Shown here piece by piece: positions 1 through 64,000 of a stretch of 64,000 nucleotides of DNA. The stretch is taken from the NCBI GenBank assembly GCA_032358255.1, contig JAULBX010007440.1, forward strand, positions 1 through 64,000, given 5' to 3'. The position numbers were made by a program, and so were the translations under genes. Each line of letters opens with the position of its first letter. Positions within the stretch are counted from its first letter, which is position 1. The notes under the pieces were generated by a model, which worked only from the letters and a program-made list of their open reading frames with translations, was not told where the DNA came from and did not search any database. The stretch is from Heterotrichella gracilis (Eukaryota; Sar; Xanthophyceae; Tribonematales; Xanthonemataceae).

Positions 1-2465
1 CCACCACAGGCTGCAGCAGCCCAGCGTATCCTATCACAGAAAATCCCTCCAGCCGCCCACCCCCCCACCCACCCACCCACCCCCCACCGCCGCCACCCAC
101 CTGGAGCGACAGGTTAAAGCAGCCCAGCCTGTCCCCAGAGAGCGAGTCCGCACCCCCACACACCACGATGGCCCCCGGTTGATACACCTCCATCACCTGC
201 AAGGGGTGGAAAGTGGGGGGTATGTTCACGGCCACGCTTACATTCAACTGCAGAGCACGTTCCATATTACATTGCACCACGGCACTACTTTTTTAGATTT
301 TCAAAGCCTCCTGGAGGTAATAATTTGCAATTGTAGAATACATTTTTTTTCCAAATTAATCAAAATTTGCAAACTGCCTTTCGATTTGAACAAAGAAATT
401 AAACTGGCATGTCATGCCAGCCATGGCGTGGGTCCGCCTCAACCAGGCTTCATAGTCCCTGCCCCATGGTCCCTCCATGCCATAACCCAAACTCCCACCC
501 ACGCACCTTTTGCAGCACGGGTTCAAACACCATGCTGTACGACTCGTCATCCATCCCCTCCTGCAGGGGCACATTGAGCGAGTAGTTCTTGCCCGCGCCA
601 AACCCCACGTCGCCCAGCGCGCCAGTCCCCGGGAAGAAATCCCCATACTTGTGAAAGCTGACTGTCATCACCCGGTCAGTGGTGTAGAACGCCTCCTCCA
701 CACCATCGCCGTGGTGGATGTCGATGTCGACGTACAGGACCCTGGGGGTGGGTTGGGGTGTGGTGGGTGGATGAGTGGGGCGGATAGCACATGGTAATGC
801 GCGTGTTATGGGAAGGGTGGTGGTGGTTATGATGAAAGGGGGGGCAGCATGCAGGAGGTGGTGTGGGATGGGAGGGCAGTGGTGTAGTACGCCTCCTCCA
901 CGCGATCGCCATGGTGGATGTCTGTGTCCACGTCTAGGACCCTGCGGGTGGTGGTGGGTGGGAGGGTGTGGGTGGGTGGGCAGGGTGGTGGGGTGGTGGT
1001 GTGAAAAGAGCGGGAGGTGGGGTGGTGGGGGTTGGCCGGGCGGTGGGGGATAAAGCGTGGTGCGGTGAGGTGGTGGGTGCGCGCATACATGTATGGCGCA
1101 TATCGTGTGCAAGTGTGATGCAATTGCTTGTGTGCAAGCGCCAGTGATCCAAGCCCCTGCCAAGTGCACTGAAAAGGGGCAATAGGGCAGGGCTGAGTGC
1201 GGCCCCCAGGTGCCAAGGGAGCCACTACACAGGTGTTTAAACGGGGGGAAGCCACACCAGCACCACCCTTGACTCTGTCGTTGTTTGTGCCCTTTCAGTG
1301 CAGTGTGTTCAGCTCTCACCTTTGGTGCACTTTCAGCAGCTCGAGTATGGCCAGCACAATGTCGTTGATGTAGCAGAAACCAGACGCCTCAGCCTTTTTG
1401 GCGTGGTGCATGCCGCCTGCACGAGCGATGCACCCACTTGCTGAGACTTAGGGGTGCATGCATACGTTTCTGTATGTGTTGGGTGCACTGGGTGCACTGT
1501 GGCGGGTCAAATTAAAGGCGCTGGCTGCGGTTGGTGTGCATTGAGGTGGCATGCAGGGTGCCAAGGGGGGAAAAGGCACACGGACGAGGATGGGAGATGC
1601 TAGCAGCCCTGTGGAAATGCAGATGGTGCGTGGTTTGCGTGGTTTGGGAGGCAAAAGCGCCCCGCTATGCAGCTGCGCTGCACGTCTTGCTGTGGGGAGC
1701 GGCCGGTGGGGTCGCTGCGCGTTATGCATGCATACATTGGCGTTGCCCCCACCCCTACCTGCCCAATTGAGCACGATATCTGCCTCCCCGGAGTTCATCA
1801 TCGCTGCACCCCCCACCGACCCGGCGCTGTAAATCTGCACGTTGCAAAACAGGGGTGAGGGGTTGCGAGCGTAGGGGAGGCGACGGGGACAAACCACTTG
1901 TCTCCACCTCCCGCCCCCACTCGGCATTCAGTGGGGCAGCGAAAGCAACACCACCGGGAAACCGCACCCCAGGAGATGGGCAGTGCGAGTGGCGTGTTTT
2001 CTTTAAGTGTGTGAAGCATGCAGGGCGTGCGTACCTGGAAGTACTCGTACATTCCGTCGAAGACAGGGCAGTCAGCTTCCCCCACCGGCCCCAGGTTGAA
2101 CCTCCTCATTTGGGTCAAAAACTCGTCCTGGTTATCCGGAGTGACCGTCCTCAGAAAGTCGATGTACTCTGCGACGTTCACAAGGCGTTGTCAGCGTGCA
2201 AAGGGGTTGAGAAAGCAGCCGGAGGGTATTGCCAGGTGGAGGAGGGGTGGGCCTGCCTACCATCGGCATGAAAGGCTGTGAGCTCCTCTCGTGATTTGGG
2301 CATCGGCCGGTTGATGAGCAGCTTGTTGCCCAAGCCGTAGCCCCCCACGAGGCTATGGGTGAGCCTGACTCGGTGGGGCCGCATTGGGTTGCCCCCACCA
2401 TAGTTGAAGTTGCCGATTTCCTCGTCATAGTAATACGCAACCACGGGCTGGTTCTCTTTCACCAT
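1..2465 (-). CDS. Class I (RPD3/HDAC1-type) histone deacetylase, partial at the 3' end
   Basis: Zinc-dependent lysine deacetylase that acts on histone tails in nuclear corepressor complexes. Six exons were read on the minus strand: 2465-2261, 2168-2035, 1834-1759, 1416-1320, 741-507 and 196-101. Their lengths sum to 843 nt (281 codons) and every junction is in phase. The start ATG at 2465 gives [20 protein letters not shown], the usual N-terminus of this family. Visible catalytic elements are GGMHHAKK (the His pair), [12 protein letters not shown] (zinc Asp and His) and [11 protein letters not shown] (second zinc Asp). The family's QCGAD reads CGGAD here, so the cysteine is shifted by one residue. 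The remaining C-terminal part (active-site Tyr region and tail) lies beyond base 1. The intron between 741 and 1320 holds a decayed copy of the start of the exon at 741. Confidence 0.95.
875..948 (-). repeat. Decayed copy of an HDAC exon head inside its upstream intron
   Basis: In the transcript direction this copies the start of the real exon at 741 together with its acceptor (…CCGCAG). It reads [20 protein letters not shown] against the real [20 protein letters not shown], then loses similarity. It lies upstream of the real exon. The real exon carries the family-consistent residues and continues to a donor; this copy does not. Confidence 0.85.
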
Positions 2466-3538
2466 GTTGCCCAGAAGTGCCAGTCACGGGCTGAACCCTG
2501 ATCCCCGTGTAGCCAGGCAGGGAATAAGGCAGGTGTGTATGCCGTTCAGGAAACTCTGCTGTTGCTGGTTGCAAAGGGGTGGGCTTGTGCACCCAGGTCT
2601 ACCCCAGTGGCAATGCCATGCATATATATTGTGTCACCCAGCAAGCATGGCGAAAGGTACTCAGTAGAGCAGGAGCACCTTTGCCACCAACAATAGCAAT
2701 GCGACTCTGCAAGAAAGAATGGAGGGAATGGCAGCACGCGCGAGGATATAAAGATAAAACAAACGCCTCTGCAAAGACCCGTCTGAAAGTCGCGCGCAGC
2801 TGGGCGGGAGACTGGCTGCAGCCCGGCAGCGCGGGCGGAAGCGTCACCCTCAGAAAGCCACTCGCCTTTTCAGCTGAAGCTTGCTTTGAAAGCAGCGCTT
2901 GTAAGGCAATTAACGCCATGAATGCACATACATACACAGATAAGGACTGCGCAGACTGTACGAAGGCGCACTGCCGCAGAGGCATCCATGCATGTTGGTG
3001 ACCACACCATATGCATGCACTATCGAAAGTAGGCAACCTCGTGCAGAATACAGTATGGAAAATAGAGCCCATAAAGTGACCCTTTTAAATTGGGTGCTTG
3101 CAAACGCTACCAACCAGGTGGTCTATTGAAAAGCACAGTGGGTTTGAACTGGCAGGCGTGGATGACATCTTGGCGTTTCACGTTTCACGATAATACCAGT
3201 GCGGTAGAAGCTAGAGCTAGAGCTTTTGGGTTCTAAGGCTTGCGGCAGACAACAGCAGCAGCTGAAAAAGTTCCACATATATATAGGAGCCCACCTCAGC
3301 AGCACTTGGAGACTGTGAGCATCCACATGCATAGCAGTGACACGCTCACCAGCGGCGCAGCACGCAGCACCCCAGGGGGAAAAACCACTTGGCAGAACCT
3401 GGCGGGCAGGTCAACACCCCAGGGGGTAGAAAACAAGCCAGCATCAGGGAGGTGTAACCATCCTGGCAGAGGAACCGAGGTGTGGACCCTGTGTACACAA
3501 GGCAGTGGTCGAGGCACAGTGGGGGGGACTTGACACAG
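2466..3538. promoter_or_regulatory. Divergent intergenic region between HDAC (-) and the DCD gene (+)
   Basis: No coding sequence was recognised. A minus-strand TATATAT motif lies near 2627-2634, about 165 bases upstream of the HDAC ATG. A plus-strand ATATATATAGG motif lies at about 3275-3286, upstream of the DCD gene. Both could be core promoters, but this is inferred from position only. A non-coding first exon of the DCD gene could lie in 3300-3530. Confidence 0.4.
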
Positions 3539-3638
3539 CCTACCTGAAGCACCACCACAACCACAACCACAACCACAACCACCACCTCCACCGCAACCAC
3601 CACCACTACCACCAACGCCACCGCCACCACCAGCAGCC

Positions 3639-6600
3639 ATGCCCAGGCACGCCGGCGCCCCCTCCCCGCCCCCCACCTGCCCCCGGGAGCCGGTGGGGGG
3701 TGCCATATTTGGGTGCAGCCCCGCCACTGAGCGGGAATGCCTCCAGGGCCTGTTTGGCCTCAGCCAAACCTTCTGGCCCATGGTAAGTGCTAGGGGTGTG
3801 ATAAGTAGGGTTTAGGGTTTATATTGGAGGGTTTTATGTGCAGCCCCGCCACCGAGCGGGATCGCCTCCAGGAATCATGGTGGGCTTGCAGGGTGTTGGG
3901 TGTAGGGGCGGTCGGTCGGACTACAAGGTGGGTTGTGTTTAGGGTTTTGGGGACTAGGGTACTGGGTGCTCGCTGTGACACAGCTCCCTGTATCGCCACA
4001 GGTTGCGGCAATAGAGGATGGCACTCCCTTGTTCCTGTTCAACTTCAAGACCAGGGAGATGCATGCGCTGTTTGAGGCGGAGGGGAGGGGGGGCTGGCTG
4101 CTGGAGCCAGGGGCGTACGCACACACAGGCCAAAGCTTCCCCGCACAGGTGAAACCCTGCACAAAACCCCACAGGAAAACTCTACAGAAAACCCTACACA
4201 ACAATTCTTGGCGCCCTGCACATACAGGCCAAAGCTTCCCCGCACTGGTGAAACCCTGCACAAAACCCTACAGGAACACCACACACAGAGTCATTGCACA
4301 CCCTGCAAGAACGGGTCAAAGCTTCCTGGCACAGGTATGCAGACCCCGATGAGGTATACAGAAATTGCATAGGGATTGCATTGCACACGGGATTTCTGGG
4401 TAGTCCGCTTGCATCCCCGTAATGGTTTGTGCGCATCCCAGTGCAAGCTTGCCGGCATGGTTCACGGGCACTGGATTGCCTCCTTGCCAACCTCGCCCCC
4501 CTTCCTCTGCCCCCAGGTACGCGTGCGGCGTGTGCGCGCCCCACCCTCCCTGCACGAGCGCGACTTCAAGCCAGCCATACGCGACAACTACTTTGCATAC
4601 AACAAGTTTGATATGGAGCTCACCCAGCGCCAGGTAAGCAGGGATGCAGTAAACCCTACATTCTAAACCCTAACCCTTAAACCCTACAGCAAATTTGACA
4701 TGGAGCTCAGCCAGCGTTAGGTAGTAAGCCCTGAACCTTCAAATAAATACATAAATAAATATCTACTCAGCCTATCCTTGAACAGGCGCGTTGGTTAAGG
4801 AAGAGGATTGAGCGAAGAAAATGGCATTGCCCTTCTGTCCACTGTTTCCCCTACCATCCCTGAACCTTCAATTGTAACCCTAATCCTAAACCCTGAATCC
4901 TTAAACCCTACACCCTACAACAAGGTTCTACATGGAGCTCAGCCAGCGCCAGGTAAGCAGGGATGATGTTGTAACCCTTGTTGAGCACGTTTTTAGAGGC
5001 TGAGGCATTTTCATTTTGCCTTTTTGGGGTTTGCATGGCAACAAATATAATGGGCTACATGGGGCGATCAAGAGCCATGATCAATATCGGACCGAATTTA
5101 CATTACGTTAAAATACATTAATAAATCAATGTTCTTCAAAGCATCAAATTGACTCTGTGCTACCTATCCCCCCAGGTGAACGACCTGCTGGCGCTGTTTA
5201 TGGGCCAGGCAGGGGAGTACCCGGTGCCACGTCAGCAGGCGGAGCCCGTGGCGGCGCCACGTCAGCGCATAGAGGTGCTGGTGCACGTGCCACGTCATCA
5301 TCGGGTGGAGCAGGGGGAGGAGGGGAGGGGCCCCAATGGGGAGGGCGAGGGGGAGGGGGTGGCTGCGCCACGTCAGCGATTGGAGGAAGTGATAGTGCCA
5401 CCTCAGCAGGAGGCGCAAGGGGGTGAGGAGCGGGCGGTGGTGGTCGGGGGGGAGGGGCGGGCGCCTGGCGCCACGTCAGCACCAGCATCAGCGCCACGAG
5501 TGGTGGAAGTGGCAGTGCCACGTCAGCGGTCAGAGGGGAGAGGGGAGGGGATGGGGGACAAGGGGGGGCGCGATGGGGGGAGTGGGCGGGAGCGGTCAGG
5601 GGGGGAGCGAGATGGAGGCGCGGAACGGGGGAGGGGAAGGGGAGACCGAGATGGGAATGTGGCCAGTGGGTCGGATGGGGCGGAGGTTGAGGTGCGTGGC
5701 GGAGGTGCATGGTCAATCTTCATACCATCTGCTGATTTTCAAGATTGGTAATGCCCCCTGCCATGTTGGTACCTTGCCCTGGTTCAAGCATAAGCCGGTG
5801 TCTGGCTTGGCAGCCCTTTTATGTAGGTTTTATTTGGGGGGTAATGGGTTGATGTAAATGGAATGAAATGGAGTGTGATGCTGTCCGGAGCTGGGGGTCC
5901 TTTGTGGTTGTAACTTGCTCTGCCATGTGCATTTGCAGGAGTGGTTGGGTGTGGGTAGGAGGCGGGCCGCGGAGAGCAACGGGGGAGGGGCGCATGGCAA
6001 GCGGCAGAAGGCTCGCCACGCAAATGGTGAGATGCAGGGGCATGGGTGCTTTAGGGTTTAGGGTATTGACGTGTGCACACATCGGGTGCTGTAGGTTTTA
6101 GGGTGTTGACATGTACGCGTATTCAACCTTGATCACAGCGTCAATCGAAATTGTCTTGATTAGTTGCTCTTGCTGATGTGGTGTGATGATGTCGTGAGTC
6201 AAGCATGTTGGCCAAGGGAGGAAATTGCAGCAGCTGGTGCAGCTTTAAACCTGAAACTCAAAACCTAAACCCTAAACTGTGTTTTTACTGCTTCAGGCAG
6301 CAGGTTGCAGCAGCTGGTGCACCTGGAGTCACACGAGGCCTCACCCGCGCAAGGGTACGCACATGCAAATTCACGGATACACATGCCAGTCAAAGCACGC
6401 ACGTGCAAACCCACTTGCGCACATGCACATCCACTAACGCACATGCAGGCCAGCCATGAGTCACCAGGTTGTATGCATGCATGTGCCTTATGTCGCATGC
6501 CAATCCCTGTGCATATGCCACGCTACCCAGCTTCAGATGTTGCCAAGAGTGCATTCTTGTGCAGGTTGTGTTGGCACCGGCCTGACAGTGGCAGCCCAAC

Positions 6601-7808
6601 AACTGCAATTTGTTCACATTTCTCACAAATGATTACTCTTTGCGATCACGGGATTGTTTTCTTGATTACTGCTCTACTCCTCAATAGTGCACCCCTTGTT
6701 GTGCAGGGTCGGTTTGGGCACCGGCCTGACAGTAGCAGGCTCGGGACTGACCAACAAGGAGCGATTTGCACTGCGCCAACTCAACATGGCCATGGGCCAA
6801 CGCCAGCACCCACCAAGCCACATGTCAGTATCAGCAAACAGGGGTGGCGCAGCCGCAGGCACAGGAGTTGCTGCCGGGTACCAACAGATGCCGGGGCAGC
6901 GCGCGCCTATGAGTGGGTGCCCCCAGCAGCCCTACCCTCAAGGGGTGCAGTATGCTCCAGCGCAGGATGTTGTGCAGGGGAGATATACGGGGCCGGGTGT
7001 GGGGTATGGCGGGCAGGGGTGGATAGATGACAACATGCGTCAGGTGGTGGATGGGTACCACAGGGTTATGCACCAGGGCTCGGCGCACCAGCATGCGGAT
7101 GGCTATACGGTGCAGCGGCAAGGAGTTGGCTATGGGGTGCATGCGGGGGTGGTTGCCCAGGGCGCGGTGCAGCAACCGGCGCAGCATGGGTATGTGCAGC
7201 AACAAATGCCACCAGCACAGGCGCAGGCTGGCGGGTATGGTCAGGAGGCAGCGATGCAGCACCAGGTGCAGCCCCTGGCGCCACAACAGCCACAGGCGGC
7301 TGGATATGCCCCAGCAGGGGTGCATCAGGGTGCGGTGCAGCAACATGCGGCCAGCTATGGCCAGTACCCTGGTGCACAACAGCAACACGCCCATGCGCAG
7401 GTTGCCACCTATGGCCAATACCCGGGTGTGGCACAGGTAGCGCAGGGCTGTGGCCAGCAAGCAGGGGTGCAGGGTGCGGTGCCGCAGCAGGCAGCTAGGT
7501 ACAGTCAGCAGGCAGGGGTGTTGCATCAAGCGCATGCACAGGTGGCCGGCTATGGTCAGGAAGCAGGGGTGCACCAGCACGCAATGACTGGGCAAGCGCA
7601 GGTCGATGCCTACCCAGCTGCACGCACACACCACCAACCGCAGGGTCAAGTGCAGGCTGGGCAGCAGCAGGCGCATGCGCTTTCGCAAGAGGAGTATTAC
7701 CAGTGGTATCAAGAACAGCAGCCGCAGCCTCAGCAGGCGCAGCATGTGCAGGCGCATGACCCGCAGCAGCAGTACTCCGTGCAAAACAGTGCGTACTGCC
7801 ATTACTGA
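3639..7808 (+). CDS. DCD (development and cell death) domain protein with Gln-rich C-terminal tail
   Basis: DCD domains occur in green-lineage proteins linked to stress, hormone and cell-death responses; no enzyme activity is known. Exons are 3639-3782, 4002-4148, 4517-4633, 5176-5691, 5939-6026, 6297-6354 and 6707-7808. They total 2172 nt (723 aa) and all phases agree. The domain (about residues 20-145) reads GAIFGCSPATERECL, then FWPMV, GTPLFLFNFKTREMHALFEA, GGWLLEPGAYA, FKPAIRDNYFAYNKFDMEL and a final VNDLLALF. A Gly/Arg/Glu-rich linker with repeated PRQ motifs follows, then a short basic patch (GRRRAAE…KRQKARH) that could be a nuclear signal. The last 360 residues are rich in Gln, Gly, Tyr and Ala. 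The start is uncertain: a Pro/Gln-rich reading frame runs upstream from an acceptor-like AG at 3537, so an extra 5' exon may add residues. Decayed exon copies fill its introns, and its 3' part is duplicated at 13430. Confidence 0.92.
3838..3877 (+). repeat. Copy of the DCD exon 1 core in intron 1
   Basis: The copy encodes CSPATERDRLQ, against CSPATERECLQ in the real exon at about 3712-3750. It sits just after a telomere-like run and is not spliced in the model, because the following exon joins the real copy in phase. Confidence 0.85.
4216..4337 (+). repeat. Two copies of the DCD exon 2 tail with donor sites
   Basis: The real exon 2 ends in TGQSFPAQ followed by GTGAAACC at 4149. Copies at 4216-4275 and 4305-4337 repeat the sequence encoding TGQSFPA and are again followed by GT (GTGAAACC and GTATGC). 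Both lie downstream of the real donor. Confidence 0.9.
4684..4963 (+). repeat. Two copies of the DCD exon 3 tail with donor sites
   Basis: The real exon 3 ends FDMELTQRQ followed by GTAAGCAGGGATG at 4634. Copies at 4684-4724 (FDMELSQR, then a damaged GTAG) and 4917-4963 (MELSQRQ followed by an intact GTAAGCAGGGATG) repeat it. CCCTAA-type heptamers lie between the copies. Confidence 0.9.
6219..6603 (+). repeat. Intronic copies of DCD exon 6 and exon 7 edges
   Basis: Bases 6219-6245 copy LQQLV from exon 6, upstream of the real exon at 6297. Bases 6562-6600 copy the head of exon 7 (GTGCAG acceptor, then GTGLTVA), upstream of the real exon at 6707. Neither can replace the real exon without losing the conserved downstream frame. 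Confidence 0.8.
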
Positions 7809-9371
7809 CAGGTTGCAGGTGATGTACAGTGTCACAGTACAGGATGCTGATAGCTGGTGCAAATTAGAGTAACGATGATTGATCCGTGTTTTCTGCAAAA
7901 AACAATGTTGTTCTGTCTGTGGCATTTTGACATTGTTAAGTTTGACTAGTGTTGGAATTTGTGGTTGGGTGTACGGGGTTGCGAAATGTAACAGACACGT
8001 TCTGTTGTGATCAAATACCGCATGGCTCTCAACTGTTGACCAAACTGTCGGCGAGTTTTGAACGGCAGAATAACACAATGCATGAATTGCTGTGACATAT
8101 TGAGCCCTCAAGCAGATTTCTGGTGCCATGGGTGCAGCACCAGTGAATAGCCTAGGTAAGGTAGCCTACGGACCCGTAGATGGTAGAGGGTAGTCTACAA
8201 TCTGTCAGATCAGTGATGCACTGGATGACCACCCCCACTGTCACCACGCCAGCCCAACCTATCAGTTCTCTCCGCACTTGCCCCCATATTATCACCGCCA
8301 GTTCATTCTTTGCTCCCCGCGATTCATACACTGACAGACATTAATCGGGCTATGCTTAGCCCAGTGCCTCGACTGCCTGCTAGTTGGGTTCCAACCCTTG
8401 CTTAGGGTCCAGAGCTAGGAAGTATACTTATAAATAACCGTGATTGCGTGCATGCTTATCCTGGCAACCTGCTACAGGCTTGTATGTTATTGACGACACA
8501 CAGCACGTGTTCAGCAAAAGCTTTGTGATACGTGCGCTGCTTTTAAAGCATGGTACAGTGAAAGGTATGCGTGCAGCTGGTGCGCACGGCGCAACACCGT
8601 CGGGAGGTTGCATGCATGCACAGGAACCGGGTGTCTGTTGTCGCTTTTCTCCACGCAAGGTGTCTGTGTCGGTTAGATAGTTAGTGCGGCAGAGTTCCCA
8701 CAACGATGGCAAGCTGTGCAGCTGCAGGAGGTCCGTGGTTGGCCACGAGTAGGCCTAACCAGGTACGGAAAGGGGAAAGGCGTGCTGGACACACTGCTCT
8801 TTCTAGAAGCCTCTAAGCAGCTGGTAGCTACCCCTGTCAAAGTCGTGTCATCCCAACCCGCTGTCCGTTGCAGGGACGAGCCACCGCCGCCCCACCCTCC
8901 CATGCTCCTCACCGCCCAACCGCTGGGGTCACCCAGTCAGTGTGGCGACAATCCTGGGTACCTGCTGTAAAACATATAGTGGGCAGAAGCTCCCTACAAC
9001 GACCTGGCATTACCCGTGCCGCGCCGCTTGAGGCTGGCTCAGGTGATGAGGAGAGCCGGAACAGGGTGCAGGTATGACGTCATGCTGAAGTGGAGCTGGT
9101 GGGGGTCGAGGGACGGGGTGCAAAGTTCCTGTGCACAGAGCGGCAAGGGTATGTGGATAATGCTAGGGTGCACTTGCAGCAACAATAGGTGAACAAAGGG
9201 CCTTGGACCGTCACTCGAACGAGGGCTACTTGCTGTAGTCTGCTGGTTGACACAGCTGGTGGCGACTTGATATAAAAAGTCAAAAGAAACAAAATTGCTC
9301 TTGCTCACTCTGATTGTCTGGGGGGCCATATTGCTCCGCTGACCTGCTTCTGGTGTGCACCTTGCAAATAG
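7809..9371 (+). other. 3' flank of the DCD gene and gap before the kinase gene
   Basis: The first 330 bases are probably 3' UTR: they are partly conserved in the second copy at 14905-15285, and TGTAAC (the usual chlorophyte polyadenylation signal is TGTAA) occurs near 7987. From about 8150 to 9371 there are only short unsupported reading frames. A frame at 8716-8970 could be a 5' exon of the kinase gene, but I see no family match and no reliable splice partner. Confidence 0.4.
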
Positions 9372-9867
9372 GCTCCAGGTGCCACTGCTGCGGGTGACGG
9401 TGACCCGGGAGTCGAGCAGCCTGCTGAAACGGTGCTGATGAAGGTGATGTCACAGCTCTGGGCAGAACTGGAGGCAAAGGTGGAGGCAAAGGTGATGTCA
9501 CGGATTAGCCACTGCAGGCAAAGGTGCAAGAACTCACTGCCATGGCCGGAGCCCAGGTATTTTCTATTGAGCTGAATGGCAAGTCTGAGATACTGCACCC
9601 AAAGGTGCACTGCGCTGATGTGCTGTGTTTGCTGTTGCGCACTCTCGCACGAAACTGACTGAAAGGGAGATTGGCGAGGTTTATGAGGCGGAAGCTGACG
9701 CTGCTGGCTATGGAGGCACCGTACGCTGGTTCCAGGAGCGCTGTCCAGCTGTGGGGTGAGAGCTGGAGGAGTTGTTCCAAGGGGAGGACATGCAAAGGCT
9801 CCAACAGGAGTGGGGAAATCCGCCCAGCCCAGGTGTGCCATGGTTACTTTCTGCAGCCACTGTGTAG

Positions 9868-9925
9868 GCTTTAGGGTTACGGTTTAGGGTTAAGGGTTTC
9901 ACCCCAAACCCTAAACCCTAAACAG
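9868..9925. repeat. Head-to-head telomere-like heptamers in the kinase gene
   Basis: TTTAGGG-type units (plus strand) meet CCCTAAA-type units across TTTCACCCC in an intron directly before the exon at 9966, forming an inverted pair. Other intronic heptamer tracts lie at about 3808-3820, 6050-6065, 13450-13620, 21030-21055, 29438-29530, 29686-29730, 32645-32662, 44572-44590, 49005-49085 and 51135-51155. Confidence 0.85.
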
Positions 9926-11180
9926 TGCGCTTGCTCACCGAGAGGTGCTGGTAGCTACAGCACAGTGGTTCCTAAACTGACTCCGGCCATTGATGTGTTT
10001 GTGACAGGAGACAAATACGAGGAGGAACACCTGCAGGGGCAGGTTGACATTCTGTGTGCGGCTCTGGCCGCGTGTCAGTGCAGACACCAGAACCTGGAGC
10101 CCGAGCCTGTGACGTTCGACGGCAACGGCGAGCCGCTGGTCCTTGGGAAAGTGCCCAGCGGCAAGGTGGTCGACACCCACTCGTCGGGGCTCCCTGGCAA
10201 AAAGCCTGACATCAGCGTCCTGCACAACTCTGAGGTGGGTGCTGTGCTTTGCTTGACCTTGTTAGCAGCCACAACCGTGCACCTGGAGGAATGCGTGCAC
10301 ACTGGAGCTGCACCTTCTTGCATGTCGCAAGGGAAGAAGACGCACAATTGAAGAGCATTCGTCTTCCCATACTCACTCTCCCTACAGAGAGTATTATATA
10401 TTATCGATGTGATATAAAATATAATTATATATCATATAATGAGGGCATTTGGCTCCTCCAACCAGCCAGAAAGAGCCAACTGCTATACCTTGTGAAATTT
10501 TGTGCAACAAGCAAAAGTACGTGCAACAAGCTAACACACAGCACTCACCCAGCAGAGTTGACATTAGCTCACTACTCCTGTGGCTTGTGCCAGAGGGTGT
10601 GGACCAACCTGGTGACCTGCGCGGAGCTGCAAGTGAGTATCAGCTCAGACGCGGAGCGCCACTCTGCTGTGGGGCGGCTGTGCACCTCCTTTGGCCTGGT
10701 GCGAGAATACCAGCAGGGCCGCAGGGCCATGATTGGCGCGGTGATCGGCCGTGAGTCAGTCCAGTTCTGGCTGCTTGAGGAAGACACCACCCGGTACACG
10801 CCACAGCTGCCCCTGAGCATGGAGCCCCATAGCGAGGGTCTGAAGGCGCTGGCGAGCTGGGTGTGCGCAGAGGCGCAGCAGCTGGGGTTTGTGCCGCTGG
10901 ATCTGCTGGGGAGCTTTACCCACGAGGGGCGCAGGTGTGGTGCTAGGACCACCTGCAGGAGTTTAGGGTTTTAGGAAGTGCTAGGGCCACCTGCATGTGT
11001 TTAGGGTTTTAGGGAGTTCCAGGGCCACCCGCAGGTGTTACACCACTACCGACAACGTGTGTCAGCAACCGGTTACCTTACACCTTGCCCCACAGTGTAC
11101 CAGTGTTGTGGTTGCAGCACCACCATACACTGTGAGTGGGTCTGCACCTTGGTTGCCATTTACAAACACCCAGTGGTTGT

Positions 11181-11550
11181 GTTACAGCCTCATCACCTGT
11201 CACTACCACCAACTGTACACAGAACCCTAAGCAGGGTTTAGGGCAACATATGGAACCCTATCAGGGACCACGTGGCAGCGCTGGTACTGCTACTGGCTGG
11301 TAGCAGCGCCTGTCCTACAATGGTGGATAAGCAGGCAGCGTATTTTGCAAGCCAACTAGCAAAGCAAGAAACGCTGCTGCGTATCCAGCATTGTAGGACA
11401 GGCGCTGCTACCAGCCAGTAGCAGTACCAAGCGCTGCCACGTGGTCCCTGATAGGGTTCCATATTCTACCGTAAACCCTAGTAGGGTTTCCCTGAACCCT
11501 GCTCAGGGTTCTGTGTACTGTTGGCGGTAGTGACAGGTGATCAGGCTGTT
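11181..11550. mobile_element. Foldback (long inverted repeat) element in a kinase intron
   Basis: The inner arms 11251-11322 and 11389-11460 are reverse complements over about 72 bases with a single one-base difference, separated by a 66-base spacer. Outer arms, imperfect and interrupted, extend the pairing to about 11181 and 11550 (for example TCACCTGTCACTACC against its complement near 11527-11542). There is no transposase. It is a MITE-like or foldback insertion, or a recent inverted duplication. The near identity of the arms suggests youth. Confidence 0.85.
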
Positions 11551-11599
11551 GCCTGTGGCGTGATGTTGTACGGTGCCTCTCAGCCATCCTTAGAGGTGG

Positions 11600-11725
11600 A
11601 GCATCATTTAGCTAAATATGTAGCATCATTTAATAAATGATGCTCCTAATTAGCTCAATGTTTAGCATCATTTAGCTAAATATGTAGCATCATTTGGCTA
11701 AATGTTTAGCATCATTTACCTAATG
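11600..11725. repeat. AT-rich minisatellite based on TAGCATCATTTAGCTAAAT
   Basis: About five imperfect copies of a 20-25 base unit, with variants TTGGC, TTACC and TTAAT, just 3' of the foldback and upstream of the exon at 11807. Confidence 0.8.
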
Positions 11726-12017
11726 CCTCATCATGCACCTTGCAGCAGTAGATGAGCTTGTGCTGTCCCGTTTTTCTGCGCTGACTAGCGTTTTCTTCTC
11801 TTGCAGGTACTCTGACTTTGCATCGCTCATACCGGTGTGGGGTGAGGGGCTTGGGCCACCGGTCAAGGCTGGCCGCGAGGGCAAGGTGTACTCTGGGTTG
11901 TCAGCCCCCGTGGGACAGCCAGCCCTGGCCAAGCGCGTGGTCATCAAGGTGTCCCCACAGCGCTTGCCGAGGTGAGCACCCCACTGGTTGGGGGACAGTT
12001 GGCGGTGTGTGTTGCCA

Positions 12018-12063
12018 AGGATAATAAGATAATAATAGTCCTATTATTATCTTATCACCCTTG
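12018..12063. repeat. Perfect AT-rich hairpin
   Basis: GATAATAAGATAATAATAG is followed by a short loop and the complement CTATTATTATCTTATC, within a kinase-gene intron. Taken as a structural repeat, not a terminator, since transcription continues into the exon at 12554. Confidence 0.7.
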
Positions 12064-12360
12064 GTGTTGCTGGCTAGTTACTCAGCCACAGCCACCACAT
12101 TGACACATCTTTCGTTGGGTGTTTTCATCCTGACCCGAGTCCCACTGGTACTTGAAGTTGTAATGCTCTGTCCACCCTAGGGTATGCTGCTGGGTACCCT
12201 AGCTTGGGGTTCTAGGGCTGTACCGTCACGCAGTACATAACCCACTTTGTCCTGTGAATGAGGTTTCGGGCTCAAACCCCATGCTAGAAAGACTTTGCAG
12301 CGATGGGTTTGCCGATCATGAGGTGGCGGGTTCATTTCAGGCGTTGCCAAGCCCGTTCTC

Positions 12361-12515
12361 ATTGATAATATAATAATAATAGTAGTAATAGTAATAATAA
12401 ATAATAATAATCAAGCCTGCGCTCGTTAATAATGATAGTAGTAATTGTAATAATTGTAATGATAATGAGCATGATCATTATAATAATAAATTAATCAAGC
12501 CTGCGCTCATTGCTG
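12361..12515. repeat. ATA/ATT trinucleotide array with a duplicated CAAGCCTGCGCTC unit
   Basis: Runs of TAATAATAG and variants are interrupted by the unit TCAAGCCTGCGCTC at about 12410 and 12495, with a weaker copy at about 12350. It lies directly before the acceptor of the exon at 12554. Confidence 0.7.
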
Positions 12516-13429
12516 CAGTGAGTCATGCTGTGGTCACACCTGCAGGCCCGCAGGATCGAAGCGCTCGCTGACTTGGAACACGTGGTGAATGTGGAGGCCA
12601 GCGGCAGGATGGAGGGCAGCGGCCGCGCCTTCCTTGTGCTCTCTCCAGTGGCACGCCCCATCCACCTGCAGGAGCAGGGCCCAGCAGCCATCGCGCGAGC
12701 CTATGGCCAGCTGGCGCTCACCCTGAAGGACATGGCGGAGCGAGGGTGTTTCCACGGCGACCTCTCACCTGGTAACATCCTTATGCATGGATTTCCACTC
12801 GGCGGGGGGCGCGGCGACCCCTCGCTTCAGCGCGTATGCCACCGAGGTCGAGGGGATGCGTAGCCAAAGCTCCCCGGATGAGCCTACCAGACTGGCCACA
12901 GAGCTTAAGGCCGCTCACTACTGCCTCATGGACGTCGCCTCTGGGGGGCAGCTGCTCTGGCGCGGCGAATGGGACCCCAGGGCAATGCGTGCAGTCAAGC
13001 TCATGACCATGGCGGACCCGGCCCAATTTGCTTATCAGCTGGCAGGTTGCGATGCCGGCTTGCGCCCGCTGGTTGAGGAGCTTGCAGCGCTATTCTGGCT
13101 GGACGTGGTTGAGGGGAAGCTCAAGCAGTACCGCCCTCCTCAGAGCGAGGAGGAGAGCAAGGTGATGGCAACCAGGTTTGCCGATATGTGCGAGGCAACT
13201 GCGCTGCGCCTTGAGAAGGAGGCAGCGGGGGTGCCCTCTAGCAGCACAGACCCGGCGCCCTAGCCTCGCGCATCTGCCGCCCACCGCAGGGGGCTAGCCG
13301 TGCGTGCGGCGCATGATGGGGGTTGTGGGCTGGTGCTGGTGTGGACCATAGGTGCGCCCGTATGGTCATGCCATGTGGACCATAGGTGCGCCCGTGTGAC
13401 GGTGCCATGTGTGTTGTGTTGGTCCAGGC

Positions 13430-15285
13430 AGCAGGTTGCAGCAGCTGGCTGGGTGCAGCCCTAAACCCTAAAACCCTTGGCCTAAACCCTAACTGTGTCT
13501 GTGTTGGTTCAGGCAGCAGGGTGCAGCAGCTGGTGCAGCTATATATAAACTTGGGAACTCTAAACCCTAAATTTAACCCTCGACCTCAACCCTAAACCCC
13601 AAGCTGTGTTTGTGTTGGTCCAGGCAGCAGCAGCTGGTGTAGCTGGAGTCACACGAGGCTTCACCCGCTCAAGGGTGCGCACATGCCAATCAACGCACGC
13701 TCATGCCAATCAACCCGACTGCATTCATGCTCATCCACTTATACAAATGGCGGCCAGGGCATCATGAGGCACGAGTTTAGGGGACGGGGTTTGAGGTTCA
13801 AATTTTGAGGTTCAGGGTTTAGGGTTCAGGGTTTAGAGTTTACGATCCTGCAACTCACAGGGCACCATGAGGCACAAGGTTTCATGCGTGCATGCTGGTT
13901 AACATTGCATGCGGGTCCCTGCGCATGTGCTGCGCTGCCTAGCCACAAATGAATCACCCACTACAGTCTTGCACAGGGTTGTATTGGGCACCGGTCTGAC
14001 AGTGGCAGCACAACAACCACAGCTCATCATCAATTTTCACAAATGTTTTCTATTATCACAGGACTGTTCTAGTGCTTGCTGTTCTACCCCTCAAGAGGGC
14101 ACATCTTGTTGTGCAGGGTTGGGTTGGGCACTGGCCTGGTGGTGGCCGGCTCGGGACTGACCAACAAGGAGCGCTTTGCACTGCGCCAGCTCAACATGGC
14201 CATGGGGCAACGCCAGCACCCTCGAGGGGGTATGGTGGGCAGGGGTGGATGGATGACAACACGCGCCAGTGATGGATGGATACCGCGGGGTCATGCACCA
14301 GGGCTCGGCGCACCAACCAGGCGGGCGGCTGTGGGCTGCATGTGGGGGTGGGCCAGGGCGCGGTTCCACAATAGGGCTATGTGCAGCAGCCAGTACAGGC
14401 GCAGCCGCAGCCTGAAAGCAGGTGGGCACCTATGGGCAGGTGGCGGGGGTGGGCGGGGGCGCTATTCAGCAGCAAGCGCAGGTGCATGTGGCCGGCTATG
14501 GCCTGCAGGCAGGGGAGTATCAAGGCCCTGCGCTGCAACAGGCCCAGCTGGGCTATGTGCGGCAGGCGGGGATGCAGCAACAAGCGGCGGGGATGCAGCA
14601 ACAAGCGGCAGGGATACAGCAACAAGCGGCGGGGATGCAGCAACAAGCGGCTGGCTATGCCAGAAGGCAGGGGTGCCGCAGCACGCAATGGCAGAGGAAT
14701 GCCTACGGATGCATCCATATGCATGCCTACTCAGCTGCACACGCACATCAGGAGCAGCAAGGTCAGCAGGGGCAAAGCCAAATGCAGGACGGGCAGCAGC
14801 AGGCGCAAGCGCTTCTGCAGCAGGAGTCTTGTTAGTGGTATCAAGGACAGCAGCCGCAGCCGCAGCAGTACTCTTTGCAGAGCAGTGCGTGCTACCATTA
14901 CTGACAATTGCGGGTGACGTACAGTCACGGCATAGGTGTTACAGAGTAGAGTGACAATGAATGCTCCGCTTTTCTTCAAGTACCCATCAATCGTTTTGTC
15001 TGCGGCATTGTCACCCAAGTTGACCAGTGTTGGATTTTGCTGCTGGTTGCAATCGTATGGAGGTGCCAAATGTAACAGACACCCTCTGTTGTGATCACAT
15101 ATCAATTCTTGAATGGCTCTTAACTTTTGGCCATGATGTGAGTGAGTTGAAAATGTTGCAAATCAGATAGCACATACCAAGATGCCATCCATTAATTCAG
15201 TAATCTATCTGTGTAATACACAATTGCAGCGACTCATGAGGCCTCCAGCGAATTCGTAGTACCACGGTGCAGCACCATTCAGGAG
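13430..15285 (+). pseudogene. Duplicated and decayed 3' part of the DCD gene
   Basis: Segmental copy of about 6297-8145. Three copies of the exon 6 motif GCAGCAG…CAGCAGCTGG lie at 13429, 13511 and 13621; the last extends into the sequence encoding ESHEASP. The decoy at 6562 is copied at 13976, and the exon 7 head at 14115 reads VAGSGLTNKERFALRQLNMA. After that the copy has lost about 150 bases, acquired a TGA near 14270 (parent QVVDG, copy Q then stop) and shifted frame. A four-fold 24-base repeat encoding QQQAAGM units occupies 14572-14650. The 3' flank is also copied (TGTAACAGACAC at about 15071). No DCD domain exons are present. Confidence 0.85.
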
Positions 15286-15847
15286 GGTATTACTTAAAGT
15301 CGCGTTACACGCAACATTGCACTGCACAGCATTGAGCCTGCACAACCAGCAATATCAGCCGCGAGCTGCCCGGTTCAGGCAGTCGTTGATGCTCCTGGAC
15401 TGTGATACTGATTCCTGGAACATTGCCTCCTTTCCATGGCTAGCACTAATGGTCTTTGCATTTGCCACTGCAGCGCAGACGCACACAATTGTTGCAACGC
15501 ATTACTTAGTACATTAGTTTTGTTTGATGCATCATTGGTCAGATAGCTAGTCTTGAGTCATTGCATTGCTGATATGCATGCAGCGTTTTGAACAATGGTT
15601 CTGAGACTCCTGGCATTCAATGCAATTTGCCATATTGTCTGCCCACAACACATGCACGGCATGCCATGCGGCTTTGTGGCACATGCGCTGCTTTCACACA
15701 ATGCATGGTATGCACCAGCGCAACGTCATATGGAAAGTTCCATGCACGCATCATGCATGATGTTTTGGACACCATTGCAGATCAACTTGAACCTGCATGA
15801 CAGCTATCGCCGCGACCGCTTGCAAGTCCATGTCGCGATGACATGTC
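15286..15847. other. Intergenic, nothing recognised
   Basis: It contains many TGCATG-type hexamers and short unsupported reading frames on both strands. No splice-consistent coding model was found. Confidence 0.4.
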
Positions 15848-18347
15848 CTAAGCCTTACATGCCGAAGATATGAAGGATGTGCAGCCATGCGCTGCGATGG
15901 TATGCTCCAGGGCTTGGCGTGCAGCCATACTGGTGGCGCCTCCGGCAGCAAATGCCTGGGACCAATAGTCGGCCAGTCCTGAGATGCCACTGTGGGTACT
16001 GGTTGGTTCTGGCTCAGCCATGGCAGTGCTTGACCCTTGCTCTGCAGCAACTTCAGGGGCAGGCGCAGTTTTCTGGCGACGATTGAGCCCAGCAGCTATG
16101 GCACCTGGAAGGTAATACAGTCACTGAGTATTTCAATTGGACGGTGTCATGACAAAATCTTTTGACATTAAATGCCGCACTGTGAACAGAGTGATGACCA
16201 TTTGATAACATTGGCGTGCGCTACCTGTACAAGTTTAATACTCCAGTTTACGATCATTGTCATCAAAGAGCAAAACGCTACTCACGCTTCAGCGTCAATT
16301 GCACCCTGCAGGACCCTATCACTGCCCAAAATGCTCAAAATTGTTTCAATATTTTCACCATATTCAAGCGCTGGCCAGGCTTACCTTGCGCTGAGACTTC
16401 ATTACCTCCTTCCTTGCTTGCAGCTGGTGCGGGACTCGCAGCAACCGCATCTGCACCTCCATTTTCTGCAGCACCAGATTCGCCACGGTGCGCATTGACT
16501 GTGCCATTGAGTCCCTGCCCCAAACCCAGGGACCCTGCAGGTCCAGAGCCTCCCTACAATGTCACGTTGTGGGTGGCCTGTGCACCAACTTGGGCTACCT
16601 CAGTGCCACTGTGGGATGGAGGCAGTGCAGGGCCCTGTGCATGTGCCCTGATTCCAGAGCTGGCAGCCAGGGCGGCACCTTGTGCAAGCGGCACCCCACC
16701 CATTGATGCTGGACCTGCACCAGCGTATGCATACATGTACATCAATCAAGGTGAGGTTGCTTGGCAAGCAGGATGATTCTCCATGCAACAGAGTATGACA
16801 TGTAAATCTTATATGAACAAAGTGTCCCTGATCAGGTTTGTTGGTGAACATTGGGATCACTCATTTGGCACCAGCGCCAGCAGCTGCTGCAGCATATGTG
16901 CATTGCAGATTCAAGAACCGCAGCATTCTACATAAATCTGCTCAAGCATGAATGCACACAAACTTTACAGCTCATGCCAACATCGCTACCTTGGCTTGCA
17001 AAGGGAAGATGTTGACCAAAGCCTTGATGTGGCCATGAAGATGGTGACGGGGCATTTGCATCCAGGGTGGTCAGGTATGCTGAATGTGCAAAGTCATCTG
17101 CAACCCACTCTGGTCTGACACCATCAGGTGAGCCTGCTGATCCAGAGCTTGCTGAGGAGCTGCCAGTGGCTGCAGGCTGTGGAGCTGGAGCGGTACTTGG
17201 TGCTTGCCCATCATTTGCTGCCTTGTTGTCAGAAGGAGCACGGGTGGTGTCAGGAGCTGTATCACCAGTGGGAAGGTAAGCTGAATCTGCATGGTCATCT
17301 GCAACCCACTGTGGCCTCATTCCGCCGCTTGGTGCTGGTGTGCTGGTGGGAGCAAGGAGGGTACCATTGGCTCCACCACTGGCGGTGTCTGGCAGAGCTT
17401 GGGCGGAGCCAAAGGTGAATGCTGGAGCTAGGCGGCAGTCACCAATTGGCTCCACCAGGACAACTGCCTGTCTCATGGCTTGCAGAAGCAGTGGTGTGTA
17501 GTCCCTCCCGTCCATCAAAGCATTTGCCTGTGACCCTGGTATCCGTGGACTTGTTTAGCATTAATAACATGTCAAAACACCACACTGAGTGCATCATCAT
17601 AAGAAGTAAATTTGGGTGACCATTGGATGTCAAAAGAAGTAAACATGTTGAATATGCATAATATGCGAGTAAATGACATCATGTATCAATAAATGACATC
17701 AGTGTGAATAGATGACATTCCTACATGCAGGGTGGCACTGCCAGCTGGACGGCTGCAGCGCCTGAGGCACATGCAGGAGACTTATGCGCAATTGTGGAGG
17801 CCATCCCAATGCAGCCCTGGAGCATGTAGCAGGTGACCAGGACACCGGCAGACGCATTCACAGAGCTGCTGTTTAAACTGAGAGAGAGTGCACCACTCAA
17901 CATCCGAATGGCATCTGTGCTCCCTGCGCCGCCTGTGCCTGTGCCTGTAATTGTGATTGTGATTGTATCTGTGCTTGTGCCCTTGACTGAACCAGGTGTA
18001 GCTGCGGGGATGTGCGCCTGTAGTAGATTTTGACCGTGGCGAAAGAGCTGGGCTGATGCAGCGCCATGCGATATGGAATCTGTTCCTGGCTGGTTTTTGG
18101 CAGCTGGCAAGACTAATGACGCCAGATACTCACAAAACATCATCCATCCAGAAGCCAAGGCCACAGTAGCCAGGGCAACCAGAAAGATGGCCACAGTATA
18201 CTTCATGATTGTCCGCTTGCCCTTGAGAGCATCCTGGGACCTGGGGTCATGGCGCGGCAGCGACCTTCTCGGTGATTTTGCCACTGTCCATTTGAATAGC
18301 CTATTGAATGTTCTCCATTGCCTTTTTTGGCCCAAGTTCTTGGGCAT
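15848..18347 (-). CDS. Unknown single-pass membrane protein with one in-frame TAG
   Basis: The family is not recognised. Exon 1 starts at ATG 18347 (MPKNLGQKRQWRTFNRLF…) and has a basic stretch followed by one hydrophobic helix (YTVAIFLVALATVALASGWM), then a Thr/Ser/Gly-rich segment; its donor (17740-17830) could not be fixed. Later exons 17527-16990, 16714-16385 and 16104-15848 join in phase 1 at both junctions. Exon 2 holds a two-fold repeat, RPQWVADDHADSAYL and RPEWVADDFAHSAYL. The last exon ends TSFISPACKA and a stop. Exon 3 carries a TAG at 16556-16554 in an otherwise open frame, with continuing Ala/Gly-rich sequence on both sides. It could be a young pseudogene, an assembly error or a readthrough stop. 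The topology suggests a short cytosolic N-terminus and an extracytosolic low-complexity region. Confidence 0.55.
17660..17720. repeat. AAATGACATCA short tandem repeat
   Basis: Four imperfect units of AATAAATGACATCA type lie in the interval between exons 1 and 2 of the unknown membrane protein gene. Confidence 0.6.
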
Positions 18348-19863
18348 CTTGATAGTTGGTATGGAGCCGGTACCTACATGAAGACCTGGTCAGCAGGTGC
18401 AGCACGCAAGTGAATGAAGTGCTTGACTTTGAAAGCCAACTGCCAGCTCAGTGAATGAAGTGAGTCACTTGACGTCTTAAACATTACTTAATTAGTAAAG
18501 TTTTCTTCAGATAAGCTGCCATATGGCAAAGCAACCCAAATGAGCTGTCATGGGTTAAGCCCTGGGCCTGGCATATGGCATGCTGACTCAGTTGTTGGCC
18601 TCTGAGGATCTATGTAGCACCCGCAATACATGGCATGCAACATGATCAGCAATTTATCTATGCCATATCGGGTATGTACAACCAAAGTATCGTCACCTTT
18701 AGGGCAGACTACTTGCCTGCTGCAGCAATACTGCTACTGAGTATCAAACGATTTTTTTATGGCCTGGCCTGGCCCAGGAACGGCTTCAAAAGCTGGCTTC
18801 AAAGGCTGTTTACAGGCTTAAACAGTAGTAGTTACGGCCTTCGTGATAAGGCCGCCTTATCACGAAGCAGTGCTACCCAGAAGAGCCAAGCCTTGAGGTC
18901 TAAAGAACCTGAGTTCTGGAGAACAGTAACTGTTTCAACAGCAAGTGAATATCTTAGAGAGACCAACGTTATGTTGTCAGCAGCTGCCACAGGTTCGTTG
19001 ACGGCCGATCGGCTCAGGTTTCAAACCTGAAAAGTGGTCAACGTTCTTCAAAATCTTTTGTAATTATCACCAATTATTGGAAATAATAAAGCCTGCATTG
19101 TATTGTCACAGTCGAAGCGGCATCGCCGTTTGAGCACAACCCCATCGCCCTACCTTCCTTTCCTGCTTCGAGGCCCCTGTTGTCCACTCTGAGAGTCTTC
19201 CACCCCGCTTTCACACAGCCCGGATGACGGCTTGGCACGCCTTTTGTTTGTTTGTTTGTATGTTACAGTCACCAGTTCTGAGACCCACCTGTAACTGTTA
19301 CAGTAACTGCCATGCCCCAACGCACTTACCATATGGCATATGGCTTGCAGTCATACATTGCTCAATCACGAGGTCACGAGGTTAAAGGTCAGTTCGAGCA
19401 GTAATACTATTTGTAGTGCCGCATGGCATGGAGGCAAGGTGCAATGGATGGCAATGCCAAATCATGCAAGCTTGCACTTTGTCTAGTGAGAGACAACCAT
19501 TAATGCAATTGACATTTGACAAGTCACACATCAACTTGGGTCCAAATAGCTACCCAAACTTCATAGAGACAAAATTGACACTTGCGCAGAATCCATTGGG
19601 TGGGTGCACCATGCCATTGGCATAAGCGACCCAGCAATGCATGCAACAGTATACCTGCTATATAAAATGTCATTAACATGTCCTGGCCCAGTGTACCTGG
19701 TGGTATGCTATCCAATATAAATCCCCTTGCAACTGCAACTCCTCATGCTTGCCTTGAGGATTGTGACAATGGTGATAATTCAACATCACTAGTGCTCTGG
19801 CCAGCAACAAAAAGTAATACTTGTACATACCCTGTAAGCTGCCTGCGCAGCCTGCTGCCCCTT
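18348..19863. other. Intergenic, with one strong hairpin
   Basis: No gene is supported. A near-perfect inverted repeat, CCTTCGTGATAAGGC followed by GCCTTATCACGAAGC, lies at about 18838-18868. A TTTG microsatellite lies at 19241-19258. The sequence near 19375-19400 (GAGGTTAAAGGTCAGTTCGAGC) weakly resembles a tRNA-derived B box. Confidence 0.45.
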
Positions 19864-22709
19864 CTACACAGTCTGCTCATCACCCAGCACGCTGGCACCC
19901 CCTTCCACGCCTTCCTTGGAGGACACCACCTCGTCAGCCCCTGCCTGCTCCATTGCCAGCTTGGTCAAGCCCTTGCTGGTGGTGCGCGCGATGCTGTCGA
20001 GCGACGTCACTGAGTCTGAACCCCGCGCCTGCACAGCCATGCATATGCCAGCGCCCAGGTCTGAGGATGAGCTCAGCCTGGCAGCAGGTGCCTGTAGGGC
20101 CTTGATGGTGCCTGGGGAGTGGGGCGACTCTGTGTACTCTGTGGCTGGGCTGCATGGCTGGGGCCTGGGACTGTGTGGACTTTGGTCCTCCTCCTGACCA
20201 TGGCTGTGGCTGTGTTGGGCCAGCCCTAGGGTCATTGATTGCGCTGGAAGCTCCACGGATGATGCAGGCGCTTCTAATTGCGCTGCGAGGTCAGCGACTG
20301 ATGTGGCTTCTGGCGCCTCAGACACTGCAGTGGCCTCTGGCATGGGCTCTGCAGCTGGTGCTGTGCAAGCAGGCGCCGCCTCAATCATGCATGCTGGGCT
20401 GTTGGCCAAGGGATTGGCGGTGCAATCTGAATCTCCTACATCACTGCACTCTGCTTTGCCCTCAGTACTGGTCTCAATAACCGGCCACATGCCATCCTGC
20501 AGCTGGGTTTCCCCATCCACCACCTCCCTGCTTGCCTCACCCACAGTTGCAGCGCTCTCACTGTGGCTGCTCATGATTGTCTGGGGCTGCCGCACCATGC
20601 GCAGTGGGATGCCAAGAGCAATGGGGCTATCCACGCTGGGCCCAGCCTCCTCCTGGACGTGATGATCCCCTGCTGGCGCCACCATATGCACAACCTCCCC
20701 AACCGTGGAGGAAACAGCAGTGAGGTTGATGACTCCTGACCCAGCGCGGCCACCCATCTCCGCCCCCTTGGCGCCCGCCCCCCCGCTGCGGATGTAGTCC
20801 GCCACGGGGATGGAAACCATGGTCTGCATCCCCGGGGCCGCGTACCGCTCCAGGAGGTCTGCGGGTGCCAGGCGGCGCTCCATCTTGTGCCACACGGAGT
20901 GGCCCAGGAAGCGGCGGAAGATGCGCGCCTTGATGCAGGCGCAGGTCATATCTGAGGTGCGCTCCGTCTGCATGAAGCCGGTGCGCTCGTACAGGCGGCA
21001 GGCCACGGGGTTGTCTGCAGCCACCTGCAGGGTTTGGGGTTTGGGGTTTAGGGTTGCTATGGAGGCCACAGCTGTGTAAGGGTGTACGCAATGCTGCGTG
21101 TCAGGGCTTTAGTCCTGGGCCTGCTGCAATTTGTGCAGTGCGAATTTCATGCTTTGGGTTCTGGCACATACCAGTGTCCCCTAAAATAAAAATGGCTCAA
21201 AATTCAATGCTTTTATTTTGCTGTACTTTAAAGATGATTGCTGGTGGATCACCAGGTGCCATGGGCATGTGCTCACCCACAACAGCAGCTTCATGCCGTG
21301 TTCCTGCAGCGCCTTGGGTGCAGTGTCCAGCAGCACACGCACTGCCTGCGCCTCCGCCCAGTGCATGAGCTTGGCACCCACGCCCTGACCGTGCGCCTCA
21401 GCAGCCACAGCAATAAACTCCAGCAGGGCCTCCCAGGGCTGCGTGAAAGCACAGCGTCAGGCGTTGGTGGCATGAAAATTGTGGTGCAACATTGGACAGT
21501 ACCATATGCATGCACAGCCATCAGTAGCATGGTTCAGCTTCACTGTACGATTCATACGATTCATACGATTGTAGTCCCAGTGCTAAGGCCTGTAATGCAG
21601 GCACATTGGTAAATGCCGAGTGCGTGTATTGAGTGTAGCGTGTTGTTGCATGCATCCCCCCCAACCATTTGTATAGTTATACTCACCTTGAGGTCCAGCT
21701 CCAGCACATGGTCGTAGCAGTGGTTGAGAACGGACGAGAAGCAGCCCACCCGGTGGTACAGCTGCGTGGAAAAGGCGCAGTTAGTAGAATACATGCGTTC
21801 CAGCATTTAATACTACAAGGACATTCTATCAGCCAGCCTTGCACAAGGTATTCCAAGGACTTTTACCCTGCCACTAGTGTCTTTGCTGTTTGTTGGTTTT
21901 CCAATTGTGCGACCGCACACCATCCTCAGGCTAGTTATGGATGCAGCTTGGATGGAATAGGTGCAAGGACTCAGGGGACAACAATGATTCAAGTATCTAA
22001 GACGTTGGGGCTGCCATTACTGCACTAGTGTACTGCTTGTTCAGAGCACCCTTGGGTTCCGCCATACATCCCATTGACCAAAAGGCAACACCACACACTA
22101 GTCACCACCACAGAGCCCTTTCACCATACCTCCCAGTAGCTCATCCCTTCCTCCTTGAAGTTTGCAAACTTGAGAACCACCACCCCTAGCACTCTGTCCC
22201 CTTGCCACGCCAACCCTGTGCCAGACCAGCCTCGTCAGCAAATGCTTTGCCAATTAAAGCGGACAGATGCCGATGCATGCCGTACTTTCGGTCAACACTT
22301 GACAAGAGCAAGTTGTGCGTATTAACGTTTGATGCAAAGACGGCGTACTGATAAAGACAGCGCTGTTCTCGAAGCTAGCATTGAGGCAATTGTGGCTAGC
22401 CCTAGGTCTTCTGTTGAGGCCTAGTTTCAGGACCAGTGGTGTCCCACTAGCAGTGACTAGCAAGGTAAGATGTACATTGTTGTCAGGCCATTTGTGTATG
22501 TGAACGTTGCAAGGTGTTTCCAGGGGCGTACCCATATGTGGCCATAGGGCAGGCTGGCGAACGAGCTCCTCCAGCTCGATGTCGTTCCATTGCGTTACAG
22601 TCAGCCCTGCTCCCTTGACCTCCTCAGGAAAGGCTTTGGCAGTCAACTCGACTACATGTTTGCAGTCCTCCCTCGTGTGAACCTGTTTGATGACGATCTC
22701 TGAGCTCAT
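19864..22709 (-). CDS. GNAT-family N-acetyltransferase with a long Ser/Ala/Glu-rich tail
   Basis: GNAT enzymes move an acetyl group from acetyl-CoA to an amine; the substrate is not clear here. Exons are 22709-22532, 22215-22130, 21761-21687, 21438-21277 and 21024-19864. They total 553 aa and all junctions are in phase. The acetyl-CoA loop is AEAHGQGVGAKLM (exon 4, motif A), preceded by the strand LLEFIAVAA. Motif B is DNPVACRLYERTGF at the start of exon 5. The catalytic domain ends around residue 225; then comes FLGHSVWHKMERRL and about 300 residues of low complexity rich in Ser, Ala, Pro and Glu, all in the same exon. No transit peptide is obvious (MSSEIVIKQVHTRED). Its start faces that of the plastid protein at 23229. 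Confidence 0.87.
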
Positions 22710-23228
22710 TCTCTAGGGGATTGCTGGAACCACACTGGAGACGACGACAAGGGAAAAAGGCAGGTGCAGCGGCAACCCTGGACCTCAGGGCTTAGTACAC
22801 CTTCCTACTTATCGTTTCCGGGAACAGAGCTTTCCAACAACCACAGCAATCACAACAATCAGTGTCTTGTCTAGGTTTGAGAAGTTTTGCGGGAGAGAGT
22901 TGGGCAGTCGAGTGCGGATACAACTTTCTGCAAGCCGGCTAGGGTTTTCTGTTTTTCGGTTAGGGGTTTTAATTTGACTGAAAAGAATGTATCCGAGACA
23001 ACTCCCATGTACTCCATTGGATGTTGGACCAAACAGCAGTGATGTTACATCACCCATATGTAGTTGCTAAACAGAGGCAAAAGCACACTAATATTGGCAT
23101 TGACGTTCCTGAACTTCTTACCAGACGCTCTACCTAACAAGCGCTCGAGTACTGCCTGACTCTGTTGGTACCAGCACCCTGTTTCCAACCACACACCAAA
23201 GCCTCGAGGAAACCCACAAGCAGCGACC
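22710..23228. promoter_or_regulatory. Shared 519-base divergent promoter region
   Basis: It separates the start codons of the GNAT gene (-) and the plastid-protein gene (+). No convincing TATA box or known motif was picked out. A bidirectional promoter is inferred from arrangement only. Confidence 0.4.
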
Positions 23229-26200
23229 ATGGCGAGAACGGTTTCTGCTCGTTCCCAGTGCACAACGGCCTTTGCATCACCCAGCAGGAGTATGCATGGA
23301 GGGTCTTTCACAGCCGGTGCTGGCATGCGTGGCACCACCCCTCGTCACCTTCTAAGGTATGCACCTGCTCCACCAAGATGTTCACCTGCCGACCCGTGAA
23401 CAACGTCTCAATGGCTTTGTGTTCGTTACCCACAAAAATATGGAGTCTGTGTCGTTAAACATTACCGGTAGAGTGACACACAACCCAGATCGCGATCTGA
23501 CATATGCATGCATATATGGGGCGCACTAGTTCACATATGCATGCATGCCCAACCACAAACAGACGTACAGCCAGTTTATCACACACACGGCGCCACGCAG
23601 TTCCTTCCTGGCACTGTTTACACCATGTGGTTGGGAGCTGATGGCACCACGGGCTTTAGACTCTCCCAGACAACACATAATACAACGCTGTATTACTCTT
23701 AACAAGAAGAATCTCACACCAACCCCCCCATTTCACAGGCCAGCGGGTCACAGGCGGCCGTACGCGTCACCGCTCCAAGCATCGGCAGCGACTCCTGCCA
23801 CTACAGAGGGTGGGTGGTTCAAGGCTGTGCCATGCCTGACTGGACTACGTGTATGCTACTAGGCGTTTACTGCACTGCTGGCATGAGAGCATAGGACGGA
23901 ACCTAGCTACATTGGATGTGCACCATTTGGAGTACTATTTGGGTATTAAACTACCGTAGCTTACTACTGCACACGGGCGAGTGCTTATTTGCTCCTCCGG
24001 CACTTCCCGGAGCCCTTCTCTCTTCACACACCCCACACACCCTCCACACCTACACCGCACAAATCCATCCACCCACCGCACACAAGCCACCCCTCAGCCC
24101 ATAAACCATCTCCCTCACCCCACCCGCATGCGCCTCCTCCCCCGCCACCGACCCCGTGTCTCTCCTCCATCGTGTAGCCAGGGCATGTGCCTCTGTGCGC
24201 CACCACCAACTCCTGTGCGCAAACCAACTGCAAGTCCAAACAGCCGACTGACTACCACACCATCCACCCCACAAAACCCTCTGCGCCCAACCCGCCGCGC
24301 TTGACTCTCCCCTCCCCTAACCACACATTTTGTCCGCAGGCGCCTCCTCCCCTGCCACCGACCCCGTGTCCCTCCTCCATCGCGCAGCAGCCGACTGCAG
24401 TGTAGCCCCAGCTGACCTGGTCAAGGCAATGAGGGACGCAAAGCGCACTGCAAAGGTACAGGCAAAGCCCTAAACCCAGAGCACTGAACACTAAAACCTG
24501 AGAAGGACATGGCCAAGGTAAGGAAAGGTGCCAAAGTGGACAGCACAAGCATGGGGCCAAAATCTTAAGTTTGTGCCTAAACCCTGCCACAGCCCACCCC
24601 CCGCAGCACATATGATGCAGTGGGGTCAAGGCGCGTCCTGGCGTGCATGCACCTGCCGCATATGACGAGGTCACCTGCACCACCTTGGCATGCATCATTT
24701 GGGGCGGGAATCAGGGGGCGCCACCTGGCATGCCTGCACGCCATATGGTACGCAGTTAAAGATGCTTACACGCGACAGGATCACAGGGCGCCGGCTGGCA
24801 TGCATGCCGCTGCAGGAAATTTCCTACCAAATGTCACATGCCATTCTCCCCTCAACATGTTGCGCCACCCCAAGTGCCCCTCCCCGCAGGCTGATGGTTG
24901 GTTCCAGGTGCTTGCGGGGGAGGTGTCTCCTGGCAAGACGTGGAAGCTGGTGTTTGCGGCAGGTGGGGGGTGGGGATTTATGTGCACGAGTAGGGGATGT
25001 GTGGGAAGGGTGCAAGGGGTGGGAGATTGTAGATGCTGTGCCAGGGTGTGCATAAATGTCACAGTCAGAAGCGTCAGGGGAGGTGTCTCCTGGCAAGACA
25101 TGGAAGCTGGTGTCTGCGGCAGGTGGAGGCCAGAGGGAAGGGGGGGGCACGGGTGGGGGGTGGGATGATATGTGCGGGGATGTGTGCGCATGGATGTGCA
25201 GGCGGTGCTTGAGGCGCTTTTGTTCAGGCCTGGGGATGGCTCATATGGGTGGAATGGTTAAATAGGGTGAGAAGGCCAACGAGGTCCACAATCCTAAACC
25301 CTAAGCCCTACACCTTGCCCCTGCCCAGGTGCCAAGGATGTGCGCAAGGTCAAACAAGGGGGAGAAGGCCTACTGGGTCTAGACCCTTAAACCCTACATC
25401 TCTAAGCCCTGAGCCCTAAACCCTTCCCCTGCCCAGGTGCCAAGGATGTGCGCAAGGCCAACAAGGGGGAGAAGGCGGGGGGGTTCTACATGCCACTGGC
25501 GGCGGCGCAGGTGCGGCCCTAACCCCTGGGACACTGCCGGTACAGTTGCTGCAACCTCATGGTAGCTTCATATGTTAAAATTACGCAGTACTTCACCGCA
25601 CACAGATCCACATTACGCAGCATTGCAACGTTCTTTGAATTCAAGCGTTGGAAGGCCGGGTGGTTCTGCATGCCCCCGGGTGAGCAGGTTTTGGGGGCTA
25701 TTCATCCCACCAAAAATGAAGCCAAGACTGTTGCTTAGAGTTTACCATGAAGTTGTGTACAGGTAAAAATGAAGTTAGTTGAAAAATTAAATTTAACTGC
25801 CCTCCTTGTCCCGCAGCACTGGGACGGCCCCTCCGGGCGCTCAAAAGCAATTCCCGCCAAAATGTGTTCCCCAAGAATTAAAAAACAAATCCCCCTTTTG
25901 TCCCGCAGCACTGGGACGGCCCCTCTGGCCGCTACTCCAACGGTGTGTACCTGGGCTGGCTGGCGGCAATGGTGTTTGAGGGGCCAATCAGCTGGAGGGG
26001 GGTGAGTGGTGGGGGGTGGGGGGGAGCTGGGGGCTGGCTGGGTTCATGTGGGCCTGCGGCAAGGTGGTGCGGCTCATTAGCAGGGATGGATGTAGGTGGG
26101 GGCTTGCACAAAGTGGTGGGTTAAGGCTGCCGGACGTGGCGGTTGGAAGCAATATTTCACATCCAACCCATTGAGGAACCCCAAGCCCTTGTCCTTCAAG

Positions 26201-26926
26201 GGCAGCCGCTTTTTGTCTGTACCGGTTTTGCGCTCTCAAACCACTGTGAATCCAGACCACTGACCGTAAGCAAGCTGCTTATTTTGGAATGCGACCGTTT
26301 CTATAAATTTCCCGCCAGGCCAAGCAGGTCCAGTTTGACGTCGACACCCTCACCTGTGCCTGTGGCCGTTTAAAACCCTACGATCCGAACCCTGTACCCT
26401 AAGCTGCTGCTTTTCCCACCAGGCCAAGCAGCTCCTGTTTGATGTGGACACCCTCGTGCTGCGCCTGGGTCCGATCAAGACGCGCATGGCACTCAAGCCC
26501 AAGGAGAAGAAGGAAAGGTGAGGATGGAGTGGGGTGGGGGGCCGGGGGAGGCAGATGATAGGGATGCATTTTTGTTGTGGTTGGGAATTTTGGGACGTCA
26601 TTCGCCTCCTTTTGATGTTTGCACGCTCACCCTGTGGCCGGGGCCTCAAGACCCAAGAAGAGTTAGCAGAGAGGGAGGCGATACCTCCTGTGCACACTGT
26701 CCTCTACTATTAACTACCAAGAATCAAAAGAAAGGGTATTAAATTCCTTACCTTCTCCCCCTCCCCTGTGTGCAGTGATCGCCCCCCCATGTTTGCATTC
26801 ACCTACGTGGATGACAAGGTGTGCGTGGCACAGGGAAGGACGGGGGGGGTGGCGCTGTGGGCCTGCCAGGGGGCGGAGTGGGATCTACGCAACGGGGTGG
26901 TGTTCCCGGGGCCAACCAAGGCGTGA
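23229..26926 (+). CDS. Conserved plastid-targeted protein, possibly plastid-lipid-associated (fibrillin)-like
   Basis: Exons 23229-23356, 23739-23809, 24340-24455, 24890-24962, 25437-25510, 25909-26001, 26423-26517 and 26776-26926 give 266 aa with all phases in agreement. The N-terminus (MARTVSARSQCTTAFASPSR and on to RRPYASPLQASAATPA) is rich in Arg, Ser, Thr and Ala with no acid, a typical algal chloroplast transit peptide, probably cleaved near residue 60. Conserved segments are GKTWKLVFAA (about 119-128), HWDGPSGRYSNGVYLGWLAA (155-174), LLFDVDTLVLRLGP and FTYVDDKVCVAQGRTGG near the end. A small beta-rich domain with W-K-L-V-F and a closing VDD…A-GR-GG resembles plastid-lipid-associated and lipocalin-like proteins, but the family name is tentative. 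Exons 3 to 7 each have a decayed edge copy in an adjoining intron. Confidence 0.85.
24121..24180 (+). repeat. Head copy of plastid-protein exon 3
   Basis: It repeats the sequence encoding ASSPATDPVSLLHR, 210 bases upstream of the real exon at 24340, then reaches a TAG. Confidence 0.9.
25069..25128 (+). repeat. Tail copy of plastid-protein exon 4
   Basis: It encodes GEVSPGKTWKLVSAAG followed by GTGGAGG, mirroring the real GEVSPGKTWKLVFAAG and its GTGGGG donor at 24963. It lies downstream of the real exon. Confidence 0.92.
25325..25692 (+). repeat. Copies flanking plastid-protein exon 5
   Basis: A head copy at 25325-25381 keeps CCCAG and encodes AKDVRKV, then shifts frame and stops. A tail copy at about 25647-25690 matches the KAGGFYMP region in degraded form. 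The real exon is 25437-25510. CCCTAAAC heptamers lie between them. Confidence 0.85.
25803..25846 (+). repeat. Head copy of plastid-protein exon 6
   Basis: TTGTCCCGCAG is followed by the code for HWDGPSGR, the same acceptor and exon start as the real exon at 25909, then diverges. Confidence 0.9.
26309..26356 (+). repeat. Head copy of plastid-protein exon 7
   Basis: CCGCCAG then AKQVQFDVDTL, against AKQLLFDVDTL in the real exon at 26423. The copy runs into an altered frame and CCCTA repeats. Confidence 0.9.
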
Positions 26927-27783
26927 GGGGATGGTGGTGTGTTTAATGAGGAGGGGTGAGGGTTTGGGGGAGCGCGATGGGAGTGAGCATGCAAGCTGTT
27001 GGCAGAATGTGCACCTCAAGGGTTTTGAAAGGAGGGCAGTGGTGCGTGCACTGAGTTTTTGGGCGGTTCTTGGGAGAGGGTCCTTTTTTTGTGGGAAAAC
27101 CTCCCCACAGAGTTTAGCTGTTGGCTGTTGGCATAATTGATACCTCGCAGTGTGCTGAGGATGTGGCTGGTTTTGAACTTTTTCCCCGAAGACTGATAGC
27201 TTGGTGAAGTCCTTTTTGTCGTTTTCGTTTGGTTTGGTATAATTGAATGTCAAATATTGGTGCGGTTGAACGCCTGGTGGACAGGGACCCAAACGAAAAT
27301 TAGCAATGGCAACTGTTGATCTGTAAACAGTTTGATACTGCTGGAATGCATGTAAGAGTCTCCCTGTTGCCATACGTACAACTTGCAAACGGTCTCGTTG
27401 CACGCAACACTGCGCCATGCCATGCCCATGTTTGCGTGCCAGCTGGAACCTCCATTTGCACAATGGGTACACAAGAAGTTACGGGTAAAATATAGGTACT
27501 TGTATTATCTTCAGGTGCTGGCGGCGTTGTGTGTACATGTAGGTGGCTGCACCCAGTTGACATCAACTGGGTTACATATATTCCTTTTATTGCCAGTAGA
27601 AAACCTTTTACTTTTGTCTGCAGTGCTATAAAGGACGGATTTGTACTTCACTTCAACTCATATCCACACGCTTGGAGTTGGCTAGCTCCCTAGTCTTTGC
27701 TGTAGAATACGACAGGCGTGAACATGGGTTTTGGCGGTTAGGTGTTGTTCATTTGCATGAGGTGAGAAACACACTGTGCCAGA
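26927..27783. promoter_or_regulatory. Intergenic region with candidate LPA1-gene core promoter
   Basis: No gene is supported. TATAAAGGA at about 27627-27635 lies roughly 150 bases upstream of the next ATG and is the best TATA-box candidate in this gap. The first part is the 3' flank of the plastid-protein gene. Confidence 0.45.
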
Positions 27784-30700
27784 ATGGCGACGTCTTCGTC
27801 CCAAGCGCAGTCCTTGGAAGCGCTCGCAGCTAGGAACGTGTTGCAGCAGAAGAGCAGCCGGAACGCGTCCAAGTATGACTTTGTCAAGGTATCGCTGCAC
27901 TCCTTGGGTTGGCCTCGTGTCATATGCATGCATAAGGATGTCAGATATGGGAGCTTTGCTCCCTCGTTCATGCTCAGCGTTCCCGTGGCGTCGTGTTCAA
28001 CCGCAGGACTAATGGAAAATCGATTTTTTCTCTCGTTGAGGTATTTACTCGCGCCCATCCTCTAACTCTCTATGAATAGCAAGGCTGGGACTTTACCTCC
28101 GTGGTACCGACTACATGCCGCTGTGGCTTGACTTTTCCCTCGGCCACCGTCTGGTTGCGTTTCACACCGATTTGAATACGTAGTGCTTTAAGTCAACGAC
28201 TGCGCATGCGCCATAGTTCCCATATTGGGGAAGAGACTTCTCCAATAGTGCCGGGTCAGTCTGCCAAAGGGCCCATCTGATGCACGCAAAACCCACTTTG
28301 CTACTCTCTTTCCGCCCCTCTAGGTTGGTTCACTGGGTCGTCAACAGCTTTGCACTGCGCCCTAGGGGACTAGTCATGCCAAGATTGGACTGGCTTCACT
28401 TTTGGCATGACCCTTTTGCAACCAGTCATATGGCACCATCGGTAGAGGCATCGCACCTGGAACACGCAAGTGCTGTCGCAGGCACGACACAGTACAGTAC
28501 GTGCGCTTTGCATGTGGGAGATATCCACCACCAGCTAGTGCCTGATGGCGTATCGAGTCAACGCGTAGGGTTGAGGGCTTTGCATCAGTGGCAAAACCCT
28601 AACACAAAGCTGCCGTACCCCCCCTGCAGGTCAACGTGTGGCTGGGTGAGAGCATGAGCCACCACTATGTGCTGTCACGCTTCCTCATATCGCGCATGCT
28701 GTCAGTCACAAAGATACCGCACATCAAGGTGAGGGGCCTATAGGTGCAACCACAGGTGTAAGCGCAGGGACCTGGGAAGGCAGTAATCGTGGGAACTTTT
28801 CCATACCCTGCCGCAGTGGCATTGTAGCATTGGAACCCAATGAGCGTGCCATGAGGGGGCGGGGTGGCGCATCAGTTCTACTGCTGCCAAGATGCGCTGT
28901 CACATGTGCACATGGCAGATCACGCTTCCTGCATCCACACGACCCCCGATCACGACTCCGCCATGCCCTGCCGTACCACGCCGGCACCTCACCTGGGGTC
29001 TCATGGCGTGCATGAGTGGTAAGTTCAGATGGCAGGCGCATGGGGCTTGCCACCCAGTGTGGAGAGCTGCACCCGCCGCTAGTGGCGCCATGCTGCATCC
29101 GCCATTTGAGGTGGCCGCGCATTGTGCACCCTTGCCTTTCGCATGCCGCTACAGAATACAGAATAATGATGAAAAGCCCGCCGCAGTCCGAAAACCATGG
29201 GCAACTCCCGGGCGGGACGATTTCCCGATCCCGGGGAGGCATGCAAAGCGCAAATTCGCGCTCTAAATTCAGAAAATCACATTTAAAACAGGAAAAAACT
29301 GGTAAAATGCCGCTACAACATACCAGCCCAGTGCACGCTGCTGCGAGCCTGGTGCTACCCCCTCCCTGTGGCCACCATGCCACCTCGTGTAGCTCCGCAT
29401 GGGCTGTGCAGGAGCAGCTTGCATGAGCATGAGCATGGGTTTAGGGTTTAGGGTTGCCAGTGGTTTATGGTTTAGGGTTTAGGGTTGCATGAGCATGAGC
29501 ATGAGCATGGGTTTAGGGTTTAGGGTTGCCAGTGGTGCCAAGAGCTGCTGCATTGCAACCACGCGTTCACCACCGTCTCACCCCGTTCGTCCCCTTGCCA
29601 CCCCCCAGGCTGTCAAGATTGCGCTGGAGGTGAAGAAGTACCTGGTGGACCATGACCAGCTGGACATCGCGCAGGTGGGGGCCCAGGGTTTAGGGTTTAG
29701 GGTTAGGGTTAGTGGTTAGGGTTTAGTGGGTAAGAAGTACCTGGTGGACCACGACCAGCTGGACATCGCACAGGTGGGGACCTAGGGTGTAGGGTTTAGT
29801 AACTAGGGTTAAGTGCGTAGGGTTTAGTGGATAGGGTTTAGTGGGTGAGAGGCACATGGCGGACCACGACCAGCTGGACATTGCACAGGTGGGGCCCTAG
29901 GGTCTAGGGTTTCGTGAGTAGGGTTTATGGTGGCTGGGGTTCAGTGGTAAGAAGTACCTGGAAACCATTGCAATGGGGTATGGGCTGGTGGGTAGGGTTT
30001 TAATGGTCGGCACAGCGTTTCACATCATTGGCCACACTTGTAAGGAACTACCTAGTGAAAAGCTCTATGTACAAACAGGGATGTATTCCCTCCTCGCAAT
30101 CCCATCGACCCACCGTCTTGCTTCCCCCTTGCAGTCCGATCTGGAAGCCTTGCTGTTCCACATCATGGCGTCATCGGGGTTTGGCGACAGGTACATCCAG
30201 CGCTACCGCATGGTGACCGCTTTCTACCACCAGCGGCGCCCACTCATCATACTCATCTGCGGCTCGGCGGCTGTAGGTGGGTGGTGGCGCGGGGGTTTTT
30301 GGTGCCTGTTGCAGGGCTTCCTTTAGTAACTGACCCGCCTTGCAGCCAAGTTCAAACCCTTGCCGAGCGATTTGACATGTGTAGGTTGTAGGGTTAAAGG
30401 TTCGGCTTTAAGGGTCCATGCATTAGGCGCCCTCTCATCATACTCATTTGCGGCTCGGCGGCTGTAGGTGGGTACTGGAGGGGGGGTTTGCTGCCTGTTG
30501 TAGGGTTTTGTCACCCTGCCTTGCAGTCAAGTGCAGCCTTGCCAGAGGCCTGGCAGTGCGCTTTGACCTTTTTAGGTTGTAGGGTTTTGGGATTAGGGTT
30601 TTGGGATTAGGATTTCTCCCTCACATTGCAGGCAAGTCAAGCCTGGCGCAGGCGCTGGCTGCGCGCCTCAACCTGCCCAACGTGCTGCAGACAGACGCAA

Positions 30701-33700
30701 TCTATGAGGTAAACAGGACCACACAAAAGACCCCCAACAACTTGTAACATCTTTGTGCGGGACCCTGGATCCTGGAGCAAGTTTTGCATTGGGCCAACCC
30801 TGACCTATGTGTAGCAGCTACCTGTGACGTCCCGGACTTAAATGCAGCATTCCTTAACCCCCAGCACCTGCCACATTCTACACGATCCCTAAATCAAACC
30901 CCGAGCCTATCAACCAGCTGCATTGGCATTGATGGCCGCGCGCTTCCCTTGCCAGAACCCCACAGAAATCATAAAAAGGAACACCCGCAGCTTCTGCACA
31001 CAACGCACCCGCATACCCACCCTTCATCTCCCCCACCCCCCACCCCCCCACCGCAGCTGCTCCGGACCAGTGACGAGGGGCCGCTCAACCCCACTCCCCT
31101 GTGGGCGCGAGGGGACCTGTCGCCACCTGGCGCGCTGCTCAGCGAGTTCCATCGGGAGTGCAGGATAGTGCGCAAGGGGGTGGATGGAGACCTGATCAAG
31201 GTGGGTGCTGGGGTTGTTGTTGGTGGTGGTGATATGGTGTGTTTATGAGGTTATGCTGTGCCACCTCATCAAATTCCCTCAAAGCCCCAGGTTTGTGAAT
31301 CTGTTTAGAAACCCTAAACCCTTCCCCACAGGCCATCCTCGATGGCAAGTCCATCATCATGGAGGGGCTGCACCTGGACCCTATCAAAAACCCTACCAAA
31401 ACCCCCTAAACCCTACTAAACCCTACGCAACCCTCCCCCTCACCCCCCGCAGGCCATTCGCGACAGCAAGTCCATCATCATCGAGGGGCTGCACCTGGAC
31501 CCCGGCCTGTACCTGTAATCTATACAAAACCTTACCAAAGCCCCTTAAACCCTACTAAACCCTCCCCCACAGGCCATCCGCGACGGCAAGTCCATCATCA
31601 TTGAGGGGCTGCACCTGGACCCCGGCCTGTACCTGTACGAGTTTGGGCGGCACGGGGTGATGCACCTGCACACGCGCATGCGGGGGGGCGGGGAGGGGGG
31701 CGAAGAAGAGGTAAGGGGTGGGAAGGAGGGGGTTGTGTGTGGAGTGGGGCGCTGTGGTGGGCGATGGGACGTGTGTGGTGGGTGTGGTGGGCATCGCTGT
31801 GCATGGTGCCCCTGGTGTGCGCGCTAAGGTGGAACCTTGCACTCGCCTCAGACCGCAACCCCAACCCACCTTGTCATGCGGCATTTGTGAGCTTGGAAAA
31901 CCCCCTTTTGCACCGTTCTACTTTCCCCGTTTTTGCATCATTTCACTCCCCCGCACCTTTGTTGGTTAGTCGGTTAGTTACATGCATTCCAGCATCTTTG
32001 AACTGGATTTAAGTGCACTATCTCACAGCTGTTCTGTACGTTTGTCAATAATCCATAATCCCGTACCCAACCCACTACACCCACCCACCCACCCACCCAC
32101 CCCCTTGCTCTCGCCCCCAGGGGGAGGAACAGGCTGAGGAGGAGGTGGAAGAGGAAGGGGACCCAGTGGCGGAGCTTGTCACACTGCCCCCCACCCGCCC
32201 CCGCCACCTGCCAAAGTCCAAGTCATGCATCCCCGGGATTGGCGCACAAACCCTGGCAGGCACAGAGGTGAGGGGCTGTGTGTGTGGTGTGTGTGAGCGG
32301 GGTTGTGGAATGGTATGGGATGCGGCAGTGGCAGTGTGGTTGGGAGGACTGACTGTTCTTTTGTGGTTTGGTGTGATGACATGGACGGCCCAGGACAGTG
32401 CAGCCGGCATCAAGCAAAAAGGTGTAGACATATTTCCACCCGAACGGGTAAGTCCACTTGGGTCAATTTCTTATCTACATGCAGGCCCACCTGGACACAA
32501 AAGCCCCCAGCCGGTACGCTCAGGATCAGCCTCCCATGCCCTTACACAATACACCATTCCAACCGATCTCCTCCCTTCCCCCACGCGCAGTTCCAAAACT
32601 CTAAATCTTAAGCCCTAAACCCTTTCACCTCGTACATTCCCACCACCCTAAACCCTAAACCCTCTCCACTCGTGCAGTCTTACCGCCCCTCCGCCCCACT
32701 GGCCAGAGCGGTGTCTGCCTCCGATGCCCTCTTTGTGCTCAGCCAAAGGGGGGGGATCAGGCTGGTCCCCTCTGCATCTGCCAACCTGGCTGGCACGGCC
32801 AATGGCAGGTCAGCTCCGCTGCCCGCCCCCCGCCGCGAGGTTCCGGCTGGCGCTGACGTGGCGGCATGGGCCGAGGACTCGCATGGCGCTGAGGTGGCGC
32901 CATGGGGGGAGGTTTCGGCTGGCGATGACGTGGCAGGGTGGGTGGAGGGTGCCTCCCCTGCCAGCAATTGGTTGGTGGAGGTACAGCGGGCGTGGAGGGG
33001 GAGGACGGAGGGGGGGATGGGGATGTCAGATGAAGAGGGGAGGGCAGGATCAGCGGCAGTGGGGAAGTCAGCATCGGCAGTAGGGGAGGTTCCATTATCC
33101 CATGTAGGCGCGAGGTCAGCAGCACAGGGAGAGGGGAGTTCAGCAGGAGCAGTAGAGAGGGTGCCAGCATCAGAGATAGGAGGAGTGTCAGCATCACAAA
33201 TAGAGGGAGTGTCAGCATCAGATATAGAGGGGTTGTCAACATCGACAGCGTGTGTGGATAGCAGTGGCAGGCAGGAGTTGACGCGCAGGTGGTCAGCTGG
33301 GGATCTGGAGCCAGTGGGGGGATATGAACCCAGTGCCGGGGATGTTGAGCCAGTGCGGGGATTCGAAGCCAGTGCCGGGGATGTGGATCCAGTGCGGGGA
33401 TGTGACCAGGGGTTGGAGGTGGCAGGGTGTTCTGGGGAGGAGGAGGATGCGCCCTATCGCTCCCCTTGGAGCAGTTTCAGACAGGAGGGAGGGGAGGTTG
33501 GGGGCCATGGCACAGGGGAGGGAATCAGCTCGAACTCCAATTTCCCTGGGGGAGCGGAAGTGGGGAGCGGAAGTGAGGGCACGACTTCCCCTGCCATTGA
33601 TGATACGGCACCTCCTGGGTCTTCGCCCCCTGATCAGGGAAGGGATGGAGGATCTGCATCGATCACTCCCCCTTATCGGCAGCAGCAGGGAGCACATGCA

Positions 33701-35032
33701 TACGGCAGTTATCAGGATCAAGGGGAAGGGGAGGTCAGCCCAGCCGCCGCGCAAGGGCGCGCCTCGGCGCCAACCGTTGCGGCGCCGGCCCCTCCAAACG
33801 TGGTGCAAATGTCGCAGCTATCTGGCAGCGCCAAGCCCCCTGCCACCCCGCTGCTTCCATCCCTCAACGGGGACCCAGCCAGCGCTTCCGGGACACAAAA
33901 AAACCCTACAGGGTCCCAACAAGAACCCTTGCAAGGGTCGGCGGGGGACCCCGCAGTGCATCCAGAGCCCTCTCAGCAACCTCCGCCAGGGTCTTCGCCA
34001 CACTTGGAGTCCCAGGGAGGCCCCCCATCTCCCACCACCACCCCCACGGACCAGTCAGCACCCCCACCCTCGCCCCCCACCCGCGCCTCCCTCCCCGCCC
34101 CAGTCTTTGTCCCCATCGTGCTGCACATGGATCCCAGGGAGCACGACCACATGGTTGAGGAGTGGGTGCGGCGGCAGCACCAGGCGCTGGACAGAGACGC
34201 GCCCCTGACTCAGGTGGGTAAATCCTTACCCCCACCCACGCTGCATGATGCATGCGCTGGGTGGCCAGCCTGGCTGACCCACCCGTGACCCCTCCTCCCC
34301 CAACCTCCCTCCCTGTCCTCTCCCACCCCCACCAACTTCCCAACCGCCACTGGGCAGGAAGCGTGCGCCGCCGCTTTCAGCACCCTCCCTGTCCCCTCCC
34401 ACCCCCACCAACCCCCTCACCACCTCCAGTTCAGGATGCGTGCGCCGCCGCTGTCAGCACCCTCTCTCCCTCCCCCGGCCCCCACGAATACCCCTGATCC
34501 CCATTGGTGCAGAATGCATGCGCCGCAGGTTCAAGCACCCTCCCTCCCCATCCCCTACCAACCCTACCAACCTCCCGACCCCCACTGGTGCAGGATGCTT
34601 GTGCAGCCGCTGTGACCCGCCTGCGTGAGCTGTCCACCCACCTGACCGCCTACCGAACAAAAGCGAATGAAAGAAGATCCCCCCTCCCCCCCACCGCCCA
34701 CCCTCCCTCTCTCCCTTCCCACCGCCCACCCCCACTAACTCCCTGACCCCCACTGGTGCAGGATGACGCAGGCGCCGGGTGGTTAAGCGCATGTGACCGC
34801 TCTCCCCCGAACCCCCCCCCTCTCTCCCCTACCAACCCCCCGACCCCCACTGGTGCAGGATGCGTGTGCAGCCGCGGTGACCCGCCTGCGTGAGCTGTCC
34901 ACCCACCTGACCGCCTACCAGGCGCGGGGGGTGCCCGTCATGACCACCTCCCCTGCCACCTTTGCCGCCACGCTGGACAGGCTGCACGACTACCTGCTCA
35001 CCTCAATCGAGCTGGCTATGACCTACAGCTGA
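27784..35032 (+). CDS. LPA1: 2-phosphoglycerate kinase-like P-loop protein (LPA1 family)
   Basis: The LPA1 family resembles archaeal 2-phosphoglycerate kinase and in plants controls phytic acid content; the exact reaction in algae is unproven. Exons: 27784-27888, 28630-28728, 29609-29674, 30135-30276, 30632-30708, 31057-31200, 31573-31710, 32121-32267, 32678-34213, 34859-35032, giving 875 aa with all phases agreeing. Recognisable segments: VNVWLGESMSHHYVLSRFLI, SRMLSVTKIPHIK, the P-loop GSAAVGKSS spanning the exon 4/5 junction (about 132-141), RLNLPNVLQTD, EFHRECRIVRKG, GKSIIIEGLHLDPGLYL, VPIVLHMDPREHDHMVEEW, and the closing TFAATLDRLHDYLLTSIE. Exon 9 alone codes 512 residues, nearly all low complexity (Ser, Ala, Gly, Pro), inserted before the conserved VPIVLHMD; plant members have a much shorter stretch there. 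This gene carries the densest set of exon-edge copies in the window. Confidence 0.95.
29675..29960 (+). repeat. Tail copies of LPA1 exon 3 within TTTAGGG-rich intron
   Basis: The real exon ends KKYLVDHDQLDIAQ then GTGGGGG at 29675. Copies at 29730-29780 (KKYLVDHDQLDIAQ, GTGGGGA) and 29849-29893 (ADHDQLDIAQ, GTGGGGC) follow, with a fragment (KKYLE) at 29950. TTTAGGG-like heptamers separate them. Confidence 0.95.
30424..30480 (+). repeat. Tail copy of LPA1 exon 4
   Basis: It encodes RRPLIILICGSAAV with GTGGGTA, downstream of the real exon 4 (RRPLIILICGSAAV, GTGGGTG at 30277). If used as an exon it would duplicate half of the P-loop. Confidence 0.93.
31325..31520 (+). repeat. Two head copies of LPA1 exon 7
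   Basis: Copies at 31325-31385 (AILDGKSIIMEGLHLDP) and 31446-31518 (AIRDSKSIIIEGLHLDPGLY), each preceded by an acceptor-like CAG, lie upstream of the real exon at 31573 (AIRDGKSIIIEGLHLDPGLY). CCCTAC/CCCTAAA runs separate the three. Confidence 0.95.
34350..34780 (+). repeat. Five head copies of the LPA1 last exon
   Basis: Units start at about 34353, 34433, 34510, 34589 and 34758, each a (G)CAG-like site followed by sequence related to DACAAAV. The 34589 unit is longest (DACAAAVTRLRELSTHLTAY) and keeps the frame for 20 residues. The real exon begins at 34859. Pyrimidine-rich CCCACC tracts separate the units at 76-169 base spacing. Confidence 0.93.
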
Positions 35033-37131
35033 TGCTGGTGTGGTTTGATAGGGTTTAGGGTTTACGGTGGGCATGCATGCGATCCATGTTAGCGTCATGA
35101 CTGAGTTGTGGCGCAAAGATGAAGCCATTTTTTTGGATGCTTCGGGTGTCAGTGGTGTCCACCTCCCCCGCCACCTTTGCCGCCACGCTGGAGAGGCTGC
35201 ATGTCATTGACTACCTGCTCACCTCAATCGAGCTGGTGGAGTTTGGATAGGGTGCTGGTGTGGTTTGGATAGGGTGTAGGGTTTAGGGCGGGTATGCGTC
35301 ACCCGCCGCCGTCAGTGACTCAAGAGTCATGGTGCACAGATAAAGTCGTTTTTTGGATGCGTTATGTGTCAGTGAAATATGTTTTCCCCTTCAGATAGTG
35401 TGCCTGGCTCAGATGGCTTAGTGGAGATCGTGCTTGCACCTTCAAAGGTGCCCCGTCATCTTTGTAGTCACAATTGCTCAATTAATCGGCAAGCAATGGC
35501 GTTCTGTACATTGACAGCGCTGGCCTTTGAATATACCATATGGAATATTGATTGGATGGAGCTGCCAGCTGTACGCCAGTGGCCTGACCTTCACAATTAA
35601 CTCACAGACCCGGCGCCTGTTCCTCCATGTCACATGGCAATTGAGGCAGCCAGTGGAGTTCAAGGGGCGAGTTTTTAGGGCTCCCAATATTTTCCTGTTC
35701 ATCATCAACTCAGAGTTCAGTGAAACACCAAGTGTGTTACATTCCTTCAGTTTAGTCAATCTGTATTTCTCTTGACAAGCTCAACTACATGAATGTTACT
35801 GGTGACTGTGACCCCGCTATTGAGCGTAATTGTGCCCTTCTTCCTTTCTTGCCGCCTTTCCGGGCTGCAAATTTTGGTTGAACCATGTTCAATTTACGCG
35901 TGAATGTACTGCGTGTCAGCCTGTTGCCTGACCCTGGATCAACATGCATATCATTAAAGTAGTTAGCCGCTATTGGCAGTGAATCTGAGTGGCGTCCGTC
36001 CACCCTACACTGGTGGTGGCGCAGAATTGCCCACTCCTGTGCACCCTAACCAAACACCACGGCGGGATAATAAAGCCTGTGCAATACTCCACAAGGGGCT
36101 GCTTCACGCCAGAAAAAAACAAGACATTTTGCAGTCCCTTTTGCAATCACAGAGTACGGCATTTTGTCATTCTGTGGCCAACAGTGGCCACTGCATCCAT
36201 CAAAATTGTTCATAAACATAAGTAACACAGCCTAAAGAGTGTACAGAAAAGGCGGAATCTAACACAGAGAGAGCACCGAGTGAACAGGAGAGCTGATAGG
36301 TTCAAGGAGACGCTAAGAGACTGACCAAACAATGTGGAAACCGGTGTTGTCACACAGGTTAGCCCTGAGCGCCTGCTGTGATAAGTCCACACAGAAAACT
36401 GCACTGCACTGCAAAGTACATCACGCTTTCAACACCAGAAAATAAATAAAAACCCGCAGGTCTGGTTGCACACATATGGGGGGTAGATACAGCCTGGCCA
36501 CAAGTGGACGGGTGGTAGCACAGAGCCATACTGTGGCAAACCATGGCGGAATATGTAGTGGAAAAAGCAAGCTGCTGGAGGCTTGGTTTGGCCCACATGG
36601 AGGATACATAAAGCAGTGAAGGACCAGCAAGGCTCACCTCACCCAGGGTGGTGGCTCATGACCGAGCTGTTGCACTCCTAACAGGGAGCAGGTTGGGGGT
36701 AAACCATGTCAAGGCCCTGTGACAGGCTTGACCCAGGATCAAACAATGTTAGAAACAGGTGCTACCCCCCCATGCTACCTAAACTATGTGCTCTGTCCTC
36801 CCAGATAAGAAACAGAGGTTGGGCAAGGCATCAGCGTGCCAGTGTGCGGGCCCTGCGCACCGCTTGGGCGAAAAAGTATATTTAGCAGAACAAACGGGTT
36901 TCTATAACAAATTGCAGGGGAAATGTTGTTGCTTGCGTTTGAGAAAGCGCGGTTGACGACATCGGCTGCAGGGTTGCAATGAGCCCTATGCCCAGTGCCC
37001 AACATACGCTACAAAAAATAGCAGGGACGAAAGAAAGACGGTTTAACTTTGCAAATCTAGACTGTTCACTAGCCGGACGGAAGCTGGGGCGCCTGTCGGA
37101 CAGAAACTCTGTCCACGTCTGTGCGCCCCCT
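35033..37131. other. Downstream of the LPA1 gene, with a post-stop tail copy
   Basis: At 35150-35240 a decayed copy of the end of the last exon (TSPATFAATLERLH…DYLLTSIELV) follows the real stop by about 120 bases. Beyond it, to 37131, there are only unsupported reading frames. The tail of the minus-strand gene ending at 37132 may extend here. Confidence 0.7.
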
Positions 37132-37619
37132 TCACGTTGTGACTCGCACCTGGGAGACTGCAACCTGGCCACGGGGCTCCTTCTCCTGCCCCTCCTTCGT
37201 GCTGCACGATCGCTTGTTGTCACCACCCTTGCTCCGGTTCTTGGCGCTCCAGCGATCCCAGGCTGCCGTGGCGTTGAAATCGGCGTTGTTGGCCAGGGCA
37301 TCGTCATGGCGGAGCAGGCTCCCTGGCAGCACGTCTTTGCCGAACCCAAAGCCGTCGGGTGGGGCGCTCTGGATGGACCTGTGCACCGAAACGAAAGGTT
37401 GGTAACGCTACAACGAGAAGCCTGCAGTTGCGCTGGACTTGGACGCCAAACGGCCATCAGGTTTTTGGTGGTGGCTGCTGGCATCTGCCGCGGCCCTCAA
37501 GGCACGGGATCCCACCTGAACTGAGTGGTCGCATCGTAGCCGCTGATGGAGGCACGGCGGGAGCCGGTGGGCTTCTCCCAGAGCTTGGCGGTGCCCGACT
37601 TGGTGGGCTTGGCGTCCAT
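37132..37619 (-). CDS. Small basic protein of unknown function
   Basis: Two exons, 37619-37516 and 37378-37132, join in phase (AG/G) to give 116 aa. It starts MDAKPTKSGTAKLWEKPTGS and continues GYDATTQFR, SIQSAPPDGFGFGKDVLPGS, LLRHDDALANNADFNATAAW. There is no signal peptide or membrane segment. The C-terminus is Lys/Arg-rich. A good donor (CCCAG/GTGCGAG, about 37141) before the stop leaves room for further exons downstream. The family is not recognised; its composition resembles small ciliary proteins of algae, but that is only an impression. Confidence 0.5.
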
Positions 37620-38872
37620 TGTCGAGCTGGCGACGCGCACCGTCATGCCGTCACGTTTTCCAGGGCACAACGTAACCTCGCCGGACCTTGTCTGATGCAC
37701 TTCCGGGGTAGACGATACAAAGAGGTGGTCACGGGTGCAGCACTTGGCTTGTCTAGAGGTGTAGCTATCGCGGAATCAGTAGCCCTGGCAAGAGTTGTGC
37801 TCGACTTTCAAAAGGCGAGAAGCCGAAGCAATGCGACGGTTCAGTGGCAGAGGGGTGGCGATGCACTTTTGCAAAATTTTGTCGGAAGGAAGGCAAGCCG
37901 CAGGCCGCACGCGTGGCAGGCGGCGTGGTGGGCAATTTTTAAGATAAAACATTTTTTTATTTCCCAGTCTGCATATATGTGGAAGGAAAACAACAAAGCA
38001 GGTAATGTTACAAAGCTCTATACCTCGTTCGGGTATAAGCACACCACATCTTGTTTGCTATCCAACCAGTCGTGCAGAGTAACCTTCAGGCACGGCGTTC
38101 GGTGGCACACCAACAAGGGGAAACTCCACAGGAGCGTTACAAGGTGGTGCCATTGCTGCCCATCCCAGCGCCATGGGCTCTGTCCTAAGTGGACCATGCT
38201 GAAATTGTTGCTCGCCTCTGTCCAATCCTGCTATTGTACCACTCCGCACAACCTTGGAAGGCCAGTATGACATTGTCATGGCATCACGCCCTACCCCTTG
38301 CAGCCCACGGCCGTGCCCACATCCCCGCAGTCAGCGCCCTCCCCAGCAGCACACCGTCCCATGTCCCCACGCCCCACAGTCACGCCACCAACACCCAACT
38401 GTGCGCTACCCTGCTCGTTGTGGCATCCCCACAAAGGTGGGTCACGACGGCCTGCGCAATACCCTGGAAAGGGTTTTGCCCATTCTGGCCACTGGTGCGT
38501 CACGGTGGCATGCACGATGCCAAAGCCCGTCATTGAGAAGATTGGTTTCACCATACCATCAGTCAACATGAGGCAGGACGCCCCCCGCCCCCGGCCGCGT
38601 TTACACCTGCAATGCACCAGATGGGTTGTGAACACCCCAAGATGACCGTGCTCGCATTCTCATCAGGTTTCTGGTGCGCCATCTAGCTATTACCCTGGAA
38701 GACGCACGCGGGAGACCAGACGTTTTGCAGCGGAGATGGCTACACCATTCCAGCTGCGGTACACTTGCAATATCTAGACAGCAACGATGACCATGCGGCA
38801 TAGATTGTCAACATGCGGAAGGACAGGGGCTTTGCAGTGGAAGGGATGGTGCCATAGGCTGGTGGACTTTAC
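37620..38872. other. Gap between small basic protein and COX17, nothing firm
   Basis: A last tiny exon of COX17 may lie in 38640-38870. Other reading frames show no family signal or consistent splicing. Confidence 0.4.
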
Positions 38873-39526
38873 CTTGAAACCCTCTGCCCTAAGACACTGC
38901 TTGTGCGCCTCTATGAGCGCTGCACATTGCTCCGACTCTGGGCCTATTATATGGGTGGATTCGATGGTCACGGTTAAACAAGATGGGGCAGGGAAGTGCA
39001 TCCAACGTTCTTGGTGGACTGAATTGTGCACTAACTGGAAATGCAGCTCAGTTGTTTTCCAAGCCGTGTATGCATTTACAACTGTAACACAAATAGCACC
39101 AACTAGTTCCAACGTGCAAGGGCAGGATGGCGGGTTGGATAAGAGCCAGCGTGATGCCATCGTGGCATCGTGGCATGCCACTGATTTGCAACGTACCGTG
39201 TAGCGTCGTGCATTCGTCTCGGACTCTCTGCAAGGTCACGAAAAATTCAAGATTCAACCACTATAGCAAACAGGGTTCAATGCAGAGCAACGTGGTGTCC
39301 TCACCATCCAGCCCAACAAAACCACATGCATGCATATGCAATGCATCAACGTTGCTTGCTGATTGAAAGGCGGATGGACAGCCCAATACCTTGTGAAACG
39401 ATGCAAAGTAAACAAAGATGCGCTAGATCTAGGTACCTTGGTGTCTGGACAGGCACAACAGATCTTCTTCTTTGGCTTTTCAGTCGCAGGAGGTTCCTCC
39501 TTCTTGCCCCACCCGAACCAGGCCAT
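38873..39526 (-). CDS. COX17: COX17, cytochrome c oxidase copper chaperone
   Basis: Carries copper in the mitochondrial intermembrane space to the Sco and Cox11 proteins for cytochrome oxidase assembly. Exons are 39526-39437, 39227-39197 (only 31 bases) and 38937-38873, in phase, coding 62 aa. The N-terminus is MAWFGWGKKEEPPATEKPKK. The copper site is KKKICCACPDTK. Twin CX9C motifs are CPDTKRVRDEC and CAALIEAHKQC, with the closing RAEGFK. The acceptor of exon 3 was chosen at 38938 because it restores the family's eight-residue spacing between the two motifs; an alternative AG ten bases upstream (about 38948) would shift the frame and the one giving GPESEQC would add two residues. After RAEGFK a donor-like GTAAAG suggests one more exon coding the last residue or two; otherwise the frame reads on to a stop at 38774. 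Confidence 0.93.
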
Positions 39527-40650
39527 CTGTGAGGTTTGCAGTGCACGCCGTGCCTTGGATGCCGCTGTGTTTTGAGTGTTCAGTATCCCACGTTTGAAAG
39601 GAAAGTGGCGCTAGCCTTCAGTGAACCTGCTGAGAGGTTTCACGTTTTTTTCAACCGCCCAGTGTTTACCAGCGTACATAGCGACAAACAGGTATATGGT
39701 ATTTACAACAGCACTGTTTTTGGGTTCCAGTGTTGCAGAGATACGACGTTATGGAACCTTTTGGCTGCATGACAGGCATTTTGAAGTGGATTATGAAATG
39801 CATTTTTCCACACTTTATTTTGATTCCCACCTTGGCTTCAGCACAACTTTTATGTCGCAATGCTTCCCCCTCCTGAAATATGGGTGCCTGGGAAACCAGT
39901 TGTCTATTTTTTCCTCGAAACCCTAACTTCGATAGAAAGTGCTGTAGACACTCAAACGGTGTAGAATTATATATAGAATTCGTCATGGATGAACCATATA
40001 CACTGCGTGGCGGTGGCACATTGCAGTGTCGCAAGGCTTACACAAAGGGGACAGCAGTTTCTCCAAGGTGGGCACACCTTGCTCAAGGAATTTCGGTGCA
40101 AATGTGCGGTGCGACAGGGAAAGCCAGTGCCGCAAGCGAGGCCCACTGTGCCACAGCTGCAAAACACTTGTCAAGTTCAATGAACTTTGCCGCTGAGGAA
40201 CTAAAAGTGTGTAATAGACAGTACACGAGTTAATGGGTCAAAATACTTGCAGCGCCACTGAGTTAATAAGTGCAGAACGTTGCACTAGAAGATGTATACT
40301 AAACATTGGGGATAGAAGGTATACTAGATAATTGAGGGGAAAAGTGCACTAGAGAGTACGTGACAATCACGGGTCAAACAAACTATAATTTCACACACCA
40401 GTGTATCAACACAGAAAGCTGAAAACCAAATCCTCATGTCCAGTTTCTCGCAGCTCCATATGAGCTGCATTCATGACAGCGCTCAGGGTCCATCCACCAC
40501 TCTGGTGCTACAGCAATCGAGGCTATCGGCTAGCCGGTTGCTGGATGATGGGAAGGGTACTGCTGTGGGTACTCTGTGGGTACCAATTGGGGCTGTAATT
40601 TACATCCATCTGAAAACCAAATGCTTGGCAAAGCGCTCGGCGCCCATCTG
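39527..40650. other. Gap between COX17 and the YPQQ membrane protein, with a post-stop copy
   Basis: Bases 40493-40595 are a decayed copy of the end of the next gene's last exon and its flank (repeats of GGGTACTGCTGTGGGTA on the plus strand). No other gene is supported. Confidence 0.6.
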
Positions 40651-41408
40651 TCACTCTGCGCAGCCTGGAGGTGCTTTAGCAATGGGGGCTATTGGGTAGC
40701 CAGTTACCGGATCCTGGGGAGGGTACTGCTGTGGGTACTGCTGTGGGTATTGCTGTGGCTGCTGCTGTGGGTACTGCTGCGGGTACCCCTGGGGAGGGTA
40801 TGGCTGGGGAGGGTATGGTGAAGCAGTGGAGCGTGGTGGAGGGCCGTAGACTGGCCGTTGGTAGGGCTGCACGCACAACAGCACGATGTTAAACAGCCGT
40901 TAAAGATAAAGGTGCTTGATTGGGTGGAGCAAACAACGACGTTTCAAAACTCACCTGGTGGCACTCAGGGATGACGCAAGGGATGATTGCCAAGGGCAGG
41001 AATATGAAGAGGAGTAAAATGACCCAGAGCCAGCCAAAAACGCTCAATGTTTCGCAGGCGCAGCACCCAAACTGTAATGTGGGCACACTTGAATCAGGGC
41101 AAGGCAAAACAAACTGTGAGTGCAAATGCAGTTGGTCACAGGTCACTGTAGTTTCGTAGATAAAATGAAGGACCATGTTCAATGCAGGCACCCCCTCTCT
41201 GTAGCTGGTTCATTTTGCAGTGCAGGCTCAGCCCGCTTTCCAGATTGTGCCCATGGGGGCTTCTGGGCCCCTTCCACATGCCACATGCCAGGTAACTAAT
41301 TACCTCTGGTTCGCAAACCATGTAGCCAAGAAGCACCTCCCCCTGTCTTGGATGTACGACTGGTGGTCTGATAATCATTCCTGGGATAGGTTGCGGCGAG
41401 ATCGTCAT
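40651..41408 (-). CDS. Small Cys-rich single-pass membrane protein with Tyr-Pro-Gln-Gln tail
   Basis: Exons 41408-41304, 41071-40955 and 40866-40651 join in phase 0 and give 145 aa. Exon 1 reads MTISPQPIPGMIIRPPVVHP and ends YMVCEPE. Exon 2 has a Cys cluster (FGCCACETLS) followed by one hydrophobic helix (WLWVILLLFIFLPLAIIPCV) and IPECHQ. Exon 3 is YQRPVYGPPP, then repeats of YPQQ/YPPQ (XYPPX type), and ends KAPPGCAE. Proteins of this layout (short Cys-rich head, one helix, Pro/Gln/Tyr tail) are common in plants and algae and often act at membranes through tail contacts; function here is unknown. Confidence 0.82.
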
Positions 41409-42004
41409 TGTGTTGGGTGTGTTTGACAAGTCCCCGAGTTTGGAAAGAACGCCCTTTCCCAGAGGACAGATTGACCACAAAAGTTACTCGTTCGTGAGAC
41501 GGCAAACAGTCCGGTTCAGGCAAGCCCTGGCTTTGGATGGTATTGGCAGACTACACGTCACAGGTAGAGCAAGTAAGCAATTGTCTTGAACTTTATGTCG
41601 TGGGTGGCAAGGACTGAGCAAGGGCTGAGCAAGGACTCGAATGCCTGCCAGGCACTGCCCTGAGCCTCAGTCGTCCAATGCATGCATATATATGCTGTCG
41701 CGTCAGCAAAGAAGACGCGGCAACGAAAACGTGGACCGCCGCATATCTTCAAGGCAAATAGTGCATTGGACTCGTTGTCTTGATCGCACTTACAAGAAAA
41801 GTTACTGCGCAGTCTGAAAGGAGTGAAGCATACTCCGGCAACCTTGGATCCCCTGGTGAGACTGGGTTGCCGAAACAGTGTTGGAAGCCAGCTGGGGGAG
41901 CATCACAACCCAGTCGCAACAAGGGGAATTCCTATTTATTGAGTCAAGATTTGTGTGTGTGTTTGAACCACCAATCGTTCCTGTGTTACCCGAAAGACGC
42001 CACA
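41409..42004. promoter_or_regulatory. Divergent promoter region, YPQQ protein (-) and glutamate dehydrogenase (+)
   Basis: 596 bases between start codons. GCATATATATGC at about 41684-41695 is the only TATA-like element; it is palindromic and could serve either strand. Confidence 0.4.
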
Positions 42005-46548
<4,544 letters not shown>

Positions 46549-48334
46549 GCGGCGGCGGCCGCCGGAGGGGCGAGGGGGATGCGGAAGAGGCAGTGGGGAT
46601 TTGCAGTGGGTGACGCGTGCGCACACACACAGGGGCTTCGATTGAGCGGCGACGGCGGCGGCGGCGGGGATCAGCAGCGTGGATTGTCAGTGGGGATCAG
46701 CGGCAGCATTCAGCCTGTTGTCAGTGCAGCGGGGCACGTGCATGGCATTGAGCGAGAGCTGGGAGGCGGGTGGTTTGGCAGCTGTGGGGGGAAGCTGCAG
46801 TCCACGTTTGGTGCGCCACCTGTGCTTTCGTGGCCCACCCTTGCTGGAGCTCAGGAACCACTCCCTCCAGGGTTACCACCTGCCGCACTCCTCCCTACTG
46901 CCAGAGCCAGCGCCCCCTGCTGTGCAGCACCTGATTGAGCATGCAGCGCGCACCGCTGCAGCATGCAGTTCTTCCGCGCCTGCTGCCCTCCCTCCGCCTG
47001 GCCCATGGCATGCAGTACTGGAATGCAATAGCTTTGGGCGCGCTGCATTGACTGGCAGAAATCGTTTTTGAATAGCAGCTACTCAGCAGCGGCAGCAGCC
47101 TGCAGTGCAGGCGAACAATTTTGTGCATCAGTACAATTTCCTCCAGTGTGGACCCACCTGCTGCCAGTTTAGATATGCGCCCACTTTGATACTGAAATAT
47201 CTGTAGCTTTAAAATCCACACTTTGATGATCATAGCATTGCAGTACGTAGCTATTGACATGCAATGCAATTTGTGAAGCATGCTGGCGCCGCCGGGCCAT
47301 GCTGGTCATGGCATTCAGGTTTGCAGCAAACTAGGTGCACTGCAGTGCCACGTAGTACAATGGCATGATGTGCACATGATGATTGTCAATTCAAATTTGT
47401 TCACCGCCGGTTCACCGTCAGTGACGTTCTACGCAACATAAAAATCGTCAGATTGACCATACTGAACTCGAGCTCGGGTGACGATACCGTAGTCATGACT
47501 TGCACGGAACCCCAGGGGAGGGCCTCGAGCCTCAAGGAGGCGATCTCTCCCCTTGGGGCGCGTCCACGCAGCGCATCAGAATCTGATGATTCTTCAACGA
47601 TTGCACAGAGTCCATCGAGTTAAAATCAAACCCGCATCTCTTAGCTGTTGCACCAATCAACAATTTATTCATCCCTGTTCAAATTTCACGCCACATCCCC
47701 TTCTCCGCCCCTGCCTGCAGGGCCTCATAAAACGCTGTTGTCTTCATAACGAAACTCTCGTATATATAGTATAAAACGTTACTAACAAACTGTTCTGGGC
47801 AAGTGAATCTGGCAATGAACGATAATCACTCTCAATTCAGTGAGACTGGGACCTGTCTGTAGAATATGTCATCCCAAAATCTTTTACCGGCACAGGGTCT
47901 TGCCCCAAAACACTCAAAATGGGGAAGGTAGCAGCCTTACTCTCCCTCCCTCACCCTCCTTCGGAATCCGCCATCCCTCTCCAGCCAATCGACGTATCCA
48001 AACACCCCACAACCCTTAGTCTGCCTGCACGCTTGGCTTCAAGCCTGGCCCAGGCTTGAGAGGGGCCATATCCCGTCCCACTCCCCACCCTCTCATCCCC
48101 GTAAAATCTCCAAAAAAAACCACCACAACACTCTCGTCTGCCCCCCTCCTCCATCCGCAAAACTCACCATCCTCCCTCGCTCCCCCTGTGGTGGATGTCC
48201 TCCCCGGCCGCAACATCCACCTCACCCACTCCAGTCTGCCTTCACCCTCGGCTAAAACTTAGGCATATGATTTGGCAGCACCTCCTCCCCCTCTACCCTC
48301 TTTAGGGTGTAGCAAAACCCACGCAAAACTCCCT
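46549..48334. other. Convergent intergenic region with tail copies of both flanking genes
   Basis: Bases 46603-46650 copy the GDH C-terminus (GGGTGACGCGTGCGCAC…GGGCTTCGATTGAGC) just after the real stop. Bases 48016-48070 copy the end of the DUF2854 gene (PGLKP-VQAD stop on the minus strand). In between only unsupported frames are seen. Confidence 0.65.
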
Positions 48335-51300
48335 CTAGTCTGCCTTAACCCTCGGCTTCAGACCAGGCATGAGTGGGGGAAGCACCTCCCCCCGCTCACC
48401 CCCACCCCTCCCCTCCCCTGACCCATCAGCCACCAGCGCCACATCCATGCCGGCATCGGTGGGGCACAATAGGGAGGTGATCCCGGGGCCAAAAAATGAG
48501 GTGATTTTGGGCAGCCTCTCCTCCCACATCTCCTTGGTCAGGTCTGGCTTGGTGGAGAACTCGAGGACCTGAAACAGGGAGGAAAATGGGGGATGTTCAG
48601 CGCACGACACGCAGAAGTGGAGGATGATTGTGGGGCGAATGATTAGAGGCATCATATGTTGCAATAGGTGTGGTTATAGAGGCATGGTTTGCTACATTTC
48701 TTTATCAAAGTGCGTACTTTCCGTCCACCTCCTCCTCCCTCCCTATGCAGGAAAAGCAAACACCAAAATCCTAAGGATCCACACCGATGTGTGCCATGGT
48801 GTCATACCAGTTCCCTCCCTAACTAAATACCCTCCCATTCCCCAGAGATGTATCCCCACATAAATTCCCTTGACCCCTGCACTTCCCTCCCCGTTTCTCT
48901 TACCAGCGCGTACTTCCCATCCACCTCCTCCTCCCTCACACCCACCAGGATGGGGGTCAGGCGACGCGGCAAACCCTTGGGCTGCAGGCAGGAAACCACA
49001 AGTTAAGGTTTAGGGTTTACAGTCAGGCGACGCCGCAAACCCTTTGGCTGCAGGCCGGAACCACAAGTTAGGGTTTAGGGTTTAGGGTCAAGCTCCTGAA
49101 CGCAACCCTTGGTCTGCAGGCAGGAACCCACAATTTAGGGTTTGAGTTTTCCACCAAACGCTGCCCATCACCATGAAACCCAGAACACACCCTCCCCAGC
49201 AGGAAACCCTACCCCCAAACCCAAACACCCACCCTCCCCAGCTGGAAACCCCTCTGCAGGGCCTCCTCTAACTGCTGCTCGTCACCGTCAATCCTAGACC
49301 CTAAGCCAAAACCCTATCCAAAACCCTAGCACGTACCCTCCCCAGCAGGAAAACCCTCTGCAGGGCCTCCTCCAGATGCTGCTCATCACCATAGCGGAAG
49401 CGGGTCACATCATCGCGAATCTGCGGGGAGGAAATTATAGGGTATTTAGTAGGGTTTTGGTGAGGGTTGAGGTAGGGCAGGGTGTCACCGTAGCGGAACC
49501 GAGCCACATCACTCGCAGATTCACGTCCCTGCGTGCGGTGGGTGTGGCGCGCCAGGACAAAAACCCTACTAAACCCTGGACGCTGAAACCCTGGACGCTG
49601 AAACCTTGTGCTCATGTGAATGACAGATTTGCTGGTCCCCCTGGCAAGGCAAAGAACGCATCGCTCCTGCAGAGAGACACATCCCCAATGCTTCTCTTGT
49701 GCATTTCGGCAAATTAATTACCTGCTTCTGGATGTCGGTGGCCTGTGTGTCCCTGAGGGCCAGTGCAGTGGGTGTGGTGCGGCATGGCACGGGGCGCAGC
49801 TGTGCATAGGACAGCGCAAAGCCCAGCACGCTGATTGGGAAGCCATAGATGAGGAGCAGGGAGGAGACATCGCCACCTGGAGGGGAAGGGGGGGGAGGTG
49901 AATGTTATGCGATCATGGCAATTTGGACTTTTAAGAAAGACCAGCATGAGTTGAATGTTGCTGAGTGCCATGTAGCGTTTGCATGGCTACAACTCAGCAT
50001 GCGGCATGCAATCAAAGCACAATCATGGGGCCGCTGTACACGAAGAGCAGAGTGGTCACAGACTGATGATGTGTGTGTGTTGTGTGTGTGTGTAAATGCG
50101 AAGAAATCTGGGATGCTTGGCAGGAAGGAATTGCGGTGTTCTGTGCATATGGTGGAGGTGTAGAGCAGGCAACTGTGGGTTCAGGTCGCCTGGTTGTGGG
50201 GGTTAATATCCATGCACATATGGGGTTCAGGGTTGAGGGTGTGGGGTTTTGCGATATTACCTGGCCATATCTGGAAGAAGGCCCCAAATCCGTACATCAC
50301 AAGGGTTAAGCCCAGATTCAAGGGTTTAGGGTTCAGGTTCTAGGGTATTACCTGGCCATATCTGGAAGAAGGCCCCAAATCCATACACCAGGAGGCCGAT
50401 GCCCAAGGGGGTGAGGATGGAGCCAAACGAAATCTGAAGGGGAGGGCATTTGTGAGACTCGCGACACTTCCAAAACGCATGCACTTGAACCCTGGATAAC
50501 GATGAAAAGCGGGCAATTATCCTCTAGTTCTGTTCTGTCCTGCATTTATAATAATATCCTATTATTCCTGATATATGAATTCGTGGAGTTCATGACAGGA
50601 CCGAATAACCACCACATAGCTGCATTCATGGTTATATGTTGCTTTCGGAAGACATCTGACAAGTATACCAGGCGCCCAGCCGTGCTGTGGTCCAGCCAGG
50701 TTTGCCACACAAAGATGTACGCTGGCGTGTGCACCTGCAGGGTGTGCGCACCCGCTCCATCCTGAAGCTCAACTAGGATGTAGGGCTTAGGGTCAGGGCT
50801 TAGGGTTTAGGTTAGGGTCAGAGGGCGCGCACCCTCTCTATCCTGAAGCTAGTGTCCTCTACATACTGCGGACTTAGGGTTTAGGGTTTAGAGTTTGCAC
50901 GCACCCTCTCTATCCTGAAGCTCGTGTCCTCCACATACTGCGGGCTCCCACCGCTGCCTGATTGGGCACGCACTCCTTGCAGGGGGGCACTGCAGATGCT
51001 GCAAAACGGGGAGGGAAAAGGCAGCACTCAGGGTGTGTGTCGCAGGTACATAGGGTCACGGCAGGCCATCGATACCCTATTTAGGGTGCACGGCTGGGGG
51101 ATTAATGTGACCTGTAGGGTCTGGGCACTCTCACCAGGTTTAGGGTTTAGGGTTGGCATACAGTCGGTACATACATAAGGGTTGGGGCGGGTACTGTGCG
51201 CATGCATATGATGGGGAAACGCAATTCTCCCTTCTAAACTCCCTACCCCCAATCCCCAAACAAAGGGGGCGAGTACGCATACGGATAGAGTGCACACCCC

Positions 51301-51845
51301 CCCCAACCACCCACACACACCCACCAAACACACAGTAATACACCCACCACCACCGCCACCCCACCCACAAGCACCTCGCAGGAGGAAAACCTTGCCACAG
51401 GGTATTCACACCGCCAAAAAAGCCTCCACCGATACGGGTCGACCCTAGAAAAGGGCCTAGATCACCCACATCCGCAGCACGTGCACCGAATTCCTCGCTG
51501 CTATATCCTGCAGGTCCCCGGTTCGATGCCTGCCCGGTGGCGTGGGTATCTCGGTGCCAAACATAGCCAATCAGGTGCACATATCCCCTAGCAAGCAATC
51601 CAACAGTATCCTGGCGATGGATTTGTGTCGGTTACTTCCCCGGGTGTCGGTGGACTTTGGCCCTAGTAATATCCATGCATATAGCACCCACCACCCACCA
51701 CCACCGCCCCTCACCTGCTGCTGGGGAAGGCCCTGAGTGGGAGGGGGGTGAAGGCACGCACGCGCAGGCGGCCGGCGGCGGGTAGGGGCCTCAACACAGG
51801 CCGGGCGCTGCACCCCGCACCGATGGTGCCGCAGATTGCTGCCAT
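48335..51845 (-). CDS. DUF2854 plastid membrane protein
   Basis: Exons 51845-51715, 50998-50905, 50433-50352, 49876-49722, 49420-49337, 48981-48904 and 48568-48335 give 285 aa; every junction is in phase. Exon 1 (MAAICGTIGAGCSARPVLRP … RVRAFTPLPLRAFPSS) is a typical chloroplast transit peptide. Two hydrophobic helices follow (ILTPLGIGLLVYGFGAFFQI and SSLLLIYGFPISVLGFALSY), then AQLRPVPC, LALRDTQATDIQKQ, IRDDVTRFRYGDEQHLEEAL, RRLTPILVGVREEEVDGKYA, EFSTKPDLTKEMWEERLPKI and FFGPGI. This order is that of cyanobacterial and plastid DUF2854 proteins, whose function is unknown. The Gly-rich C-terminus (GSGEGRGGGERGE) is an addition. A CATATATATG element at about 51994-52003 lies 150 bases upstream of the ATG. 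Confidence 0.88.
49019..49525 (-). repeat. Exon-edge copies around DUF2854 exons 5 and 6
   Basis: Head copies of exon 6 (CTGCAG, CCAAAGGGTTTGCGGCGTCG) at 49022-49060 and a weaker one at 49098-49126 lie upstream, in transcript direction, of the real exon at 48981. A tail copy of exon 5 (EQQLEEALQRGFQLGR) lies at 49230-49285. A copy of the exon 5 start (ASDVARFRYGD) lies at 49484-49525. TTTAGGG heptamers flank them. Confidence 0.9.
50250..50880 (-). repeat. Tail copies of DUF2854 exons 2 and 3
   Basis: Exon 3 tail (YGFGAFFQIWP, GTAATA) is repeated at 50255-50300 below the real exon end at 50352. Exon 2 tail (YVEDTSFRIERV) is repeated at 50825-50872 and, shorter, at 50750-50780, below the real exon end at 50905. 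TTTAGGG units lie between the copies. Confidence 0.9.
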
Positions 51846-54041
51846 GGCTAGCTGGGGCTGGGGTGGGATGGGTCACCTGGTGTGGTGTAGCGCGGGTTCG
51901 ATGCTAAGGGAGGTATGTACCTGGCCAGTGCGTGGTGATGACGCAATTGGATCGTGAGTGTTCGTGGGCTTGCAGGGAGGGGTGGGTTGTTTGCATATAT
52001 ATGAGCCCAGTGGGCTGATGCATGCACCCTCACGCGGAAAACGTATGGCCAGGAGGAAAAGGAGGAAAAATAAAGACATTTTAAATTTATGTGATTTATT
52101 AAACTGATTTGTTTTCATTTGCCAGCATGCCATTGGCATTGGCACTTCAGTGTGGCCAGAGTCATGCACACTGTCAACTTAAGTTGGAGGCCTATCGCCC
52201 ATCAAGGTCAGACTCTGCTGCACACGCAAAAGGTGGCATCAAATTTTGAAGCTGGCTTGTTACTTGAGGCGGCGGTAGTCACGTAAACTTACACGGGATG
52301 GTGTTGACAGCACAGCGTGCGGCACGCGTATTCAGGGGTCCCCCAGCGTGTGCGGGCATATGGCCCACACAGCTTCTGCATGACCAATGGCATCTGATGT
52401 CAAAGGCGGTTGGAACACAACGAACGGTATGCGCGCTGCACTTGTAGCTGCAACTAAGTCCCATACCACACACTGTCAGTCCTGGGTGCACTAGAAAAAT
52501 GTGCACTGTGCGGCGCCGAGCCTGCTAGGCAAGAACAAGGCTGCTGCACTGGGCGGTACATAATGCAAGGCAAAGTCTTGCAAGCACTCTGAATTATTCT
52601 AGTTCTAACCCGTACTACGAGTCGTAGGTATAACAATTACCCTAGCCTGGACAAGTACAAAATTTCAGCTAGTTTTCATTAAAAGGGGCTTTTCTAAGCG
52701 CTTAAAAATTGCGCAGCAGTAGTAGGGGAAAGAAAAAAATGGGGACGTATGCTTACGAGCCCAGGTTGTCTAGTAAGTGGTCTATCTATACGATAATGAC
52801 CTAGTAATTACTCAGCACTCTTAAAGTGGTGTGCTGAGCGACTTCTGTATCAGAGCTGCTGAACTGTAACTGTGACTGTCAGAGCAGTTTGGGGAAAACA
52901 CTCCAAAGGAGTCGATGCTTTTGGAGCGGGGAACAACGTGGGTGTGGTGTTGCCAACAGGGCCCTATCACACCCCAAGCACGGGAAAAGTATACACATGT
53001 GGACAGCGCACAAACCGCTGCACGAACCACACACACAACCGCTTTGCTAAACCTCGTAAATCTTGCTAACACAGGACAGTTCTGTTGGGCATACAGCTGA
53101 CTGAAACCACAGCCCTTAAATATCTACATCTTAAAACCTGTTTCTGTTTCTAAAATCACCAAACAATGGCACAAAAATCCGGGGCAAAACCCTGGAAGCC
53201 ACTCCCCTGAAAAATCACTTGTACTTTGAACCAATCTGCCCCACATGGGCACACAGCACTTGTAGTAAATCACCCTGCCCTTGCATACCACCCCTTGCGG
53301 GAACGAATCACCCACCCACCCACCAACACTGCACGACGCGCCGCGTCAAATCACACATCAGATAGCCCAAACTAGACTGACACGCAACAATCCGTCGCAA
53401 AACCCGCCGCCTCAAGAAGTCCGGCATAGAATCAACCCAGCATTTAATCATCCACTGCTTATCACAGGCTTCCGTTTTTAAAATATATGAATCACAACCA
53501 AAGCAAAATCCACAACCCCTACACGCATACGTCCACATCAAAGCCCGCCTATATTTGCACGCGCTGTGCAAACTCCCCTGGGAGCCCTACTCAAGAATCA
53601 CGATACAACAATACTGGCACTAACAATTGCTTCTCTGGCTGGAACCCCGCTGCCCATTGCAGCGCACTGTCCCATACATCCACCTCACTGCATTTCTGTG
53701 TCACCCTCAAAATCAAAGGCATTTCTGTCCCATGCCCAAATTGGCCCCCGGCCCCAGTGCCCCTCCCCAGCACAAATGGTTTCCCCCTGATGCTCTCCAA
53801 TCGTGTGTGCAGAATCGCACCAAAATGAGCAACGAAACCCCCCTGCGCCAGCGATGGCGAGCCAGGAACCCCTGGTAAGGGTATGTCCCGACTGCCATGC
53901 ACCAGCCACAGGAAAGGCAAGTCGCCCTAAGAATGCCAACAATGCGCGCAGGCCCAACGCGTGCGCAACACCGTCTCCCCCCCGTCCCTCACGTCATAAC
54001 CATCCTCCCACCGCCCAGACTCTAGGGTTTAGGGTCCCGCC
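51846..54041. other. Gap upstream of the DUF2854 gene
   Basis: Contains the probable DUF2854 promoter (near 52000) and the 3' flank of the coiled-coil gene. Reading frames at 53300-53960 have no splice or family support. Confidence 0.4.
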
Positions 54042-56393
54042 CTAGGGTGTCCTAGGGTTGTGGGATGCCGGGGCATGCTGTGGCGTGCTGCTGGGTGCCG
54101 GTGCCCTCTCCATCATGCTAATATACTCCCGCAGGTGTTGGATCTCCCTGTCCTTCATGCTGTTTTCCACCTTGAGGCGCTTGGCCTGGTCCCTTGCCTG
54201 CTGGCCCCAGGCCTGGGTGCGGGCGAGGTGCGCGCTGCGGGAGGGAGGGGATGTGTGAGGATACGCCGGGGGAAAGGGTAAGGGTGTGAGTGGGACGTGT
54301 AGGTGGGTGTGCGCTGCGAGGGGAAGGGGAGGTGTGAGGGGGGGGGGTCGAGGGCGGCGGCAGACGGCGCGGGTAAAGAGTAAGGGTGTGGGTAAGGGTA
54401 AGGGTGTGAAGTGGGATGTGTGGGTGTGCTGTGCCGCTGGGTTTGCAGCAGGCAGACCTCCTTGCTCTGCTCACCCTAAACAATACCCTTACCCTAACCC
54501 CTAGCTATCTACCCTAGCCCTACACCCTACCGTGAGCGGTGCAGCTGGGTCTGCAGCAGGCAGATCTCCTTGCTCTGCTCCCCAATCACCACCTGCTCCC
54601 AAGCCAGCTCATCCACAAAGGGCCTTTTCTTGGGGGCAAGGGGGGCGACCACCGGTGGGCGGTTGTTGGGGGTGAAGCACGAAGTGGCGTTGGCGGAGGT
54701 GGGTGTGTCGCACTCAAGGGGGGAGTCGTGGTGGTGGTGGTCGGAGGGGGAGTCCTCGGAGACCGTGCAGGGGAGGTGGTGGTGGTGGTGGTGGTGGTGG
54801 TCCGAGTCGCACGAGGGGGAGGGGGAGGAGGGCACCCGGCGCTCGTTGCTGTGGGGAGGGGGGTGGGGGGTGGTGAGAGGAAGGAGTGAGTGGGGTGTGG
54901 CGGGTAGGTGCACACCCTTCTGTAGGGTTATGGGCACTTGGGGTTTGGGACCAGGGTTGCACAGACTAGGGTGGGCACGGTTTAGACGGGAGTGGCGTAA
55001 CAAGCATGCGTCATGGTGGTGGCACAAGGGGTGGGTACCCGGATAAGGGGCGGCACGGTGGCCAAGTGGGCGGCATCTCAGACGGGCCTGGTGGAAAGGT
55101 ATCGAGCTTAACACAACTACCTTCTCGCAGTACAATAGGCCTAGGCAAAAGCGTGGGCGAGGCGAAGGTTCGACGGTGCGCGCGGAAAAACTTTTCGGGG
55201 GCCGCTGGGAAAAAGTGCAGGCGCCTGGCCCGCTAGACCCTCCTACAACCTCCAACCACGGAAACCATATCCCAAGCTGGACAGCTCAACCCGAGGCCCA
55301 GGGACAGACGGGTGAGCCTCCAGCCACGCATTGGGCAAAGACAACGGCGCGAACGACGCTCGCATCGTCCCCTGACGAATCCATTGTCGCATGTGACTTT
55401 TGGGTCCCAAGGCATGCGAGGCGAGTCATGACTAGTCAGCCCACAAACCACGTCACTTTGCTCAAGCCGACCAAACTCGATCAAATTCGAAGAAAAGGCA
55501 GTGTGCGCCTTCGAGGCAATGGACTAGGCCTGAGAGTTGGGCTTGCATGTCAAGGGTAGAGGTGGGCAATTGGCATCGGGATGGCACCATCGCGCCCCAT
55601 TGCGCACAGCGGCCAAAAGTGGCCCATACGAACGGGGCTGTCAAAGAAACTAGTCCAACGAATTAAAGACAGGAAAAGGAAACCAAGCAGCTGACATTCC
55701 CGTGTTGGGATAGGGGTACTGGGCATTTGGGTTCACGGGTTGTGGATTACTCAGGCAATGCACCCATGCACCCCATGTCCGGTACCACGCCATGGGACAC
55801 GTGTGTGAGCCAAAAACAGGCGCATTGGCGAAGAAAAAGCGAGCTAGACAGCCAGATTACCCACTGAAACGTTCCAGTAGTGCATGGCAGCAAGGGAACG
55901 GAGAGTGATGTGGGTTGGCGTGGAGGATACCTGACGCATTGGGGTACCCAGCGTGCAATGTGGCCAGGGCCACTTTCTGGCCATCTCCCGTTTAAAAAAA
56001 CCACAAACACTGTGCAAAACCCACAAGGGACTGCTAAACAGGAAGAGGAACGCGATCCTACCGGATCGTTGCCCAACTACGCGCACCTACTACCTAGCTA
56101 GCGTTGCACGCCCAGCATGCTCTCAGGTACAAGCGTTTGAACCCTGGGCTGACAAGGACCTTGGAAAAAGACAGGCAGCATCTTGGAATCTGGCCAGGAA
56201 ACCAATTGGGCCGCCGAGTGCGGCGAAGGGTGGGTTTCCCGCGAAGAGATGGAAGCATCTGGTGGCATATACCGTACCTCACTGGCGACCTGGTGCGAAT
56301 TGGGGCTAGGCTCAGGTAGCTGCACATGCTCTCGCCACACTGCTCGGCCTTGCTCCCCATTTTCCTCGCTTTCTTCTCAAATGACAGCGCCAT
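54042..56393 (-). CDS. Unknown protein with His8 tract and C-terminal coiled coil
   Basis: Three exons, 56393-56278, 54848-54531 and 54234-54042, join in phase 2 twice and total 627 nt (208 aa). The N-terminus is MALSFEKKARKMGSKAEQCG. Exon 2 carries a run of eight His, a second His4 run and acidic Ser/Pro stretches, then KKRPFVDELAWEQVVIGEQS and KEICLLQTQLHRSR. Exon 3 continues ARTQAWGQQARDQAKRLKVE and MKDREIQHLREYISMME. Together the last 80 residues form a charged heptad-like helix, probably a dimerising coiled coil. No known family was recognised. The link of exon 1 over a 1.4 kb intron rests on phase and good splice sites only. A tail copy of exon 2 lies at 54433-54478. Confidence 0.6.
54433..54478 (-). 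repeat. Tail copy of coiled-coil gene exon 2
   Basis: It repeats the code for EQSKEVCLLQTQ, against EQSKEICLLQTQ at the end of the real exon (54531), and lies downstream in the transcript. Confidence 0.9.
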
Positions 56394-58592
56394 GGCTGGG
56401 AATCGGCAGAATGAGTCTACCGTTACAACCCGTTGTAGTGGATGTAGGAGCAATCGAGAAATATCTAGCAATGCAGGTCGCGCAATGGCCACACAAGCCT
56501 CCAGCACCCACGAACGTGCAGGGGGAACAACACGGCAAACAGGCGCAGCAAAGCGGATCAACCGGCACAGAAGCAAGGAACGAGTTGGGATCGACGATCT
56601 TGGGTGGGTAATGGTGGCAATGTGCATAAGGAAGCCGCCTTACAAGGTGGACGCAAGTTGGCGTGGGAGGTCCAAACAGGTGCGCGTGAAATTTAAACTG
56701 GGCGGCTGGACACGTTTCGGTCCCGCCCGCACCCTTTTTTTTGAATTTTGAAAACGGTGCGCGCGATTCCCTGCAACGTGGCACAGCCAGGATCTTCCCT
56801 GGCTTTCACCGCCCAATAATCACCTGCCACATCAGCGATTATCCACCCCCTGCCCCGCAGTTAATCGAGTTCAAGGGGAGGATTAACCTCACATTCCACC
56901 CCAACGAGGACGTGAAAAGAGCGAAAAGGTCACATTCCACATATGGCCAGCCCACTTTTCCGCTGACAGGGCAGCTTTTTCACCCGCGGCGCACGCAAGG
57001 CACACGCCTGGCACGCTGCCTTGTCACATCAGATCACAAATGAAGGGCGTCCATAGGCTGCAGCGTTTTGGGCCTGCAGCAGCTGCCCAGCCACCACAAG
57101 CCACAACTCCACCCCTTGGCTGTGAGTGGTGCCAGTGACTCAGCACCTTCTGGACAGGGTGTTCGATGAAAACTCCTTTCATGCCTTGCTCATGCCTCAA
57201 TGGTGACCAAAAGGTCACCTCAGCTGGGGCCATCAGGGGGGTACATTTCCTAGCTAGAACCTGGTCTTGAATCAAAACAGTTTTCAAATAAGAACACTTT
57301 CTGACCTGGGTGTTGGATTACCGTATATCTTCTTTCATGCCTTGCTCATGCCTCATTAGTGACTTAGGGTCACCACAGCGACAGCCATCAGGGGAAGTAC
57401 TTTTCCTAGCTAGAACCTGGTTCTGAAGCAAGGACAGGTTCAAAGAACAAAAACCCACAGGCAGTGTGTAACCCACAGCGGCATGGCCACTACACTATTG
57501 GATCTTGTTGCTACCTTGGGCATGGAATGCCGAGTGTGTTGCAGACACTGTCTGTACAATACAGGGTGAGCAATTGATAGAGGACCACTTCTCCCAGCAT
57601 ATGTATGTACAGTCCCAAGCTACAATGATACGGGCTGGAGCCATGCATGGCGAGTGTGGCCCATGTGGCATGCCCTTGTGCACACTGGCGAAGTAGGATA
57701 GCTAGGCGTGCAGCACACTCCCTGTATACCCTATCCAGTCTGAGACCATGACGCCATTATTACACTTTATGGTTTCATACATCAAACTATATGGATATCT
57801 CACTTGTTGGTGGCAGGCTGTGTGATGTCCAATTATGCAATGGGGGACAACACAAGATTACCTGCGGGGTGTGCGCATATGCAAGCTGTCTTGCCTGTGA
57901 CTTGTACAGTATTAAACTGAGGGAAAACTGAGGCAGCACAAAGCAAGGGAAACCAAAGCGTCGGATAACAAGCAGCAAATTTTGGATGGAAAACTGGAAC
58001 CTGGCGAGCTTTGCACGCCATCACTGGACGTTGCGTTTGGCTGTGCTGCCTCGCATACGTTGAAAATTTGTCCTAAAAAACTCTGAGCGGGTCTGAAGTA
58101 GGTTGCTTAACAACCAACCCTCTCAAACTAATCCAAAACTTGGACACCCAAGCAAGGAAAACACGCCTGTGCCTGTGCAGGGCCCTATGCCTGCCCACAA
58201 AGCATGCGCCCCTGCTAGTTGCTTAGATGCTGCACACCCTCAATTCCCGCTCTAACACTCAGCAAGGTGCATCTCGCCTAACTGTGCAGCATTAGAACAT
58301 ATAAAAACACTAAACAGCATATAACCAAGTCCAAAATCAGCAAAATCCCCCGTTCCTCCCGTAGGGAAGTGTGGACAACACGCTCCTCCAAGAAAATATA
58401 AGCACCAATGGGGCGAGGGGTAGGGGGGTGAAGTGGGTGGGCTTAAGAGGGGTGGGGAGAGGGCAATCCATCGCAAGGTGCTGCTCCTTCTGACGGCACA
58501 ATTGAATATGTGCTGAGGTAGTGTGTTCTTTACACACTATCAGCGCCACAGAAGTGCCGCATGCGGGCACGCCAGGAATGGGTCACTTGCCA
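56394..58592. other. Gap with a 125-base direct repeat
   Basis: Bases 57165-57295 and 57325-57455 are imperfect direct copies sharing CTTTCATGCCTTGCTCATGC and TTCCTAGCTAGAACCTGGTT. No gene is supported in the gap, which includes the 3' flank of the tafazzin-like gene. Confidence 0.6.
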
Positions 58593-61500
58593 TCACGCCA
58601 GTGCCATCATCTCGCTGAGGTGGCGCACGCGGGCACGCGAGTAATCGGCCATGTTCTTGATCAGGTCCACTGAGGACGATGTCACCAGGGGTGTGACAGG
58701 AGAGATTAGTGCAGGGGAGGTCAGCGAGGACTTGAGCTGCTGCTTGAGGTTCGCCATCTTGCCCCTGCACCACCCCTCGCACAATCAGAATGCAGTTGAG
58801 CGGGGCGTAACTTTGGTATAACCCGTGCCCCATCTGGGGTACGGCACGCCCTAAGCTTAAGGCCTAAGCCCCTGCAAGCACGTCTCAACATCCATGAAGG
58901 AGCCCCAGTCGGGCCAACGTGTGTGCAGAATGCCTGTGAAACTAGCAGCACTGCTGATCGATGCAGGCTTGATGTGCGAACTCTGCAATCCTTGGACACA
59001 AACCCCCCACCTTGCGATCTACACCCTGTATCATGCGCGTGCAGGCCATGTTCCTGCTACAAAAATGCATTCCAGCTCCGCACTGCTAAAATCCCCACCC
59101 GTACCCATTACATGTACTGTACTCAAAAACACCCCACCACCACCACCACCACCACCACCCGCACCTCAACATCCCCATCGCCAGCCGCACCCCACCCATC
59201 TCCGCACCGGAGGCGGCCGCGCCATCCCAGGTGGGGTGGGTGGGGAGCGGACCTGCGGTGGGGGGTTGGGGCCGCCATGCCACAGCCGCCGCCGCCGCAG
59301 TGGTCGGCCATAGTGTGTTGTTGAGGGTGGTGGCCAGACGAGTGGGGGATGGCCAGCGGGTGGGGGCGGGGCCCAGGTCGTCGTCTGCAGTAGAAAGTGG
59401 GGGTAAGGAAGTGGATCAAAAATCGCAGTACGTGTATGATGCAATGTGGGCGTGGTGGCGAGTGGGTGCATGCGCATCACATGGCATGTACCTGTGTAAG
59501 GTATTGGGCGTGCCTCCTTGGGCAGAGCCGGCGGGGGCACCTGCCGCTGACTACCCAGGTACGTCACCGGACAGGGGCTGGTTAGGGCTTAAAAGTAGGG
59601 TTCTAGGGTCCATGCTAGGGTTCCGCACCTATGAGCGGCAGCAGCGCGTCCCCCTCCTCTGCACCAGGGTACGGGTAGGGGTAGTCTACCAGCTCGGCAT
59701 CACCAGACAAGAGTTGGGCCTGCAATGGGGAAGGTGGGGGGGGGGGTCAGTGGCGGGATGGCAACAGGTGTTGTCAGGGACAATGAGATAACCCTAAAAC
59801 CCTTAGCCCCAAACACGCATGGTCAGGAACAGGGCAGCAATCTTCCAAAGTGAGGCCCATGGGGTTTGCAGAGTTGCAAAGTTTTGAACCCCTTGATATG
59901 GTTTACCACCCCTGCCCTTCGCAGCAGCCCTCTTGAAACCCTACAACCCCACCTGCAGCGTGTGCAGCGCGCGCCCCACCCTCTCCGCCACCTCCGCGTA
60001 CAGCCGCTCCTCCCCCCACCCCCCACTCCTGGCAGCATCCAGCAGGTCGGCCACTGGCACGGGGGGCCCAACAGCCACACGCAGGTGGTGGCCGGGGCGG
60101 GGGAGCACGGCGCCCCTACGGGAGAATGGGGGTAGAGGGGGGTTACAGGGTGTAGAATGGTGATGTGGAGAAGTTGTAGCGTAAACGAGTAAAGGTGTGG
60201 CCACGTTGGCATTGGTGGGGTTTAAGACTAGGGTCCTCCACCCGCAGGGGTTTGGGGTGCGGGGGTGGGGGTGTCACATGGTACGTGGTGGTGCAACAGG
60301 ATGTAGGGCCAGGTTGACATTGCTAGGTGTGCAGTGGGGTGATTCAAAGGCCAACCTTCAGGTGTAAGCCTTTCCTACTTGTCTGCACCCAGAACACCAA
60401 ATAGAGCAATTTAAATGGCTTTTCTACATTGCTTTTGCCAGACTTTCCACTAGAATTCACCATAAAATCCCACAGCGTTTCATCAGGCTGGTCACTAGGG
60501 TTCACAAGGGTTTCACTGGGGTTTCTACCCCATCCCACCCACCCACCTTGGGAACACCTCCTCCATCCCCGCGTGCACCCATGGCACCACCACCGGCGGG
60601 GTATCGCAGGCAGCCACCAGCCGCCCCACCCCCCTCCGCACCCTCCCCAGCTTGCCATCCCTTGACCGCGTCCCCTCTGGGAATATGTGTACCCACTCCC
60701 CCTTGCGAAGGCGGGATTCCGCTGCCACAAGCCCTGGTTGTGTCAGGCCCGCACCGCGCTCAAGTGGCAGGGTCTGGGGGGATGGGGCAGGGGGGTGAGG
60801 GGAGGGAGGTGCGTGTGTGTGGTATGCAGCGGGGATTGGGGCAACAATCCATGCAGACGGCGCCCATGCCCCTCACAGGGTGGACCGACGTGCCTAGCAG
60901 TACCATGGAAGCCGATGCCACCCCACACCCACATCCCATACTAGACACTCCCTGCCACCCACACCACCCACCCATCTTGGCCGCCCTGAAAAAATCCGCC
61001 ACAGCCGCGTGCTTGAAGCACCGATCTGAAGCGCACAGCATCCACCGCACCCTGTCGGCATGGAGCAGCGTCCCCAGCGGCACTATCACGATCCCCACCA
61101 CCCCCAGCTTCCCACTAAAAATCACCACCACCACCACACCCACCGCAACCCAGCCACCCACCTTTGCCGCCCTGAAAAAACCCGCCACAGCCGCATGCTT
61201 GAAGCACCGATCGGAGGCGCACAGCGTCCACCGCACCCTGTCGGGATGCAGCAGGGTCCCCAGCGGCACTATCGCAGCCGCCACCATAGGGTCATCCAGC
61301 GCTGCCACGTGATTGGATACCGTGATCAAGGGGGTGCCGGGTGGGCGGTCGAGTGCGGCTGCCAGGTGGTGGCCCCCCGTGGTGGTGGTGGTGGAGAGGG
61401 TGGTGAGGAAGAGGCGCGAGGCCAGGCCCACGGCTGCGATCACCAGCGCCTGCGGGTGGGGGTGTGTTGGTTGGTTGGGTGGGTGGGGTGAGCCACAGCC

Positions 61501-62739
61501 TAGTCCCTCGGGAAGTTGCCTAAGATGGAAACTCAAGAATTGCCAGGCTCTAGTTTGCAGCAAACCCTTTGCAAATGTCATGATGGAAAACGGTCTGCCC
61601 TGAACAATAGCACCAACAAATGAAAGGGCAATGGGCACAGCAGGCGCCAGATAGCTCTAAACACGAGGATGCACTGTCACACTCTAGCAGCACCCCACTA
61701 GACCATAACACTTGAAACCCTCAGCCTTAAACCCTACACGCCACTCACCCTGCCCAGCCCGTCTTGCCCATACAGCGATTGGAGGTCAGCAGTGGTCGCT
61801 GTTGCTGCTGTGGGTGTGGCTGTGGGGGTGGCTGTGGGTGCGGAGGTGGATGCGGCTGACCCTGACTGTGCACGTGCAGCGTCCATGGGGTTGAGGTCTA
61901 CGTGGCGTGCCTGTGAGAGTGGGGGGTAGGGGTGATTTGAGGCACATCATGCAATGGATGTGCATGTGGCTTGGGTGAAGCTTGGGTGAAGTGGTGGGCA
62001 CGGGGATGGTTGTATGGTTGCGGTGAGTAGGGGGCTGGTGCAGCGTATTATGTGGGGGTCAATCAATGCCCACAACCTCTTCACCACCGCTCCCCAAATC
62101 ATCTAGACCACACACACACACACAAAAAAAAAACTCCCCACCCTAGGGCTGATCACGTTCCCCCCCACCACCCACCACCCACCACCCACCTTGACCGCCC
62201 CCAGCGCCAATCGCAGCCGCACCCCCAGCGCTTCCCGAGCCCCACGCATCCGCCACCTGGCCTTCGCCACCGCCCTGCGCGGGTCGATGCGGGCTGCACG
62301 GGCGCGGTTGCGAGCCACAGCGCGCTGCATCCGGGCACGGGCGGCGGCAACCAGCCGTTCCGCCATGGCCTGTGGTAGGGGTGGTGGGTTTTAATGTTTT
62401 GGGTTGGCGAGTTTCATGGGTAATGGTATGCAGTGGGTTAAGTTTAATGTTTCCCCGCCTCCTCCCATTGTATCAATGCTCCCAACTGCAAGGTTGCTTG
62501 CCTTGGCACGCAGGCGCATGGAAGCCATGACAGGGTCTGGTTAGGGTCCGGTATGGGCGTGGCGTAATTTGCCGCACGGTGCGGTCAGCATGTTGGTTAC
62601 AGTTGGCAAGGGTTTGGTAAGGGTATCACTGCCTCACCGCCTCCTCTCCCTGTGCCGGCGCCCGCAAGTCCAGGTTGTTTGCCTTGGCGTGGAGTGTGCG
62701 CAGTACCTCCCTGTAGGCTCGCACTCCAGCTGCAGCCAT
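58593..62739 (-). CDS. Tafazzin-like (PlsC family) phospholipid acyltransferase
   Basis: Transfers acyl groups to lysophospholipids; tafazzins remodel mitochondrial cardiolipin. Exons: 62739-62638, 62369-62190, 61910-61749, 61449-61162, 60773-60547, 60115-59953, 59719-59629, 59384-59165, 58764-58593; 534 aa, phases agree throughout. The catalytic HX4D motif is in PLITVSNHVAALDDPM (His about 195, Asp 200). The acceptor-binding motif is GEWVHIFPEGTRSRDGKLGR (about 270-289). RRGVGRLVA, VVVPWVHAGMEEVFPR and LPLERGAGLTQPG are also tafazzin-like. The Arg/Ala-rich N-terminus (MAAAGVRAYREVLRTLHAKA; second exon ARARMQRAVARNRARAARID) may target an organelle. Exon 8 codes an Ala/Pro-rich insert and is the least certain. 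The last exon is KMANLKQQLKSSLTSPALIS and ends RHLSEMMALA. Confidence 0.86.
60965..61085 (-). repeat. Large tail copy of tafazzin exon 4
   Basis: Copies the last 38 or so residues of exon 4 (VPLGTLLHADRVRWMLCASD, then RCFKHAAVADFFRAAK) with a following GT-like site, downstream of the real exon end at 61162 (VPLGTLLHPDRVRWTLCASD). It is about 90 percent identical, one of the youngest copies. Confidence 0.95.
62490..62535 (-). repeat. Tail copy of tafazzin exon 1
   Basis: Degraded copy (LRAKASNLAV) of LHAKANNLDL from exon 1, placed downstream of the real exon. Confidence 0.65.
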
Positions 62740-64000
62740 TTGCAGAGGGGGATAGGGACCCTGCACAGTGGGGATTAGGGATTTCAGATCACACACAGCG
62801 GGGATAGGGGTGTGCCTCAGAACAGGCACGGCCACAGGTGGTAGACACAGTGCCAGGCAGTGTCAGGGACGGGCTGCGCGTCGCCGCTTGGGCAAGGCTG
62901 ACTGCTAACCTTCACTGTAACTTGTCAACTACCAATTGACTAAAGAGGATTCATCACCACACCAGAGGAAATAACACGTGGGCAGACCGGCTCATACTGT
63001 AGATACTACCCAATGGCAGCAATTCACAACGTTGCCAATGCTTTTGTTGTGCCATCCTAGCAGAAAGGCGTTGATGTCGAGTGTTGGGGACACACCCAGG
63101 GTCAAGACCTTGCTGCCACTGGGCCCTCATTGGCAATTAAGGTCCAACGACAGCAGGGACTTGACCGTGAGAGTGTTCTCAACAGTCAACTTCTACGTCT
63201 TCTTGCTAGGCTGGCATGACAAGCTTGGTGTTTCATGCTTTGTGCCTACAAAAATGCCGGGGTCATGGTCTGCGGGGTGTCCAGGCCCATGCCGGCCCCT
63301 AAGGATGGAAAGATATAACAAGGAAAAATATATCAAGGCATCAGCTGCCGCAAGCTGTGCAAGGGTGACCGCTGCTGACCTGGCTGCACTGCCGATGGCA
63401 CCTACAACCTACCGTCCTACCCAACCTGGCAAGAGCTACTTGTTTGTCTGCGCTGAACGCTGCATCCAGCAGGGTTGAACGCCGGACTGAGGAACCAGGC
63501 CGTTATCTGAAGGTACCGAACAGTGCCCACTGCTCAACTGGTTCCTCGGCTACTACCCAGGTGATCCCGTGGAAAACAAAAAGGATTGTGCTAGGAGAGA
63601 TACCTTCTCAAAGCGGCAGGTGAGAATGCAGCTTATCTTGAAAACCGTGCTGTCTATCAAGGACGGAAGGCAGTGTAGCAAACCAGCAGCCAGAGGCGAA
63701 AAAGATTGCATCCCATCAGCATGCATGCATAACCAATTGCTAGCAATTTCTGCCAACGTGTGGTGCAGACCCGCCGGTGCTACCCGTCGCCACGCCACAC
63801 TCCAACATCAAACTGAGGCTCACCTGCATGTTCCCAACGGGCAGTTACGAGCACTTGCTTTACCTCCTTCCTCGCACTTTCTACTTCAGCGGCTGAGTCA
63901 GCGTTACTGATTAACAGCCATCGTTATCCACAGCGTATTGCGGGTGCAGTAGGTTCGTCATAATTGGCGAATAAGTGGCAGACACTGAGTTTGTAGTGCA
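62740..64000. other. Window end, no gene recognised
   Basis: Upstream region of the tafazzin-like gene. An open frame runs through about 62990-63478 on the plus strand but lacks family motifs, an ATG near its start and clear splice context, so it is not called. Confidence 0.4.

Follow-up and report, generated by a model that had tools for sequence, protein, structure and literature searches.

Local direct duplications, with or without filler, reportedly arise from two nicks in the patch-mediated break repair of rice and at paired nicks in Arabidopsis. To our knowledge, these plant duplications have no tie to exon borders or to telomeric filler.

New introns of Daphnia pulex carry direct repeats of the adjacent exon end as well as internal repeats, which were read as staggered-break repair and as passive intron lengthening (PMC4202315). 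Interstitial telomeres of mammals are inserted at breaks, sometimes with a target duplication that is ascribed to staggered breaks (PMC2246262, PMC7215372), and in mammalian cells the fill-in of 3' overhangs by CST, the telomere fill-in complex, with Pol alpha produces small tandem duplications (PMC8355091). Short direct repeats near both borders of introns have been taken as traces of insertion at breaks (PMC11782384), and relatives of Chlamydomonas have introns that are conspicuously long for their genome size (PMC8226300).

In the genome of Heterotrichella gracilis, roughly 1 exon end in 13 is repeated as a decayed copy in the adjoining intron, and telomere-like repeats often lie between the two. 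A preliminary description of this DNA held such copies to be no described class; in kind, however, they are described (PMC4202315, PMC2246262, PMC7215372), and what differs is the scale, the repeat length and the bias toward exon borders. As in Daphnia, there are direct repeats both of the exon end and within introns, open to a staggered-break reading and to passive lengthening, but the exon-end repeats reported there, 4-12 bp long, are signs of a newly arisen intron, whereas those found here are tens of bases long, lie inside introns and come with telomeric filler (PMC4202315). The mammalian loci share telomeric repeats at inferred breaks and duplication of the flanks; for duplication alone the published shares of loci are 4.6% (rodents), 16% (primates) and 4.5% (horse), and by a different measure 31% of the present clusters are enclosed by direct repeats, with 45% among the longer clusters (PMC2246262, PMC7215372). 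For human, the proportion found in introns was considered consistent with random insertion; the present clusters favour exon borders (PMC2246262, PMC7215372). Fill-in and end joining of ends guided by CST-Pol alpha likewise double tens of bases, at Cas9 breaks in mammalian cells, whereas here such a history is read from scars, and with filler (PMC8355091). Finally, the repeats of PMC11782384 are 4-30 bp, relate the two borders of one intron and argue for intron insertion, unlike the copying of one border into the intron. Among the top matches of a literature search whose coverage leaves out most subscription journals, no paper described copied exon edges together with telomeric filler.

Copies of exon edges and their position

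The window is the whole 64,000-nt stretch of DNA; together with 25 ten-kb tiles of the same genome it forms a sample of 314 kb. Local direct repeat pairs were collected with copies 40-1000 bp apart and a low-complexity filter. Exons are predictions of our own gene finder, which fuses neighbouring genes; 72 of 839 predicted exons were discarded as copies. For three window genes both the reading frame and a Pfam match back the prediction: they encode glutamate dehydrogenase, histone deacetylase and a GNAT acetyltransferase. Of two others tried against Pfam one gave a match below the cut-off and the other none, and a homologue search with one window protein returned nothing. The window contains 62 pairs, which give 30 distinct exon edges with a copy. 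Features of the window are as follows (strand in brackets).

507-741 (-): histone deacetylase exon (PF00850); its head, 674-741, is copied upstream at 81% identity
874-976 (-): intron copy of that head
4119-4180 (+): tail of exon 4002-4148 with the first 32 intron bases, the duplicated segment; 93.5% identical to 4218-4279
4218-4279 (+): intron copy of that exon tail, donor GT included
4598-4646 (+): tail of exon 4517-4633; copies at 4685-4723 and 4916-4965, with a CCCTAAA-type run (4651-4686) between
24124-24178 (+): intron copy, head of exon 24340-24455, 90.9% identity; 155-bp spacer without other genome match
25077-25129 (+): intron copy, tail of exon 24890-24962, 94.3% identity; the reading frame decides which is real
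25294-25369 (+): intron copy, head of exon 25437-25510, 90.8% identity; CCCTAAA-like spacer
25806-25841 (+): intron copy, head of exon 25909-26001, acceptor AG included, 94.4% identity
26308-26376 (+): intron copy, head of exon 26423-26517, 80% identity
29633-29961 (+): exon tail (to 29674) with its tail copies; TTTAGGG-type runs at 29685-29724 and 29783-29839 lie in between
30426-30586 (+): intron copy, tail of exon 30135-30276, 75% identity
31314-31637 (+): head copies at 31314-31381 and at 31445-31517, upstream of exon 31573-31710, with spacers of the CCCTAAA type
34285-34875 (+): contiguous-type tandem array in which acceptor and head are copied together, ahead of the last exon (34859-35029)
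35144-35374 (+): last-exon end and 3' flank copied past the stop codon, 75% identity to 34929-35154
43280-43316 (+): glutamate dehydrogenase (PF00208/PF02812), copy of the tail of exon 43097-43229, 94.6% identity; preceded by CCCTAAA filler 43252-43279
43399-43533 (+): same gene, copy of the head of exon 43588-43722, 78.6% identity
44476-44513 (+): same gene, copy of the head of exon 44597-44765, 92.1% identity; two CCCTAAA-type runs between
44868-44907 (+): same gene, copy of the tail of exon 44597-44765, 97.5% identity; 99-bp AT-rich spacer without other genome match
46602-46669 (+): same gene, last-exon end copied past the stop codon, 83.8% identity to 46505-46570
49204-49286 (-): intron copy, tail of exon 49337-49420, 84.3% identity
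50229-50299 (-): intron copy, tail of exon 50352-50433, 85.9% identity; telomere-type run 50321-50346 between copy and exon
50796-50874 (-): intron copy, tail of exon 50905-50998, 82.7% identity
54424-54475 (-): intron copy, tail of exon 54531-54848, 88.5% identity

The copies are real and not confined to the window: over the 314 kb, 99 exon edges have one close by. Introns of at most 1200 bp supply 1216 edges in all, and 92 of these 99. Over the whole sample 215 direct pairs were retained (17 more were dropped as low complexity), with a matched length of median 68 (5th-95th percentile 30-226), against 41 inverted pairs, 36 of which are overlapping hairpins, which leaves 5. Reversed sequence gave 23 pairs past the same filter, plus 115 of low complexity.

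The preliminary description had also proposed a rule, by which copies of an exon's head lie upstream and copies of its tail downstream. It holds in 119 of the 122 edge-touching pairs (heads 44 upstream and 2 downstream, tails 75 downstream and 1 upstream; in the window 15:1 and 19:0). Of the three violations, one falls in a polypyrimidine array (window 34289), one at an exon that was probably called on the wrong strand (L009) and one at a tile end (L024). In 38 of the remaining pairs both copies lie outside exons and in 20 both are in the same exon, while 24 were sorted as exon interior and 11 as ambiguous; this automatic sorting is imperfect, and the pair 24917/25077, for example, was counted as interior when the reading frame reveals a tail copy downstream. 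As had been claimed, the duplicated unit often spans the exon-intron border, and copies of last exons do lie beyond the stop codon (exons 34859-35029 and 46375-46545). The rule is largely forced by geometry and purifying selection, because only border duplications with the extra copy on the intron side keep the mRNA intact.

Spacers and telomere-type filler

The usual anatomy, read directly from the pairs, is copy-filler-copy. Telomere-type hexamers make up 11.2% of spacer sequence, against 2.95% of intron sequence outside the pairs and 0.75% of exon sequence. Conversely, 69 of 224 telomere-type clusters (30.8%) lie between direct repeats; the corresponding share is 4.5% for 1500 random intron positions and 0.6% when flanks are mismatched. 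Among clusters of 20 or more telomeric bases, of which there are 73, it is 45%. The association with telomere heptamers noted earlier is thus a strong one, and these 69 clusters have the flank changes, duplications included, by which break-inserted interstitial telomeres are recognized. Head spacers are mostly of the CCCTAAA type in the sense of the gene and tail spacers of both types, a pattern that also fits selection for splice signals. The simplest polarity expected of telomerase, TTTAGGG at the left copy and CCCTAAA at the right, was looked for in the spacers and is absent (11:11 and 22:20), nor did the first and second halves of spacers differ in telomere repeats; old scars may have lost such polarity, and decay has blurred the ends of the copies.

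Does the filler arrive with the duplication? One pair of paralogues bears on this point.

6450-6467 (+): empty site in an intron of the upstream paralogue, found by alignment; single copy, no filler
13755-13878 (+): filled site in the downstream paralogue; copy 13755-13775, TTTAGGG-type filler 13776-13857, copy 13858-13878

The relative lacking the event has one copy and no filler, and the telomeric tract is missing from this uninterrupted paralogue. It is a single case, found by eye, intron-only rather than at an exon edge, and under the threshold of repeat detection. Comparison of the two sequences suggests that the filler arrived along with the duplication. The filler resembles tandem units on another contig and may have been copied instead of made by telomerase; a genome search with 13600-14200 returned only the known paralogue and telomere-like tandem units. 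Two further genome DNA searches with gene stretches gave dispersed repeats and short matches, and no paralogues that would supply further empty sites.

Probable repair scars and the alternatives

By what mechanism do these copies arise? We consider it probable, at roughly 0.6, that they are scars of staggered-break fill-in with filler, which lengthen introns. The process would start with a staggered double-strand break, or with two opposite-strand nicks tens of bases apart, at or near an exon border. Filling in of both protruding ends would double the stretch between the nicks, and joining of the ends with filler, often telomere-type heptamers, would give copy-filler-copy. A doubled stretch over an acceptor would leave its upstream copy in the intron, one over a donor its downstream copy, and one over a stop codon would place a copy in the 3' flank. 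Loss of those events that alter the mRNA would yield the position rule. The intron copy would then decay neutrally, and repeated rounds would make the intron longer. We infer the break, the fill-in, the end joining and the telomerase or telomere fill-in machinery as the source of heptamers from the scars. Two direct copies of one local sequence are what such a scar should consist of, and 215 direct pairs stand against 5 non-hairpin inverted ones. As for lengthening, pairs and spacers fill 23,378 of the 172,986 bases (13.5%) in introns of at most 1200 bp, intron parts of the originals included, in agreement with the growth proposed earlier.

Backward template switching during replication, in which the polymerase jumps back, often via an unrelated stretch, and copies a segment twice, likewise yields direct, local, copy-filler-copy structures, but it gives no reason for telomeric clusters between direct repeats or for a border bias, and we hold it rather improbable. 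Plain tandem duplication, whether through slippage or through unequal exchange, would make the spacer a part of the unit diverged beyond recognition; it does account for some arrays, which are contiguous and without filler (window 31314-31637 and 34285-34875; L029 8138, L026 2618, L024 8340). It predicts spacers homologous to the flank, however, and these occur at 9 of 74 testable edges with a spacer of at least 25 bp and at only 1 of 24 when identity is at least 88%; the paralogue pair, too, suggests that filler and duplication came together. As the general case it is unlikely, being largely refuted for young pairs. Templated insertion of the polymerase theta type, or reverse-transcribed pieces of RNA put into introns, would suit copies that are short and apart from their source, but should produce both orientations on either side; with 5 non-hairpin inverted against 215 direct pairs, and 3 of 122 on the wrong side, it was rejected as highly improbable. 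A mobile element or introner with long target-site duplications would also leave an insert flanked by repeats. Yet the repeat length varies widely, the printed spacers have little in common by eye except telomere-type heptamers, and each of the four non-telomeric spacers searched in the genome, a small sample, matches itself alone (the search skips very common words), so that related inserts were not encountered and this origin is scarcely credible. Intron gain of the Daphnia type, with a repeat against the next exon, was likewise set aside, the distance to the following exon being 8 bp or less for 7 of 98 copies.

It had further been suggested that the process supplies decoy splice sites, and the copies do usually keep the dinucleotides: GT in 43 of the 49 edges whose real donor is GT and AG in 33 of the 40 whose real acceptor is AG (10 more edges have other dinucleotides or an unaligned edge). 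The copies are of a range of ages, as had been stated, with exon-part mismatches of 3.8, 11.8 and 21.3% at the 10th, 50th and 90th percentiles. In favour of decoys made or retained to regulate splicing, the decoy donor equals or exceeds the real one in score in 26 of 55 cases, though the median score of decoys is lower; the decoy acceptor matches the real one in only 11 of 41. Against such a role, mismatches at codon positions 1, 2 and 3 are 10.3, 9.0 and 18.2%, as for a constrained exon and a free copy, GT and AG persist about as often as neutral decay would leave them, and use of a decoy brings in a stop at 84 of 93 testable edges (6 of the 99 are not testable). The copies decay neutrally, with no sign that decoys are maintained; selection for decoys was rejected on these tests, and decoy supply as the purpose of the process is very unlikely.

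Exon borders and intron growth

The repair-scar reading leaves an excess at exon borders over a uniform model unexplained; fill-in alone does not account for it. When intron parts only are scored, there are 35 border and 18 intron-only pairs (29 and 15 clusters), for an expected ratio of 0.29-0.79. Matched for age and length, the 99 border edges imply 70-152 intron-only events, and 18 pairs or 15 clusters are seen; in the youngest set, with 26 border edges, 25-44 are expected under a uniform model and 5 are seen. Age bias as the sole cause was therefore rejected, since the excess persists in all three comparisons. Arithmetically, the excess could vanish at the extreme, if every one of 73 pairs (38 neither-exon, 24 interior, 11 ambiguous) were in truth intron-only. 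Telomeric clusters, too, lie within 40 bp of a border in 75 of 158 cases, against 43 expected. Over the 26 regions, the copy rate rises with telomeric density (Spearman 0.82, or 0.64 when density is taken outside pairs and exons); the copy content of a region is not explained by coding score, coding fraction or GC, and it correlates with median intron length (Spearman 0.47, p 0.016).

Because border-spanning events exceed intron-only ones in the models run, clusters sit near borders and regions co-vary, we tentatively raise a further reading: breaks may be aimed at exon-intron borders, by transcription, R-loops, nucleosome edges or the splicing machinery, and filled by telomerase and CST-Pol alpha, so that telomere enzymes would drive intron growth at exon edges. 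We regard this as possible but doubtful.

In practice, exon-edge copies mislead gene finders. Beyond this, they offer a readable record of intron growth, event by event and with datable copies, in which each scar carries its own reference because the exon retains the original. If the border bias is mechanistic, it would link the location of breaks to splicing or transcription and to the enzymes of telomeres.

Exon-edge copies and their decay

The sequence studied amounts to 314 kb, the window and 25 further 10-kb tiles, from a genome of 68.5 Mb in 903 contigs, one of which supplied the window. By its TTTAGGG repeat and the style of its genes, the genome looks green-alga-like. Tiles were set at round coordinates on contigs chosen among telomere-repeat matches, so that the sampling is not strictly random. 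Our own two-strand gene finder, trained on these same 314 kb, predicted 839 exons and 781 introns with a clear splice consensus. Three genes of the window, those for glutamate dehydrogenase, histone deacetylase and a GNAT acetyltransferase, stay in frame throughout once the copies are omitted, and all three match Pfam above the cut-off; a fourth, for a P-loop protein, scores slightly below it, and a fifth has no Pfam match.

Direct local repeats are common, forming 215 pairs against 23 in a reversed-sequence control; inverted pairs are rare, numbering 41, with 36 hairpins among them. An exon edge is touched by 122 of the direct pairs. Other features of the sequence are:

Window 5176-5691: a predicted coding exon in which GCCACGTCAGC-like units recur, as judged by eye
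Window 11221-11520: a long inverted repeat, aligning to itself at 86% over ~266 bp, its ends CCCTAA-like by eye, with partial similarity at one other locus (contig C318)
Window 29151-29310: dispersed repeat with at least 41 matches elsewhere in the genome (75-97% identity)
Tile L022, 4476-5255: near-identical tandem exon-tail repeats (best pairs 96-99%) containing a run of N; this may be a recent array left unresolved by the assembly

The exon-edge duplication of the preliminary description is real, and its position rule is valid in tiles and window alike: among edge-touching pairs, copies of exon starts (heads) lie upstream rather than downstream of the exon by 44:2, and copies of exon ends (tails) downstream rather than upstream by 75:1. 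The rule is mostly geometry. A border-crossing duplication persists only if splicing removes the extra copy, which requires head copies to lie upstream and tail copies downstream; a duplication inside an exon would break the message, and the event would be lost. The rule does demonstrate that the extra copy arises on the spot, next to its original, rather than landing at random.

Copies occur at 99 edges, 12 of which have two. Introns of up to 1200 bp account for 92 (of 1216 edges), and the others are gene ends or borders of longer introns. The frequency of copies differs strongly among regions (chi-square p 2e-7), with none in 9 of the 25 tiles.

How do the copies age? Mismatches between exon and copy number 171/1660 at first, 150/1662 at second and 300/1645 at third codon positions, the pattern expected of a freely drifting copy and an exon changing at silent sites. 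The donor GT is retained in 43 of 49 copies and the acceptor AG in 33 of 40, where two freely drifting bases at that divergence would give 80-83%. Were a decoy site used, a stop would be introduced at 84 of the 93 edges tested. The copies decay freely.

Telomere-type filler and the origin of the copies

In most pairs a spacer separates the two copies. Coverage by telomere-type repeats reaches 11.2% in spacers and 9.9% in copies outside exons, against 2.95% in the pair-free parts of introns and 0.75% in exons; over all introns, the figure is 4.0%, compared with 1.8% in an order-2 Markov resample. Copy richness tracks regional richness in these repeats (Spearman 0.82, or 0.64 with the pairs themselves excluded). 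The association of copies with CCCTAAA/TTTAGGG heptamers is likewise borne out: with telomeric and simple sequence masked in the flanks, 69 of 224 clusters (at least 12 telomeric bases each) lie between direct repeats, against 4.5% for random intron positions and 0.6% for mismatched flanks.

A pair of tandem paralogues illustrates the arrangement:

Window 6.3-7.8 kb and 13.4-14.9 kb: paralogues encoding a glutamine/glycine-rich repetitive protein, the downstream one apparently degraded, by eye
Window 13755-13878: copy, TTTAGGG filler, copy
Window 6450: counterpart in the other paralogue, a single copy with filler absent
Window 13775-13842: telomere-type filler of this event resembling tandem units at 89223-89494 of contig C173 (78-82% over 66-69 bases, five matches)

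This event is wholly intronic and demonstrates the anatomy but not a border bias.

Plain tandem duplication predicts a spacer resembling the intron past the outer copy. Such resemblance is found at 9 of 74 edges, and at 1 of the 24 youngest; some of the arrays are of this plain type. Four non-telomeric spacers, when searched, each matched only itself. The telomerase polarity of the simplest case was absent both around clusters and in spacers. The most likely mechanism is staggered-break repair with fill-in and filler. The preliminary description had recognized no described class, but the same kind is known from Daphnia introns (PMC4202315) and mammalian interstitial telomeres (PMC2246262, PMC7215372). 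Both are ascribed to staggered breaks; here the scale is much larger and the tie to exon edges and telomeric repeats is close.

The exon-border bias

Had events been placed uniformly, with ages and lengths as observed, the 99 border edges would be accompanied by 70-152 detectable duplications of the intron-only kind in introns of up to 600 bp; 18 pairs (15 clusters) were observed; for the 26 youngest edges, 25-44 were expected and 5 observed. Scoring the intron part alone, which decays equally in both classes, leaves 35 border against 18 intron-only pairs, where a ratio of 0.29-0.79 to 1 is expected. Telomeric clusters, whose detection is independent of exon conservation, also concentrate within 40 bp of a border (75 of 158, against 43.3 ± 5.1 expected). 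Donors show this excess clearly for either orientation of the repeat (45 against 21.8), acceptors weakly (30 against 22.0, P 0.035) and, for TTTAGGG-type clusters, not at all (9 against 7.9). The border excess depends on our own gene models and is measured where splice signals are under constraint, and it could vanish on the extreme reading that counts every interior and ambiguous pair as intron-only. It is this exon-border bias that is the part of the finding worth pursuing.
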